From Ruminococcus sp. (GTDB lineage Bacteria; Bacillota; Clostridia; Oscillospirales; Ruminococcaceae): a stretch of DNA of 40,600 nucleotides. This document shows positions 1 through 40,600 of this stretch, piece after piece (position 1 is the first letter of the stretch; every line of letters begins with the position of its first letter). The DNA is taken from positions 1-40,600 of the forward strand of contig JAFUYP010000055.1 in the NCBI GenBank assembly GCA_017470535.1, given 5' to 3'. The notes beneath the pieces are model-generated. The model ran no database searches. It was not told the DNA's origin and saw nothing but the letters and a program-made list of their open reading frames with translations. The translations under genes were made by a program, and so were the position numbers.

Positions 1-256
1 CGACCTCGTCCTTTATGCCAAGACACAGCAGGTTATTATAGACCGCCCTGCCCATTAAAAACTCCATAGACAGATAGCAGGCACGTCTGTTTTCAAGGTG
101 TGCCTTGCGGCTGGCTCCCCAGTTCTCGCCGATAAGCTCCATTACAGCGCCCGACAGCGCATCATGCAGCTGCCATGAGGGAGCGCATTTTACGCACGAA
201 CCGAACCTGTTTTTAAGATCATTCTCTATCTTTTCCCAAAAAGCCTTTTTATCCAT
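1..256 (-). CDS. glgP: Glycogen/alpha-glucan phosphorylase, N-terminal part (runs off the left edge)
   Basis: Only the first ~85 residues are in the window. The translation starts MDKKAFWEKI and contains YLSMEFLMGRAVYNNLL, the N-terminal signature of GT35 glycogen/maltodextrin phosphorylases (the family motif is YLSMEFL-GR-L-NNL). Family members release glucose-1-phosphate from the non-reducing ends of alpha-1,4-glucans using PLP; the PLP lysine lies beyond the window. Two ATGs are possible, at 262 and 256. GGAGG (264-268 region) is only 2 nt from the first and 8 nt from the second, so 256 is preferred. The gene then overlaps the stop of the upstream membrane-protein gene by 8 nt, which suggests translational coupling. 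Seen: motif, ribosome site, overlap. Known: the reaction. The call is firm although the gene is truncated. Confidence 0.9.
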   Translation of the reverse strand, partial: MDKKAFWEKIENDLKNRFGSCVKCAPSWQLHDALSGAVMELIGENWGASRKAHLENRRACYLSMEFLMGRAVYNNLLCLGIKDEV

Positions 257-971
257 TTTCATTTCCTCCCTTGCCGGAAAGCTTTTCACGTTTTAGCGCC
301 TTCCTGCGCCTGAAAAACATTCTTATCCTTTTTCTTTCAAGTATGCCGAAGCCGAGCAGCACAAAGAATATGAATGCAGCTATCTTGACGACCGTGCCGA
401 GCGGCGTTTTCAAAAACAGCATGAACTTGTAAAACGGCTTGTCGAGCTTCTGCTCACAGTTATCAAAGCCTGTGTCGCTCAAAACTATCACATCGTCACG
501 GCTGAGTATATAGACGTTTGTGTCCTCGCTGTGGATAACACTGTTATCTTTGTCACTTATCGTAAGAGATGCCTTGAAGGTGCATTTTTCACCCCCCGGG
601 TGAAGCCTTACAGTTTCGCCGTAGTTCGGGTAGTAGCCGCCGTTGGAACTTTTCTGGCACACATATTTTTCATTTGCGACAGATGAGTAGCCGTAGATAC
701 GCTGAGCGTTATCGTCCATGCCCTCTATCTCGCAGCCGCTGTCAGCCGACAGTACGAGCTTTGCACTTGCGCCGTCGGGCATATTTGAGTGGGTGCCGAA
801 GCCTATCGTGAACTCCACCGGGTAATCGCCCGTATCGTCAAGCACCTCGCTTTTGAATTCCGATGTCAGCTCTATCTCGGGGTCATCGCTCTCATGTGCA
901 AGCGCCGTGACTGACGCTGTTATAAACATATACGCACACACAAACAGTGCGCTGAGTCTTTTAAAAACCAT
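249..971 (-). CDS. Secreted, membrane-anchored protein of unknown function
   Basis: 240 residues. An N-terminal signal peptide (KRLSALFVCAYMFITASVTALA, roughly residues 4-25) is followed by a ~165-residue extracytoplasmic region, one transmembrane helix near residues 195-217 (KIAAFIFFVLLGFGILE) and a very basic cytoplasmic tail (RKRIRMFFRRRKALKREK). This is type I single-pass topology. The ectodomain has several cysteines and looks beta-rich; I recognise no family. It lies 43 nt downstream of the PurF-like gene and overlaps the glycogen phosphorylase gene by 8 nt, so all three are probably co-transcribed, but the neighbours do not point to a shared role. The ribosome site is weak (AGGA almost touching the ATG), and a perfect hairpin lies just upstream, so initiation may be inefficient or coupled. 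Confidence 0.75.
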   Translation of the reverse strand: MVFKRLSALFVCAYMFITASVTALAHESDDPEIELTSEFKSEVLDDTGDYPVEFTIGFGTHSNMPDGASAKLVLSADSGCEIEGMDDNAQRIYGYSSVANEKYVCQKSSNGGYYPNYGETVRLHPGGEKCTFKASLTISDKDNSVIHSEDTNVYILSRDDVIVLSDTGFDNCEQKLDKPFYKFMLFLKTPLGTVVKIAAFIFFVLLGFGILERKRIRMFFRRRKALKREKLSGKGGNENG

Positions 972-981
972 ATCCTAAACT

Positions 982-1004
982 TATCGGCGCAGAGTGCGCC
1001 GATA
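982..1004 (-). other. Intercistronic hairpin
   Basis: Perfect 10-bp inverted repeat (TATCGGCGCA / TGCGCCGATA) with a 3-nt loop, between the stop of the PurF-like gene and the start of the membrane-protein gene. No T-run follows on the minus strand, so it is not a canonical terminator. It may be an mRNA processing or stability element, or may modulate the weak downstream ribosome site. Confidence 0.6.
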
Positions 1005-1014
1005 CCTTTGTTAT

Positions 1015-2424
1015 TTATTCTACTCCGTCCCAGCAGTAGGTGCAGAGATCTTCCTTGTCGAGCCCTATGGATTCTATCATATCATCAAGTCTGTGATAAC
1101 GCAGCGTCGTGAAATTGAGCTGCCTGCAAATATCATCGAGCATTTCCTTGTACTTAGGGCTTTCGGGGTCTGAGTATTCCTTTAATACCTCGTCTGAAAC
1201 ATTGTCGCCCTCACGAGCTCTTATCATTCTTCTGGTGATAAGATCCATTTCGCTGCTCGAACGGCTGAAATTGAGGTACTTGCAGCCATACAGCAGAGGA
1301 GGACATGCAGGTCTTATATGTACCTCCTTAGCACCGCTGGCGTAGAGGTACTCGGTAGTTTCTCTGAGCTGTGTGCCACGCACGATAGAGTCATCTATCA
1401 GAAGCAGGCTCTTGTCCTTGATGAGCGCTTCAACAGGGAGCATCTTCATTTTGGCTATCTCGTTTCTCTTCGACTGATTGGTCGGCATAAAGGAACGTGG
1501 CCATGTGGGGGTGTATTTTATGAAAGGTCTTGAAAACGGCACGCCGGATTCATTTGCATAGCCGATAGCGTGTGCTGTACCGGAATCAGGCACACCTGCA
1601 ACGAGGTCGGGCTTGACATGGTCACGCTTTGCGAGCAGCTTGCCGCAGTTGTAGCGCATCTCCTCTACCGAGATGCCCTCATAGCTCGAACACGGATATC
1701 CGTAATATATCCAGAGGAATGAGCATATCTTCTTTTTCTTCTGCGCAGGTGCCATTTGTCTGATGCCGTCGGGGGTCATGAAAACTATCTCGGCAGGACC
1801 TAACTCACGCTCGTGAGTATACCCGAGATTAAGATATGCAAACGATTCAAAGCAGGCACAGTATCCGTCGTCCTTGACACCGACAGCGATAGGTGTGCGC
1901 CCGAGCTTGTCCCTTGCAGCGTAAATACCTTCGTTTGTCATCAAAAGCAGCGTCATAGAGCCTTCAACAGAATCCTGGACATACCTTATGCCCTCTGTGA
2001 TGCTCTCCTTCTGATTGATGAGCGCTGCCACCAGCTCTGTGGGATTTATGTCGCCGCCGCTCATTTCAAGGAAGTGCGATGTGCCGTTTTTATACACTTC
2101 ATTTACAAGCTCGTCGGTATTGTTTATCTTGCCGACTGTTGTGATAGCATAAGTGCCGTGGTGGCTTCTCACGATAAGCGGCTGCGGCTCAAAGTCCGAG
2201 ATACAGCCTATACCGAAAACACCCTCCATTTTATCCACATCGTCCTGAAATTTAGTACGGAACGGGGAATTTTCTATATTATGTATCGCACGGTCAAAGC
2301 CCTTTTCCCTGCTGTAAACAGCCATACCTGCACGCCTTGTGCCTAAGTGGGAATGATAGTCTGTACCGTAGAAAAGATCAAAAACGCAGTTGGTCTTTGA
2401 AACTGCACCAAAAAAACCGCCCAT
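1015..2424 (-). CDS. Amidophosphoribosyltransferase-like protein lacking the glutaminase cysteine
   Basis: 469 residues with the two-domain layout of PurF: an N-terminal Ntn-hydrolase-like region (YHSHLGTRRAG near residues 23-33) and a C-terminal phosphoribosyltransferase domain with the PRPP loop IDDSIVRGT (D344, D345). It ends in a Cys-containing tail (LCTYCWDG). In functional PurF the residue after Met, or after the propeptide, is the catalytic Cys (MCGI-type). Here the sequence starts MGGFFGAVSK, with Gly in that place, so glutamine hydrolysis as in PurF is not expected. It could use ammonia, bind PRPP as a sensor, or act on another substrate. The start is secure: GGAGGT is correctly spaced and a consensus promoter lies upstream (2461-2489). 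Public databases usually label such proteins PurF; I consider it a paralogue. No other purine gene is in the window. Confidence 0.8.
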   Translation of the reverse strand: MGGFFGAVSKTNCVFDLFYGTDYHSHLGTRRAGMAVYSREKGFDRAIHNIENSPFRTKFQDDVDKMEGVFGIGCISDFEPQPLIVRSHHGTYAITTVGKINNTDELVNEVYKNGTSHFLEMSGGDINPTELVAALINQKESITEGIRYVQDSVEGSMTLLLMTNEGIYAARDKLGRTPIAVGVKDDGYCACFESFAYLNLGYTHERELGPAEIVFMTPDGIRQMAPAQKKKKICSFLWIYYGYPCSSYEGISVEEMRYNCGKLLAKRDHVKPDLVAGVPDSGTAHAIGYANESGVPFSRPFIKYTPTWPRSFMPTNQSKRNEIAKMKMLPVEALIKDKSLLLIDDSIVRGTQLRETTEYLYASGAKEVHIRPACPPLLYGCKYLNFSRSSSEMDLITRRMIRAREGDNVSDEVLKEYSDPESPKYKEMLDDICRQLNFTTLRYHRLDDMIESIGLDKEDLCTYCWDGVE

Positions 2425-2460
2425 AAAACGACCTCCAAAAAGAAATAAAAATACATTTAT

Positions 2461-2489
2461 ATAATACCATATTAAAGCCCATTTGTCAA
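2461..2489 (-). promoter_or_regulatory. Sigma-A promoter for the PurF-like gene
   Basis: On the minus strand TTGACA (2484-2489), a 17-bp spacer and TATTAT (2461-2466), about 40 nt upstream of the start codon. The -35 is a perfect match and the spacing is ideal. The rest of the 2425-2626 gap is AT-rich and holds only this promoter and the terminator of the CotH gene. Confidence 0.8.
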
Positions 2490-2587
2490 TGAAACGGACG
2501 TGTTGAGTTTGTAGATTTATTATGTATTTATTGAGATTATTTTATTTATACTGACAATATATGCAGGATATGGAAATACGCTCCTGC

Positions 2588-2618
2588 AAAAACCCCCGGG
2601 ACGCTTTGCCCCGGGGGT
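2588..2618 (-). terminator. Rho-independent terminator of the CotH gene
   Basis: 9-bp GC-rich stem ACCCCCGGG / CCCGGGGGT (2592-2600 with 2610-2618), 9-nt loop, followed on the minus strand by TTTTTG. It starts 9 nt after the CotH stop codon. Confidence 0.9.
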
Positions 2619-2626
2619 GAAAGTTA

Positions 2627-5600
2627 TCACTTTATCTTTTTGCTTACTATTTTTGAGAAGTCAGAATAATACTTCTTGCCGTTTATAGTCTTGTAAGCAC
2701 GCAGCTTGAAGTAATACTTTTTTCCTGATGTGAGCTTGCTCTTGGTATAGCCCGTCGTCTTGGAAGAAAGATTCTTTATCAGCTTGTAGCTGCCGTTTTT
2801 CTTGGTGCTGTAATAGAGCTGATAGCCGGACGCACCGCTTATCTTCTTCCAGGTGAGCTTAGCCTTTTTCCTGGTCTTTGAGGTGGCTTTCAAAGCCACA
2901 GTCTTGCATTTGGTGCAGGTGGTAAGCTCAGCTCTTGCACCCTTGATGCCTGCGCCCGAGGGGTATACTCTGTACTTATAAAGTGTACCTGCTGTAAGCC
3001 CCTTATCAGTGAAGGAGGTACCTGTCACAGTCTTTATCAGCTTGAACTGTGTCCCTTGCTTTCTGTATACAAGATACTTGTCAGCGCCGGCTGCCTTTGA
3101 CCATGTGAGCTTTATGGAAGTCTTAGCTCTTGAGCTTTTTGTTATCTTAGTGCTTTTCGGAGCTATCTTGAAGTACAGCTTCTTTGTGCCGCCGTAGTTG
3201 CCCATGCCCTTGACAGTGACGCAGGCTTTATTGCCGCACTTTACGTTATCTGAATAGCTTACAGTATAATCCTTGCCCTCTGTGAGTGTGATAGTACCGT
3301 TTTTAACTGTAACAGCGGGCTTTATCGCCTTGCCTGTGTATACAAAGCTGTCTGCTGAAAGTGTGGATTCTTTGAGTGCTATGTCCTTTCTCCAAAGAGC
3401 ATACAGTGTAATGCTGTCGCCGTCGGTGGCTGTGAGGTTACTGATGCTTGCCTTGTCTGTATAGTCGGGAGTCTGCGAGAAGCTCTTGACTCCCCAGCCG
3501 ATGAAGATATATGTATCTCTGGTGAATGTGCACCCTTTCAGCTTCTGTGCTGTGTCGTATTTGAACGTCTGCGACGTCATTGTGCCTTTGCCGCGGTTTG
3601 CATCAAACTTCACCTTATATGATACAGGCGTATAGGAGATCTTTATATTCTTGTCTGAATACACCTTGCCGGAGCTTGCAGCGCCGACCTTGTAGCCTGT
3701 CTTTACAAAGCAATTTACCGGGACGAACGGCTCTGTGCCTGAGAGCGTATATGTGTCAATGCTCTTGGCTCCGTCTGTGAATGTAGTCTTAACTATCTTG
3801 TCGCCTGACTTTTCAAATACCGCCTGTATGCTTCTTGCCTGCGAAGCCTTGATAGTTATGCTGCGTGAAGTCCCTGTGTAACTGCCTGCCCAGCCCTTGA
3901 AGGTATAACCCTCCTTAGGCTCTGCTGTAAGTGTTATCTTGTATTCATCAAAATACTTGCCGGAGAGATCCTTTGCAAGATCGAGCTTGCTGCCGTTCAG
4001 TGTAACTACACCGCCTGACGGATTTACAGCGTTTATCGTTACATCGACAGCATCGGAAAGCCCGAAGTTGCTTTGCAGCATCTGCGGAACATACGCAGGT
4101 CTTTCCTTTAAGAAAGCATTAAGTCTGCTGATACACTCATCTGTCGTCCATGTTCCTGCCCAGTTGGGGAAGCGTGCATAGTACTTTTTCATTTCGGGGT
4201 AGTATGCAGCCTTGTATTCGTTAAGAAGCGCCCTGGCTTTTGTATACTCAAAGTTTATGTTTGTTATATCCATAAAGGAGTTTACGAACATTGCCTTGAA
4301 GCTGTCGTTTTTGAGCAGTGCGTTGAGCAGCACCGGGAGATCGTCCCATGTATTTTTAAGTATATCTTTAAGCTTGTTGTATCCGGGCTTGGTGCTGGCG
4401 TTGCCGTAATGGTCGGTCCCCATTTCTGTATCGTAGAAGCACATTCTCCACCTGCCGTCGGCGTATGGATTTGTTTCATCGACTGTTCTTGTGCGCCACA
4501 TAGAGTAGTTATTGCCCGGCCAGTCCTCGTTTGCGATGTATATTTCTGCTGCCATATAATCTGCAAAGCTCTTGACATCTATCATTTTACACATCTCGGC
4601 GTAATACTTTTCGTTTGACAGATCGTGCCTCTCGGCGTACTTTCTCATAGTATTGAAAAGCTCTATGTCCTCTTCATTGCCCTCGTCGATCTCGCCTTTT
4701 TTATATACTACGACTTCATCTGAATTGACATCATAGTTTTCCTCAAAGTAGTGGTCGTCATATTCCTCCTGGAGAGTGTAAAGACCCCAGTATTCGCCGT
4801 CGATATATACAACGCAGGGTCTGCCCTCCTGAGTATCGAAAGCCCTGTCGCTCACAAGCTCGCCTGTGTAGAGATCCTTGAACTTTGTGTAGTTGGTGTC
4901 GTTGCCGCCGTTTCTCACTACCAGCTTCTTGAACTTTTTGAGCTGCTTGCCCGAGCCGTTTTCCTGGAAAGCGTCGTCAAAGAATGTGTACTTGAAATTC
5001 TTTTCGCCGTATTCCTCTCTTGCGTAAAATCTCAAAGACTTCTGATAGTCGGCTCTTGAATATGCGCCCTTTGTCCTGACGCCGCAGTCCTGCGAAACAG
5101 CGAGCGTGCCGTCCGGCTCAAAGAAATCTATATGACACGGACGCTCCCACTCCTTGCCCTTCTGATTGTAGTTGGCAGGAGGATTGCTGGGGTCGGGGGC
5201 GGTGCGCTTGTTCTCGTCATAGACCTTGCCCAGCACATAGATGCCTTTTTCATAGTCAAACAGATCATCGGTGTCCATTGTGACTGAGAGTATCGGCAGA
5301 CCATTATGGTCGGCACTTGAAACGCCAATAAAATATGAGCTTGTGACAGTTTCGCTGTACTTGCCGTTTGCGCTGAGCGTTACCGCCCTTACGATCGTCC
5401 CCTTGTCAACTGCCGACTGCTGCGGCAGCTTATAGCCGTCCCACGGAGTAACGAGCCTTGGCTTTGCGAGTTCTGCCACGATATACGGGTCATTGCTCCT
5501 GTTGTAGATGTTTATGGGGGAGGTGTATTCTACCCTTGTTTCACTTGTTGCCGGGTCTGAGCCGTCAAGAGTGTAGTAGATCTTGTTGCCATCGTCTGTT

Positions 5601-6211
5601 GACATGGTAAGGTCAAACGCCTCTGCATACATACCGCCCTGTTTGCTCATAACAGGTGCATTGCAGGGAACTGCCGACTCTGACTCTGCATTGCTCACAC
5701 CCGGAGTGGGGAAGAGAAGCTCGAACTCGCCGCCGTCAGGCTTTCTGCCCCAGACTATATCATCATTAAGTGCTGGAACATCGACAGTATCTGACTGTGT
5801 GTCACCGTTTTTAAGTGTCAGCTTTACGCCGCTGCCCGAGAGATTGAACCCGGCGTGCGGTATGCTCTCATCGCCGTTGTAGGTCTTGCAGCAGTAAACT
5901 ATCTGCCTGCCGCCTGCCGGAACTACCACGCCCTCGAAAGTATACTCATTCTTGTCGTCCTTTACAAGCACCCAGCCTGTGATATCCATATCAGTACTGC
6001 CGGGGTTATAAAGCTCTATCCAGTCGCAGTATTCGTTGTCTTTGTCTACTGCGCCTGTAAGGTTGCCGTTAGCACCCGTGTTGCCTGTGCATATCTCGTT
6101 TATGAGTATAACGCCGTCAACTGCCGCAGCATTCGGTATCTCGACCGCCCCTGCGGACAGTGCTGCCGCACCCATGACACTGAGCATACGCTTTAACATT
6201 TTGTTTTTCAC
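2627..6211 (-). CDS. Secreted multidomain CotH kinase-family protein
   Basis: 1194 residues, secreted (signal peptide roughly residues 5-30, AALSAGAVEIPNAAA). Domains in order: lamin-tail-like beta domain (about 33-165; WIELYNPGS, ITGWVL), chitobiase C-terminal-type domain (about 182-290; KIYYTLDGSDP), CotH kinase-like domain (about 300-690; GVRTKGAYSR, LVVRNGGND, WGLYTLQEEYD, CFYDTEMGTD), InlB B-repeat-like and Listeria-Bacteroides-type repeats (about 710-910; GYTFKGWAG, KVKFDANRG), an MBG/YDG-like module, then two Fn3 domains to the C terminus. The tail is Lys-rich; no dockerin, LPXTG or membrane anchor is visible. CotH proteins of Bacillus are spore-coat protein kinases; those of clostridia are often surface or cellulosome associated. 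The start is GTG, chosen because GAGGTGA lies 5-7 nt upstream. The gene is monocistronic, with its own promoter and terminator. Substrate unknown. Confidence 0.88.
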   Translation of the reverse strand: MKNKMLKRMLSVMGAAALSAGAVEIPNAAAVDGVILINEICTGNTGANGNLTGAVDKDNEYCDWIELYNPGSTDMDITGWVLVKDDKNEYTFEGVVVPAGGRQIVYCCKTYNGDESIPHAGFNLSGSGVKLTLKNGDTQSDTVDVPALNDDIVWGRKPDGGEFELLFPTPGVSNAESESAVPCNAPVMSKQGGMYAEAFDLTMSTDDGNKIYYTLDGSDPATSETRVEYTSPINIYNRSNDPYIVAELAKPRLVTPWDGYKLPQQSAVDKGTIVRAVTLSANGKYSETVTSSYFIGVSSADHNGLPILSVTMDTDDLFDYEKGIYVLGKVYDENKRTAPDPSNPPANYNQKGKEWERPCHIDFFEPDGTLAVSQDCGVRTKGAYSRADYQKSLRFYAREEYGEKNFKYTFFDDAFQENGSGKQLKKFKKLVVRNGGNDTNYTKFKDLYTGELVSDRAFDTQEGRPCVVYIDGEYWGLYTLQEEYDDHYFEENYDVNSDEVVVYKKGEIDEGNEEDIELFNTMRKYAERHDLSNEKYYAEMCKMIDVKSFADYMAAEIYIANEDWPGNNYSMWRTRTVDETNPYADGRWRMCFYDTEMGTDHYGNASTKPGYNKLKDILKNTWDDLPVLLNALLKNDSFKAMFVNSFMDITNINFEYTKARALLNEYKAAYYPEMKKYYARFPNWAGTWTTDECISRLNAFLKERPAYVPQMLQSNFGLSDAVDVTINAVNPSGGVVTLNGSKLDLAKDLSGKYFDEYKITLTAEPKEGYTFKGWAGSYTGTSRSITIKASQARSIQAVFEKSGDKIVKTTFTDGAKSIDTYTLSGTEPFVPVNCFVKTGYKVGAASSGKVYSDKNIKISYTPVSYKVKFDANRGKGTMTSQTFKYDTAQKLKGCTFTRDTYIFIGWGVKSFSQTPDYTDKASISNLTATDGDSITLYALWRKDIALKESTLSADSFVYTGKAIKPAVTVKNGTITLTEGKDYTVSYSDNVKCGNKACVTVKGMGNYGGTKKLYFKIAPKSTKITKSSRAKTSIKLTWSKAAGADKYLVYRKQGTQFKLIKTVTGTSFTDKGLTAGTLYKYRVYPSGAGIKGARAELTTCTKCKTVALKATSKTRKKAKLTWKKISGASGYQLYYSTKKNGSYKLIKNLSSKTTGYTKSKLTSGKKYYFKLRAYKTINGKKYYSDFSKIVSKKIK

Positions 6212-6292
6212 ATTATCACCTCAGTATTAAAATTTGAAACCTGTACAAAAGGCTGAAACAAAACAGGAACAGCCCTTTAATGCGCTGTCCCT

Positions 6293-6321
6293 ATTATACA
6301 ATATTACCAAAATCATGTCAA
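6293..6321 (-). promoter_or_regulatory. Consensus sigma-A promoter for the CotH gene
   Basis: TTGACA (6316-6321), a 17-bp spacer and TATAAT (6293-6298) on the minus strand, both hexamers perfect. About 80 nt of leader precede the GTG start. It is divergent from the GH3 promoter in the same 318-bp gap. Confidence 0.88.
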
Positions 6322-6476
6322 TAACAAAAGAATTTTTGTTTTTAACATATCATATTATTGAAACGCTTATTTGTTATACTGCGGCGCTGTGTATCTCCGC
6401 CCGGCTCACATCAAGCTCTTTACAATGACTTTAAGCAAAATGCAATAATATGATAACCATAGCATAGGATTGGATA

Positions 6477-6505
6477 TTGCTTAAATCACCGCCATGTGAT
6501 AAAAT
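6477..6505 (+). promoter_or_regulatory. Probable promoter of the GH3 gene
   Basis: TTGCTT (6477-6482), 17 bp, TAAAAT (6500-6505), then AAGGAG (6517-6522) and ATG at 6530. The match is weaker than for the CotH promoter, so an activator is plausible. Apart from the two promoters, I see no further structure in 6212-6529. Confidence 0.6.
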
Positions 6506-6529
6506 AATAAAAAAACAAGGAGTAACAGT

Positions 6530-9271
6530 ATGGAAAACGACAGATTTTATAAACAGGCAAAGGATATAGTAAGCAAAATGACCGACGAGGAAAAGCTGTG
6601 CTTTCTTACCACCCACCATGAGGAGGTAGAGCGGCTGGGTCTGCCGGAGTTTTTTATAGGCACCGAGGTCGCAAGGGGTTATGTAGGCAGAGAAAAGGAA
6701 AAGGTGTCCACTGTTTTTCCGCAGCCGGCAGGGCTTGCATCTACCTTTGACAGGGAGCTTTTAGGCGAGCTTGGCAGGATAGCAGGCGATGAGGCAAGGG
6801 CGTACTTCAACTCGGGCGACAAGGGAGGTCTTGCGCTCTGGGGACCTACTGTTGATATGGTAAGAGATCCACGCTGGGGCAGGGCTGAGGAAGCCTACGG
6901 CGAGGACGTGTTCTTGGCAGGCGAGCTTACTGCGAGCTACACTAAGAGCATGGCAGGCGAGAACAAGGAAGGGTATTTCAAGACGATACCCACGCTCAAG
7001 CATTTCTGTGCCAACAATAATGAGCAGGACAGGGGCAGCTGTTCGGCGTTCCTCACACCACGCCTTAAAAGAGAATACTACTATGCCGCATTTGAAAATG
7101 CCATAAGATATGGCGGAGCTAAAAGCATAATGGCGGCATACAATGAGCTTAACGGTGTGCCTGCGATAATGAACACCGACATACAGGATATTCTCAAGGA
7201 CGAATGGGGGCTGTGGTTCGTGGTCAGCGACGGGGGAGATTTCTCACAGAACGTCATGTCGCACAGATACACCGTCACTCACAGCGAGAGCTATATGTAC
7301 TGCATAACAGCCGGCAGCGACACTATGACCGACGAGGACAGTCTTGTAAAGGCAGCGGCTAAAAAAGCACTTGATAAGGGTCTTATCACTATGCAGGATA
7401 TTGACAGGTGCGTTACAAATGGTTTATATGCAAGGGTAAGGCTCGGGCTTTTTGACAAGACGGAGTTTGACAGCATCACGACTGATATTATAGACAACGA
7501 ACACAGCCGTGAGATAAACAGGCGTGCAGCACTTGAACAGGTAACGCTTCTTAAAAACAACGGCGTACTGCCTGTGAGTGATAAACACAGTACCGTGGCG
7601 GTATTGGGAGCTTTACATGATGACTGCCTTATGGACTGGTACACAGGGTACAGCTCCTATGAAAGCACTGTGCTTGACGGCATAAAAAAGGAGTTTTCAG
7701 GCAAGGTGATAAGCGACTCTCTATGGGATATAGCGGCGATAAAAGCCCCTAACGGCAAGTATCTCTGCGCATACGAGGACGGCTCGGTAAGGGCGGACGC
7801 AGACAAGGCTGAGGGCGGCGCTTTGTTCGAGCTTCAGGACTGGGGAGAAAACTGGAAGAACCTCTTCTCGGTGAAGTATAAGAGATACATAAGGCTCTTT
7901 GATGACGGCAGTATAAAGCTGCACAACAGGCGGATATACGACTGGTTCACAAGGGAGACCTTTAACATCTTTGAGAACTTCGGCAAGGTGCTGATAGAGG
8001 AGTTTTTAGACCACAGAAGGCTTACAGCCGATAAGGACGGCAAGTTGTCGGTTAAAGCTCGCAGAAGCATCAGTGATGATATGCGCTTTGAGGTGGAGCT
8101 TGTAAGCTCCGGCAAGGACAGGGCGGCTGATATTGCAGGATCGGCAGACTATGTATTTTACTGCGTCGGCAACCACCCGACACAGACGGCTAAGGAGTGC
8201 TATGACAGAAAAACGCTTGCACTTAATATCCAGCCGGGAATGACAGAGCATCTGGCAGGCATTAATAAAAACACAGTGCTTGTGATAGTATCGAGCTACC
8301 CCTATGCGGTGGTGAACGAGAGCGAAAGTGCGGCGGCGGTGATATACACATCGCACGCAGGTGCGGAGCTTGGAACGGCTGTTGCAAAAACGCTGACAGG
8401 TGAGAACAACCCCTCAGGTCACACGCCGATAACATGGTACAGGACAGAGGACGAGCTGCCCGACATAATGGATTATGACATAGAAACAGGCGGCTCTACA
8501 TATATGTACTTTAAGGGAGAGCCGCTCTACCCGTTCGGGCATGGGCTTAGTTACAGCAGCTTTGAAGTGAACGGTCTTTCAGTCGAGAGAGACAGCAGAG
8601 GATTCATCGCAAAAGCAGAGGTCACAAATACATCACCGGTCGCAGGTACTGCGGTGGTGCAGATGTATTTCACAGTGCCTGAAAGCGCTGTGAGCAGACC
8701 GCTCAAAAAGCTCTGCGGCTTTGAGCGTATCACACTTGACGGCGGAGAGGCAAGACAGGTAAGTATTACTATACCACGGCACATACTTGAAATATTCGAT
8801 GTAAAAGGACAGAAAATGATACTTGAAAGCGGAGAGTATGTTTTCACAGCCGGGCTGTCATCATCTGACATAAGGCAGGAGTTCAGGCTTGGCATAGAGG
8901 GAGAAAGTATCGGCGTGCGAGAAAGCGTCTTTCCGGCTGCGATGTATGACAGCATAGAGGGGGCAAAGTTGTATTACTCAAAGACAGAGCGGCGTGAATA
9001 TGTAAGGGCTGATGCGTGGAGCGCAAAGGTCACATATGCCGGCGTGGTGCTTGAAAACGCAAAGAGCATCAGCTTTACCGCAGGCAGTATCATAGGTGAC
9101 AGGGAAGTGAGGGTACTCACAGGTGATAATGAATACAGGTGCATGGTAAAAGCGTGTGACAGCTTTGATGGATATGCAAGGTACAGTGTTCATATCGACG
9201 GCGTGAGCGATGACAGGATAGTTTTTGCTTTGCCGCAGAATGTATCACTGTTTGATATTGAGATAGGGTAA
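6530..9271 (+). CDS. Glycoside hydrolase family 3 with an inserted trefoil-like domain
   Basis: 913 residues, no signal peptide, so probably cytoplasmic and acting on imported oligosaccharides. The N-terminal GH3 barrel shows GPTVDMVRDPRWGRAEEAYGED, KHFCANNNEQ and the nucleophile region VVSDGGDF (candidate Asp at residue 234). The alpha/beta sandwich domain (ITWYR, YPFGHGLSY) and the C-terminal Fn3-like domain (PLKKLCGFERI) follow. A segment of about 125 residues (roughly 400-525; APNGKYLCAYEDGSV, YIRLFDDGSIKL) interrupts the sandwich domain and resembles a fascin/trefoil-type beta domain. Such inserts may shape the active site or bind carbohydrate. Beta-xylosidase or beta-glucosidase activity is plausible; specificity cannot be read from the sequence. 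Monocistronic, with its own promoter, AAGGAG ribosome site and shared downstream terminator. Confidence 0.9.
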   Translation: MENDRFYKQAKDIVSKMTDEEKLCFLTTHHEEVERLGLPEFFIGTEVARGYVGREKEKVSTVFPQPAGLASTFDRELLGELGRIAGDEARAYFNSGDKGGLALWGPTVDMVRDPRWGRAEEAYGEDVFLAGELTASYTKSMAGENKEGYFKTIPTLKHFCANNNEQDRGSCSAFLTPRLKREYYYAAFENAIRYGGAKSIMAAYNELNGVPAIMNTDIQDILKDEWGLWFVVSDGGDFSQNVMSHRYTVTHSESYMYCITAGSDTMTDEDSLVKAAAKKALDKGLITMQDIDRCVTNGLYARVRLGLFDKTEFDSITTDIIDNEHSREINRRAALEQVTLLKNNGVLPVSDKHSTVAVLGALHDDCLMDWYTGYSSYESTVLDGIKKEFSGKVISDSLWDIAAIKAPNGKYLCAYEDGSVRADADKAEGGALFELQDWGENWKNLFSVKYKRYIRLFDDGSIKLHNRRIYDWFTRETFNIFENFGKVLIEEFLDHRRLTADKDGKLSVKARRSISDDMRFEVELVSSGKDRAADIAGSADYVFYCVGNHPTQTAKECYDRKTLALNIQPGMTEHLAGINKNTVLVIVSSYPYAVVNESESAAAVIYTSHAGAELGTAVAKTLTGENNPSGHTPITWYRTEDELPDIMDYDIETGGSTYMYFKGEPLYPFGHGLSYSSFEVNGLSVERDSRGFIAKAEVTNTSPVAGTAVVQMYFTVPESAVSRPLKKLCGFERITLDGGEARQVSITIPRHILEIFDVKGQKMILESGEYVFTAGLSSSDIRQEFRLGIEGESIGVRESVFPAAMYDSIEGAKLYYSKTERREYVRADAWSAKVTYAGVVLENAKSISFTAGSIIGDREVRVLTGDNEYRCMVKACDSFDGYARYSVHIDGVSDDRIVFALPQNVSLFDIEIG

Positions 9272-9304
9272 AAAACACCGCACGGCCGAAAGACTGTGCG
9301 GTGT
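9271..9304. terminator. Bidirectional terminator between convergent genes
   Basis: 9-bp perfect stem ACACCGCAC / GTGCGGTGT (9275-9283 with 9296-9304). The minus strand continues into a T-run (complement of the A-run at 9271-9275), serving the SGNH hydrolase gene. The plus side has only a short T stretch (CACTTTAT) for the GH3 gene. Confidence 0.85.
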
Positions 9305-9308
9305 CACT

Positions 9309-10769
9309 TTATCTGAGTTTGTTTTTCAGGCTTGTTTTGAGGGCGCCCTTGTGGAGCTTGCCGACGTACTTCAAAGCCTCTTTTTTGTTGGAGCTTGTTT
9401 TGTACTCGCAGTATGTGTTGACAGCGTCTTTTGCTTTCATCTCTTTTATGAGCTTTTTCTTTACATACTTTATTATAGTATCAGTCCATACTTCATATGC
9501 GGAGAAAGTCAGGTGTACATATTTATCCGAAGTGTAATACAAAGGCAGTGAATCCGTGCCGTCTTTGAGCGGAGTGTTGATGTCAATAAAGTAAATATCG
9601 TTCTGCTTTTTGCACCAGCTCTTCAACAGAGAATTGAGCGTGTCAACATCGTAATTCCTGAGATGTCCCTTTTCGCCGCCGGAATAGACAGGCGTCATAG
9701 CCTCGATATAGATAGGCAGCCCGGGGTTTACGTCCCTTATGCCGTTTAAGTAACTAACGTAATTGTTAAAAACATACTCACCGTCGCCGAACATATCGTT
9801 CGTGCCCATGTTTATAAATACCTTGTCTGCGCCGGAACGCTCGATCACATATCTTGCAGGCCCTGTATAGCCATTGTAGCTCAGCTGGTACTGAGAACCG
9901 TTTGCGCCTTCATCGTTATGGAAACCGTAGCAGCCTGTCACCAGCATAGCCGGGCTGCCGAGATAGCCTTTGCCCTTTGATTCAAAATATTTCTTCTGAG
10001 TCACACCTAACGAGCTTCCCACAAAGGCAGACGAGCCGAAAAAGTCATCTATCTGCGACTGTGTTATAACAGGGGAGGGGATATTGTCATAGACGTGTAT
10101 ACGGGTATAGAAGGTATACTTTTTGCCGTTTGCGGTGACTTTCGCCTTGATAAGCGCCGAGCCGGGTCTTATACCCTTTACGACACCTTTTCTGCTGACA
10201 GATGCGATAGACTTGTTTGATGACGAGAACTTAACACTGTCCTGCCCCGAGAGCGACAGCTTGTAGGTGTTGCCTGCAAGCAGCTGCCTGTGCATAACGA
10301 GCGATGCAGGCACATTTGCATTGGTGGCCTTTTCGGTGCTGTATTTGATACTATGCTTGTAGCTTGATATTCTGACGGTGATCTTTATCTTCACCTTGTA
10401 GGTGTTTTTTCCGTCCTTCACGCTTACAGTTACAGTGGACTTTCCGCATTTTTTGGCAGTTATCTTTCTGCCGCTTACAGATACCACCTTTTTGTTTGAT
10501 GATACTACACTTGCTTTGCTTTTGCCCGTCTGACGGATAATGTCAAGCTCCCTTGTTTCGCCCTTGTAGAGCGTCAGCTTCTGGGTAAGTGTGACGTTTC
10601 TTTTTGCACTCTTTTTGGCTGTGACCTTTGCAGCATTTTTGGCAAGGCTCACATTCACAGCGCTTGCCTGTATATTACCGGCTGCACCTGCTGACGGTAT
10701 GCAGGCTCCTGTCATGGCAAGGCACAACGACAGACTGACCGCTTTTGAAAGGATCGTATTTGTTTTCAT
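9309..10769 (-). CDS. Secreted SGNH/GDSL-type hydrolase with Ig-like domains
   Basis: 486 residues from the ATG at 10769. A signal peptide (TILSKAVSLSLCLAMTGACIPSAGAAG) is followed by two bacterial Ig-like (Big_2-type) domains (about 50-135 and 150-225; SSNKKVVSVSGRKITA, SSNKSIASVSRKGVV) and a C-terminal SGNH hydrolase domain. Block I is FVGSSLG, with Gly-Ser-Ser-Leu replacing GDSL (Ser about 252-253). Block III is INMGTNDMFG. The catalytic His/Asp region is probably SDKYVHLTFSAYEVW. Family members deacetylate or de-esterify polysaccharides. The C terminus is basic. A GTG at 10778 overlaps the NAD synthase stop by 4 nt, but AGGA is then only 2 nt away; the ATG at 10769 is more likely. It is downstream of nadE in the same transcript, with no obvious functional link. 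Confidence 0.82.
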   Translation of the reverse strand: MKTNTILSKAVSLSLCLAMTGACIPSAGAAGNIQASAVNVSLAKNAAKVTAKKSAKRNVTLTQKLTLYKGETRELDIIRQTGKSKASVVSSNKKVVSVSGRKITAKKCGKSTVTVSVKDGKNTYKVKIKITVRISSYKHSIKYSTEKATNANVPASLVMHRQLLAGNTYKLSLSGQDSVKFSSSNKSIASVSRKGVVKGIRPGSALIKAKVTANGKKYTFYTRIHVYDNIPSPVITQSQIDDFFGSSAFVGSSLGVTQKKYFESKGKGYLGSPAMLVTGCYGFHNDEGANGSQYQLSYNGYTGPARYVIERSGADKVFINMGTNDMFGDGEYVFNNYVSYLNGIRDVNPGLPIYIEAMTPVYSGGEKGHLRNYDVDTLNSLLKSWCKKQNDIYFIDINTPLKDGTDSLPLYYTSDKYVHLTFSAYEVWTDTIIKYVKKKLIKEMKAKDAVNTYCEYKTSSNKKEALKYVGKLHKGALKTSLKNKLR

Positions 10770-10774
10770 ATATA

Positions 10775-12796
10775 TCACTTTCCTATCTCATCTAATTCCT
10801 TTTGCCATATTGCGGCGCTTGCATCGCTGGGCATTCTCCAGTCGCCCCTCGGTGAGAGGGTGACAGAGCCTATCTTAGCCCCGTCGGGCAGACAGCTTCT
10901 CTTGAACTGCTGCGAGAAAAATCTCCTGTAAAATGTTCTCAGCCACTTTAAAATAGTTTCATCATCATATGCCCCCTCAAAGGCATATCTTGCTATGCGG
11001 TATACCTTTTTAGGCTTGAAGCCCCAGCGTATCGCATAGTACAGGAAGAAGTCATGCAGCTCATACGGACCTACAAGATCCTCGGTCTTTTGTGTTATAG
11101 TGTTGCCGCTCTCGTCAGTCGGCAGCAGCTCCGGTGAAACGGGAGTGTCCAGAATATCGTACAGTACATCTCTTAATCTGTCACTTGTGCAAGTGTCTGC
11201 GTAGTATCTTACGATATGGCGGACAAGCGTTTTCGGGACTGATGCGTTCACACCGTACATCGACATATGGTCGCCGTTGTAGGTCGCCCAGCCGAGTGCA
11301 AGCTCTGACAGGTCGCCTGTACCGACAACAAGACCGCCCACCTGATTTGCTATGTTCATAAGCACCTTGGTGCGCTCTCTTGCCTGACCGTTTTCAAATA
11401 CCACGCTATGGTCATTCACATCATGTCCTATATCCTCAAAGTGCTGCAAGACGCTCTTTGTGATATTGACCTCCTTAAACGTCACACCGAGAGCCTCGCA
11501 GAGTATCTCGGCATTTCCACGGGTGCGCTTTGTAGTGCCGAAGCAGGGCATCGTTACCGCCACGATATCTGAGTGCGGCCGCCCGAGCTTGTCAAGCGCC
11601 ATAATGCTAACAAGCAGCGCAAGCGTTGAATCAAGACCGCCCGATATGCCTATTACGAGCGTCTTTGACCATGTATGCGTCAGGCGTTTCATAAGACCGT
11701 GCGACTGCATATTGAGTATAAGGTCGCACCTTTTGTTCCTCTCCCTGTCGTCCGACGGGATAAAGGGCGTTCTTGAAAACCTTCTTGTAAGCTGCGTTTT
11801 TGTTCTGTTCATGCAGAAGCTGTAAACGGGCAGGACATCAAGAAAATGCGGCTTGTAGTTTTCAGCAGGTGCATCATAATCGTTTTTGCTCTCGGGGTAG
11901 GTGGACATCTTGCGCCTTTCAAAAGCAAGACGTGAAACATCTATCTCCGAAATGGTCATGCCGTTTTCAAACAGCCTGCTCTCTGCAAGGATAGTGCCGT
12001 TCTCGGCAATGATATTATGCCCCGAGAACACCATGTCCTGCGTTGACTCACCGTCGCCTGCGGAGGCGTAGATATAGCCTGCCACAAGCCTTGCAGACTG
12101 GTTTGAAACAAGCGATCTTCTGTAATCGTCCTTGCCTATGACCTCATCGCTGGCGGAGAGGTTGCAGATGATGTTCGCACCCGACTTTGCAAGGTAGTTC
12201 GATACCGGGTCTGCTACCCACAGATCCTCGCACAGCTCAAAGCCTATTATAAGCTCGTCGGGGGTCTTTTCGCAGTTTTCAAAGTCGTCATCAGTCCAGC
12301 AGTCAAGTGAGAACACCTCCTGCCGCATCGAAACGGGGTGGATCTTCCCGTCATTATTATAATACGGTGACAGATCTATCTGCACGCTGCCGCCACGGTA
12401 TGGAGCAAAGTGCCTTGCTTCATAGAACTCATTGTAGTTGGGCAGATACGTTTTCGGCACGAAAGAGAGCAGCTCGCCGTTTTGCATTACAGCAGCGCAG
12501 TTATATATCTTGCCCCTTGCCTTTAACGGCAGCCCGACAGCTGTGAGCATATCGCTGCCCTTAGTATGCTTTGCTATATCCACAGCCGCCCGCAAAGCCT
12601 CATCGAGCAGCAGCCCCTGAAAGAACAGATCCTGACAGGTATACCCTGTAATGCACAGCTCCGGGAACACCGCAAGTTTGACACCCTTTGCTTTGCACTC
12701 ATCTATCATTTTTATAATGCTTTGTTTATTGAAGTCAACATCTGCCACCTTTATCTCAGGCGTACAGGCTGCGACTTTTATAAAACCATCCTTCAT
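10775..12796 (-). CDS. nadE: Glutamine-dependent NAD+ synthase
   Basis: 673 residues, the usual length for the fused enzyme. The N-terminal nitrilase-type glutaminase domain has the triad E46 (FPELCITGY), K115 (VPKTYLPNY) and C189 (GFELCEDLW). The C-terminal synthetase domain has the ATP pyrophosphatase P-loop SGGLDS (385-390) plus GTGDLSELALGW and KTEDLVGPYELHDF. It converts nicotinic acid adenine dinucleotide to NAD+ with ATP and glutamine, with ammonia channelled between domains. AAGGAG is well spaced before the ATG and a promoter lies at 12833-12861. All catalytic residues are intact. Confidence 0.97.
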   Translation of the reverse strand: MKDGFIKVAACTPEIKVADVDFNKQSIIKMIDECKAKGVKLAVFPELCITGYTCQDLFFQGLLLDEALRAAVDIAKHTKGSDMLTAVGLPLKARGKIYNCAAVMQNGELLSFVPKTYLPNYNEFYEARHFAPYRGGSVQIDLSPYYNNDGKIHPVSMRQEVFSLDCWTDDDFENCEKTPDELIIGFELCEDLWVADPVSNYLAKSGANIICNLSASDEVIGKDDYRRSLVSNQSARLVAGYIYASAGDGESTQDMVFSGHNIIAENGTILAESRLFENGMTISEIDVSRLAFERRKMSTYPESKNDYDAPAENYKPHFLDVLPVYSFCMNRTKTQLTRRFSRTPFIPSDDRERNKRCDLILNMQSHGLMKRLTHTWSKTLVIGISGGLDSTLALLVSIMALDKLGRPHSDIVAVTMPCFGTTKRTRGNAEILCEALGVTFKEVNITKSVLQHFEDIGHDVNDHSVVFENGQARERTKVLMNIANQVGGLVVGTGDLSELALGWATYNGDHMSMYGVNASVPKTLVRHIVRYYADTCTSDRLRDVLYDILDTPVSPELLPTDESGNTITQKTEDLVGPYELHDFFLYYAIRWGFKPKKVYRIARYAFEGAYDDETILKWLRTFYRRFFSQQFKRSCLPDGAKIGSVTLSPRGDWRMPSDASAAIWQKELDEIGK

Positions 12797-12832
12797 AGCT
12801 TTTTCTCCTTATTATATCGTATAGATAATTTT

Positions 12833-12861
12833 ATTATATCACAGCTGCCGGGATTTTACAA
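12833..12861 (-). promoter_or_regulatory. Probable promoter of nadE
   Basis: TTGTAA (12856-12861), 17 bp, TATAAT (12833-12838) on the minus strand. A second TATAAT-like sequence lies about 20 nt further downstream, nearer the ribosome site. Confidence 0.6.
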
Positions 12862-12915
12862 GTGCTGACGAACCCGGAACAGGCAATTAAAGGTAAATAA
12901 TGGAAAATCTGAGTC

Positions 12916-12959
12916 AATTTTGTGAAAGTATACATTTTTTTGAAAGAAATTTTGTGAAA
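12916..12959 (+). repeat. 12-bp direct repeat upstream of the RsbW-like gene
   Basis: AATTTTGTGAAA occurs at 12916-12927 and 12948-12959, exactly 32 bp apart (about three helical turns) and 43-86 bp upstream of the -10 box at 13002. The arrangement suits a dimeric or paired regulator binding on one DNA face. Regulator unknown. Confidence 0.55.
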
Positions 12960-12998
12960 TTTGATAATGAATATAGTATTTCTAAATCTTAAAAAATA

Positions 12999-13007
12999 TG
13001 GTATAAT
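12999..13007 (+). promoter_or_regulatory. Extended -10 promoter of the RsbW-like gene
   Basis: TG-G-TATAAT (12999-13007) with no good -35 hexamer. A weak -35 combined with an upstream direct repeat fits an activated promoter. Confidence 0.55.
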
Positions 13008-13059
13008 AATAAAAGTGGAAAATAAAATGAAAAGTACCTTTCAGATGAGGAGTAATAAT

Positions 13060-13470
13060 ATGAAAGAAATGTTTACCGAGGCAAAACTCGAAAACCTTGA
13101 CGAGGTCATAGCGTTTGTAGATGGTGAGCTTGAAGCTACGATATGCAATCCTAAGATACAGATGCAGATAGACATAGCAGTCGAGGAGATATTTGTCAAC
13201 ATAGCTCATTATGCCTACACGCCCAAGATCGGCGATGCTACGATCAGGGTGCAGATCCTGTCCGATCCGCCGGGGGTGGATATTACGTTTATCGACAGCG
13301 GTGTGCCTTATGATCCGCTTGCTAAGGAAGACCCTGACACTACGCTCTCTGCTGAGGAGCGTCAGATAGGGGGCTTAGGCATATTCATGGTCAAGAAGAG
13401 CATGGACGATGTCAAGTACGAATACAAGGACGGTCACAACATATTGACTATCAACAAGGGCTTCAGCTGA
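13060..13470 (+). CDS. RsbW/SpoIIAB-like ATP-binding protein (GHKL serine kinase fold)
   Basis: 136 residues. It shows the histidine-kinase-like ATPase boxes: N-box AVEEIFVNIAHYAY (E43, N47), G1 box FIDSGVPYDP (D79) and G2 box IGGLGIFMVKKSMD (104-114). Length and arrangement match anti-sigma-factor kinases such as RsbW, which bind a sigma factor or phosphorylate a STAS-domain antagonist on serine. No sigma factor, STAS protein or PP2C phosphatase is in this window, so the partner is elsewhere. The start is ATG 13060, after AGGAG; an upstream in-frame ATG at 12961 lies within the promoter and is rejected. Monocistronic. Confidence 0.85.
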   Translation: MKEMFTEAKLENLDEVIAFVDGELEATICNPKIQMQIDIAVEEIFVNIAHYAYTPKIGDATIRVQILSDPPGVDITFIDSGVPYDPLAKEDPDTTLSAEERQIGGLGIFMVKKSMDDVKYEYKDGHNILTINKGFS

Positions 13471-13478
13471 TAAAAAGC

Positions 13479-13514
13479 ATATCCCGGAAGCAATAAACTT
13501 CCGGGATATTTTAT
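13479..13514. terminator. Bidirectional terminator
   Basis: Perfect 12-bp stem ATATCCCGGAAG / CTTCCGGGATAT (13479-13490 with 13498-13509) and a 7-nt loop. Plus side is followed by TTTTATG, minus side by GCTTTTTATC. It separates the convergent RsbW-like and histidine kinase genes. Confidence 0.92.
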
Positions 13515-14902
13515 GTCTTCTTTTCAGTCTTTGCATCTGCCTGCTTTTTTTCCGGCTTTATCTCCTTGCCCTTTACAAGTACAGCTGTGAACAGTATACC
13601 GCCGTCAGTGTTCTTGGCGCTTATGCTGCCCTTGTGAGCGGTAACTATCGAGCGTGCTATCGACAAGCCTATGCCGCTGCCGCCTGTTTCACGGGTGCGT
13701 GATGAGTCCTCCCTGTAAAAGCGGTCAAACAGCCGCTCCAGGCTCTCCTCCGAAATAGGCTCGCCCTTGTTGAACACTGACAGATGAGTTTCTCTGCCGT
13801 GGCGTGAAAGGCTTATCTTTATTGTCGTGTTTTCCACGGCGTATTTGACGGCGTTCTCTGTGAGTATCGACACCAGCTCTCTCACAGACGCTTCGTCGCC
13901 TGTAAATCTCAGCCCCTCCGCTATGTCAAGCTCTATATCCTTGTTCTTTGACTTTGCAAGTGTTATGAACGGCTCTGCCGTGTCAGCGACCGCATCGGAG
14001 ATATTAAACTCAGTCACCACCATTTCCTGAATGACCTCGTCCTCCATTTTGGCGAGCTTCAAAAGCCTTTGCACAAGGTCTGACAGGCGCTTTGTCTGGT
14101 GCTTTATGCTCTCAAGCCATTCGTTTCCGCCGTCAAGCATCTCGATGACCTCGGTATTTGCGGAGATTATAGCAAGGGGAGTCTTTATCTCATGCCCTGC
14201 ATCTACTATGAACCTCTTCTGCCGCTCCATGTTCTCTACCGCCGGACGTATAGCCCTCTTTGAGAACACTGCTACCAGCACGGTAACGACCACCAGCGAA
14301 CCAAACGCCACGAGCAGCGATATAAAGAAGAAATTGCGTGCTGTCTGTATGTCGGAATTCATATCCACGAAGATCACGAGCTTTTCCTCGCCTTTTGTGG
14401 TGATAAGGTATTTGTAGTTGTCGGTGTACCCCGTCTTGCTGTCGCTGTCAAGTATATCCTGAGCGTAGCTCTTTGCTTCCTTGGCGCTGACTGCGGCTAT
14501 GCGGCTGGTGTTTATCTGCTTTATGTCGTTTTCAAGGTTAGTAGTTACAGTAAAGTATCTTGTGCTGTAACGTGTTTCAAGATCGACCTCGCCTGCACCT
14601 ATGACCTTTGTGGACTTGTTTCTTTTATCTGCATCGGGCGGCTCGGGCTTTTCTTCGCCGGATGAAGGCTCGGACGTCTCGCTGTCGTATGCTTTTTTCT
14701 TTTCGTAGCGCTTTATCTGCTCGCCTGTCAGCGTGTCGGGGAACTTTCCCCCGCCGTCCGAGATAAGCTGTAAAAGCGTGTTCGCCTGCTCATTGACATT
14801 GTAGAAATTGAGCCCGTTTATGACGCCCACGATAACAAGCTCCACCACGAATAGGCTAAGCACAGCTATAAGCACAAATTTCCGCCGGAGTTTATTTATC
14901 AT
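13511..14902 (-). CDS. Sensor histidine kinase
   Basis: 463 residues. TM1 is near residues 8-30 (FVLIAVLSLFVVELVIVGVI). An extracytoplasmic region of ~150 residues contains an acidic, Pro/Ser-rich stretch. TM2 is near 190-212 (FISLLVAFGSLVVVTVLVAV). The HisKA dimerisation helix carries FIVDAGHEIKTPL (phospho-acceptor H237), and the ATPase domain has N-box ILTENAVKYAVE, G1-type FNKGEPIS and G2-type GGSGIGLSIARSI. The partner is the response regulator at 15027-15701, encoded first in the same operon. The signal is unknown. Start ATG 14902 follows AGGTGGTGA. The 124-nt gap from the regulator holds short repeats and hairpins. Confidence 0.93.
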   Translation of the reverse strand: MINKLRRKFVLIAVLSLFVVELVIVGVINGLNFYNVNEQANTLLQLISDGGGKFPDTLTGEQIKRYEKKKAYDSETSEPSSGEEKPEPPDADKRNKSTKVIGAGEVDLETRYSTRYFTVTTNLENDIKQINTSRIAAVSAKEAKSYAQDILDSDSKTGYTDNYKYLITTKGEEKLVIFVDMNSDIQTARNFFFISLLVAFGSLVVVTVLVAVFSKRAIRPAVENMERQKRFIVDAGHEIKTPLAIISANTEVIEMLDGGNEWLESIKHQTKRLSDLVQRLLKLAKMEDEVIQEMVVTEFNISDAVADTAEPFITLAKSKNKDIELDIAEGLRFTGDEASVRELVSILTENAVKYAVENTTIKISLSRHGRETHLSVFNKGEPISEESLERLFDRFYREDSSRTRETGGSGIGLSIARSIVTAHKGSISAKNTDGGILFTAVLVKGKEIKPEKKQADAKTEKKT

Positions 14903-14921
14903 TTTGCGTCACCACCTTTTT

Positions 14922-14947
14922 CAATGCACAATTTACAATGCACAATT
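14922..14947 (-). repeat. Short direct repeat just upstream of the histidine kinase gene
   Basis: CAATGCACAATT occurs twice (14922-14933 and 14936-14947), separated by 2 nt, 20-45 nt upstream of the kinase start codon. It resembles degenerate intergenic repeat debris. Function unknown. Confidence 0.5.
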
Positions 14948-14975
14948 ACAGCGTCTTTGCCGCCGTTTCTGATCC

Positions 14976-15005
14976 ATGCGCCGCAAGGCGCATACCTTAA
15001 CTGTT
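14976..15005 (-). repeat. Small hairpin-plus-tag repeat, copy A
   Basis: A 7-bp stem ATGCGCC / GGCGCAT with a 4-nt loop (14976-14993), directly joined to ACCTTAACTGTT (14994-15005) on the plus strand. The same 12-base tag adjoins a different 7-bp hairpin at 38079-38107. Both lie between minus-strand genes in the same orientation. Confidence 0.5.
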
Positions 15006-15026
15006 GCCTTAACTGAGAAAAGTCCC

Positions 15027-15701
15027 TCAGGACTTTTTCTCCAAGGTGTATCCTGCACCACGCACAGCTTTTATGGCGATGTCCGCTTCGAGCTGGGTGA
15101 GCTTTTTTCTGAGATATGATATGTATACCCAAACGACATTTATCTCGCTCTCGCTGTCGTAGCCCCATATTTTTTCCATAAAGCGCTCTGTCGAGATAAG
15201 GACATTCGGATTGTTCATAAGCATTTCAAGCATCTGGAATTCCTTGCTCGCAAGACGCAAAGCCCCCTTGTCGGTACACAGCTCAAAGGTCGAGCGGTTA
15301 AGGGTGACATTGCCCATTTTAAGGTCATTTGGAGCTATCTCCGATTTTCTGCGGCACATTGCCCTTATGCGTGCAAGCAGCTCGCCCATCGCAAAGGGCT
15401 TTGTCAGGTAATCATCAGCACCTGCGTCAAGCCCCTCTATCCTGTCGTCAATGTCGCTTTTCGCCGTCAGGAAAAGAACAGGCGCCGAGATGCCCCTGGC
15501 TCTCAGATTTTTTAGCACATCTATGCCGTTCATCTTCGGCATCATTATGTCAAGCACTATGCAGTCATAGTCGTCCGCAAGCCCGTAGTTATAAGCGTCC
15601 TCGCCGTCATACACTGCATCGACATAGTAGTGATTGTGTTTGAGTACAGCTGATATGGCATTAGCCATTTCCTTTTCATCTTCTGCAAGAAGTATCTTCA
15701 T
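15027..15701 (-). CDS. OmpR/PhoB-family response regulator
   Basis: 224 residues. The receiver domain has an acidic pocket (EDE 7-9), phospho-acceptor D51 (VLDIMMP), T79 and K101 (LTKPF). The C-terminal winged-helix DNA-binding domain (about 128-222) has LRLASKEFQMLEMLMNN and VWVYISYLRKKL. Regulators of this class usually bind 11-bp-phased direct repeats upstream of the -10 region. Four such boxes lie at 17020-17063 in front of the divergent VTC operon, making that operon the leading candidate target. The gene follows the membrane-protein gene with a 4-nt gap; its ribosome site AAAGGA overlaps that gene's stop, so the three-gene operon is likely coupled. A hairpin spans its own stop codon. 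Confidence 0.95.
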   Translation of the reverse strand: MKILLAEDEKEMANAISAVLKHNHYYVDAVYDGEDAYNYGLADDYDCIVLDIMMPKMNGIDVLKNLRARGISAPVLFLTAKSDIDDRIEGLDAGADDYLTKPFAMGELLARIRAMCRRKSEIAPNDLKMGNVTLNRSTFELCTDKGALRLASKEFQMLEMLMNNPNVLISTERFMEKIWGYDSESEINVVWVYISYLRKKLTQLEADIAIKAVRGAGYTLEKKS

Positions 15702-15705
15702 AGCT

Positions 15706-16677
15706 TTATCCTTTCTTTTCCTCGCTGCTGCTGTTTTCTGAGCCTTTTAGCTTTATCGGCGGAGTTTCAAGACCTGTATCGCCGCTGTCCTTTGCTTTCT
15801 TCGTCAAGTCATCGACTATCGCCTTGAACAGCTTTTTGTCCCTGTCGAAATTCTCCTGCATCTTTTCCTCGCTGTCCTTTATAGTCTTTATAGGCGCACG
15901 CATAGCAAGGTATACGTCATTCGGCATGGATTCGTAGTTCATAAGGTTCGCAAAGGTCTTCATGTTGAGCGAAAAGCCGTTCTCGGTGATGTACTCATTG
16001 CCTTCAAACCCCTCCTCAGTCGGGAAGTCGTGGTAGAATATCCCCACAAAATCCTTGTCTGTATTGGAATCGGCAATGACGAAAAGATTATCGCCCGTCT
16101 GCAGCTGCGCCATGAATTTAGCCTGATTTGAGGTCTGCGACATATCGCTTGAATTTGAATTCAGAGGACAGGCTATCACCTGACAGTAGACCTCACCGTC
16201 ATCGTTGCGGTCATCTAAATAATCCTCAAAGAAATCCTCGATCTCGGTCGTGCGGAATTCAAGACCGTTGTTTGCTATCAGTAAAACTGTAAGATCGGGC
16301 TTTTTTCTCGACACCGCATCATATATGATGTACACCGCCGCTATCGCCATGCACACGAAAAATATTATCGGTATCTTGTAATGGTAGAAGAAGTTGGTGA
16401 CCTTCTCAAACCCCTCCGGCTTTCTTGTTTCGTCGGGTGTTTCGCTTATAGCGTCAGAATGCTCTATAACGCCGCTTTTTATCTTCATAAGCTCGACACG
16501 CTCTTTTGCAAGCTCACGCTCACGCTGCTTTTCACGCTCACGCTCCTGCTTTTTAAGCATTTGAGTGCGTTCTTCCTCTGAAGCCTGCGCCTGCTGACGC
16601 TCCTTGCGCTCTTTGTCCGCAAGCTCACGCTCGTATTCGTAATCCTCATCCGGGATAAGCTCGTTTTTATCGCTCAT
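15706..16677 (-). CDS. Single-pass membrane protein with charged coiled-coil N-terminus
   Basis: 323 residues; family not recognised. The N-terminal ~95 residues are extremely rich in Glu, Arg and Lys (ERELADKERKERQQAQ, REKQRERELAKERVEL) and should form a cytoplasmic helix or coiled coil. One transmembrane helix follows near residues 101-121 (YKIPIIFFVCMAIAAVYIIYD), then an extracytoplasmic domain of ~200 residues. No signal peptide, so inside-to-outside type II topology. It is the first gene of an operon with the response regulator and histidine kinase, which suggests an accessory sensor or signal-transmission role. It is divergent from the VTC operon across the 463-bp gap 16678-17140. A possible -10 (TATTAT, 16717-16722 minus) lies upstream; the ribosome site is weak (AAAGAAG). 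Confidence 0.78.
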   Translation of the reverse strand: MSDKNELIPDEDYEYERELADKERKERQQAQASEEERTQMLKKQEREREKQRERELAKERVELMKIKSGVIEHSDAISETPDETRKPEGFEKVTNFFYHYKIPIIFFVCMAIAAVYIIYDAVSRKKPDLTVLLIANNGLEFRTTEIEDFFEDYLDDRNDDGEVYCQVIACPLNSNSSDMSQTSNQAKFMAQLQTGDNLFVIADSNTDKDFVGIFYHDFPTEEGFEGNEYITENGFSLNMKTFANLMNYESMPNDVYLAMRAPIKTIKDSEEKMQENFDRDKKLFKAIVDDLTKKAKDSGDTGLETPPIKLKGSENSSSEEKKG

Positions 16678-16760
16678 TTATATAGTACACTTCTTTCTTT
16701 AAAACAACTTAAAACTATAATAGCATAAATATGTTAAAATTTTATGAACCCTCGGCGATA

Positions 16761-16803
16761 ATTTAGGAAAATTAAAGTAGCTTTAAGGTAGATACATTAT
16801 AAT
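16761..16803 (+). promoter_or_regulatory. Upstream promoter P1 with phased boxes (VTC operon)
   Basis: TATAAT at 16798-16803 is preceded by CTTTAAGGTAG (16781-16791) and, 11 bp earlier, AATTAAAGTAG (16770-16780). ATTTAGG at 16761 is a possible third, out-of-phase box. The distance from the last box start to the -10 is 17 bp, the same as in P2 (17053 to 17070). No standard -35 is present. A transcript from here would carry repeat copy 1 in its leader. Confidence 0.5.
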
Positions 16804-16837
16804 AATATCCAGCATGAGATATAACGCCATAAGACCT

Positions 16838-17011
16838 GGGCGACACCGCCGGGTCACCGGCATACGCCTTTGTATGCCATCTACTTGCATATTTTCCGTC
16901 ATATCGCCCAAATTCACCTTGAAATACGACAGTATTTTTGCGGTAAATTTAGGCAATCTATTGATAAATCTGACTGCGTATCTGGCATACAATGACCCGG
17001 CGGTGTTGCCC
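16838..17011 (+). repeat. Interspersed foldback element, copy 1
   Basis: 172-bp core (16839-17010) bounded by inverted ends of the form GGCRACACCGCCGGGTCA. Inside, from the outside in, are TTGTATGCCA / TGGCATACAA, then CCCAAATTYACC / GGTAAATTTAGG, with an apical hairpin AAATAC-GACA-GTATTT. It matches the reverse complement of copy 2 at about 160 of 172 positions by hand alignment. It lies between promoters P1 and P2 of the VTC operon. No coding capacity. Confidence 0.88.
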
Positions 17012-17019
17012 CTGAAAAA

Positions 17020-17075
17020 CTTTAAGTAAAGTTTAGGTAGAGTTTAAGGTTGGTTTTAGGTTCGGGGTATATAAT
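17020..17075 (+). promoter_or_regulatory. Promoter P2 with four tandem 11-bp boxes (VTC operon)
   Basis: Four contiguous 11-mers: CTTTAAGTAAA (17020), GTTTAGGTAGA (17031), GTTTAAGGTTG (17042) and GTTTTAGGTTC (17053), followed by TATAAT at 17070-17075. No -35 hexamer is recognisable; the boxes occupy its place. This is the layout expected for activation by an OmpR/PhoB-type regulator, which binds head-to-tail with 11-bp periodicity. The candidate regulator is encoded at 15027-15701. Confidence 0.72.
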
Positions 17076-17140
17076 AAAGACATAGCAAAGAGAGAAACAC
17101 AAAGCTCCCTTTGAAACAATAAAGACAGGAAGTGAGCAGT

Positions 17141-17863
17141 ATGGCAACACTGGTATTTGAAAGAGTTGAAAAGAAATACCTTTTGAATTCACAGCAGTTC
17201 CGGGAACTCAGCGAAGTGCTCGAGGGCAGATTCCAGATAGATAAATACGGCAAGACGACTATAAACAATATCTACTACGACACACCGGATCATCTTTTGA
17301 TAAGAAGATCTCTTGAAAAGCCGGTCTACAAGGAAAAGCTCAGAGTCAGGAGCTACGGCAAGGCTGACAGGGACACAAAGGTGTTCATAGAGTTAAAGAA
17401 AAAGTACAAGGGCGTAGTTTACAAAAGAAGAACGAGCATGGCACTCAAAGACAGCTATCCGTTTTTAAACTGCGAGAGCAAGCCCTGCATAAGCGAACAG
17501 ATAGAGAATGAGATACAGTATTTCATGGGCTTTTATGAGAATATCGCTCCTGCGATGTATATAGGCTATGACAGGATAGCGATGTACGGCGTTGACAATA
17601 AGGATCTAAGGATAACCTTTGACACCAACATCAGGTACAGGCAGACGGATCTCAGGCTTGACAAAGGCTCGTACGGCGAACAGCTTCTTGAAAACGGTCA
17701 GGTGCTTATGGAGATAAAGATACCGGGCGTTATGCCGCTGTGGCTGTCAAAGGAGCTTTCAAGGCTTAAAATATTCCCGACGAGCTTTTCAAAATACGGA
17801 AAAGCATATACAAGGGTACTGACAGATAATTTAGAAAAGGGTAGGGTGAATCATTGTGCTTGA
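17141..17863 (+). CDS. VTC-domain (polyphosphate polymerase-like) protein
   Basis: 240 residues, the length of a lone VTC/TTM catalytic domain. Typical elements are visible: the N-terminal RVEKKYLL motif, basic strands KEKLRVRSYG and KVFIELKKKYKGVVYKRR, GYDRIAMYG, and the late acidic/basic strand LMEIKIPG. In yeast Vtc4 this tunnel fold makes polyphosphate from ATP. Bacterial stand-alone homologues are poorly characterised, so polymerase activity is inferred. Start ATG 17141 follows AGGAAG with 8 nt spacing; an in-frame GTG at 17132 is closer to the ribosome site and less likely. It is the first gene of an operon with DUF4956 (8-nt overlap) and a lipoprotein gene, which supports a membrane-associated complex. 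Control is probably through the phased boxes upstream. Confidence 0.87.
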   Translation: MATLVFERVEKKYLLNSQQFRELSEVLEGRFQIDKYGKTTINNIYYDTPDHLLIRRSLEKPVYKEKLRVRSYGKADRDTKVFIELKKKYKGVVYKRRTSMALKDSYPFLNCESKPCISEQIENEIQYFMGFYENIAPAMYIGYDRIAMYGVDNKDLRITFDTNIRYRQTDLRLDKGSYGEQLLENGQVLMEIKIPGVMPLWLSKELSRLKIFPTSFSKYGKAYTRVLTDNLEKGRVNHCA

Positions 17864-18554
17864 CAATTTATATACAACTATACTTGACACTGCCGCAGAC
17901 GGCAGTACAGTTCTTACAGGTTCGGATTTCGTGATCTGTACGCTCACGGCGGTGGCGCTGGGGCTTATCATAGCGGCGTCCTTCCGCTTTAAACACAAGA
18001 TGACAAAGGGCTTTATGACTACGCTTGCACTGCTCCCGGCAGTAGTAGAGGTAGTGATACTTATGGTAAACGGCAACTTAGGAACAGGCGTGGCAGTCAT
18101 GGGTGCATTCTCGCTCGTAAGGTTCAGATCAGTCCCGGGCGCTGCAAAGGATATATGTGCGATATTCCTCGCAATGGCAGCAGGCCTTGCATCAGCAACA
18201 GGCTATATAGCGATAGCGTTTACATTCACGATACTTGTGTGTATATTAAATATCATCTATACCTGCCTGCCGATAGAAGAGGGCAAGGACGATGAAAAGC
18301 TCCTGCGTGTGACTATCCCCGAGGGGCTTGACTATAACAGCATATTCGACGACCTTTTTGAAAAGTATTTGACAACATCAACACTTGACGCAGTAAAGAC
18401 AACGAACATGGGCAGCCTTTTCAAGCTCGACTATTCTATAAAGGCAAAATCCCCTGACGACGAGAGAAAGCTCATAGACGAGATAAGAACAAGAAACGGC
18501 AACCTTGAAATATCTGTCCTCAGAAAGCCTACATCGGTAAAGGAAGAACTCTGA
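17856..18554 (+). CDS. DUF4956 membrane protein
   Basis: 232 residues. Four hydrophobic segments lie between about residues 23 and 145 (FVICTLTAVALGLIIAAS; FMTTLALLPAVVEVVILMV; AIFLAMAAGLASATGYIAIA; FTFTILVCILNIIYTC), with the conserved loop GAFSLVRFRSVPG between helices 2 and 3. A soluble cytoplasmic domain (about 150-232) follows. This matches DUF4956 proteins, whose genes regularly adjoin VTC-domain genes. The start is GTG 17856, supported by AGGGTGA 6 nt upstream; it overlaps the VTC gene by 8 nt, so synthesis is probably coupled. Inferred role: membrane platform or conduit for the product or substrate of the VTC protein. No biochemical function is established that I know of. Confidence 0.88.
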   Translation: MLDNLYTTILDTAADGSTVLTGSDFVICTLTAVALGLIIAASFRFKHKMTKGFMTTLALLPAVVEVVILMVNGNLGTGVAVMGAFSLVRFRSVPGAAKDICAIFLAMAAGLASATGYIAIAFTFTILVCILNIIYTCLPIEEGKDDEKLLRVTIPEGLDYNSIFDDLFEKYLTTSTLDAVKTTNMGSLFKLDYSIKAKSPDDERKLIDEIRTRNGNLEISVLRKPTSVKEEL

Positions 18555-18578
18555 CAGATAAGAGAAAGAGTGAGAACA

Positions 18579-20702
18579 ATGAAACAAAGAAAATTGATAG
18601 CCTTTGCACTGGCATTGTGTATGGTGACAACGGCTCTTGCAGGGTGCAATAAAAGTGACAGCACAACAGACACAGATACATCGGGTATCAGTGTAAGCTC
18701 TAAGGAAACGAATATCGACGATACTATTTCAACACTGGATCTTGACTTTACGGCGAATGATCTTGATGTGGGGTATGATGATGAGACTGCGGCACATATA
18801 GTGTTTGAAGCCGATACAGCGACTGTTGACGGCGAGGGCGCAGAGGTCACTGATAATGATGTGATTATCACCAAAGCCGGCTGCTATGTGGTCACAGGCA
18901 CCGCATCTGATTCGCAGATCATCATAAATGCCGGCAATGATGACAAGATACAGCTTGTACTGAGTGAAAGCTATATCACCTGCAAGGACGGCGCTCCTAT
19001 ATATATAAAGAGTGCGGATAAGGTGTTCATCACCCTTGCGGACGGTACGACAAATGAGCTGAGCGACTCGGGCAGCGAGTACGCAGCAGACGGGGATATT
19101 TCACCTGATGCAGTTATATTCTCAAAGGAAGACCTGACGATAAACGGCACAGGTACGCTTAATATAAATGCAGGCTACAAGCACGGCATAGTTTCAAAGG
19201 ACGACCTTGTGATAGCAGGCGGTAATATTGAGATAAAGTCTGCAAAGACTGCGATAGAGGGCAAGGATTCCGTAAAGATAGCAGACGGCACTATCACGAT
19301 AGATGCAGGCACTAACGGTATCGTTTCGTCAAATTCCGAGGACAGCACTAAGGGCTATGTCTATATCGCAGGCGGTAAGTTTGACATCACCGCTGCAACA
19401 GACGGCTTGCAGGCTGAAACTATACTCACAGTCGAGGACGGCGAGTTCAAGATAGTGACAGGCGGCGGCGCTGCCGCATCGACCAAGACCCACAGCGAGG
19501 GCTTCGGCGGCGGTATGGGCGGCAAGGGCGGCTTTGGCAGACAGGGTGATACGAATAATAACGATAACAGCGGTGACGCTCCACAGATGCCGCAGGACGG
19601 TGAGATGCCCCGGATGGGCGAGATGCCGCAAATGGGCGATAAGCCGCAGGGCGGCTTTGGCAGAAGGAACGATCAGCAGGCAGCCGGTGACAATGGTACA
19701 GCCGAAGTCACAGCTGAAAATGTGAGCGTTTCAGATGTCCTTGAACAGACTGCAAGCACCGACAGCTCATCGGAAGCAGACGCTCAGACAACAGAGCATA
19801 CCGATCTTGACAATACCTCATCAACGAGCATGAAGGGTCTTAAAGCAGGCAGTGCGATAGCAATACAGGGCGGCAGCTTTGATATAGATGCCGCAGACGA
19901 TACCCTGCATACAGGCGGCAGTGCCGTTATAAACGGCGGCAGCTTTGAGCTTAGCACAGGCGATGACGGAATACACGCAGATGAAATAATAGAGATCACC
20001 TCGGGCACAGTAAACATCAACAAGAGCTACGAGGGCGTAGAGGCAAAATACATCAATATAAGCGGCGGCAGCGTAAAGGTAGTCGCACAAGACGACGGCT
20101 TCAACGCATCTGACGGCAGCGGTGAGAACTTTGGCGGCATGGGCGGCAGACCCGGCGGGCAGCAAAGCGACAGCAGTTCATCGACAGGCTCGACAGATTC
20201 GCCTTATCTTAAAATAACAGGCGGCAAGGTCGAAGTTAATGCTGACGGCGACGGTCTTGACTCAAACGGTTCTATGCTCATAGAGGGCGGAGATATTACA
20301 GTTTACGGTCCTACAAATGCCGGCAACGGCGCACTTGACAAGGGCGACGGCAACTACCTGCTCACAGCATCAGGCGGCACGCTTGCGGCATTCGGTGCGA
20401 CAGGCATGGAGGAAGGCTTTACAGAGGATTCCACGCAGACGGCATTTTTGCATAACTTCTCATCGACCATTGCAGGCGGTACGGAAGTGACCGTCAAGGA
20501 CAGCAGCGGAGAGGTCATAGCGACATATACGCCTGCAAAATCATGGCAGAGCATGGTATTTACAAGTGATAAGCTCAAAGAGGGCGAAACATATACAATA
20601 ACCGCAGGAGATATGTCAGAAGAGATTACACTCGAAGGCACGATAACGTCCAACTCCACCGGAGGAATGGGCGGCGGCTTCGGCGGCAGAGGGCGGCATT
20701 AA
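18579..20702 (+). CDS. Cthe_2159-type carbohydrate-binding beta-helix lipoprotein
   Basis: 707 residues. N-terminal lipobox LAGC (signal MKQRKLIAFALALCMVTTA), so a surface lipoprotein. The body consists of repeated short strands with G-G-x-x-x-I/F and N-G-x-G turns (TINGTGTLNINAG, IAGGNIEIKSAKT, IQGGSFDIDAADD, ISGGSVKVVAQDDG), typical of the right-handed beta-helix family named after Cthe_2159 of C. thermocellum, which binds acidic plant polysaccharide. Two insertions are Gly/Met/Gln-rich and low complexity (near 305-375 and 520-545; GFGGGMGGKGGFGR), and the C terminus repeats the theme. ATG 18579 is preferred over GTG 18570 from the spacing to GAGTGAG. Third gene of the VTC-DUF4956 operon, 24 nt after DUF4956. 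Element copy 2 begins over its stop codon. Ligand not known. Confidence 0.87.
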   Translation: MKQRKLIAFALALCMVTTALAGCNKSDSTTDTDTSGISVSSKETNIDDTISTLDLDFTANDLDVGYDDETAAHIVFEADTATVDGEGAEVTDNDVIITKAGCYVVTGTASDSQIIINAGNDDKIQLVLSESYITCKDGAPIYIKSADKVFITLADGTTNELSDSGSEYAADGDISPDAVIFSKEDLTINGTGTLNINAGYKHGIVSKDDLVIAGGNIEIKSAKTAIEGKDSVKIADGTITIDAGTNGIVSSNSEDSTKGYVYIAGGKFDITAATDGLQAETILTVEDGEFKIVTGGGAAASTKTHSEGFGGGMGGKGGFGRQGDTNNNDNSGDAPQMPQDGEMPRMGEMPQMGDKPQGGFGRRNDQQAAGDNGTAEVTAENVSVSDVLEQTASTDSSSEADAQTTEHTDLDNTSSTSMKGLKAGSAIAIQGGSFDIDAADDTLHTGGSAVINGGSFELSTGDDGIHADEIIEITSGTVNINKSYEGVEAKYINISGGSVKVVAQDDGFNASDGSGENFGGMGGRPGGQQSDSSSSTGSTDSPYLKITGGKVEVNADGDGLDSNGSMLIEGGDITVYGPTNAGNGALDKGDGNYLLTASGGTLAAFGATGMEEGFTEDSTQTAFLHNFSSTIAGGTEVTVKDSSGEVIATYTPAKSWQSMVFTSDKLKEGETYTITAGDMSEEITLEGTITSNSTGGMGGGFGGRGRH

Positions 20703-20878
20703 GGCAACACTGCCGGGCCATTGTATGCCAGATACGCAGTCAGATTTTTCGTCAGATTGCCTAAATTTACCGCAGGAATACTGTCGTATTTCAAGGTAAA
20801 TTTGGGCGATATGATGGAAAATATGCAAGTAGATGGCATACAAAGGCGTATGCCGGTGGCCCGGCGGTGTTGCCTTAA
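20699..20878 (-). repeat. Interspersed foldback element, copy 2 (inverted)
   Basis: 172-bp core at 20703-20874, extended by TTAA on both sides so the terminal inverted repeat is 22 bp with one mismatch (a possible G-U pair in RNA). Its reverse complement matches copy 1 at ~93% by hand count. Its first bases overlap the stop codon of the lipoprotein gene, so it could serve as that operon's 3' structure. Confidence 0.9.
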
Positions 20879-20928
20879 GCTCCCTATTAGCTAACCAATT
20901 CCCAATTACTTCCCTAATTTCCACAAAG

Positions 20929-20961
20929 CAAGGCGGCTGACCCCCACGGTCAGCCGCCTTG
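20929..20961. terminator. Strong stem-loop between convergent genes
   Basis: Perfect 14-bp stem CAAGGCGGCTGACC / GGTCAGCCGCCTTG (20929-20942 with 20948-20961) and a 5-nt loop. Plus side continues TCTTTTACTTC; minus side CTTTGTGG. Probably terminates ypeB and the VTC operon. Confidence 0.85.
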
Positions 20962-20992
20962 TCTTTTACTTCTTACTTCTTACTACTTACCT

Positions 20993-22327
20993 CTAAACGG
21001 TCAGCACGCCGCTCTCGCTTTTTTCGAGCATGAGTATCTGCTCCTCTGCGGCTGTCTTTGCGTTTATATAAACAAGCACATCTCTGTTTGTATCAGACCT
21101 GCACTTGAACTCGTAGCACAGCACCTCTTTTGTTCCCTCAGTTGGTATAAAGCAAAGCTGCTCGCTCTTTATATCAAGCACAGGGCTTATCTCCTTTGAT
21201 GCCCTCTTTACCGAAATAAGATCATCGCCCTTTTTGCGCTCTTTGTGGTTGACGATGTAGCCCCTTGCATCGTAGCCTACAATGTCGCCGTTATCCATTG
21301 CCACCTGTACCTTTATAAGATCGGTGTACATGAGGACATCTGACTGCTTGTACGCAAAGTTTATCGTGCATACATTGTCGTATACCTCGTAGTAGGTGGA
21401 CTCCATGTCGGTCACACCTATGCTTTCAAGGAATTTTTCAGCATACCCTATCGCATCGTCATTAGATATATCGCTGGAGTTTGCACGCCGTGTTTTAAGA
21501 AAATATGAAACCAGCCCACCTTTTTTAGTGACAGCGCAGCTTACCTTGCCGTCATCATCATAGAATCTATACGAGGGCATTTTTCCGTACTCGTATGACA
21601 GATTCGGCACGTCCTCCGACTTTATCCCGAGCGTGAGGATACATTTTTCAAGCGCTTTTTCACGGCTGACTTCCTCCTTGCCCTTTAAAAGCTCGGGGTC
21701 TTTTTCCAGGATATTGTCTGAAAACGGTCCGTCGTATATGAGCTTGGGATAATTTTCAAAGCTGTTCTCAAATCCCTCAAAGCCCTTGCCGTCGCTCAAA
21801 AGCTCCGAATCAGGCTGCTCGTCCGACGGGTACACAAGTGTCTGACCTGTTTCGATGTCGTCGTTTAGCTTCCACATCGCATCGCAAAGATCCTTTGAAT
21901 ACTTGTGCAGCTGTGTGAGCTTTTTGTATTCGTCGTCTGTCAGCTTTTCGCCACGGCTGAGCTTTTCGCTCATCGCCTGAGAAAAGTTCCCGACCTGCGA
22001 TAAAAACTTGTAGGTATTTCCAAGCCCCGACTTGTCAACAGGCAGCTGCGAAAGACAGGCTTTTGCGTTTGCAGCGTAGTTTAAAAGCTGCGAGGACAGC
22101 TTGCCGTGCATCTCCGGCGAGCCTGCGTAAAGCTCCTTTTCAAGCGTCTGACTTATGCTGTCGGTGCTTGACGAGAGATCCTCCATTGCTCTGTAATAGC
22201 TGTATTTAAGTGCCTGCTCTGAGTCGTTCGCTCTGGAAGAGTACGTCCACGCCTTGACGCCGAGCGAGGCTGTTACGGCGGCTGAAAGCATTGCCGCCCT
22301 TATCACTGTTCTTTTTGATAGTATCAT
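20993..22327 (-). CDS. ypeB: YpeB-type spore germination protein
   Basis: 444 residues from ATG 22327. It has an N-terminal membrane segment (AAMLSAAVTASLGVKAW), then the YpeB helical region (YYRAMEDLSSSTDSIS, LSQLPVDKSGLGNTYKFLSQVGNFS, LTQLHKYSKDLCDAMWKL) and C-terminal PepSY-like repeats (DDAIGYAEKFLESIGV, ending VLVYINAKTAAEEQ). In Bacillus YpeB stabilises the cortex hydrolase SleB in the spore inner membrane. Here it is monocistronic, and a SleB-like gene lies ~4.5 kb away at 26881. Start choice: AAGGAG is 8 nt upstream and the consensus promoter at 22352-22380 overlaps the longer open frame, excluding an earlier start. Confidence 0.87.
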   Translation of the reverse strand: MILSKRTVIRAAMLSAAVTASLGVKAWTYSSRANDSEQALKYSYYRAMEDLSSSTDSISQTLEKELYAGSPEMHGKLSSQLLNYAANAKACLSQLPVDKSGLGNTYKFLSQVGNFSQAMSEKLSRGEKLTDDEYKKLTQLHKYSKDLCDAMWKLNDDIETGQTLVYPSDEQPDSELLSDGKGFEGFENSFENYPKLIYDGPFSDNILEKDPELLKGKEEVSREKALEKCILTLGIKSEDVPNLSYEYGKMPSYRFYDDDGKVSCAVTKKGGLVSYFLKTRRANSSDISNDDAIGYAEKFLESIGVTDMESTYYEVYDNVCTINFAYKQSDVLMYTDLIKVQVAMDNGDIVGYDARGYIVNHKERKKGDDLISVKRASKEISPVLDIKSEQLCFIPTEGTKEVLCYEFKCRSDTNRDVLVYINAKTAAEEQILMLEKSESGVLTV

Positions 22328-22351
22328 ATTTGCCACTCCTTTTAGTACGAA

Positions 22352-22380
22352 ATTATGGACTTTTATGCCGTTTTTGTCAA
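22352..22380 (-). promoter_or_regulatory. Promoter of ypeB
   Basis: TTGACA (22375-22380), 17 bp, CATAAT (22352-22357) on the minus strand. A housekeeping-type promoter is unusual for a gene normally under forespore sigma G. Confidence 0.75.
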
Positions 22381-22426
22381 CTGACAATATTATTTCCTCT
22401 TTTTTCTGAAAAATTCGCAGAAGTGT

Positions 22427-22455
22427 TTGAAATATTCACAATAATGTGTTATAAT
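22427..22455 (+). promoter_or_regulatory. Promoter of the cysteine desulfurase-thiI operon
   Basis: TTGAAA (22427-22432), 17 bp, TATAAT (22450-22455) with TG at -14/-15 (extended -10). It is divergent from the ypeB promoter. Confidence 0.82.
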
Positions 22456-22491
22456 TGTATAAACTTGTGAATCTGATTTGGAGTGAAAGCT

Positions 22492-23622
22492 ATGATATAT
22501 CTTGATAACGCTGCGACCACGGCGGTTTGTGCGGCGGCAAAGTCTGCGGCGGCGGAGGGGTTTGAGTGTTTCGGCAATCCCTCGTCTTTGCACGGCGTGG
22601 GGCTTGAAGCGGAAAAGATAATGCGCCGATCCAGGGAAACTATCGCTGCGGCTCTGGGTGTTAAGGATAAGGAGGTTTATTTTACCTCCTGCGCTACCGA
22701 GAGCAGCAATACTGTTATTTTCGGAGCGGCGGCAGCACACGGCAAGCGCCGCAAAAGGATAATAACTACGACGATAGAGCATCCGTCTGTCGCAAGGCCG
22801 GTGGACGAGCTTGAAAAGCAGGGCTTTGAGGTGGTACGTATCTCGCCCGGCGAAAACGGCATCATCACCCCTGAAAGTGTCATCTCGCAGGTCGATGAAA
22901 ACACACTGCTTGTGAGCATTATGCACGTCAATAACGAAACGGGCTATATACTGCCGGTGGGGGAGATATTCAAAGGCGTCAAGCATAAAAATAAGGAAAC
23001 TATCTGCCACTGCGACTGCGTGCAGAGCTTTATGAAGCTGCCGTTCAAGGCAAAGGACATCGGCGCTGACTGCATATCTGTAAGCGGCCATAAGCTGCAC
23101 GCCCCGAAGGGCATAGGCGCTTTGTATGTCAAAAGCGGAGTGCGTATCCTTCCGCTGATGTACGGCGGCGGTCAGGAAAGCGGCTTCCGCTCCGGTACAG
23201 AAAATATCCCTTATATAAACGCCTTCGCCGCTGCGGTCGGGGAGCTTGAACCTACTATCATAGAAAGATATGAAACCGCTTTATCGCTTAAAAAATACCT
23301 CTGTGACAAGCTGTCGGCACTTGACGGGACAGCGGTCAATTCGCATGAAGGCTGCTCGCCGTATGTTGTGAGCATAGCAGTCGAAAGGATAAAAAGCGAG
23401 ACTATGCTGCATTTTCTCGAAAGCCGCGAGATATATGTTTCAAGCGGCTCTGCCTGCTCAAAGGGCAAGAAAAGCAGTGTCCTGCAGGAGCTTAGGATAC
23501 CAGCAAAATACCTTGACTCAACGCTGCGTATCTCCATGACGTCAGATAATACCCGTGAGGAGATAGATGCGCTTGTTTCGGCACTTGTTGACGGCAGGGA
23601 CAGCCTTGCGAAAATAAGGTGA
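22492..23622 (+). CDS. Cysteine desulfurase (IscS/NifS family)
   Basis: 376 residues. PLP-dependent fold type I enzyme: N-terminal IYLDNAATT, H97 (IEHPSV), the PLP lysine K201 in SVSGHKLHAPKG, RSGTENI, and the catalytic loop SSGSACSKGKKSSVL with Cys322. It moves sulfur from cysteine to an enzyme persulfide. The next gene is thiI, so the likely acceptor is ThiI for tRNA 4-thiouridine, as in the NifZ-ThiI pair of Bacillus. The start is ATG 22492, 8 nt after GGAG; the in-frame GTG at 22483 overlaps the ribosome site. No Fe-S scaffold gene is adjacent. The gap to thiI is 55 nt. Confidence 0.94.
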   Translation: MIYLDNAATTAVCAAAKSAAAEGFECFGNPSSLHGVGLEAEKIMRRSRETIAAALGVKDKEVYFTSCATESSNTVIFGAAAAHGKRRKRIITTTIEHPSVARPVDELEKQGFEVVRISPGENGIITPESVISQVDENTLLVSIMHVNNETGYILPVGEIFKGVKHKNKETICHCDCVQSFMKLPFKAKDIGADCISVSGHKLHAPKGIGALYVKSGVRILPLMYGGGQESGFRSGTENIPYINAFAAAVGELEPTIIERYETALSLKKYLCDKLSALDGTAVNSHEGCSPYVVSIAVERIKSETMLHFLESREIYVSSGSACSKGKKSSVLQELRIPAKYLDSTLRISMTSDNTREEIDALVSALVDGRDSLAKIR

Positions 23623-23677
23623 ACAGTTGTTTTATACTATTATAATAATATAAAGAGTCGAAGAAAGGAAAATAATA

Positions 23678-24853
23678 ATGAAAGAAATGGTACTTTGCAA
23701 ATACGGCGAGATAGCGCTCAAAGGTCTTAACAGAAGCACATTTGAATCCGTCATGCAGAAGAATATCCGCCATAGACTGAAAGAGCTTGGCGAGATAGAA
23801 TACAGCCGCTCCCAGTCGACCCTCTATATCGAGCCGGCAGAGGACGTGGACATCGACGAGCTTATCGACAGGGTAAGTAAGGTCTACGGTATCGTCAAGA
23901 TATGCCGTGCCAAAAAGATAGAAAAGACTATGGAGGCGGTGCTGTCCGAGCAGACGACAGACTATCTGTCCGAGGTGCTTGAAGCTGCTTCTACCTTCAA
24001 GGTCAACGCAAAGAGGGCGGATAAGCATTTCCCTCTCAAATCACCTGAGATATGCAGGGAAATGGGTCATGTCATCTGTGAGAGATTTCCGCACCTGAGC
24101 GTTGATGTACACGACCCCGATGTTACGATAACTGTCGAGATAAGGGAGAAAAACGCCTTTGTACACCCGGATGCGGTAGACGGTGCCGGCGGTATCCCGA
24201 TAGGTACGAGCGGCAAGGCTCTGCTGCTGCTCTCGGGCGGTATCGACTCACCGGTCGCAGGCTGTATGATGGCAAAGAGGGGCGCTGTGATACAGGCAGT
24301 GCATTTTGAAGCGCCGCCGTATACCTCCGAGCGTGCAAGACTCAAAGTCGAGCGCCTTGCCGAGATAATGAGCGGCTACTGCGGAGATATAAAGTTCCAC
24401 TGCGTACCGTTCACAAAGATACAGGAGGCTATCAGGGATAACTGTAAGGAGGAGTATTTTACGATAATCATGCGCCGCCTTATGATGGAGATAGCTTTGA
24501 AGATCGCAGAGAAAGAAGACATTCAGTGCCTTGTCACCGGCGAGAGCCTGGGTCAGGTCGCAAGCCAGACGATGTATGCTATGGTGTGTACAGATGCAGT
24601 AAGTACTCTGCCGGTGTTCAGACCGTGTATCGGAATGGATAAGAGCGAGATAGTTGAGATCTCACGGAAGATAGACACATTTGAAACATCTATCGAGCCG
24701 TATGAGGACTGCTGTACGGTGTTCACACCACGCCACCCGAAAACACGTCCTGTGCTTGCTGATGTGGAAAAGGAACAGGCGAGGTTCGACTTCGCACCGC
24801 TGGTCGAAAAGGCAGTAAACGATACAGAGGTCAAGTACATAAAGCTCTACTGA
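23678..24853 (+). CDS. thiI: tRNA 4-thiouridine synthase ThiI
   Basis: 391 residues. N-terminal ferredoxin-like/THUMP region (about 1-165) binds tRNA, followed by the ATP pyrophosphatase domain with SGGIDS (186-191) and GESLGQVASQT. It adenylates U8 of tRNA and inserts sulfur. The protein ends after the PP-loop domain, with no rhodanese domain; the paired cysteine desulfurase presumably donates sulfur directly. This matches the short Gram-positive ThiI type. Start ATG 23678 follows AAAGGA. Confidence 0.95.
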   Translation: MKEMVLCKYGEIALKGLNRSTFESVMQKNIRHRLKELGEIEYSRSQSTLYIEPAEDVDIDELIDRVSKVYGIVKICRAKKIEKTMEAVLSEQTTDYLSEVLEAASTFKVNAKRADKHFPLKSPEICREMGHVICERFPHLSVDVHDPDVTITVEIREKNAFVHPDAVDGAGGIPIGTSGKALLLLSGGIDSPVAGCMMAKRGAVIQAVHFEAPPYTSERARLKVERLAEIMSGYCGDIKFHCVPFTKIQEAIRDNCKEEYFTIIMRRLMMEIALKIAEKEDIQCLVTGESLGQVASQTMYAMVCTDAVSTLPVFRPCIGMDKSEIVEISRKIDTFETSIEPYEDCCTVFTPRHPKTRPVLADVEKEQARFDFAPLVEKAVNDTEVKYIKLY

Positions 24854-25191
24854 GTAATATTCTGTACTCTTAAATAATTACACACAGGTTACATCGTAAC
24901 CGCTTTGTAACCATGTTATCGTTTGAGGGGAGAAAAAACGGACTACAAAACGTTATCATGAGGTCGCTGAAAGTGCGCTGTAACGCACTTTCGACGACTT
25001 TGTTTTAAAACTGACAATATACAAACTGTGACATAAATTTTAATACAAACGGTTTACAGCCGTAACGGATCTGTAAAAAAGTGAGTGATTTTTCACCCGG
25101 AAATTAAGTTTGCGAGGTCTGTCGAGTTAATAAATCGTACAAAAAGGCATTGATTTTTATGTGCAAAATCACATATAAGGAGCGTCGGAAC
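24854..25191. other. 338-bp intergenic region with several inverted repeats
   Basis: No gene is visible. It contains a small palindrome GGTTAC-ATC-GTAACC, a near-inverted pair CATGTTATCGTTT ... AAACGTTATCATG, the terminator-like hairpin listed separately, and the ribosome site AAGGAG for the next gene. I found no convincing promoter hexamers for the downstream cinA-like gene. Confidence 0.5.
24963..25006 (+). terminator. Probable terminator downstream of thiI
   Basis: Stem of 9 bp (GAAAGTGCG / CGCACTTTC, 24969-24977 with 24984-24992), extended after a 2-nt internal loop by GTCG / CGAC, followed by TTTGTTTT. It is 110 nt after the thiI stop, so it would end a long 3' UTR. Confidence 0.7.
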
Positions 25192-25734
25192 ATGGAGGAA
25201 TTTGCTAAGGCTTACAAAGTGGTAACAAAAACCCTTGACACGGTGATACTGCGTGTAGTAAAATATATGAAAGACCACGGGATAACTGTATCTGCGGCTG
25301 AAAGCTGCACCGGCGGTCTTGTGTGCGAGAGCATAACGAATGTCCCGGGGGCGTCGGAGATATTTTTGGGCGGCGTCGTTTCTTACAGCGAGTCGGTCAA
25401 GGTGAGTATCCTCGGCGTGAGCGAGAAAACGCTTTTAGAAAAAAGCGTGTATTCGCCGCAGGTGGCGTCACAGATGAGTAAGGGCGTTATGAGAGCAACA
25501 GGCTCTGATGCGTCGGTAGGCATCACGGGTATCGCAGGTCCGGGGAATGGTCCCAAGGGCGAGCCGGTCGGTACGGTGTATGTGTCGGCACGCTTTAAAG
25601 GAAAAGAAAAGTGCAGAGATCTTGCACTGTATAAGGAATATGAAAAATTAGACAGAAAAACAGTCCGTTATCTGGCAGCGGCAGGTGCGCTTGAAATGCT
25701 GCTTGATCTGATGAGAGAGAATGAGGGCGAATGA
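25192..25734 (+). CDS. CinA C-terminal/PncC-type nicotinamide-nucleotide amidohydrolase
   Basis: 180 residues, the size of a stand-alone CinA C-terminal domain. Motifs: AAESCTGGLV, FLGGVVSYSESVK, GVMRATGSDASVGITGIAGP and EPVGTVYVSA, all characteristic of PncC/CinA. Family members deamidate NMN to nicotinic acid mononucleotide, recycling pyridine nucleotides. The N-terminal ADP-ribose pyrophosphatase domain of full-length CinA is absent. Start ATG 25192 follows AAGGAG by 9 nt; the longer in-frame ATG at 25150 has no ribosome site. The sortase gene follows with a 1-nt gap. Confidence 0.88.
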   Translation: MEEFAKAYKVVTKTLDTVILRVVKYMKDHGITVSAAESCTGGLVCESITNVPGASEIFLGGVVSYSESVKVSILGVSEKTLLEKSVYSPQVASQMSKGVMRATGSDASVGITGIAGPGNGPKGEPVGTVYVSARFKGKEKCRDLALYKEYEKLDRKTVRYLAAAGALEMLLDLMRENEGE

Positions 25735-25735
25735 T

Positions 25736-26818
25736 ATGTCTATGGCTAATGAGATAAATACAACTAAGGTAAAAGAGAAAAGCAATTTCTTTTTAAGGGC
25801 TTTGAAATATTTCGTTCCGTGGAAGGGCGACGGGGCGTCTGAGGTTTTCAGGAAGATAATGTTCGTAGCGTCGGTCGCTGTGTTCGCAGTGTCGCTCGAT
25901 TCACTTGCCGATTATCTCAGGGCGGACGAGCAGGAGCTTTCCTACTTTGAGGAGATAAAATCCTTAGAGCCGGTGTTTGAAGAGCCTGAAAGCACAGATA
26001 CGATAGATACCACTGCAAACGAGGGTACGGTCACAAAGGTCGAGAACCCCGTGATAAAGGTCGAGCCGAGAGAATTGCAGGAATGGGCGCTGCCTCTGCT
26101 CGAAAGGAACGAGGACGTTGTCGGGTGGCTGAAGATAAACGCTGTCAAGGACGCAAACGGCGAGCCGATAATAAACTACCCGGTGCTGCAGCATGATTCG
26201 AGCAACGACTACTATCTGCACCATAATATCGACGGTGCACAGACAGAATCGGGGAGTATCTTCGCTGACTGCGTTGTGCCTATAACCCTTGAGGGGCAGG
26301 CGGACAATATAACGCTCTATGGACATAATATGCTTGCAGGCACACAGTTTGCAGGGCTTATACAGTTCAAGAAGGGCGCAGACTTCATAAGAGAAAATCC
26401 TATTATCGAGTTCAATACTATATATGAAAAGAACCAGAAGTACGTCATAATGGCGACCTTCTGCGGTATCGACAATGAGTATCAGGACGGCGGCGACGGC
26501 GCATTTGATTACTGGAACTACCGTGACTTTGCCGATTCCGGTCATTATAGCTTTGAAACGTGGAAGTCCAATATAGAGAAATATTCATGGATCTCCAACT
26601 CGGTGGATTTCAATGAGGACGACGATTTCCTTACGCTTTCTACCTGCTCGTACGAGCTGGGCGCAGTAAGGTGGGTCATCGTTGCAAAGAAAATGACGGC
26701 AAAAGATAGTCTTGATGAGATAGTCGAGTCCTATAAGGACAAGGACGATAAGGATATTTATTTCTTCAAGGCGTGGAGAGATGTCAACGGTAACAAGAAG
26801 GTCATCGTTGGTGTCTGA
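25736..26818 (+). CDS. Class B-type sortase
   Basis: 360 residues. Cytoplasmic N terminus, one transmembrane helix (about 41-58, IMFVASVAVFAVSLDSL), an acidic linker, and a C-terminal sortase domain with the triad H197 (TLYGHNM), C304 (LTLSTCSYE) and R312 (VRWVIVAKK). Class B features are the long insertion between His and Cys and the DVVGWLKI N-terminal helix. Sortases join surface proteins to peptidoglycan or to each other. No protein in this window ends with a sorting signal, so the substrates are elsewhere. ATG 25736 is chosen for spacing from GAGGG; ATG 25721 overlaps the cinA-like gene. Confidence 0.92.
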   Translation: MSMANEINTTKVKEKSNFFLRALKYFVPWKGDGASEVFRKIMFVASVAVFAVSLDSLADYLRADEQELSYFEEIKSLEPVFEEPESTDTIDTTANEGTVTKVENPVIKVEPRELQEWALPLLERNEDVVGWLKINAVKDANGEPIINYPVLQHDSSNDYYLHHNIDGAQTESGSIFADCVVPITLEGQADNITLYGHNMLAGTQFAGLIQFKKGADFIRENPIIEFNTIYEKNQKYVIMATFCGIDNEYQDGGDGAFDYWNYRDFADSGHYSFETWKSNIEKYSWISNSVDFNEDDDFLTLSTCSYELGAVRWVIVAKKMTAKDSLDEIVESYKDKDDKDIYFFKAWRDVNGNKKVIVGV

Positions 26819-26880
26819 AAGCTCAGAGCGTTCTCACAGCTCGGGGCAGGTGGGGCGTAAGCCTTGCCGGAAAGGCAAAA

Positions 26881-28035
26881 GTGATAAAAATGAAAAACAG
26901 TAAAGCTCACGAAACTGTCAAGGCACAGGTCAGAAGGAATACAGCAAAGAAGATAGCTGCATCAGCTGCGCTTTGCCTGACAGTGCTTGCAGTAGGTGCA
27001 GTGTCCGTGTATGGGTTTAAAAGCGGTAAGCTGACCTCTGATGACAACAGCGTTCGTGAAGTGACTTCCGTTTCGGGCGAGAACACACCTGAGCCGGAGG
27101 AAGATGAAGCTGTGACAGAGAATGAAGATGTAAGCGATGACACATCTGAGTATTCTCAGACAGTAACATGGTGGAAGGCAGGCATCGAGGATTATGATTT
27201 CAAGGACGTAACAGAAGCTGCCGCCACAACAACAAAGAAGAAAACGACGACAACAGCAAGTGCTGCGGAGCAGAGCACACCTAAGACAAGCACCACGACT
27301 GAGCAGACGACTTCTGCAAAGGCTGTCACGACAGTGAAAAAGACTGCAAAGAACAAGACGACCAAGAAAACATCAGTCGAGGATATAAGCGGACTTACGG
27401 TCTATTCGACTGCGGCTGTCAATGTAAGATCCGGCGCAGGCTCTGACTATGATATTCTCGGTACACTTGCACCTGAAACGGGCGTTAGTGTCACAGGCAG
27501 GACGGCTGACGGCTGGTACAGGATAAAGTACGGCGATAAGACAGGGTATGTCACGACTGAGTATTTTACCGACAAAAAGCCTGACGGCGGATCTGAAAAG
27601 GCCACTGAAAACACAGAGGCTCAGACCGAAGCGGAGCAGGCATCAGTGAACGGCGGCGTTATAAGCTATACCGATGAAGAGTTCGAGATGCTTTGCTATG
27701 TACTTCAGGGCGAGGTCGGCAACTGCTCGGAGGCAAGCAAGATAGCTGTTGCGAACGTCATCATAAACAGAGTCAGGGATCCAAGATTTGCTGATTCTAT
27801 ATCAGGCGTACTTACAGCACCTAACCAGTTCACGGCTATAACGGGCTACTATAACAGGACATCGACTCCGTCCGAGAATACAAGGGAATGTGCTTTGAGA
27901 GCGCTGCAGGGCGAGGATAACTCGAATGGTGCTGTCTACTACTATGCTCCACAGTATTGCGGCGGCGCAACTGCTGCATGGTTTGAGACGCTTGATCTCT
28001 GTCTGGAGCTTGACGGTCAGAGGTATTTTAAATAA
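26881..28035 (+). CDS. SleB-like cell-wall hydrolase with SH3 domain
   Basis: 384 residues. Membrane anchor or uncleaved signal (about 24-46, IAASAALCLTVLAVGAVSVYGF), an acidic segment, the motif KAGIEDYD (near 99-106), a Thr/Lys linker, an SH3b domain (about 170-232; VNVRSGAGSDYDILG, GDKTGYV) and a C-terminal Hydrolase_2/SleB domain (about 263-384; EFEMLCYVLQGEVGN, AVANVIINRVRDPRF, APNQFTAI, YYYAPQYCGG). SleB enzymes are lytic transglycosylases of spore cortex. The SH3 domain instead of a PG_binding_1 domain suggests a vegetative wall enzyme. Start uncertain: GTG 26881 is 5 nt from AGG, ATG 26890 is an alternative. A terminator lies at 28081. Confidence 0.87.
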   Translation: MIKMKNSKAHETVKAQVRRNTAKKIAASAALCLTVLAVGAVSVYGFKSGKLTSDDNSVREVTSVSGENTPEPEEDEAVTENEDVSDDTSEYSQTVTWWKAGIEDYDFKDVTEAAATTTKKKTTTTASAAEQSTPKTSTTTEQTTSAKAVTTVKKTAKNKTTKKTSVEDISGLTVYSTAAVNVRSGAGSDYDILGTLAPETGVSVTGRTADGWYRIKYGDKTGYVTTEYFTDKKPDGGSEKATENTEAQTEAEQASVNGGVISYTDEEFEMLCYVLQGEVGNCSEASKIAVANVIINRVRDPRFADSISGVLTAPNQFTAITGYYNRTSTPSENTRECALRALQGEDNSNGAVYYYAPQYCGGATAAWFETLDLCLELDGQRYFK

Positions 28036-28080
28036 TTCGCTTTGAACAAATGTTAATTTTTTGTAAAATATGAATAAAAT

Positions 28081-28116
28081 GTCAAGATGTGCTTATCGTA
28101 CATCTTGACTTTTTTT
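28081..28116 (+). terminator. Terminator of the SleB-like gene, overlapping the next promoter
   Basis: Perfect 10-bp stem GTCAAGATGT / ACATCTTGAC (28081-28090 with 28100-28109), 9-nt loop and seven Ts (28110-28116). The right arm and first T form the -35 of the following promoter. Confidence 0.92.
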
Positions 28117-28132
28117 GTGTGTATGGTACAAT
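28105..28132 (+). promoter_or_regulatory. Promoter of the SpoIID-like gene
   Basis: TTGACT (28105-28110), 16 bp, TACAAT (28127-28132). The -35 lies in the terminator stem and the T-run is the spacer. The expected start point near 28139 makes ATG 28142 leaderless and favours ATG 28190. Confidence 0.7.
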
Positions 28133-28189
28133 ATATTGTGTATGATGATAGAAAAAGGACTTGATGTTGTAAAGGACGGTATCAGCTTT

Positions 28190-29896
28190 ATGGATATTCG
28201 ATACTTGGCAAAATATAAAAAACAGGGCATCATCGCAGCAATTATCCTTGCGGCGGCAGTCGGCACAGGTGTGGCGGTGAGTGTCAGCGGCAGCAGCGTT
28301 GCCGAAAAAAGCGAGGAGATGCTCGCTAAGGTCGGTACGCAGGCAAATGGCACAGCCGGCGCTCAGGGGGACATCAGTGTGCTGAAAGATCTAAGACTCG
28401 CCGATGAGCAGGAGGTCGAGCAGCTGATAGCCTTCAAAAAAGCCGGTATAGAAGAATATGATATGCAGCTCATGCCTCAGACGGTCGTTAAGGGCGTGTC
28501 AAAGACAAATACAGATAATGAGCAGGAGCAGAAGCCGGGGACATTCAAGGTGGCTCTCCCGGAGGATAAGTCAAAGATATTAAAGCCCGACAAGGGCGAG
28601 GCATCAAACCCGGGCACAAGAAGTATCGTTGATGAGGTGTATACCGTTTTTGACGAGAGATCGGGCAAGTACGTCACGCTCTCGGGTCATGAGCTTCTGT
28701 GTCAGGTGGTGAACAGCGAGATAGGCGATTCGTGGGGTGAGGAGGCTATCAAGGCTCAGGCGGTGGCAGCGTATTCGTATATAAGATTCAACGACGCCGC
28801 AGGCAATATCCCCACGGTCGGTCTGAGAACAGGCTATTCAGGTAAGCTCGAGCGTTGTATCAGTGCGGTCGAGGGTCAGTGTATATACTATAATGGGTCT
28901 ATCATAGATGCGGTGTATTCTGCATCGAGCGCAGGTGCATCTGCTCCGAGCGTGAAGATCTGGGGCGTAAGCTATCCTTATCTTCAGGCGGTCGAGAGCG
29001 TTTATGACAGTAAAGACCCTAACTTCGGCAACAAAAAGACCTTCAAGGAGGAACAGCTGCGAAAAATAATCGAGGGCAATACGGGCATAAAGCTGTCAGA
29101 CGACCCGAAGAACTGGTTCGAGATACAAAGTGTGTTCAGCGGCAAATATGTTGACCTTATGAAGCTCGACGGCAGGGAAACTATCACGGTCGGCGGCTCT
29201 GCAAGGAGAGTTTCCGGCGCTCTTATGAGAAGCACTATACTGGGAACTAATAACCTTAAATCGACTGCGTTCGATATTTCCTATGATAACGGTGTGTTTA
29301 CCTTTACTACATACGGCTGGGGTCATGGCGTAGGTATGTCGCAGTGGGGTGCGTGCTACTATGCAAAGGCAGGCTACAGCTACGACCAGATACTAAGGCA
29401 TTACTATGTAAATACAACTGTCCGTGTGTCAGATGTGAATTCAAAGGCGATAGGGCGTACAGATGTCACAAAGACACAGCCGCAGGTCGTCAGAGATGAT
29501 GAAAAGCCGGATACTCAGCAGATAACAGATGATAAAGCAGAGGATACAGGCAGCGCAGATACCCTGATACCCGAGGCTGAAACATCCGCTACCCCGTCAT
29601 CAGACGATGAGAGCGATCAGCCGGCAGTAACTCAGGCGCCGGAGGAGGAAGCTCCCACGCAGCAGCAGGATACCGCTGCTGAGACAGAGAATGAATCCGA
29701 TGAGGAAGCAGTCCCCGATGAAGCGGAGGAGACAGAAGGTCCTCAGGGCAGCGAAGACTTCCCCGAGGAAGAGCAGGAGCAGACGGCTCAGACGCAGCAG
29801 CCGTCGCCTGAGCAGGACACAGAGGATGAAACTCAGACTGATACACAAGATGTAGAGCCGGCTGATCAAACAGCTCAGACGGCTGACAGTAATTGA
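28190..29896 (+). CDS. SpoIID/LytB-domain cell-wall protein with acidic C-terminal tail
   Basis: 568 residues from ATG 28190. One N-terminal transmembrane segment (about 13-33), then KAGIEEYD (85-92), and a SpoIID/LytB domain (about 148-420) with VVNSEIGDSWGEEAIKAQAVAAYSY (candidate catalytic E177), SASSAGASAP and GWGHGVGMSQWGA. SpoIID is a lytic transglycosylase that trims denuded glycan during engulfment. This protein differs from Bacillus SpoIID by a disordered Glu/Gln/Thr/Asp-rich tail of ~140 residues (about 425-568). Transcribed from its own sigma-A-type promoter. The start is uncertain: AAAGGA is 13 nt from ATG 28190, and ATG 28142 is also in frame. The zinc-ribbon gene follows after 18 nt. 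Confidence 0.85.
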   Translation: MDIRYLAKYKKQGIIAAIILAAAVGTGVAVSVSGSSVAEKSEEMLAKVGTQANGTAGAQGDISVLKDLRLADEQEVEQLIAFKKAGIEEYDMQLMPQTVVKGVSKTNTDNEQEQKPGTFKVALPEDKSKILKPDKGEASNPGTRSIVDEVYTVFDERSGKYVTLSGHELLCQVVNSEIGDSWGEEAIKAQAVAAYSYIRFNDAAGNIPTVGLRTGYSGKLERCISAVEGQCIYYNGSIIDAVYSASSAGASAPSVKIWGVSYPYLQAVESVYDSKDPNFGNKKTFKEEQLRKIIEGNTGIKLSDDPKNWFEIQSVFSGKYVDLMKLDGRETITVGGSARRVSGALMRSTILGTNNLKSTAFDISYDNGVFTFTTYGWGHGVGMSQWGACYYAKAGYSYDQILRHYYVNTTVRVSDVNSKAIGRTDVTKTQPQVVRDDEKPDTQQITDDKAEDTGSADTLIPEAETSATPSSDDESDQPAVTQAPEEEAPTQQQDTAAETENESDEEAVPDEAEETEGPQGSEDFPEEEQEQTAQTQQPSPEQDTEDETQTDTQDVEPADQTAQTADSN

Positions 29897-29914
29897 TCTT
29901 TGGAGGAAAGCGTT

Positions 29915-30520
29915 ATGGCATTTTTTAATACGAACCCCAATGCGGGGCAGATCAATCAGCTCAATAAGCAGATGAACCAGACACTTGGCATGATAAACGG
30001 CAAGTATACCGAAATGGGCAGGATAGTCAAGCTCAGATACTTAGACCGTATAGACGACCCGGACGTTAAGAGGATAGCTGCCGAGATAGATAATATGCTC
30101 GCATCGCTCCAGGCTATGAATAAGCAGATAAATCTGCTCAAAGGTCTGCGTGAATGCCCCGGCTGCCACATCGCTATAAGTACAGGCGTGGCGTTCTGTC
30201 CTAACTGCGGCACAAAGCAGCCTGTTGCTCCTGCGCCTGCACCTGTGCAGGGGTTTGCACAGCCTGCACCTCAGCCTGTCGCACAGCCGGTGCCGCAGAT
30301 GATGCAGCCGGCACCACAGCCTGCACCACAGCCGGCACCTCAGCCGGAGGTAAAGTCCGTGATAGAGGATGCCCCTGCGCCTGCACCGCAGCCGGTACCT
30401 GTTCCTGCTCCTGCGCCGTCAGCAAATGCACCGCAGTTCATATTCTGCACAAGCTGCGGAAACAAGGAAGCAGCAGGTACAAAGTTCTGCTCAGAGTGCG
30501 GCGCTGTGATCGAAGAATGA
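29915..30520 (+). CDS. Double zinc-ribbon protein with Pro/Ala/Gln linker
   Basis: 201 residues. The N-terminal helical segment (about 1-78; MNQTLGMINGKYTEMGRIVKLRY) is followed by a zinc ribbon CPGC...CPNCG, a low-complexity linker of repeated APQP units, and a second zinc ribbon CTSCG...CSECG at the C terminus. Each ribbon has two CxxC knuckles able to hold one zinc. No catalytic motif; it is probably a scaffold or nucleic acid/protein-binding factor. ATG 29915 is preceded by GGAGG with 8 nt spacing. It lies downstream of the SpoIID-like gene in the same transcript. Confidence 0.8.
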   Translation: MAFFNTNPNAGQINQLNKQMNQTLGMINGKYTEMGRIVKLRYLDRIDDPDVKRIAAEIDNMLASLQAMNKQINLLKGLRECPGCHIAISTGVAFCPNCGTKQPVAPAPAPVQGFAQPAPQPVAQPVPQMMQPAPQPAPQPAPQPEVKSVIEDAPAPAPQPVPVPAPAPSANAPQFIFCTSCGNKEAAGTKFCSECGAVIEE

Positions 30521-30527
30521 TAATTGT

Positions 30528-30565
30528 CGGAGCATCGCCTTTTGTGGGCGGCGCTCCGTGTTTTT
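30528..30565 (+). terminator. Probable terminator after the zinc-ribbon gene
   Basis: CGGAGC / GCTCCG (30528-30533 with 30553-30558) plus inner GCC / GGC pairing, followed by a T-run at 30561-30565. It is only 15 nt before the maf start, so read-through or a leader role is possible. Confidence 0.65.
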
Positions 30566-30579
30566 AACGAGGTAGAAAA

Positions 30580-31227
30580 ATGCAAAGCATAAAGAATACA
30601 GACAAGGCTGCCTTGCAGCGTGCTGCAAGGCTCGGTCGGCGGCTTGCAGGCAGACAGGTCATACTTGCGTCAGCGTCGCCGAGAAGAAACGAGCTTATGC
30701 GTGCGATCACGTCAGATTTCCTGACAGAGCCTGCTGATATAGATGAAAGCCTTCCTGACTATATCCCGGCTAAAATGGCAAGCGAGTACCTCGCACGGCT
30801 CAAATGCCTTGCGGTCGCAAAAACGCACCCCCACGCACTTGTGATAGGCTCTGATACGACAGTCGTGGTCGATAATGAGATACTCGGCAAGCCTAATGAT
30901 GCAAAGCAGGCAAAGAATATGCTCAAAAGGCTCTCAGGGCGCACTCACAGCGTTGTCAGCGGTATTGCCGTGTCATGTAACGGCAGGCTCGCAAGCTCGT
31001 CAGATGTAACGAGCGTTGTGTTCACCGAGCTTGATGAACAGCTGATAGACTGGTATATATCGACAGGCTCGCCGTTTGATAAGGCAGGCGGTTACGGTAT
31101 ACAGGATTTTAAAAAGGACGAGGTGTATATCGGGTCGGGCAGCTATACTAATGTGGTAGGTCTGCCGGTCGAGGAGCTTACATTTCTGATAGATGCTTTT
31201 CTTGACGAAGAACCGGAGGTGCGCTGA
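30580..31227 (+). CDS. maf: Maf-family nucleotide pyrophosphatase
   Basis: 215 residues. Maf signatures: the N-terminal ILASASPRRNELMR, VIGSDTTVVVDNEILGKP, LSGRTHSVVSGIAV, and FDKAGGYGIQ near the C terminus. Maf proteins hydrolyse non-canonical or modified NTPs (dTTP/UTP or m7GTP subfamilies) and are tied to septum control in Bacillus. An extra ~25 residues precede the usual Maf start (MQSIKNTDKAALQRAARLGR), yet GAGG is well placed for this ATG. The stop overlaps the next start by 1 nt. Confidence 0.93.
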   Translation: MQSIKNTDKAALQRAARLGRRLAGRQVILASASPRRNELMRAITSDFLTEPADIDESLPDYIPAKMASEYLARLKCLAVAKTHPHALVIGSDTTVVVDNEILGKPNDAKQAKNMLKRLSGRTHSVVSGIAVSCNGRLASSSDVTSVVFTELDEQLIDWYISTGSPFDKAGGYGIQDFKKDEVYIGSGSYTNVVGLPVEELTFLIDAFLDEEPEVR

Positions 31228-31538
31228 TGGGGCTTTTCTCAAAAAAGAAAAAGGATACCATGACCCTCTCACAGCTCAGGGAGTATGATAAAAAAGCCAT
31301 ATCATATGTCGTCAGACGTGAAAACGGCGGGGAAACTATCCTCGGGCGTAAGGGCGCAATATCCGTCAAGGACGATGAGATAGTTATAGTGTGTAACGGC
31401 TCGCAGGCGCTGAGAGTGAATACCGACGGTGCAGTCATGGCGACACTTATGAGCGGCAACGGCGTTGACATCAAAGGAACTGATGCTGACGGCAGACCTG
31501 TACACGCCATAGCATATTATTCAAATCTCAGACAATGA
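31227..31538 (+). CDS. Small protein of unknown function after maf
   Basis: 103 residues. Lys-rich N terminus (GLFSKKKKD), then an apparently beta-rich domain (ETILGRKGAISVKDDEIVIVCNGSQALRV). No signal peptide or membrane segment. It begins at the last base of the maf stop codon with GGAGGT upstream, so it is translated with maf. No family recognised. After it, 31539-31819 is AT-rich and contains a distant inverted pair CTGTCAAA / TTTGACAG (31570-31577 with 31615-31622) and the HU promoter. Confidence 0.75.
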   Translation: MGLFSKKKKDTMTLSQLREYDKKAISYVVRRENGGETILGRKGAISVKDDEIVIVCNGSQALRVNTDGAVMATLMSGNGVDIKGTDADGRPVHAIAYYSNLRQ

Positions 31539-31755
31539 TTATAAATTTTTTGTAAATTCAGACGGTGAGCTGTCAAAAATGCTGTATTGTACTGAAATTG
31601 CATAACTGCGGTTATTTGACAGTATCCGGAGCTGGCGGCTGATAAATATAAATATATAATATGTTAATAAATACAAATATTAGTCCGAGACCCTGCAAAC
31701 ATTTTATATAAAGTTACAAATATTCTGAAAAAACGCAAAAATAGGCGGTTTTGAT

Positions 31756-31784
31756 TTGACAAACGGCGTAAAATGGGCTATAAT
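31756..31784 (+). promoter_or_regulatory. Consensus promoter of the HU operon
   Basis: TTGACA (31756-31761), 17 bp, TATAAT (31779-31784), both perfect, followed by GGAGG and ATG at 31820. It predicts high constitutive expression. Confidence 0.9.
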
Positions 31785-31819
31785 ACAAACAGAATAAAAA
31801 TTATTGGAGGTAGTAAACA

Positions 31820-32098
31820 ATGAAAAAGTCAGATTTAGTTGCACTTATCGCTGAGAAAGGCGGCTATACAAAGACTGAGGCTAACAAGGCACTCAGCACA
31901 GTTATAGACGCTATCTCACAGTCACTTGAGAAGGGCGAGAAGGTATCTCTCGTAGGCTTCGGTACTTTTGAGGTTCGTGACAGAGCTGCCAAGAAGTCCA
32001 TCAACCCTGCTACAAAGCAGCCTATCGAGGTACCTGCCAAGAAGGTTCCTGCATTCAAGGCTGGCAGAGCTCTCAAGGACGCAGTAGACAAGAAGTAA
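31820..32098 (+). CDS. hup: HU-type nucleoid protein
   Basis: 92 residues, standard HU length. Helical dimer region (KKSDLVALIAEKGGYTKTEANKALSTVIDAI), VSLVGFGTFEVRDRAA, the DNA-binding arm with NPATKQPIEVPAKKVPAF, and FKAGRALKDAV. It binds and bends DNA as a dimer. Codon use is strongly biased (Lys almost only AAG), fitting the perfect promoter and high expression. The gene continues into a Lys/Ala-rich protein gene after 29 nt. Confidence 0.96.
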   Translation: MKKSDLVALIAEKGGYTKTEANKALSTVIDAISQSLEKGEKVSLVGFGTFEVRDRAAKKSINPATKQPIEVPAKKVPAFKAGRALKDAVDKK

Positions 32099-32127
32099 TT
32101 TCATATATCTGAAAGGAGATAATCACA

Positions 32128-32550
32128 ATGGCTGATACTAAGAAGACAGTTAAGGAAACTGCTGAGAAGGTAGCTGCTGATGCTAAGGAAGCAGTAGCAG
32201 AAACAAAGAAGGCAGTAAAGAAGGCTGCTGATACAACAGCTAAGAAGGCAACAGCTGCTAAGAAGACAGCTAAGGCTGCAACTGCAAAGGCTAAGACTGC
32301 TGCAAAGACAACAGCTTCAAAGGCTAAGACAACTGCTAAGAAGGCAGTTGAGGATAAGGCAGTAGTATATGTTCAGTACGGCGATAAGGAAGTTGTTGCT
32401 AAGGACGTACTTGAAGCTGCAAAGGCTGATTTCAAGGCTAACCCTGAAACAAAGGGCACTGTAAGATCTATCAAGGTATACATCAAGCCTGAGGATAATG
32501 CTGCATACTATGTAGTAAACGACAAGTTTGAGGGTAAGATCGACCTTTGA
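32128..32550 (+). CDS. Lys/Ala-rich histone H1-like protein with DUF6465-type C-terminal domain
   Basis: 140 residues. Residues 1-75 are a repetitive Lys/Ala/Thr tract (ETKKAVKKAADTTAKKA, AKTAAKTTASKAKTTAKKA) like bacterial H1 homologues and expected to be disordered and DNA- or RNA-binding. Residues 76-140 form a compact domain (VVYVQYGDKEVVAKDVLEAAKADF, VRSIKVYIKPEDNAAYYVVNDKF) that I recall as DUF6465, common in clostridia. GAAAGGAG lies upstream. It shares the codon bias and promoter of HU, so both are probably abundant nucleoid components. A terminator follows immediately. Confidence 0.83.
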   Translation: MADTKKTVKETAEKVAADAKEAVAETKKAVKKAADTTAKKATAAKKTAKAATAKAKTAAKTTASKAKTTAKKAVEDKAVVYVQYGDKEVVAKDVLEAAKADFKANPETKGTVRSIKVYIKPEDNAAYYVVNDKFEGKIDL

Positions 32551-32574
32551 TAAAGGGCTTTACTTAATGTGAAC

Positions 32575-32611
32575 AAAAACAGGGTGCTAAGTGGATGTAC
32601 CCTGTTTTTTT
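32575..32611 (+). terminator. Terminator of the HU operon
   Basis: 11-bp stem AAAAACAGGGT / ACCCTGTTTTT (32575-32585 with 32599-32609), 13-nt loop and a T-run to 32611. Confidence 0.92.
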
Positions 32612-32629
32612 ATGTATCCGGAGGAAAAC

Positions 32630-33226
32630 ATGAAAAGAATACTCATCTTTATAATATTTCTGTGTATCGGCATAGCACTGCCCATAGTCGGCGTGAAGGC
32701 ATATAGGAGCAACGAGCGCCTTATGAATGAGGGCATAGATGTCGAAGCAAAGATAGTGTCAAACAATGGCGGCGAGATCAAGGTCGAATATAAGGATAAA
32801 AACGGCAAGACTGTCACCGCAAAGGGTATCATCAACGACAGCGACCGCTCGGTCGGCAGGGAGTTCAAAGGCAAGTATTTCCCCGATGACCCTGAGACTG
32901 TCCATCTGCCTGCGAAAAAATCCCTTATTTATCTGGTAATGGCGATGTTCGGCGGCTTTACACTTTTTAGCTGGATAATCGTGATAAGGGGCATCGTCAA
33001 TAAAGCCACGGGTTCATCAGTCGGCAAGAACGGTATCGTCACAAGGGCGCAGGTGCTCAATTACAACGTCGAAACAAATATGTGTACCGTGCAGTTCCGC
33101 CGTGGCGACGGACTTGACTGTGTGGTCGATGTACGCAGTGAGATAGCATACAGTATAGGCGCTTATATAAATATAAAGTATATCCCCAAGGGCAAGAGCG
33201 CAAATGTTATCATACTGGGGTATTGA
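32630..33226 (+). CDS. Two-helix membrane protein, DUF3592-like
   Basis: 198 residues. Two transmembrane helices (about 4-22, ILIFIIFLCIGIALPIVGV; and 97-118, LIYLVMAMFGGFTLFSWIIVI), each followed by a small beta module: VEAKIVSNNGGEIKVEYKDKNGKTV ... GKYFPDDPETV and VTRAQVLNYNVETNMCTVQF ... INIKYIPKGKSANV. The repeated A-x-V ... Y-x-P pattern resembles DUF3592, for which no function is known. GGAGG sits 5 nt before ATG 32630. An in-frame ATG at 32591 lies within the terminator hairpin and is rejected. Confidence 0.72.
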   Translation: MKRILIFIIFLCIGIALPIVGVKAYRSNERLMNEGIDVEAKIVSNNGGEIKVEYKDKNGKTVTAKGIINDSDRSVGREFKGKYFPDDPETVHLPAKKSLIYLVMAMFGGFTLFSWIIVIRGIVNKATGSSVGKNGIVTRAQVLNYNVETNMCTVQFRRGDGLDCVVDVRSEIAYSIGAYINIKYIPKGKSANVIILGY

Positions 33227-33250
33227 CAGTCCTTATTAATAATTTAACTA

Positions 33251-33279
33251 TTGACAAATATCCCTTTTTTTAGTATAAT
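33251..33279 (+). promoter_or_regulatory. Consensus promoter of the SH3 protein gene
   Basis: TTGACA (33251-33256), 17 bp, TATAAT (33274-33279), both perfect, 93 nt before the start codon. Confidence 0.88.
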
Positions 33280-33303
33280 TATAATGATATGTATAAAGGC
33301 AAG

Positions 33304-33335
33304 ACCGCAAAAAGACTGCCTGAGGGCTTTGCGGT
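33304..33335 (+). other. Leader hairpin in the SH3 gene 5' UTR
   Basis: Stem ACCGCAAA / TTTGCGGT (33304-33311 with 33328-33335) with a possible inner GCC / GGC pair. No T-run follows at once. It sits in a ~85-nt leader and may stabilise the mRNA or regulate translation. Confidence 0.5.
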
Positions 33336-33371
33336 GTCGTCTGAAAGTATGCTTGAAGGGAAGGAATATAA

Positions 33372-33950
33372 ATGTCAGATAACAGAAACAGCAGCAGGCA
33401 CAGAACGCCTGTAAAAGCTGATACAAGGGCTAAGCGTCCTGATTATGAAGATGAGGAGTATGACGAAGCGGACGATGCTCAGTTTGCGACTACTGTAAAG
33501 GGCGTTATCGCCGTAATGGTAACGTTCATGGTGGTAATGATAGTGCTCATGTTCACAGCACGCAGTATGTTTGTATTGAGCGGTAATGAGTATAAGGAGA
33601 TAGAGAGCGGCAAGGTAACTTCTACCGAGCCGACAGTATATGAAGCCGAGAACACCACAGCCGCAGAGGAGGAGGATAACAGCTCCAAGAAAAAGCGTAC
33701 TGCCGGTCCTAATGCCCAGGAGAAGAATAACGAAACGACCACCACAAAGAAGCTCGAGGGCACTACACAGTATAGATGTATAAGTGCAGTTTACCTGCAT
33801 CCGCAGCCGTCGGCAGAGAGTGAGAATACTCTCGTTATACCGCAGGGCGCAGTTGTAGATGTGCAGAAGGAAGAGGGCGGCTGGTACTACCTTGATTATA
33901 ACGGCACGGTAGGCTGGGCGTATGGTACGTTCTTCACACTCAATCAGTAA
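33372..33950 (+). CDS. Membrane-anchored SH3-domain protein
   Basis: 192 residues. A charged cytoplasmic N terminus (RPDYEDEEYDEADDAQ), one transmembrane helix (about 43-64, GVIAVMVTFMVVMIVLMFTA), a Thr/Glu/Lys linker and a C-terminal bacterial SH3 domain (about 130-192; AVYLHPQPSAESENTLVIPQGAVVDVQ, GGWYYLDYNGTVGWAYGTFF). No catalytic domain. It probably binds the cell wall and may recruit cytoplasmic partners through the acidic N terminus. Monocistronic. Confidence 0.8.
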   Translation: MSDNRNSSRHRTPVKADTRAKRPDYEDEEYDEADDAQFATTVKGVIAVMVTFMVVMIVLMFTARSMFVLSGNEYKEIESGKVTSTEPTVYEAENTTAAEEEDNSSKKKRTAGPNAQEKNNETTTTKKLEGTTQYRCISAVYLHPQPSAESENTLVIPQGAVVDVQKEEGGWYYLDYNGTVGWAYGTFFTLNQ

Positions 33951-33965
33951 TAATAGAAAAACAAG

Positions 33966-33993
33966 AGCCGCTGTCGTGTGCAGCGGCTTTTTT
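33966..33993 (+). terminator. Terminator of the SH3 protein gene
   Basis: 8-bp stem AGCCGCTG / CAGCGGCT (33966-33973 with 33981-33988), 7-nt loop and six Ts. Confidence 0.93.
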
Positions 33994-34002
33994 GTGTATA
34001 AT

Positions 34003-34026
34003 AAAAGTGGGCTGCGTTTGCAGCCC
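34003..34026 (-). terminator. Terminator of the ABC-GT2 operon
   Basis: 7-bp stem GGGCTGC / GCAGCCC (34009-34015 with 34020-34026) with a GTTT loop. The minus strand continues ACTTTTATT; the plus side also has TGTTTTTA, so it may act both ways. Confidence 0.82.
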
Positions 34027-34031
34027 TGTTT

Positions 34032-34871
34032 TTATCCTCTTAAAAACTTTTTGTATAAGACCTCCGTCATCTTCCCCGGCAGAATAAACATTGCGATCTG
34101 GAAAAGCGTCGGTATAAGAAAATCGGCAAATGACGAAAACCCTTTGCGGAAGTTGCCAAATCTCACTTTTATAAACGCTTTGGTGTTTGCATAATTGCTC
34201 CTGCGCTTGTAGTTGTCCTTGTTGACACGGTATCTTACAAGGGCTCTCGGGATATTTCTCCCGATAGCGCCTGCCATGAGCATATTTACCACAAACTCAT
34301 AGTCCTCGCATCTTTTGATGTCACTGTAACCGCCCACACGCAGCGCCAAATGCTTTTTGTAGCAAAGCGTCTGGTTATTAAAAGGATTCCTGCGCCGGGC
34401 GTATCTGTGTATCTCCTTGTTTGTGACAGGCGTTTTCTTGAACGCTATGTGTTTTCCCGTGTCGCTGTCAAATTCATCAATGTACGCCCCTGCCATGTCT
34501 ATCTCGGGGTGTGCAGCAAACAGCCTCATCATCAGCTCGCACCTGTTCTTTTCGGCATAGTCATCGGAATCCATTTTAACGATGATGTCGTGCTTTGCAG
34601 CTTTAAGTCCCTCGTTTGCACAAAGCCCTGTCCCACGCTTTGACACTCTCAGGACGTTTATGCAGCTGTACCTGCTCTGATACTCTTCAAGCACTGAATC
34701 AAGCTCCTGCGTCAGTTCGCCGTCGCAGACTATTATAAAATCATCAGTAGGGCAGGTCTGCGCTAAAATGCTGTCAATGCTCAGCCTGAAAAACTCCGCC
34801 TTCTCACCGGAATAAACGGACATAAGCACACTGTATCCCGGCAGCCTTGCCGAATCTGAATGTGTACCCAT
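34032..34871 (-). CDS. Family 2 glycosyltransferase
   Basis: 279 residues. GT-A fold: SVLMSVYSGE at the N terminus, FIIVCDGELT, and the metal/nucleotide-sugar motif KMDSDDYAEKNR, then GGYSDIKRCEDYEF in the acceptor region (conserved ED). A hydrophobic C-terminal segment (FADFLIPTLFQIAMFIL) may associate with membrane. It transfers an unidentified sugar to a glycan or lipid-linked acceptor. Start ATG 34871 follows GAGGTGA; GTG 34880 overlaps that site. Last gene of an operon with the ABC-2 exporter pair, 15 nt after the ATPase gene, so it probably modifies or builds the exported polysaccharide. Confidence 0.9.
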   Translation of the reverse strand: MGTHSDSARLPGYSVLMSVYSGEKAEFFRLSIDSILAQTCPTDDFIIVCDGELTQELDSVLEEYQSRYSCINVLRVSKRGTGLCANEGLKAAKHDIIVKMDSDDYAEKNRCELMMRLFAAHPEIDMAGAYIDEFDSDTGKHIAFKKTPVTNKEIHRYARRRNPFNNQTLCYKKHLALRVGGYSDIKRCEDYEFVVNMLMAGAIGRNIPRALVRYRVNKDNYKRRSNYANTKAFIKVRFGNFRKGFSSFADFLIPTLFQIAMFILPGKMTEVLYKKFLRG

Positions 34872-34886
34872 ATCCGTCACCTCTTT

Positions 34887-35963
34887 TTATTCCTGTGTGC
34901 TTTCCTCAGCCGGTGTACCCTGAGCCTGTGCATCATCGCTCACTGCCGGCTGTACAGTCTCCTGTGCTGCGGCAGCTGCGGCATTATCGGCATTCTCAGC
35001 CGGCTGAGCCTGCTGCTCCTGTGTCTGTGTATCTGTTGCTGCTGTTTCAGCCTTTGGAGCAGCCTTTTTCTTCTTCTTTTTCTTTTTAGGCTTAGGCGGC
35101 GTGAATGTCAGATCCGACAGCCCAAGAGCCTTTCGCCTTTCAAGACGCTGCTCTTCAAATTCCTTAGCCTTTTGCTCGATCTCTTTTTTCTTCTTAGATT
35201 TAGCAGCTCTTTCTTTCTTCTTGCGCTCTTCGATAGTGGTTGCATATTCGTTGGCGACAGTCTCAATATCGCCGGACATTACTACCTCGCCCTTGTTGAG
35301 CCATATAGCATAGTCGCACATAGCCTTGCAGGTGTCCATATTGTGAGATACGAACAAAAGCGTTGTGCCGCCTGCGAGCATCTCCCTCATCTTGTTCATG
35401 CACTTTTTGCGGAAAAGCATATCACCTACCGACAGTACCTCGTCAACTATCAGTATATCAGGCTTTACCATAGTAGCTACCGAGAAGCCGAGTCTTGATT
35501 TCATACCGGAGGAGAAATTCTTCACCGGCGTGTCAAGAAAATCCTCCAGCTCCGAGAATTCCACTATCTCGTCAAACCTTTCCTCTACAAACGCTTTGGA
35601 ATAGCCGAGTATGCAGCCGTTTAGGTATATATTCTCCCTTGCCGTGAGCTTCGGGTCTATACCTGCACCAAGCTCGATAAGCGATGCCACCGTGCCGTTT
35701 ACCGTAACTTTACCCTTGTATGGCTTTAGTATGCGGCTGATGACCTTTAACAGCGTGCTCTTGCCGCTGCCGTTGGTGCCTATGATAGCCCATGCTTCAC
35801 CCGGCTTTATTTTAAGGTCGATGTCCTTGAGCGCCAAAAACTCCTTGAACATCAGCTCGCCCTTGACGAGCTTTACAAAATATTCCTTTAAGTTGTCGAT
35901 ATTCTCACTTGCTTTGTTAAAGCGTATCGTTACCTTATCGACATCAACGATATATTCACTCAT
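34887..35963 (-). CDS. Polysaccharide/teichoic acid ABC exporter ATPase (Wzt/TagH-like) with long C-terminal tail
   Basis: 358 residues. ABC domain with Walker A GTNGSGKST (62-70), the signature FSSGMKSRLGF (150-160), Walker B ILIVDEVLSVGD (170-) and the switch His in FVSHNMD. The sequence context around Walker A (GEAWAIIGTNGSGKSTLLKVISR) is typical of Wzt/TagH exporters. After about residue 240 comes a Lys/Glu helical region (ERKKKERAAKSKKKKEIEQKAKEFEEQR), a poly-Lys block and a final Ala/Gln/Glu-rich tail of ~70 residues. No folded carbohydrate-binding domain as in Escherichia coli O9a Wzt is visible, so the tail may bind RNA, membrane or partner proteins instead. It pairs with the permease 15 nt upstream. 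Confidence 0.9.
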   Translation of the reverse strand: MSEYIVDVDKVTIRFNKASENIDNLKEYFVKLVKGELMFKEFLALKDIDLKIKPGEAWAIIGTNGSGKSTLLKVISRILKPYKGKVTVNGTVASLIELGAGIDPKLTARENIYLNGCILGYSKAFVEERFDEIVEFSELEDFLDTPVKNFSSGMKSRLGFSVATMVKPDILIVDEVLSVGDMLFRKKCMNKMREMLAGGTTLLFVSHNMDTCKAMCDYAIWLNKGEVVMSGDIETVANEYATTIEERKKKERAAKSKKKKEIEQKAKEFEEQRLERRKALGLSDLTFTPPKPKKKKKKKKAAPKAETAATDTQTQEQQAQPAENADNAAAAAAQETVQPAVSDDAQAQGTPAEESTQE

Positions 35964-35978
35964 TACAAGACCCCCTTT

Positions 35979-36869
35979 TTAAATGTAAAGGATAAACTTA
36001 TCCTGGGTCTTTTTAAACACCGTGATACCAATTATAAGCATCAGGAACGCATATCCGAACCCGAGCACGAAATCCCACATCGTAAGAACGTGCCAGCCGG
36101 GTACCTTGTCAATGATAGGGTTCCAGACAAACGCACGGAACTGCTTTATATAGATGTAAGCCGGGTTGCCGTACTGAATAAAGTTTGAAAGATATAAAGC
36201 GATAGGTGTTTCTCCGGCCTTTATCTGAGCCTTGCCCTTTTTGTTGATAGTGCCGAGATCATAGAATATCGCCGAGCAGTATACCCATGCTGTAAGTATC
36301 GCATGGTAGATATACTTTATATCTCTGAAAAATACATTGAGCGCTGCGAGCAGGAATCCAAGCCCCATAGCGAAGATGTATGCTTCCACCACAACTATGA
36401 TTATCCCAAGATCCCAGAATGTGAACAGCAGCCTGCCCTCAACGATAGAGTAGTATATCATCAAAAGCACCAGTGCGCCGAGTGAGAATACAAAGTCAAC
36501 CATAGATGCAGTTATCTTTGACATCGGGAACATGAATTTCGACACATACGTCTTTTTGAGCAGCGACGCATTGTCGGTGATAGCGCCGAGCGCTTTGTTT
36601 GTCGCAGTTCTTATGAATTCAAATACCGTTCTTCCGATCATCAGGTAGATAGGGAACAGCTCTATCTTCTTTGCAAAGAGCATCGTGAACACTATCGACA
36701 TGATTATCATTATCATCAGAGGGTTGAGTACGCTCCATACATATCCCAAAAAGCTGCGGCGGTATTTGAGCTTTATATCTCTTGAAACGAGCTGATAAAG
36801 CAGATCCTTGTAATTGAAAAGCTCGAGGAAAGAGCCTTCCTTGAATTTATGTTTTTTCTCTTCGGTCAA
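35979..36869 (-). CDS. ABC-2 type polysaccharide exporter permease (Wzm/TagG-like)
   Basis: 296 residues with about six transmembrane helices. The N-terminal LLYQLVSRDIKLKYRRSFLGYVWSVLNP is characteristic of Wzm/TagG permeases; later features include SKFMFPMSKITASMVDF and NVFFRDIKYIYHAILTAW. With the adjacent ATPase it should export a lipid-linked wall polysaccharide or teichoic acid. The start is TTG 36869, supported by AAGGTGA 6 nt upstream. Operon promoter at 36930-36958. It lacks nucleotide-sugar synthesis neighbours, so the exported polymer is unknown. Confidence 0.92.
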   Translation of the reverse strand: MTEEKKHKFKEGSFLELFNYKDLLYQLVSRDIKLKYRRSFLGYVWSVLNPLMIMIIMSIVFTMLFAKKIELFPIYLMIGRTVFEFIRTATNKALGAITDNASLLKKTYVSKFMFPMSKITASMVDFVFSLGALVLLMIYYSIVEGRLLFTFWDLGIIIVVVEAYIFAMGLGFLLAALNVFFRDIKYIYHAILTAWVYCSAIFYDLGTINKKGKAQIKAGETPIALYLSNFIQYGNPAYIYIKQFRAFVWNPIIDKVPGWHVLTMWDFVLGFGYAFLMLIIGITVFKKTQDKFILYI

Positions 36870-36929
36870 TCGTTGTCACCTTACAATCTTTTTTCTTTTC
36901 TTGACTTATGATAAATAATACCAAGTTAT

Positions 36930-36958
36930 ATTTTAACATACTAAAATTCAAGTGTCAA
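36930..36958 (-). promoter_or_regulatory. Promoter of the ABC exporter operon
   Basis: TTGACA (36953-36958), 17 bp, TAAAAT (36930-36935) on the minus strand, ~60 nt before the TTG start. Element copy 3 ends 87 nt upstream of it. Confidence 0.8.
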
Positions 36959-37044
36959 TACAAAAGCGCCTATAATCGCACTTTTAGCTAAATAATAATG
37001 ATTTTAAGGCAAAAGATATAACAATTTGACCATACATATAATAA

Positions 37045-37218
37045 AGGCAACACCGCACGACCACCGGCTCACGCCTTTGTGTGCCATCTGCTTGCCGGAT
37101 TTCCGTCATAATACCCAATTTTACCTTGTCTTACGTCAGTAAAACTGCGGCAAAAATGGGCATTCTGACGAAAATTCGGACGGCGCATCTGACACACAAT
37201 GGTCGTGCGGTGTTGCCT
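37045..37218 (+). repeat. Interspersed foldback element, copy 3
   Basis: 172-bp core (37046-37217) with a perfect 19-bp terminal inverted repeat (AGGCAACACCGCACGACCA and its complement). About 78% identical to the reverse complement of copy 2 by hand alignment, with no net length change. Differences in the terminal stem (GCACGACC for GCCGGGCC), the next stem (TTGTGTG / CACACAA for TTGTATG / CATACAA) and the apical stem are paired. It lies 30 nt downstream of the mrp-like gene and upstream of the ABC operon promoter. Confidence 0.88.
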
Positions 37219-37248
37219 AAACAAAATATTAAGCCGGCATTAACCCTC

Positions 37249-38055
37249 TTAAAGCTCGATATCAGGGATAAGATCCTGCGGAATATCCTCTATCCTTCCG
37301 CTGTCGCAAAGTGCTGTTACAGACGGGTCTATCGGCAGCTTTGCAAGCACCTTCAAGCCGAATTCCTTAGCTATCTCATCGACATGGCTCTCACCGAACA
37401 GCTTTATCTGTTTTCCGCAGTCGGGGCAGGTGAGGTAGCTCATATTCTCCACCAGACCGATTATCGGAATATTCATCATCTTAGCCATTTTAACGGCTTT
37501 TGTGACTATCATCCTTACCATATCCTGCGGTGTCGTGACAACGATTATCCCGTCCACCGGCAGCGACTGGAACACTGTCAGCGGCACATCACCTGTTCCG
37601 GGCGGCATATCGACAAACATATGATCCACCTCGCCCCACGCCACGTCCGACCAGAACTGCGTCACAGTCCCGGCGATCACAGGACCTCTCCATATTACAG
37701 GCGAAGTCTCGTCCTCCACCAGCAGATTTATCGACATTACCTTTATATCTTCACGGCTCACACAGGGATATATGCTGTCCTCATCGCCTGTTGCCTTTTC
37801 GTTTATGCCGAATATCTTAGGTATAGACGGACCTGTTATGTCCGCATCGAGTATGGCAGTCGAGTATCCTTTTCTGTTGTGACCTACTGCCAGCAGGGAA
37901 GTCACCAGCGACTTGCCGACACCGCCCTTGCCGCTGACAACAGCTGTCATTTTCTTTACATTTGACATATAATGCGGCATAGCCTTTAAGCTCTCGGCAC
38001 TTCTCTCGCCGCACTCCGCACTGCACGAAGAGCATTCATGTGTACATTCGCTCAT
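37249..38055 (-). CDS. Mrp/NBP35-family Fe-S cluster carrier ATPase
   Basis: 268 residues. Deviant Walker A KGGVGKS (43-49), DADITGPSIP, FVDMPPGTGDVPLT and a C-terminal CPDC. The N terminus carries four cysteines (4, 8, 11, 15), as in eukaryotic Nbp35-type proteins, besides the CPDC pair. Family members bind and transfer [4Fe-4S] clusters in an ATP-dependent way. Acetolactate synthase upstream needs no cluster; dihydroxyacid dehydratase, a later branched-chain enzyme, does, but the link is speculative. Start ATG follows AAGGAG. The gene lies 115 nt downstream of ilvB. Confidence 0.92.
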   Translation of the reverse strand: MSECTHECSSCSAECGERSAESLKAMPHYMSNVKKMTAVVSGKGGVGKSLVTSLLAVGHNRKGYSTAILDADITGPSIPKIFGINEKATGDEDSIYPCVSREDIKVMSINLLVEDETSPVIWRGPVIAGTVTQFWSDVAWGEVDHMFVDMPPGTGDVPLTVFQSLPVDGIIVVTTPQDMVRMIVTKAVKMAKMMNIPIIGLVENMSYLTCPDCGKQIKLFGESHVDEIAKEFGLKVLAKLPIDPSVTALCDSGRIEDIPQDLIPDIEL

Positions 38056-38078
38056 AATTATTGCTCCTTTTCAGATAC

Positions 38079-38107
38079 GTCCGCCAAAGGCGGACACCTT
38101 AACTGTT
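38079..38107 (-). repeat. Small hairpin-plus-tag repeat, copy B
   Basis: A 7-bp stem GTCCGCC / GGCGGAC with a 3-nt loop (38079-38095), directly joined to ACCTTAACTGTT (38096-38107). The tag is identical to copy A at 14994-15005; the hairpin arms differ but still pair. Confidence 0.5.
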
Positions 38108-38137
38108 ACCTGTTATCAGTTGCCTGCTATCAAGCTC

Positions 38138-38163
38138 CAAGCCCGGAGAAGACCCCGGGCTTG
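38138..38163. terminator. Stem-loop after ilvB
   Basis: 9-bp stem CAAGCCCGG / CCGGGCTTG (38138-38146 with 38155-38163), 8-nt loop. Just downstream of the ilvB stop, but without a T-run on the minus strand, so termination may be partial and mrp co-transcribed. Confidence 0.6.
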
Positions 38164-38170
38164 TGTAGTT

Positions 38171-39859
38171 TTATTTGCTAAGATCAATATCCATTATCGG
38201 CTCATTCACATCAGCACCGGCAGGCACCATGGGAAGAACATTTATATCCTTGTTGATAACAACATCTATAAGACAAGGTCTGCCGTAGCTGAGTGCCTTT
38301 TCAAGCCCTGCCTTTATCTCGCTTTTCTTTGTTATCCTGACACCCTCTATGCCGAACGCCTCTGCGAGCTTCATAAGATCGGTGCCACGCTCAATGTCCG
38401 TCTGTGAGAAACGCTTTCCGTAGAATAACCTCTGCCACTGCCTTACCATGCCCAGCACATCATTTTCAAATACCAGTTCTATCACCGGGATGTTATGCTT
38501 TGCAAGAGTTGACAGCTCGTTTAAGTTCATAAAGAAGCTGCCGTCGCCTGCAATGTTTATAACTGTTTCATCGGGGTTGCCGATCTTCGAGCCGATCGCA
38601 GCACCAAGACCGTAGCCCATAGTGCCAAGACCACCCGACGATGCAAAGTGACGCTGCTTTCTGAAATTATAATACTGTGCCGCCCACATCTGATGCTGAC
38701 CCACCTCGGTGGTAAGTATCGCCGAGCCGTCAGTGAGCCTGTCAAGCTCTTCCAAAACGTCCTGCGGCAGTACCTCGTCATCACTTTCGATAGGTACCAT
38801 TTTAAGAGCATATTTCTTCTTCCACTCCATTACCTCATCGAGCCACTCCTTGTGTTCAAGCTGCGGGAGCTTTTCGTTCATTCTTGCAAGTATGTACTCT
38901 ATGTCGCCGGCAACAAAGTAATTTACATCAATGTTTTTTCCTATCTCAGCCGGGTCTATGTCTATGTGAACTATCTTCGTGTCGTTTGCAAATGTTTTCG
39001 GGTTGCAGATAACTCTGTCGGAGAACCTTGACCCTAAAACTATCATGACATCGCACTTGTTGAGTGCCATGGCAGATGCTTTGGTGCCGTGCATACCGAG
39101 CATACCTAAGTATTCGTCCCTTGTGTTGTCAAATGCACACTGCCCCATGAGCGAGAGCGATACGGGCGCATTCACCTTTGTCACGAACTCGTCCATTTCC
39201 TCGACTGCATTGCAGGATACCACGCCGCCGCCTGCGTAGATGTAGGGGCGCTTTGCATTCATTATAACTTCAAGCGCTCTGTCTATCTGCTCGTTTATGT
39301 CGTCAGGGTTGTGGTTTACTATCTTTTTCGGGGTCTGCGGCTCGTATTCTGTCTTGGCGATAGTTATGTCCTTGGGTATATCTATCAGCACCGGACCCTT
39401 TCTTCCCTCGTTTGCGATACGGAAGGCATCTCTTATCGTGTCAGCGAGCTTTGTTATGTCCTTGACGATGTAGTTGTGCTTAACGATCGGCATGGTGATG
39501 CCGCAGATGTCAACCTCCTGAAAGCTGTCAAGACCGAGCAGACTTGTAGGCACATTGCCCGTTATAGCGATAAGCGGAATGGAATCCATGTATGCCGTAG
39601 CTATACCCGTAACAAGGTTAGTCGCCCCCGGACCGGAAGTCGCAAATACAACGCCCGTCCTTCCGGTAGTTCTCGAATACCCGTCAGCCGCATGGCAGGC
39701 AGCCTGCTCGTGAGCGGTGATGACATGGCGTATCCTGTCAGAATACATATAAAGTGAATCGTAAATATTGAGCACTGCACCGCCCGGATAGCCGAAAACA
39801 GTATCGACACCCTGTTCAAGCAGACACTCGATGATTATATCAGAACCTGTTTTTAACAT
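38171..39859 (-). CDS. ilvB: Acetolactate synthase large subunit
   Basis: 562 residues, typical length. ThDP-enzyme fold: catalytic E51 in TAHEQAACHAADGYSR, SGPGATNLVTGIATAY, the FAD/central domain (RPYIYAGGGV), and the ThDP motif beginning GDGSFFMN (about 433-460). It condenses two pyruvates to acetolactate, or pyruvate with 2-oxobutyrate, the first common step of valine, leucine and isoleucine synthesis. The regulatory small subunit (ilvN/ilvH) is not adjacent in the window. Start ATG 39859 follows GGAGGT. It has a consensus promoter overlapped by repeated TTGTCAA motifs. Confidence 0.95.
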   Translation of the reverse strand: MLKTGSDIIIECLLEQGVDTVFGYPGGAVLNIYDSLYMYSDRIRHVITAHEQAACHAADGYSRTTGRTGVVFATSGPGATNLVTGIATAYMDSIPLIAITGNVPTSLLGLDSFQEVDICGITMPIVKHNYIVKDITKLADTIRDAFRIANEGRKGPVLIDIPKDITIAKTEYEPQTPKKIVNHNPDDINEQIDRALEVIMNAKRPYIYAGGGVVSCNAVEEMDEFVTKVNAPVSLSLMGQCAFDNTRDEYLGMLGMHGTKASAMALNKCDVMIVLGSRFSDRVICNPKTFANDTKIVHIDIDPAEIGKNIDVNYFVAGDIEYILARMNEKLPQLEHKEWLDEVMEWKKKYALKMVPIESDDEVLPQDVLEELDRLTDGSAILTTEVGQHQMWAAQYYNFRKQRHFASSGGLGTMGYGLGAAIGSKIGNPDETVINIAGDGSFFMNLNELSTLAKHNIPVIELVFENDVLGMVRQWQRLFYGKRFSQTDIERGTDLMKLAEAFGIEGVRITKKSEIKAGLEKALSYGRPCLIDVVINKDINVLPMVPAGADVNEPIMDIDLSK

Positions 39860-39896
39860 AAAATAAGACCTCCAAAATTATTAATATCAATTTATA

Positions 39897-39946
39897 ATTA
39901 TACTATATATAATAGAAATTGTCAAGGCTTGTCAACTTGTTGACAA
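39897..39946 (-). promoter_or_regulatory. ilvB promoter with TTGTCAA operator-like repeats
   Basis: TTGACA (39920-39925), 17 bp, TATAAT (39897-39902) on the minus strand. On the plus strand TTGTCAA occurs at 39919 and 39929, and its complement TTGACAA at 39940, making a direct repeat and a palindrome over and upstream of the -35. A repressor or activator site is likely; alternatively these are reiterated -35 hexamers. Confidence 0.72.
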
Positions 39947-40003
39947 TAGCACCTGTGCCATTATATATGGGCACTTTCTGATCCTCCGGATGCTGCTGAA
40001 GAG

Positions 40004-40600
40004 TCACTCGCTCCAGAGGAGCTTTATGTTCGGAAGGGTCAGTTTCATAACATCCTGTATCTCGTAGGCGACTCCGTTATCTTTCAACTCCTGCAAAAAG
40101 CTGTTTACATAGACAGGATCGGAAAAAGGCTGGATAATATCAAAGATGAACCTCCCGTTCACAGCAGAGATCTCAATGATTATACCCCTGTCAGGGCATC
40201 GTGTCCATGTTCTGAAATCGCGGATATACTTCTCCGCATCGCCGAATCCGGCCTTACCGACATAGCTTATCACAGCTGTCATGTTCCTGTTCAGCATTTC
40301 ATCGGCAGCAGACATTGCATCAAGGCGCTGCTGATCTGTCTCCATATTTTCCAGCATCTCTATGATCGAGACAGCAGCCTTCGCCCCGGAAAGTATCGCT
40401 TCGTCGCCGGCCTGTTCAAAAACCCTCCTGCGGAATTCCTGCACCTGCCGGTCTATGGGGAGGTTCCGCAATCCATCATCGTATTCCAGCATTGAAAATC
40501 CCACAAGGCTTTGGTGCGCTGCGGGAGCCCTGAAGGCTTTTCTCTGATTTACACACAGGATGTTCCTGATCGGAGCATCTGCATCCGGATTTATTTTTGC
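40004..40600 (-). CDS. C-terminal part of an acyltransferase/condensation-like protein (5' end outside the window)
   Basis: The frame is open from the window edge to the stop, giving 198 residues with no need for the internal GTG at 40504. The upstream part reads NPDADAPIRNILCVNQRKAFRAPA without a ribosome site before any candidate start, so the gene is truncated by the window. The C-terminal half (MTAVISYVGKAGFGDAEKYI, IIIEISAVNGRFIFDIIQPFSD, FLQELKDNGVAYEI) resembles the end of condensation-domain-like or alcohol-acetyltransferase-like proteins of the CoA-dependent acyltransferase fold; the HHxxxD catalytic motif would be upstream and cannot be checked. No signal peptide or membrane segment in this part. 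Divergence from ilvB is not seen; both are on the minus strand. Confidence 0.5.
   Translation of the reverse strand, partial: AKINPDADAPIRNILCVNQRKAFRAPAAHQSLVGFSMLEYDDGLRNLPIDRQVQEFRRRVFEQAGDEAILSGAKAAVSIIEMLENMETDQQRLDAMSAADEMLNRNMTAVISYVGKAGFGDAEKYIRDFRTWTRCPDRGIIIEISAVNGRFIFDIIQPFSDPVYVNSFLQELKDNGVAYEIQDVMKLTLPNIKLLWSE

Follow-up and report, generated by a model that had tools for sequence, protein, structure and literature searches.

Three copies of a 172-bp foldback element lie in the analysed window (40,600 nucleotides of a Ruminococcus sp. contig), and the family to which they belong is best explained, with fairly high probability, as an IS5-mobilised MITE that has been selected for the foldback of one of its strands in single-stranded form, probably as RNA. 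The copies are MITEs by their ends, their 4-bp target duplications and an IS5-family partner found elsewhere. Paired changes in the stems exceed phylogenetic expectation, and statistical analysis shows selection on the 172-bp body for a single-strand fold, on the strand opposite to that in which the elements were described in a sequence-only reading of the window (hereafter the reference strand; + for copies 1 and 3, − for copy 2).

Copy 1 occupies positions 16839-17010 on the + strand, between CCTG duplications at 16835-16838 and 17011-17014; copy 2 occupies 20703-20874 on the − strand, between TTAA duplications at 20699-20702 and 20875-20878; and copy 3 occupies 37046-37217 on the + strand, between TAAA duplications at 37042-37045 and 37218-37221, the TAAA pair being read from the sequence. 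The better-folding strand is accordingly − for copies 1 and 3 and + for copy 2. Each copy begins with GGC, ends with GCC and measures exactly 172 bp, the core length given in the sequence-only reading; the coordinates listed there marked the right places but extended one to four bases too far, into the target duplications. Its estimates of similarity, about 160/172 for copies 1 and 2 and about 134/172 for copies 2 and 3, agree with the measured 93% over 172 nt and 78% over 178 nt, whereas the inverted repeats, put at 18-22 bp, had been underestimated, the entire element folding back on itself. For copy 2, the minimum free energy is -74.7 kcal/mol (z -8.8), and 0 of 200 shuffled sequences were equally stable. 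That reading noted neither the target duplications nor the strand polarity, and it missed a fourth family member, a hairpin of 44 bp derived by internal deletion, with degenerate ends and the flanks TAAA/TGAA (33298-33341, + strand), which is located just 3' of a TTGACA-17-TATAAT sequence. The gene at 18570-20702, which encodes a Cthe_2159 domain, takes its stop codon from the TTAA duplication of copy 2.

MITEs are under about 600 bp in size, and the element, 172 bp long, palindromic throughout and non-coding, has both the size and the inverted repeats of this class. Identical 4-bp flanks border 33 of 48 copies in the genome of the window (G000) and 35 of 45 in another genome of the genus (G001), compared with a permuted mean of 8.5 and a maximum of 17, and were found for 58 of 87 further copies; the underlying listing of terminal inverted repeat pairs allowed two mismatches and includes some chance matches inside genes. 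In two Ruminococcus MAGs that carry many copies at other places, the intergenic regions syntenic to the sites of copies 1 and 2 both lack the element. Thus, of the two signs of mobility to which the sequence-only reading had pointed, target duplications are present, and empty sites are seen as absence of the elements at syntenic loci, with no base-exact site, the intergenic DNA being too diverged for base-level alignment. Its alternative of a MITE-like or a structured-RNA family has been borne out on both sides, by the ends, duplications and partner on the one hand and by covariation beyond phylogenetic expectation on the other. A protein-coding reading was rejected: no codon-position signal was found in 162 copies, codon positions varying equally, and among the reverse frames frame 0 is the most open, being free of stops in 95 of the 162 copies and interrupted by them in the other 67.

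The IS partner comes from a genome of another genus (G145), which harbors eight copies of an intact 1133-bp IS with the ends of the MITE and an identical transposase of 325 aa (NF033581, 350.6 bits vs a cut-off of 140); only four of the eight have identical 4-bp flanks. The MITE and the IS5-family element (NF033581) have in common ends of 11-15 bp and a TTAA-like 4-bp target; they differ in that the IS codes for a transposase, which the MITE lacks, and in their bodies, which show no resemblance beyond the ends when judged by eye without alignment. The exact end is also present on one or both sides of six further transposase loci, in addition to the fragment L108. IS remnants with the same ends occur in the MITE-rich genomes G077 and G212, and G000 retains two relic IS ends that match the G077 remnant end at 45/45 and 44/45 bases. 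Searches of seven genomes of the genus (G000 and six congeners; NF033581 at E up to 1e-10, and PF05598) detected no IS5-type transposase. A PF01609 search of six genomes of the genus (G003 left out) gave a match only in G001, to an IS with different ends, which was rejected as the partner, and a 2733-bp end pair on contig C5 of G000 was rejected as an IS because it encloses host genes, read from their sequence as PTS enzyme I and HPr. From the MITE nature of the copies and the common ends, we infer that an IS5-family DDE transposase moves them, or once moved them, in trans; this enzyme would recognise ends like GGCAAYACCGCACAA and duplicate a 4-bp TTAA-like target.

The family is abundant. In the 2.1-Mb genome of the window, there are 205 occurrences of the 11-bp end GGCAAYACCGC, vs 0 of the reversed control, and at least 49 exact 172-bp copies are dispersed through the genome among the loci examined; in G001, 349 end words and identical MITE copies are present. 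Of 20 genomes, most of them selected for richness in family ends, 17 gave family matches in the covariance-model search suggested in the sequence-only reading; match totals from this search include places matched on both strands. The cultured strain Ruminococcus bicirculans 80/3 has matches at six places, of which three are full-length at 172 bp. Among the 150 matches listed, 97 span exactly 172 bp and 121 span 171-173 bp, and length conservation was counted from these, since the regions of the further flank test were chosen mainly among matches of about 172 bp and therefore provide no measure of it. Internally deleted mini-hairpins of 30-74 bp bear the same ends. The carriers are gut and rumen bacteria. 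Phage or plasmid carriage was rejected, with no family member found in plasmids, five partial phage matches and no exact match to two internal MITE words in viral contigs. A known RNA family was rejected as well: no Rfam 15 family matched the window at the gathering threshold, and at E up to 5 five loci yielded two weak matches, far below gathering scores. The earlier statement that no named family fits thus holds as far as the Rfam and literature searches extend.

Covariation and polarity were counted in 152 of 162 unique 172-bp copies, from 15 genomes, after ten copies with an apparently shifted apex register had been left out (four from G114, four from G212 and two from an unassigned genome); where G000 and G001 were analysed together, 82 unique sequences among 94 copies were used. 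By parsimony, in copies that may recombine, 108 compensatory double changes from one Watson-Crick pair to another were inferred, all on single branches, compared with a mean of 5.7 and a maximum of 11 in 60 simulations under a tree-aware null; a control with slid partners gave 1-7 double changes, and 8 of 63 base pairs are individually significant after Bonferroni correction. The three stems that had been seen to covary among the window copies do so in 24 copies of G000 as well as in the 152 copies, and the statistical test proposed along with them is decided in favor of covariation.

The single mismatches in the stems reveal the polarity, being mostly A-C on the reference strand, which is G-U on the opposite strand. 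On the reference strand, 157 stem events lead from a Watson-Crick pair to A-C and 59 to G-U (p 2e-11), and A-C cells outnumber G-U cells in 15/15 genomes, representing seven genera; when every base pair is counted only once, the split is 35 to 13 (p 0.002). The comparison of stems with unpaired columns gives an odds ratio of 3.1 (p 4e-6, Fisher's test without base-composition correction). Strand-biased mutation was rejected as the cause, because the unpaired columns are not biased that way: by rate, G to A is approximately equal to C to T, and A to G is above T to C. The opposite strand folds better in all 162 aligned copies, by about 26 kcal/mol on average, a figure that in part reflects inherited wobbles. 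The bias is similar whichever way the preceding gene points. Terminal events are unbiased in some subsets (11:11 for copies before two diverging genes, 6:6 in G131 and 1:3 in G122), and in their count by gene orientation a pair of identical copies may cause one leaf to be counted twice; strictly young singletons comprise 6 A-C and 3 G-U, a number too small to demonstrate selection following insertion.

Selection for a single-strand fold is indicated by the length, which is mostly held, by the joint change of paired bases and by the tolerance of G-U over A-C mismatches. The 172-bp body, unlike that of a plain deletion derivative, is constrained to fold on the strand opposite to the reference strand. 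The folded molecule would be an RNA, read through the element from promoters outside it; no sigma-70-like promoter match was found inside the three window copies, so that their expression would vary with the surroundings. With G-U pairs encoded, pairing would be retained in the RNA but remain imperfect between the DNA arms, which would make the DNA palindrome less prone to cleavage or deletion. Since copies facing either way relative to the preceding gene show the polarity, the fold may serve the spread or tolerance of the element itself, rather than site-by-site regulation. That the hairpin of the better-folding strand has been kept points to a folded RNA as an aid to the persistence of this parasitic element. 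It is possible, and put forward here tentatively, that the family is a mobile structured RNA, that is, a non-autonomous DNA transposon whose spread depends on the non-coding RNA of one strand, a near-perfect hairpin set against an imperfect DNA palindrome, with length and core kept in nine or more aligned genera, and which persists where no matching transposase was found.

The paired changes could also arise in a plain IS5-type foldback MITE devoid of RNA function, by template switching from arm to arm, through which the palindrome would correct itself. Double changes on single branches are what such one-step copying would also yield, and the mini-hairpins indicate that slippage at the palindrome does happen; but arm-to-arm correction would be expected to act alike on both strands and would not give the 157:59 polarity, which is absent from unpaired columns, so that this explanation is already disfavoured and appears unlikely. 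The polarity by itself would also fit a fold of single-stranded DNA, for example a hairpin formed by one strand during replication, conjugation or transposition: DNA hairpins also tolerate G-T pairs, DNA energy parameters reproduce the polarity in 162/162 copies, and the direction of the preceding gene makes little difference. The MITE ends are symmetric and so give the transposase no obvious strand preference, and IS5-type DDE transposases are not known to act through a single-stranded foldback; we regard this origin of the polarity as quite improbable.

Domestication by the host, as a regulatory RNA or transcript-end element at each insertion site, is very unlikely. Copies do sit close to genes, and terminator-like hairpins lie within 60 bp of 17/46 copies in G000 vs 57/434 control sites, but this enrichment is not clear in G001 (10/45 copies vs 173/1100 control sites), copies 1 and 2 are missing in the two species compared, and orientation to the preceding gene is random, with 46 of 88 copies co-directional (88 of the 94 copies classified with crude ORFs of at least 70 aa, including copies flagged inside an ORF, 16 flags). 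A cis element acting in the transcript of the preceding gene was rejected on the same random orientation.

Bacterial MITEs are usually described as IS deletion derivatives with incidentally folding transcripts. Correia/NEMIS elements resemble the 172-bp element in being palindromic MITEs, and differ in their ends, with TA at the termini, and in their hosts, which belong to another phylum. In Neisseria, they are about 100-160 bp long and RNase III cleaves their folded transcripts, and strand-polar covariation, present in the 172-bp MITE, is not reported in the portions of the two articles considered (PMC10969869, PMC2229807). RUP and BOX of Streptococcus pneumoniae are described as small MITE-like repeats, tightly folded with paired ends and judged parasitic, for which mobilisation in trans by resident IS has been proposed (PMC3049150); the proposed partners are IS630-Spn1 and ISSpn2, in contrast to the IS5-family partner of the 172-bp MITE, and BOX is modular and varies from 67 to 637 bp, vs 171-173 bp in the great part of the MITE matches listed. 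Unusual here is the strand-specific constraint on a MITE fold, seen in 15 genomes that represent seven genera. A long-standing question, whether the folding of MITE RNA has a function or is incidental, becomes measurable in any repeat family as the ratio of G-U to A-C events. The family also provides an abundant marker for Ruminococcus and its relatives, and it may explain the break points of this assembly.

The three 172-bp elements claimed in the sequence-only reading are present in the window, each bounded by GGC and GCC: copy 1 at 16839-17010 (+), flanked by the 4-bp direct repeat CCTG, copy 2 at 20703-20874 (-), flanked by TTAA, and copy 3 at 37046-37217 (+), flanked by TAAA. Copies 1 and 2 are 93% identical, and copies 2 and 3, 78%. 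As RNA, copy 2 is predicted to pair over its full length, not at its ends alone (-74.7 kcal/mol, z -8.8), and full-length pairing is likewise predicted for copies 1 and 3 on the better strand of each. Inside the three copies, no match to a sigma-70-like promoter was found. The Cthe_2159-domain gene at 18570-20702 takes its stop codon from the TTAA target duplication of copy 2 (20699-20702), and the insertion may have replaced the original end of this gene.

The fold of the 172-bp element is under selection. The covariation noticed earlier by eye withstood statistical testing on 152 copies, with 63 pairs that are predicted whichever strand is folded. Watson-Crick combinations fill 92.6% of the cells, and 108 changes from one Watson-Crick pair to another on a single branch were counted, compared with 5.7 double changes on average, and never more than 11, in sixty simulations that redistributed the substitutions of each branch over columns, and 1-7 when partners were slid by 1-3 columns. 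After Bonferroni correction, 8 of the 63 pairs are significant, and a separate count on 24 copies agrees, each of five observed measures being reached in 0 of 500 shuffles. Columns 55-64 with 119-129 of the plus strand of the 172-bp alignment form a near-invariant arm block (in each column, 140-152 of 152 copies share the commonest base), possibly a protein-binding site.

The structural constraint is strand-specific and lies on the strand opposite to this plus strand. Where one strand has a G-U pair, its complement has an A-C mismatch; in the plus-strand orientation, single changes from Watson-Crick pairs yielded 157 A-C and 59 G-U (p 2e-11), or 35 versus 13 with one vote per base pair (p 0.002). 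A-C cells outnumber G-U cells in 15 of 15 genomes from seven genera, and the excess persists on the pair set derived from folding the plus strand itself, though that set is biased in the opposite way. In unpaired columns this bias is missing: 19 changes are G to A and 41 are C to T, C being about twice as abundant as G. The odds ratio of stems versus unpaired columns is 3.1 (p 4e-6). The opposite strand is predicted to fold better in 162 of 162 copies (mean -94.8 versus -69.2 kcal/mol), a figure into which inherited wobbles feed, for example the C-A that 143 of 152 copies have at columns 58/126 (G-U on the opposite strand). The A-C to G-U ratio of terminal events is 21:10 where the upstream gene runs along the better strand and 22:12 where it runs against it; since these ratios are similar and orientation to the upstream gene is random (46/88), the polarity seems to belong to the element itself rather than to its surroundings. 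Counting against this, terminal events are even in copies preceding two diverging genes (11:11) and in genome G131 (6:6), and reversed in genome G122 (1:3).

Constant length in most copies, covariation and polarity towards a single strand characterize the element. The folded molecule would be an RNA, transcribed into the element from outside; wobble pairs would keep this RNA paired while the DNA arms differ, and the differing arms would protect the 172-bp palindrome against cleavage or deletion, the fold serving the spread or tolerance of the element itself. The main alternative is that the selected fold is that of single-stranded DNA, for which DNA energy parameters predict the same polarity as RNA folding. 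In the accessible parts of the literature, folded MITE transcripts (PMC10969869, PMC2229807; MITE reviews) and the cleavage of Correia elements by RNase III (PMC10969869, PMC2229807) are described, as are pneumococcal repeats, regarded as parasitic (PMC3049150); those parts of the three papers hold no report of strand-polar covariation.

The sequence-only reading had suggested either a MITE-like or a structured-RNA family, and had proposed target duplications, empty sites and a covariance-model search as checks. Besides covarying, the element is a MITE, its ends being of IS5 type and its target duplications 4 bp long. Contig C23 of genome G000 (2.1 Mb, 86 contigs, 76% complete) constitutes the window; across this genome the GGCAAYACCGC end occurs 205 times and its reversed control 0 times. 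The sampled G000 loci yielded 49 elements with a length of exactly 172 bp, and a sample of about 0.36 Mb from G001, a near-complete Ruminococcus congener of 3.6 Mb, yielded 45; 4-bp flanks are identical in 33/48 and 35/45 copies, respectively, above the maxima of 17 and 15 (means 8.5) with permuted right flanks, and direct repeats of 2, 3, 5, 6 or 8 bp occur in at most 7 copies of these sets. Further genomes have identical 4-bp flanks in 58/87 copies. The most frequent targets are TTAA, TATA, TTTA, TAAA, TTAG and CTAA, and size variants include hairpins of 30-74 bp with the same ends and long forms of 191-193 bp and 230 bp. At the syntenic locus, located via the neighbouring VTC-domain protein (80-81% amino-acid identity), copies 1 and 2 are absent from two Ruminococcus MAGs, with spacers too diverged for a base-exact empty site. 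The same MAGs have 51 and 54 covariance-model matches elsewhere, some places being counted on both strands. A number of G000 contigs stop about 130-160 bp or less from an end of the element; these repeats seem to be where the assembly is interrupted.

The covariance model, built on 24 copies, found the family in 17 of 20 genomes, most of them chosen for richness in ends, and in 10 of 13 genera; G009 and G010, the two genomes without ends, gave no match. Among the 150 matches listed, 97 are exactly 172 bp long and 121 fall within 171-173 bp. Of the named strains, Ruminococcus bicirculans 80/3 is matched at six places, with 172-bp matches at three of them, R. albus 8 has three weak ones, and R. 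albus KH2T6 and AR67 have zero. As noted earlier, the element lacks coding capacity: a protein-coding element was rejected, with codon positions equally variable and 67/162 copies interrupted by stops in whichever reverse frame is most open. Nor did a named family emerge: no Rfam family matched at its gathering score, the titles of the six papers containing the end sequence were unrelated, and no published description of the 172-bp family was found, in a search mostly short of subscription journals that leaves absence unproven.

A 15-base end pattern was surveyed across 247 genomes from the taxonomic family of G000: 118 matched, mostly one to three times each, and 21 matched ten or more times. 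Among the matches listed, end pairs in G145 are spaced exactly 1133 bp and delimit an IS with ends GGCAATACCGCAC... and ...TGCGGTATTGCC and a single 325-aa ORF. This ORF scores 350.6 bits against the IS5-family model NF033581, whose cut-off is 140, and also matches Pfam DDE_Tnp_1. The eight copies of the IS are flanked by TTAA, TTAG, TTAT, CTAA or CTAG, identically on both sides in 4/8. At three G145 loci (L074, L075, L076), IS copies with identical transposases form close pairs about 1388 bp apart, N adjoining one, by either tandem duplication or an assembly effect. Of 19 transposase loci (E up to 1e-40; 9/247 genomes), 14 have the exact end on one side or both, four lack it, and the remaining one shows a doubtful variant. 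Over its first 45 bases, the degraded IS end L095 from the MITE-rich genome G077 shows 0 mismatches to one G000 relic end (L068 at 3128) and one to the other (L057 at 1063); L108, in MITE-rich G212, is an IS5-type fragment bearing the same end. The two solo G000 ends carry the promoter-like stretch TATGATATAATG ahead of other sequence and may be portable promoters.

The transposase searches speak against a resident IS5-type partner in G000 and its congeners: NF033581 and PF05598 found none in G000 or six congeners, and PF01609, searched in six of these seven genomes (G003 left out), matched solely in G001, in an IS with other ends. G145 carries the IS, yet has no match to the 172-bp covariance model. 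Eight identical 172-bp copies of one element in G001 (L031 to L050), a genome with no recognised IS5-type transposase, imply that the element moved or was converted recently with no recognised partner.

Terminator-like hairpins lie within 60 bp of 17/46 G000 copies versus 57/434 control sites, and near 10/45 G001 copies versus 173/1100, where enrichment is not clear. In the window, a 44-bp degenerate hairpin derivative (33298-33341) is located between a TTGACA-17-TATAAT sequence and an ORF starting at 33372, and given this position could be a hairpin in a transcribed 5' leader.
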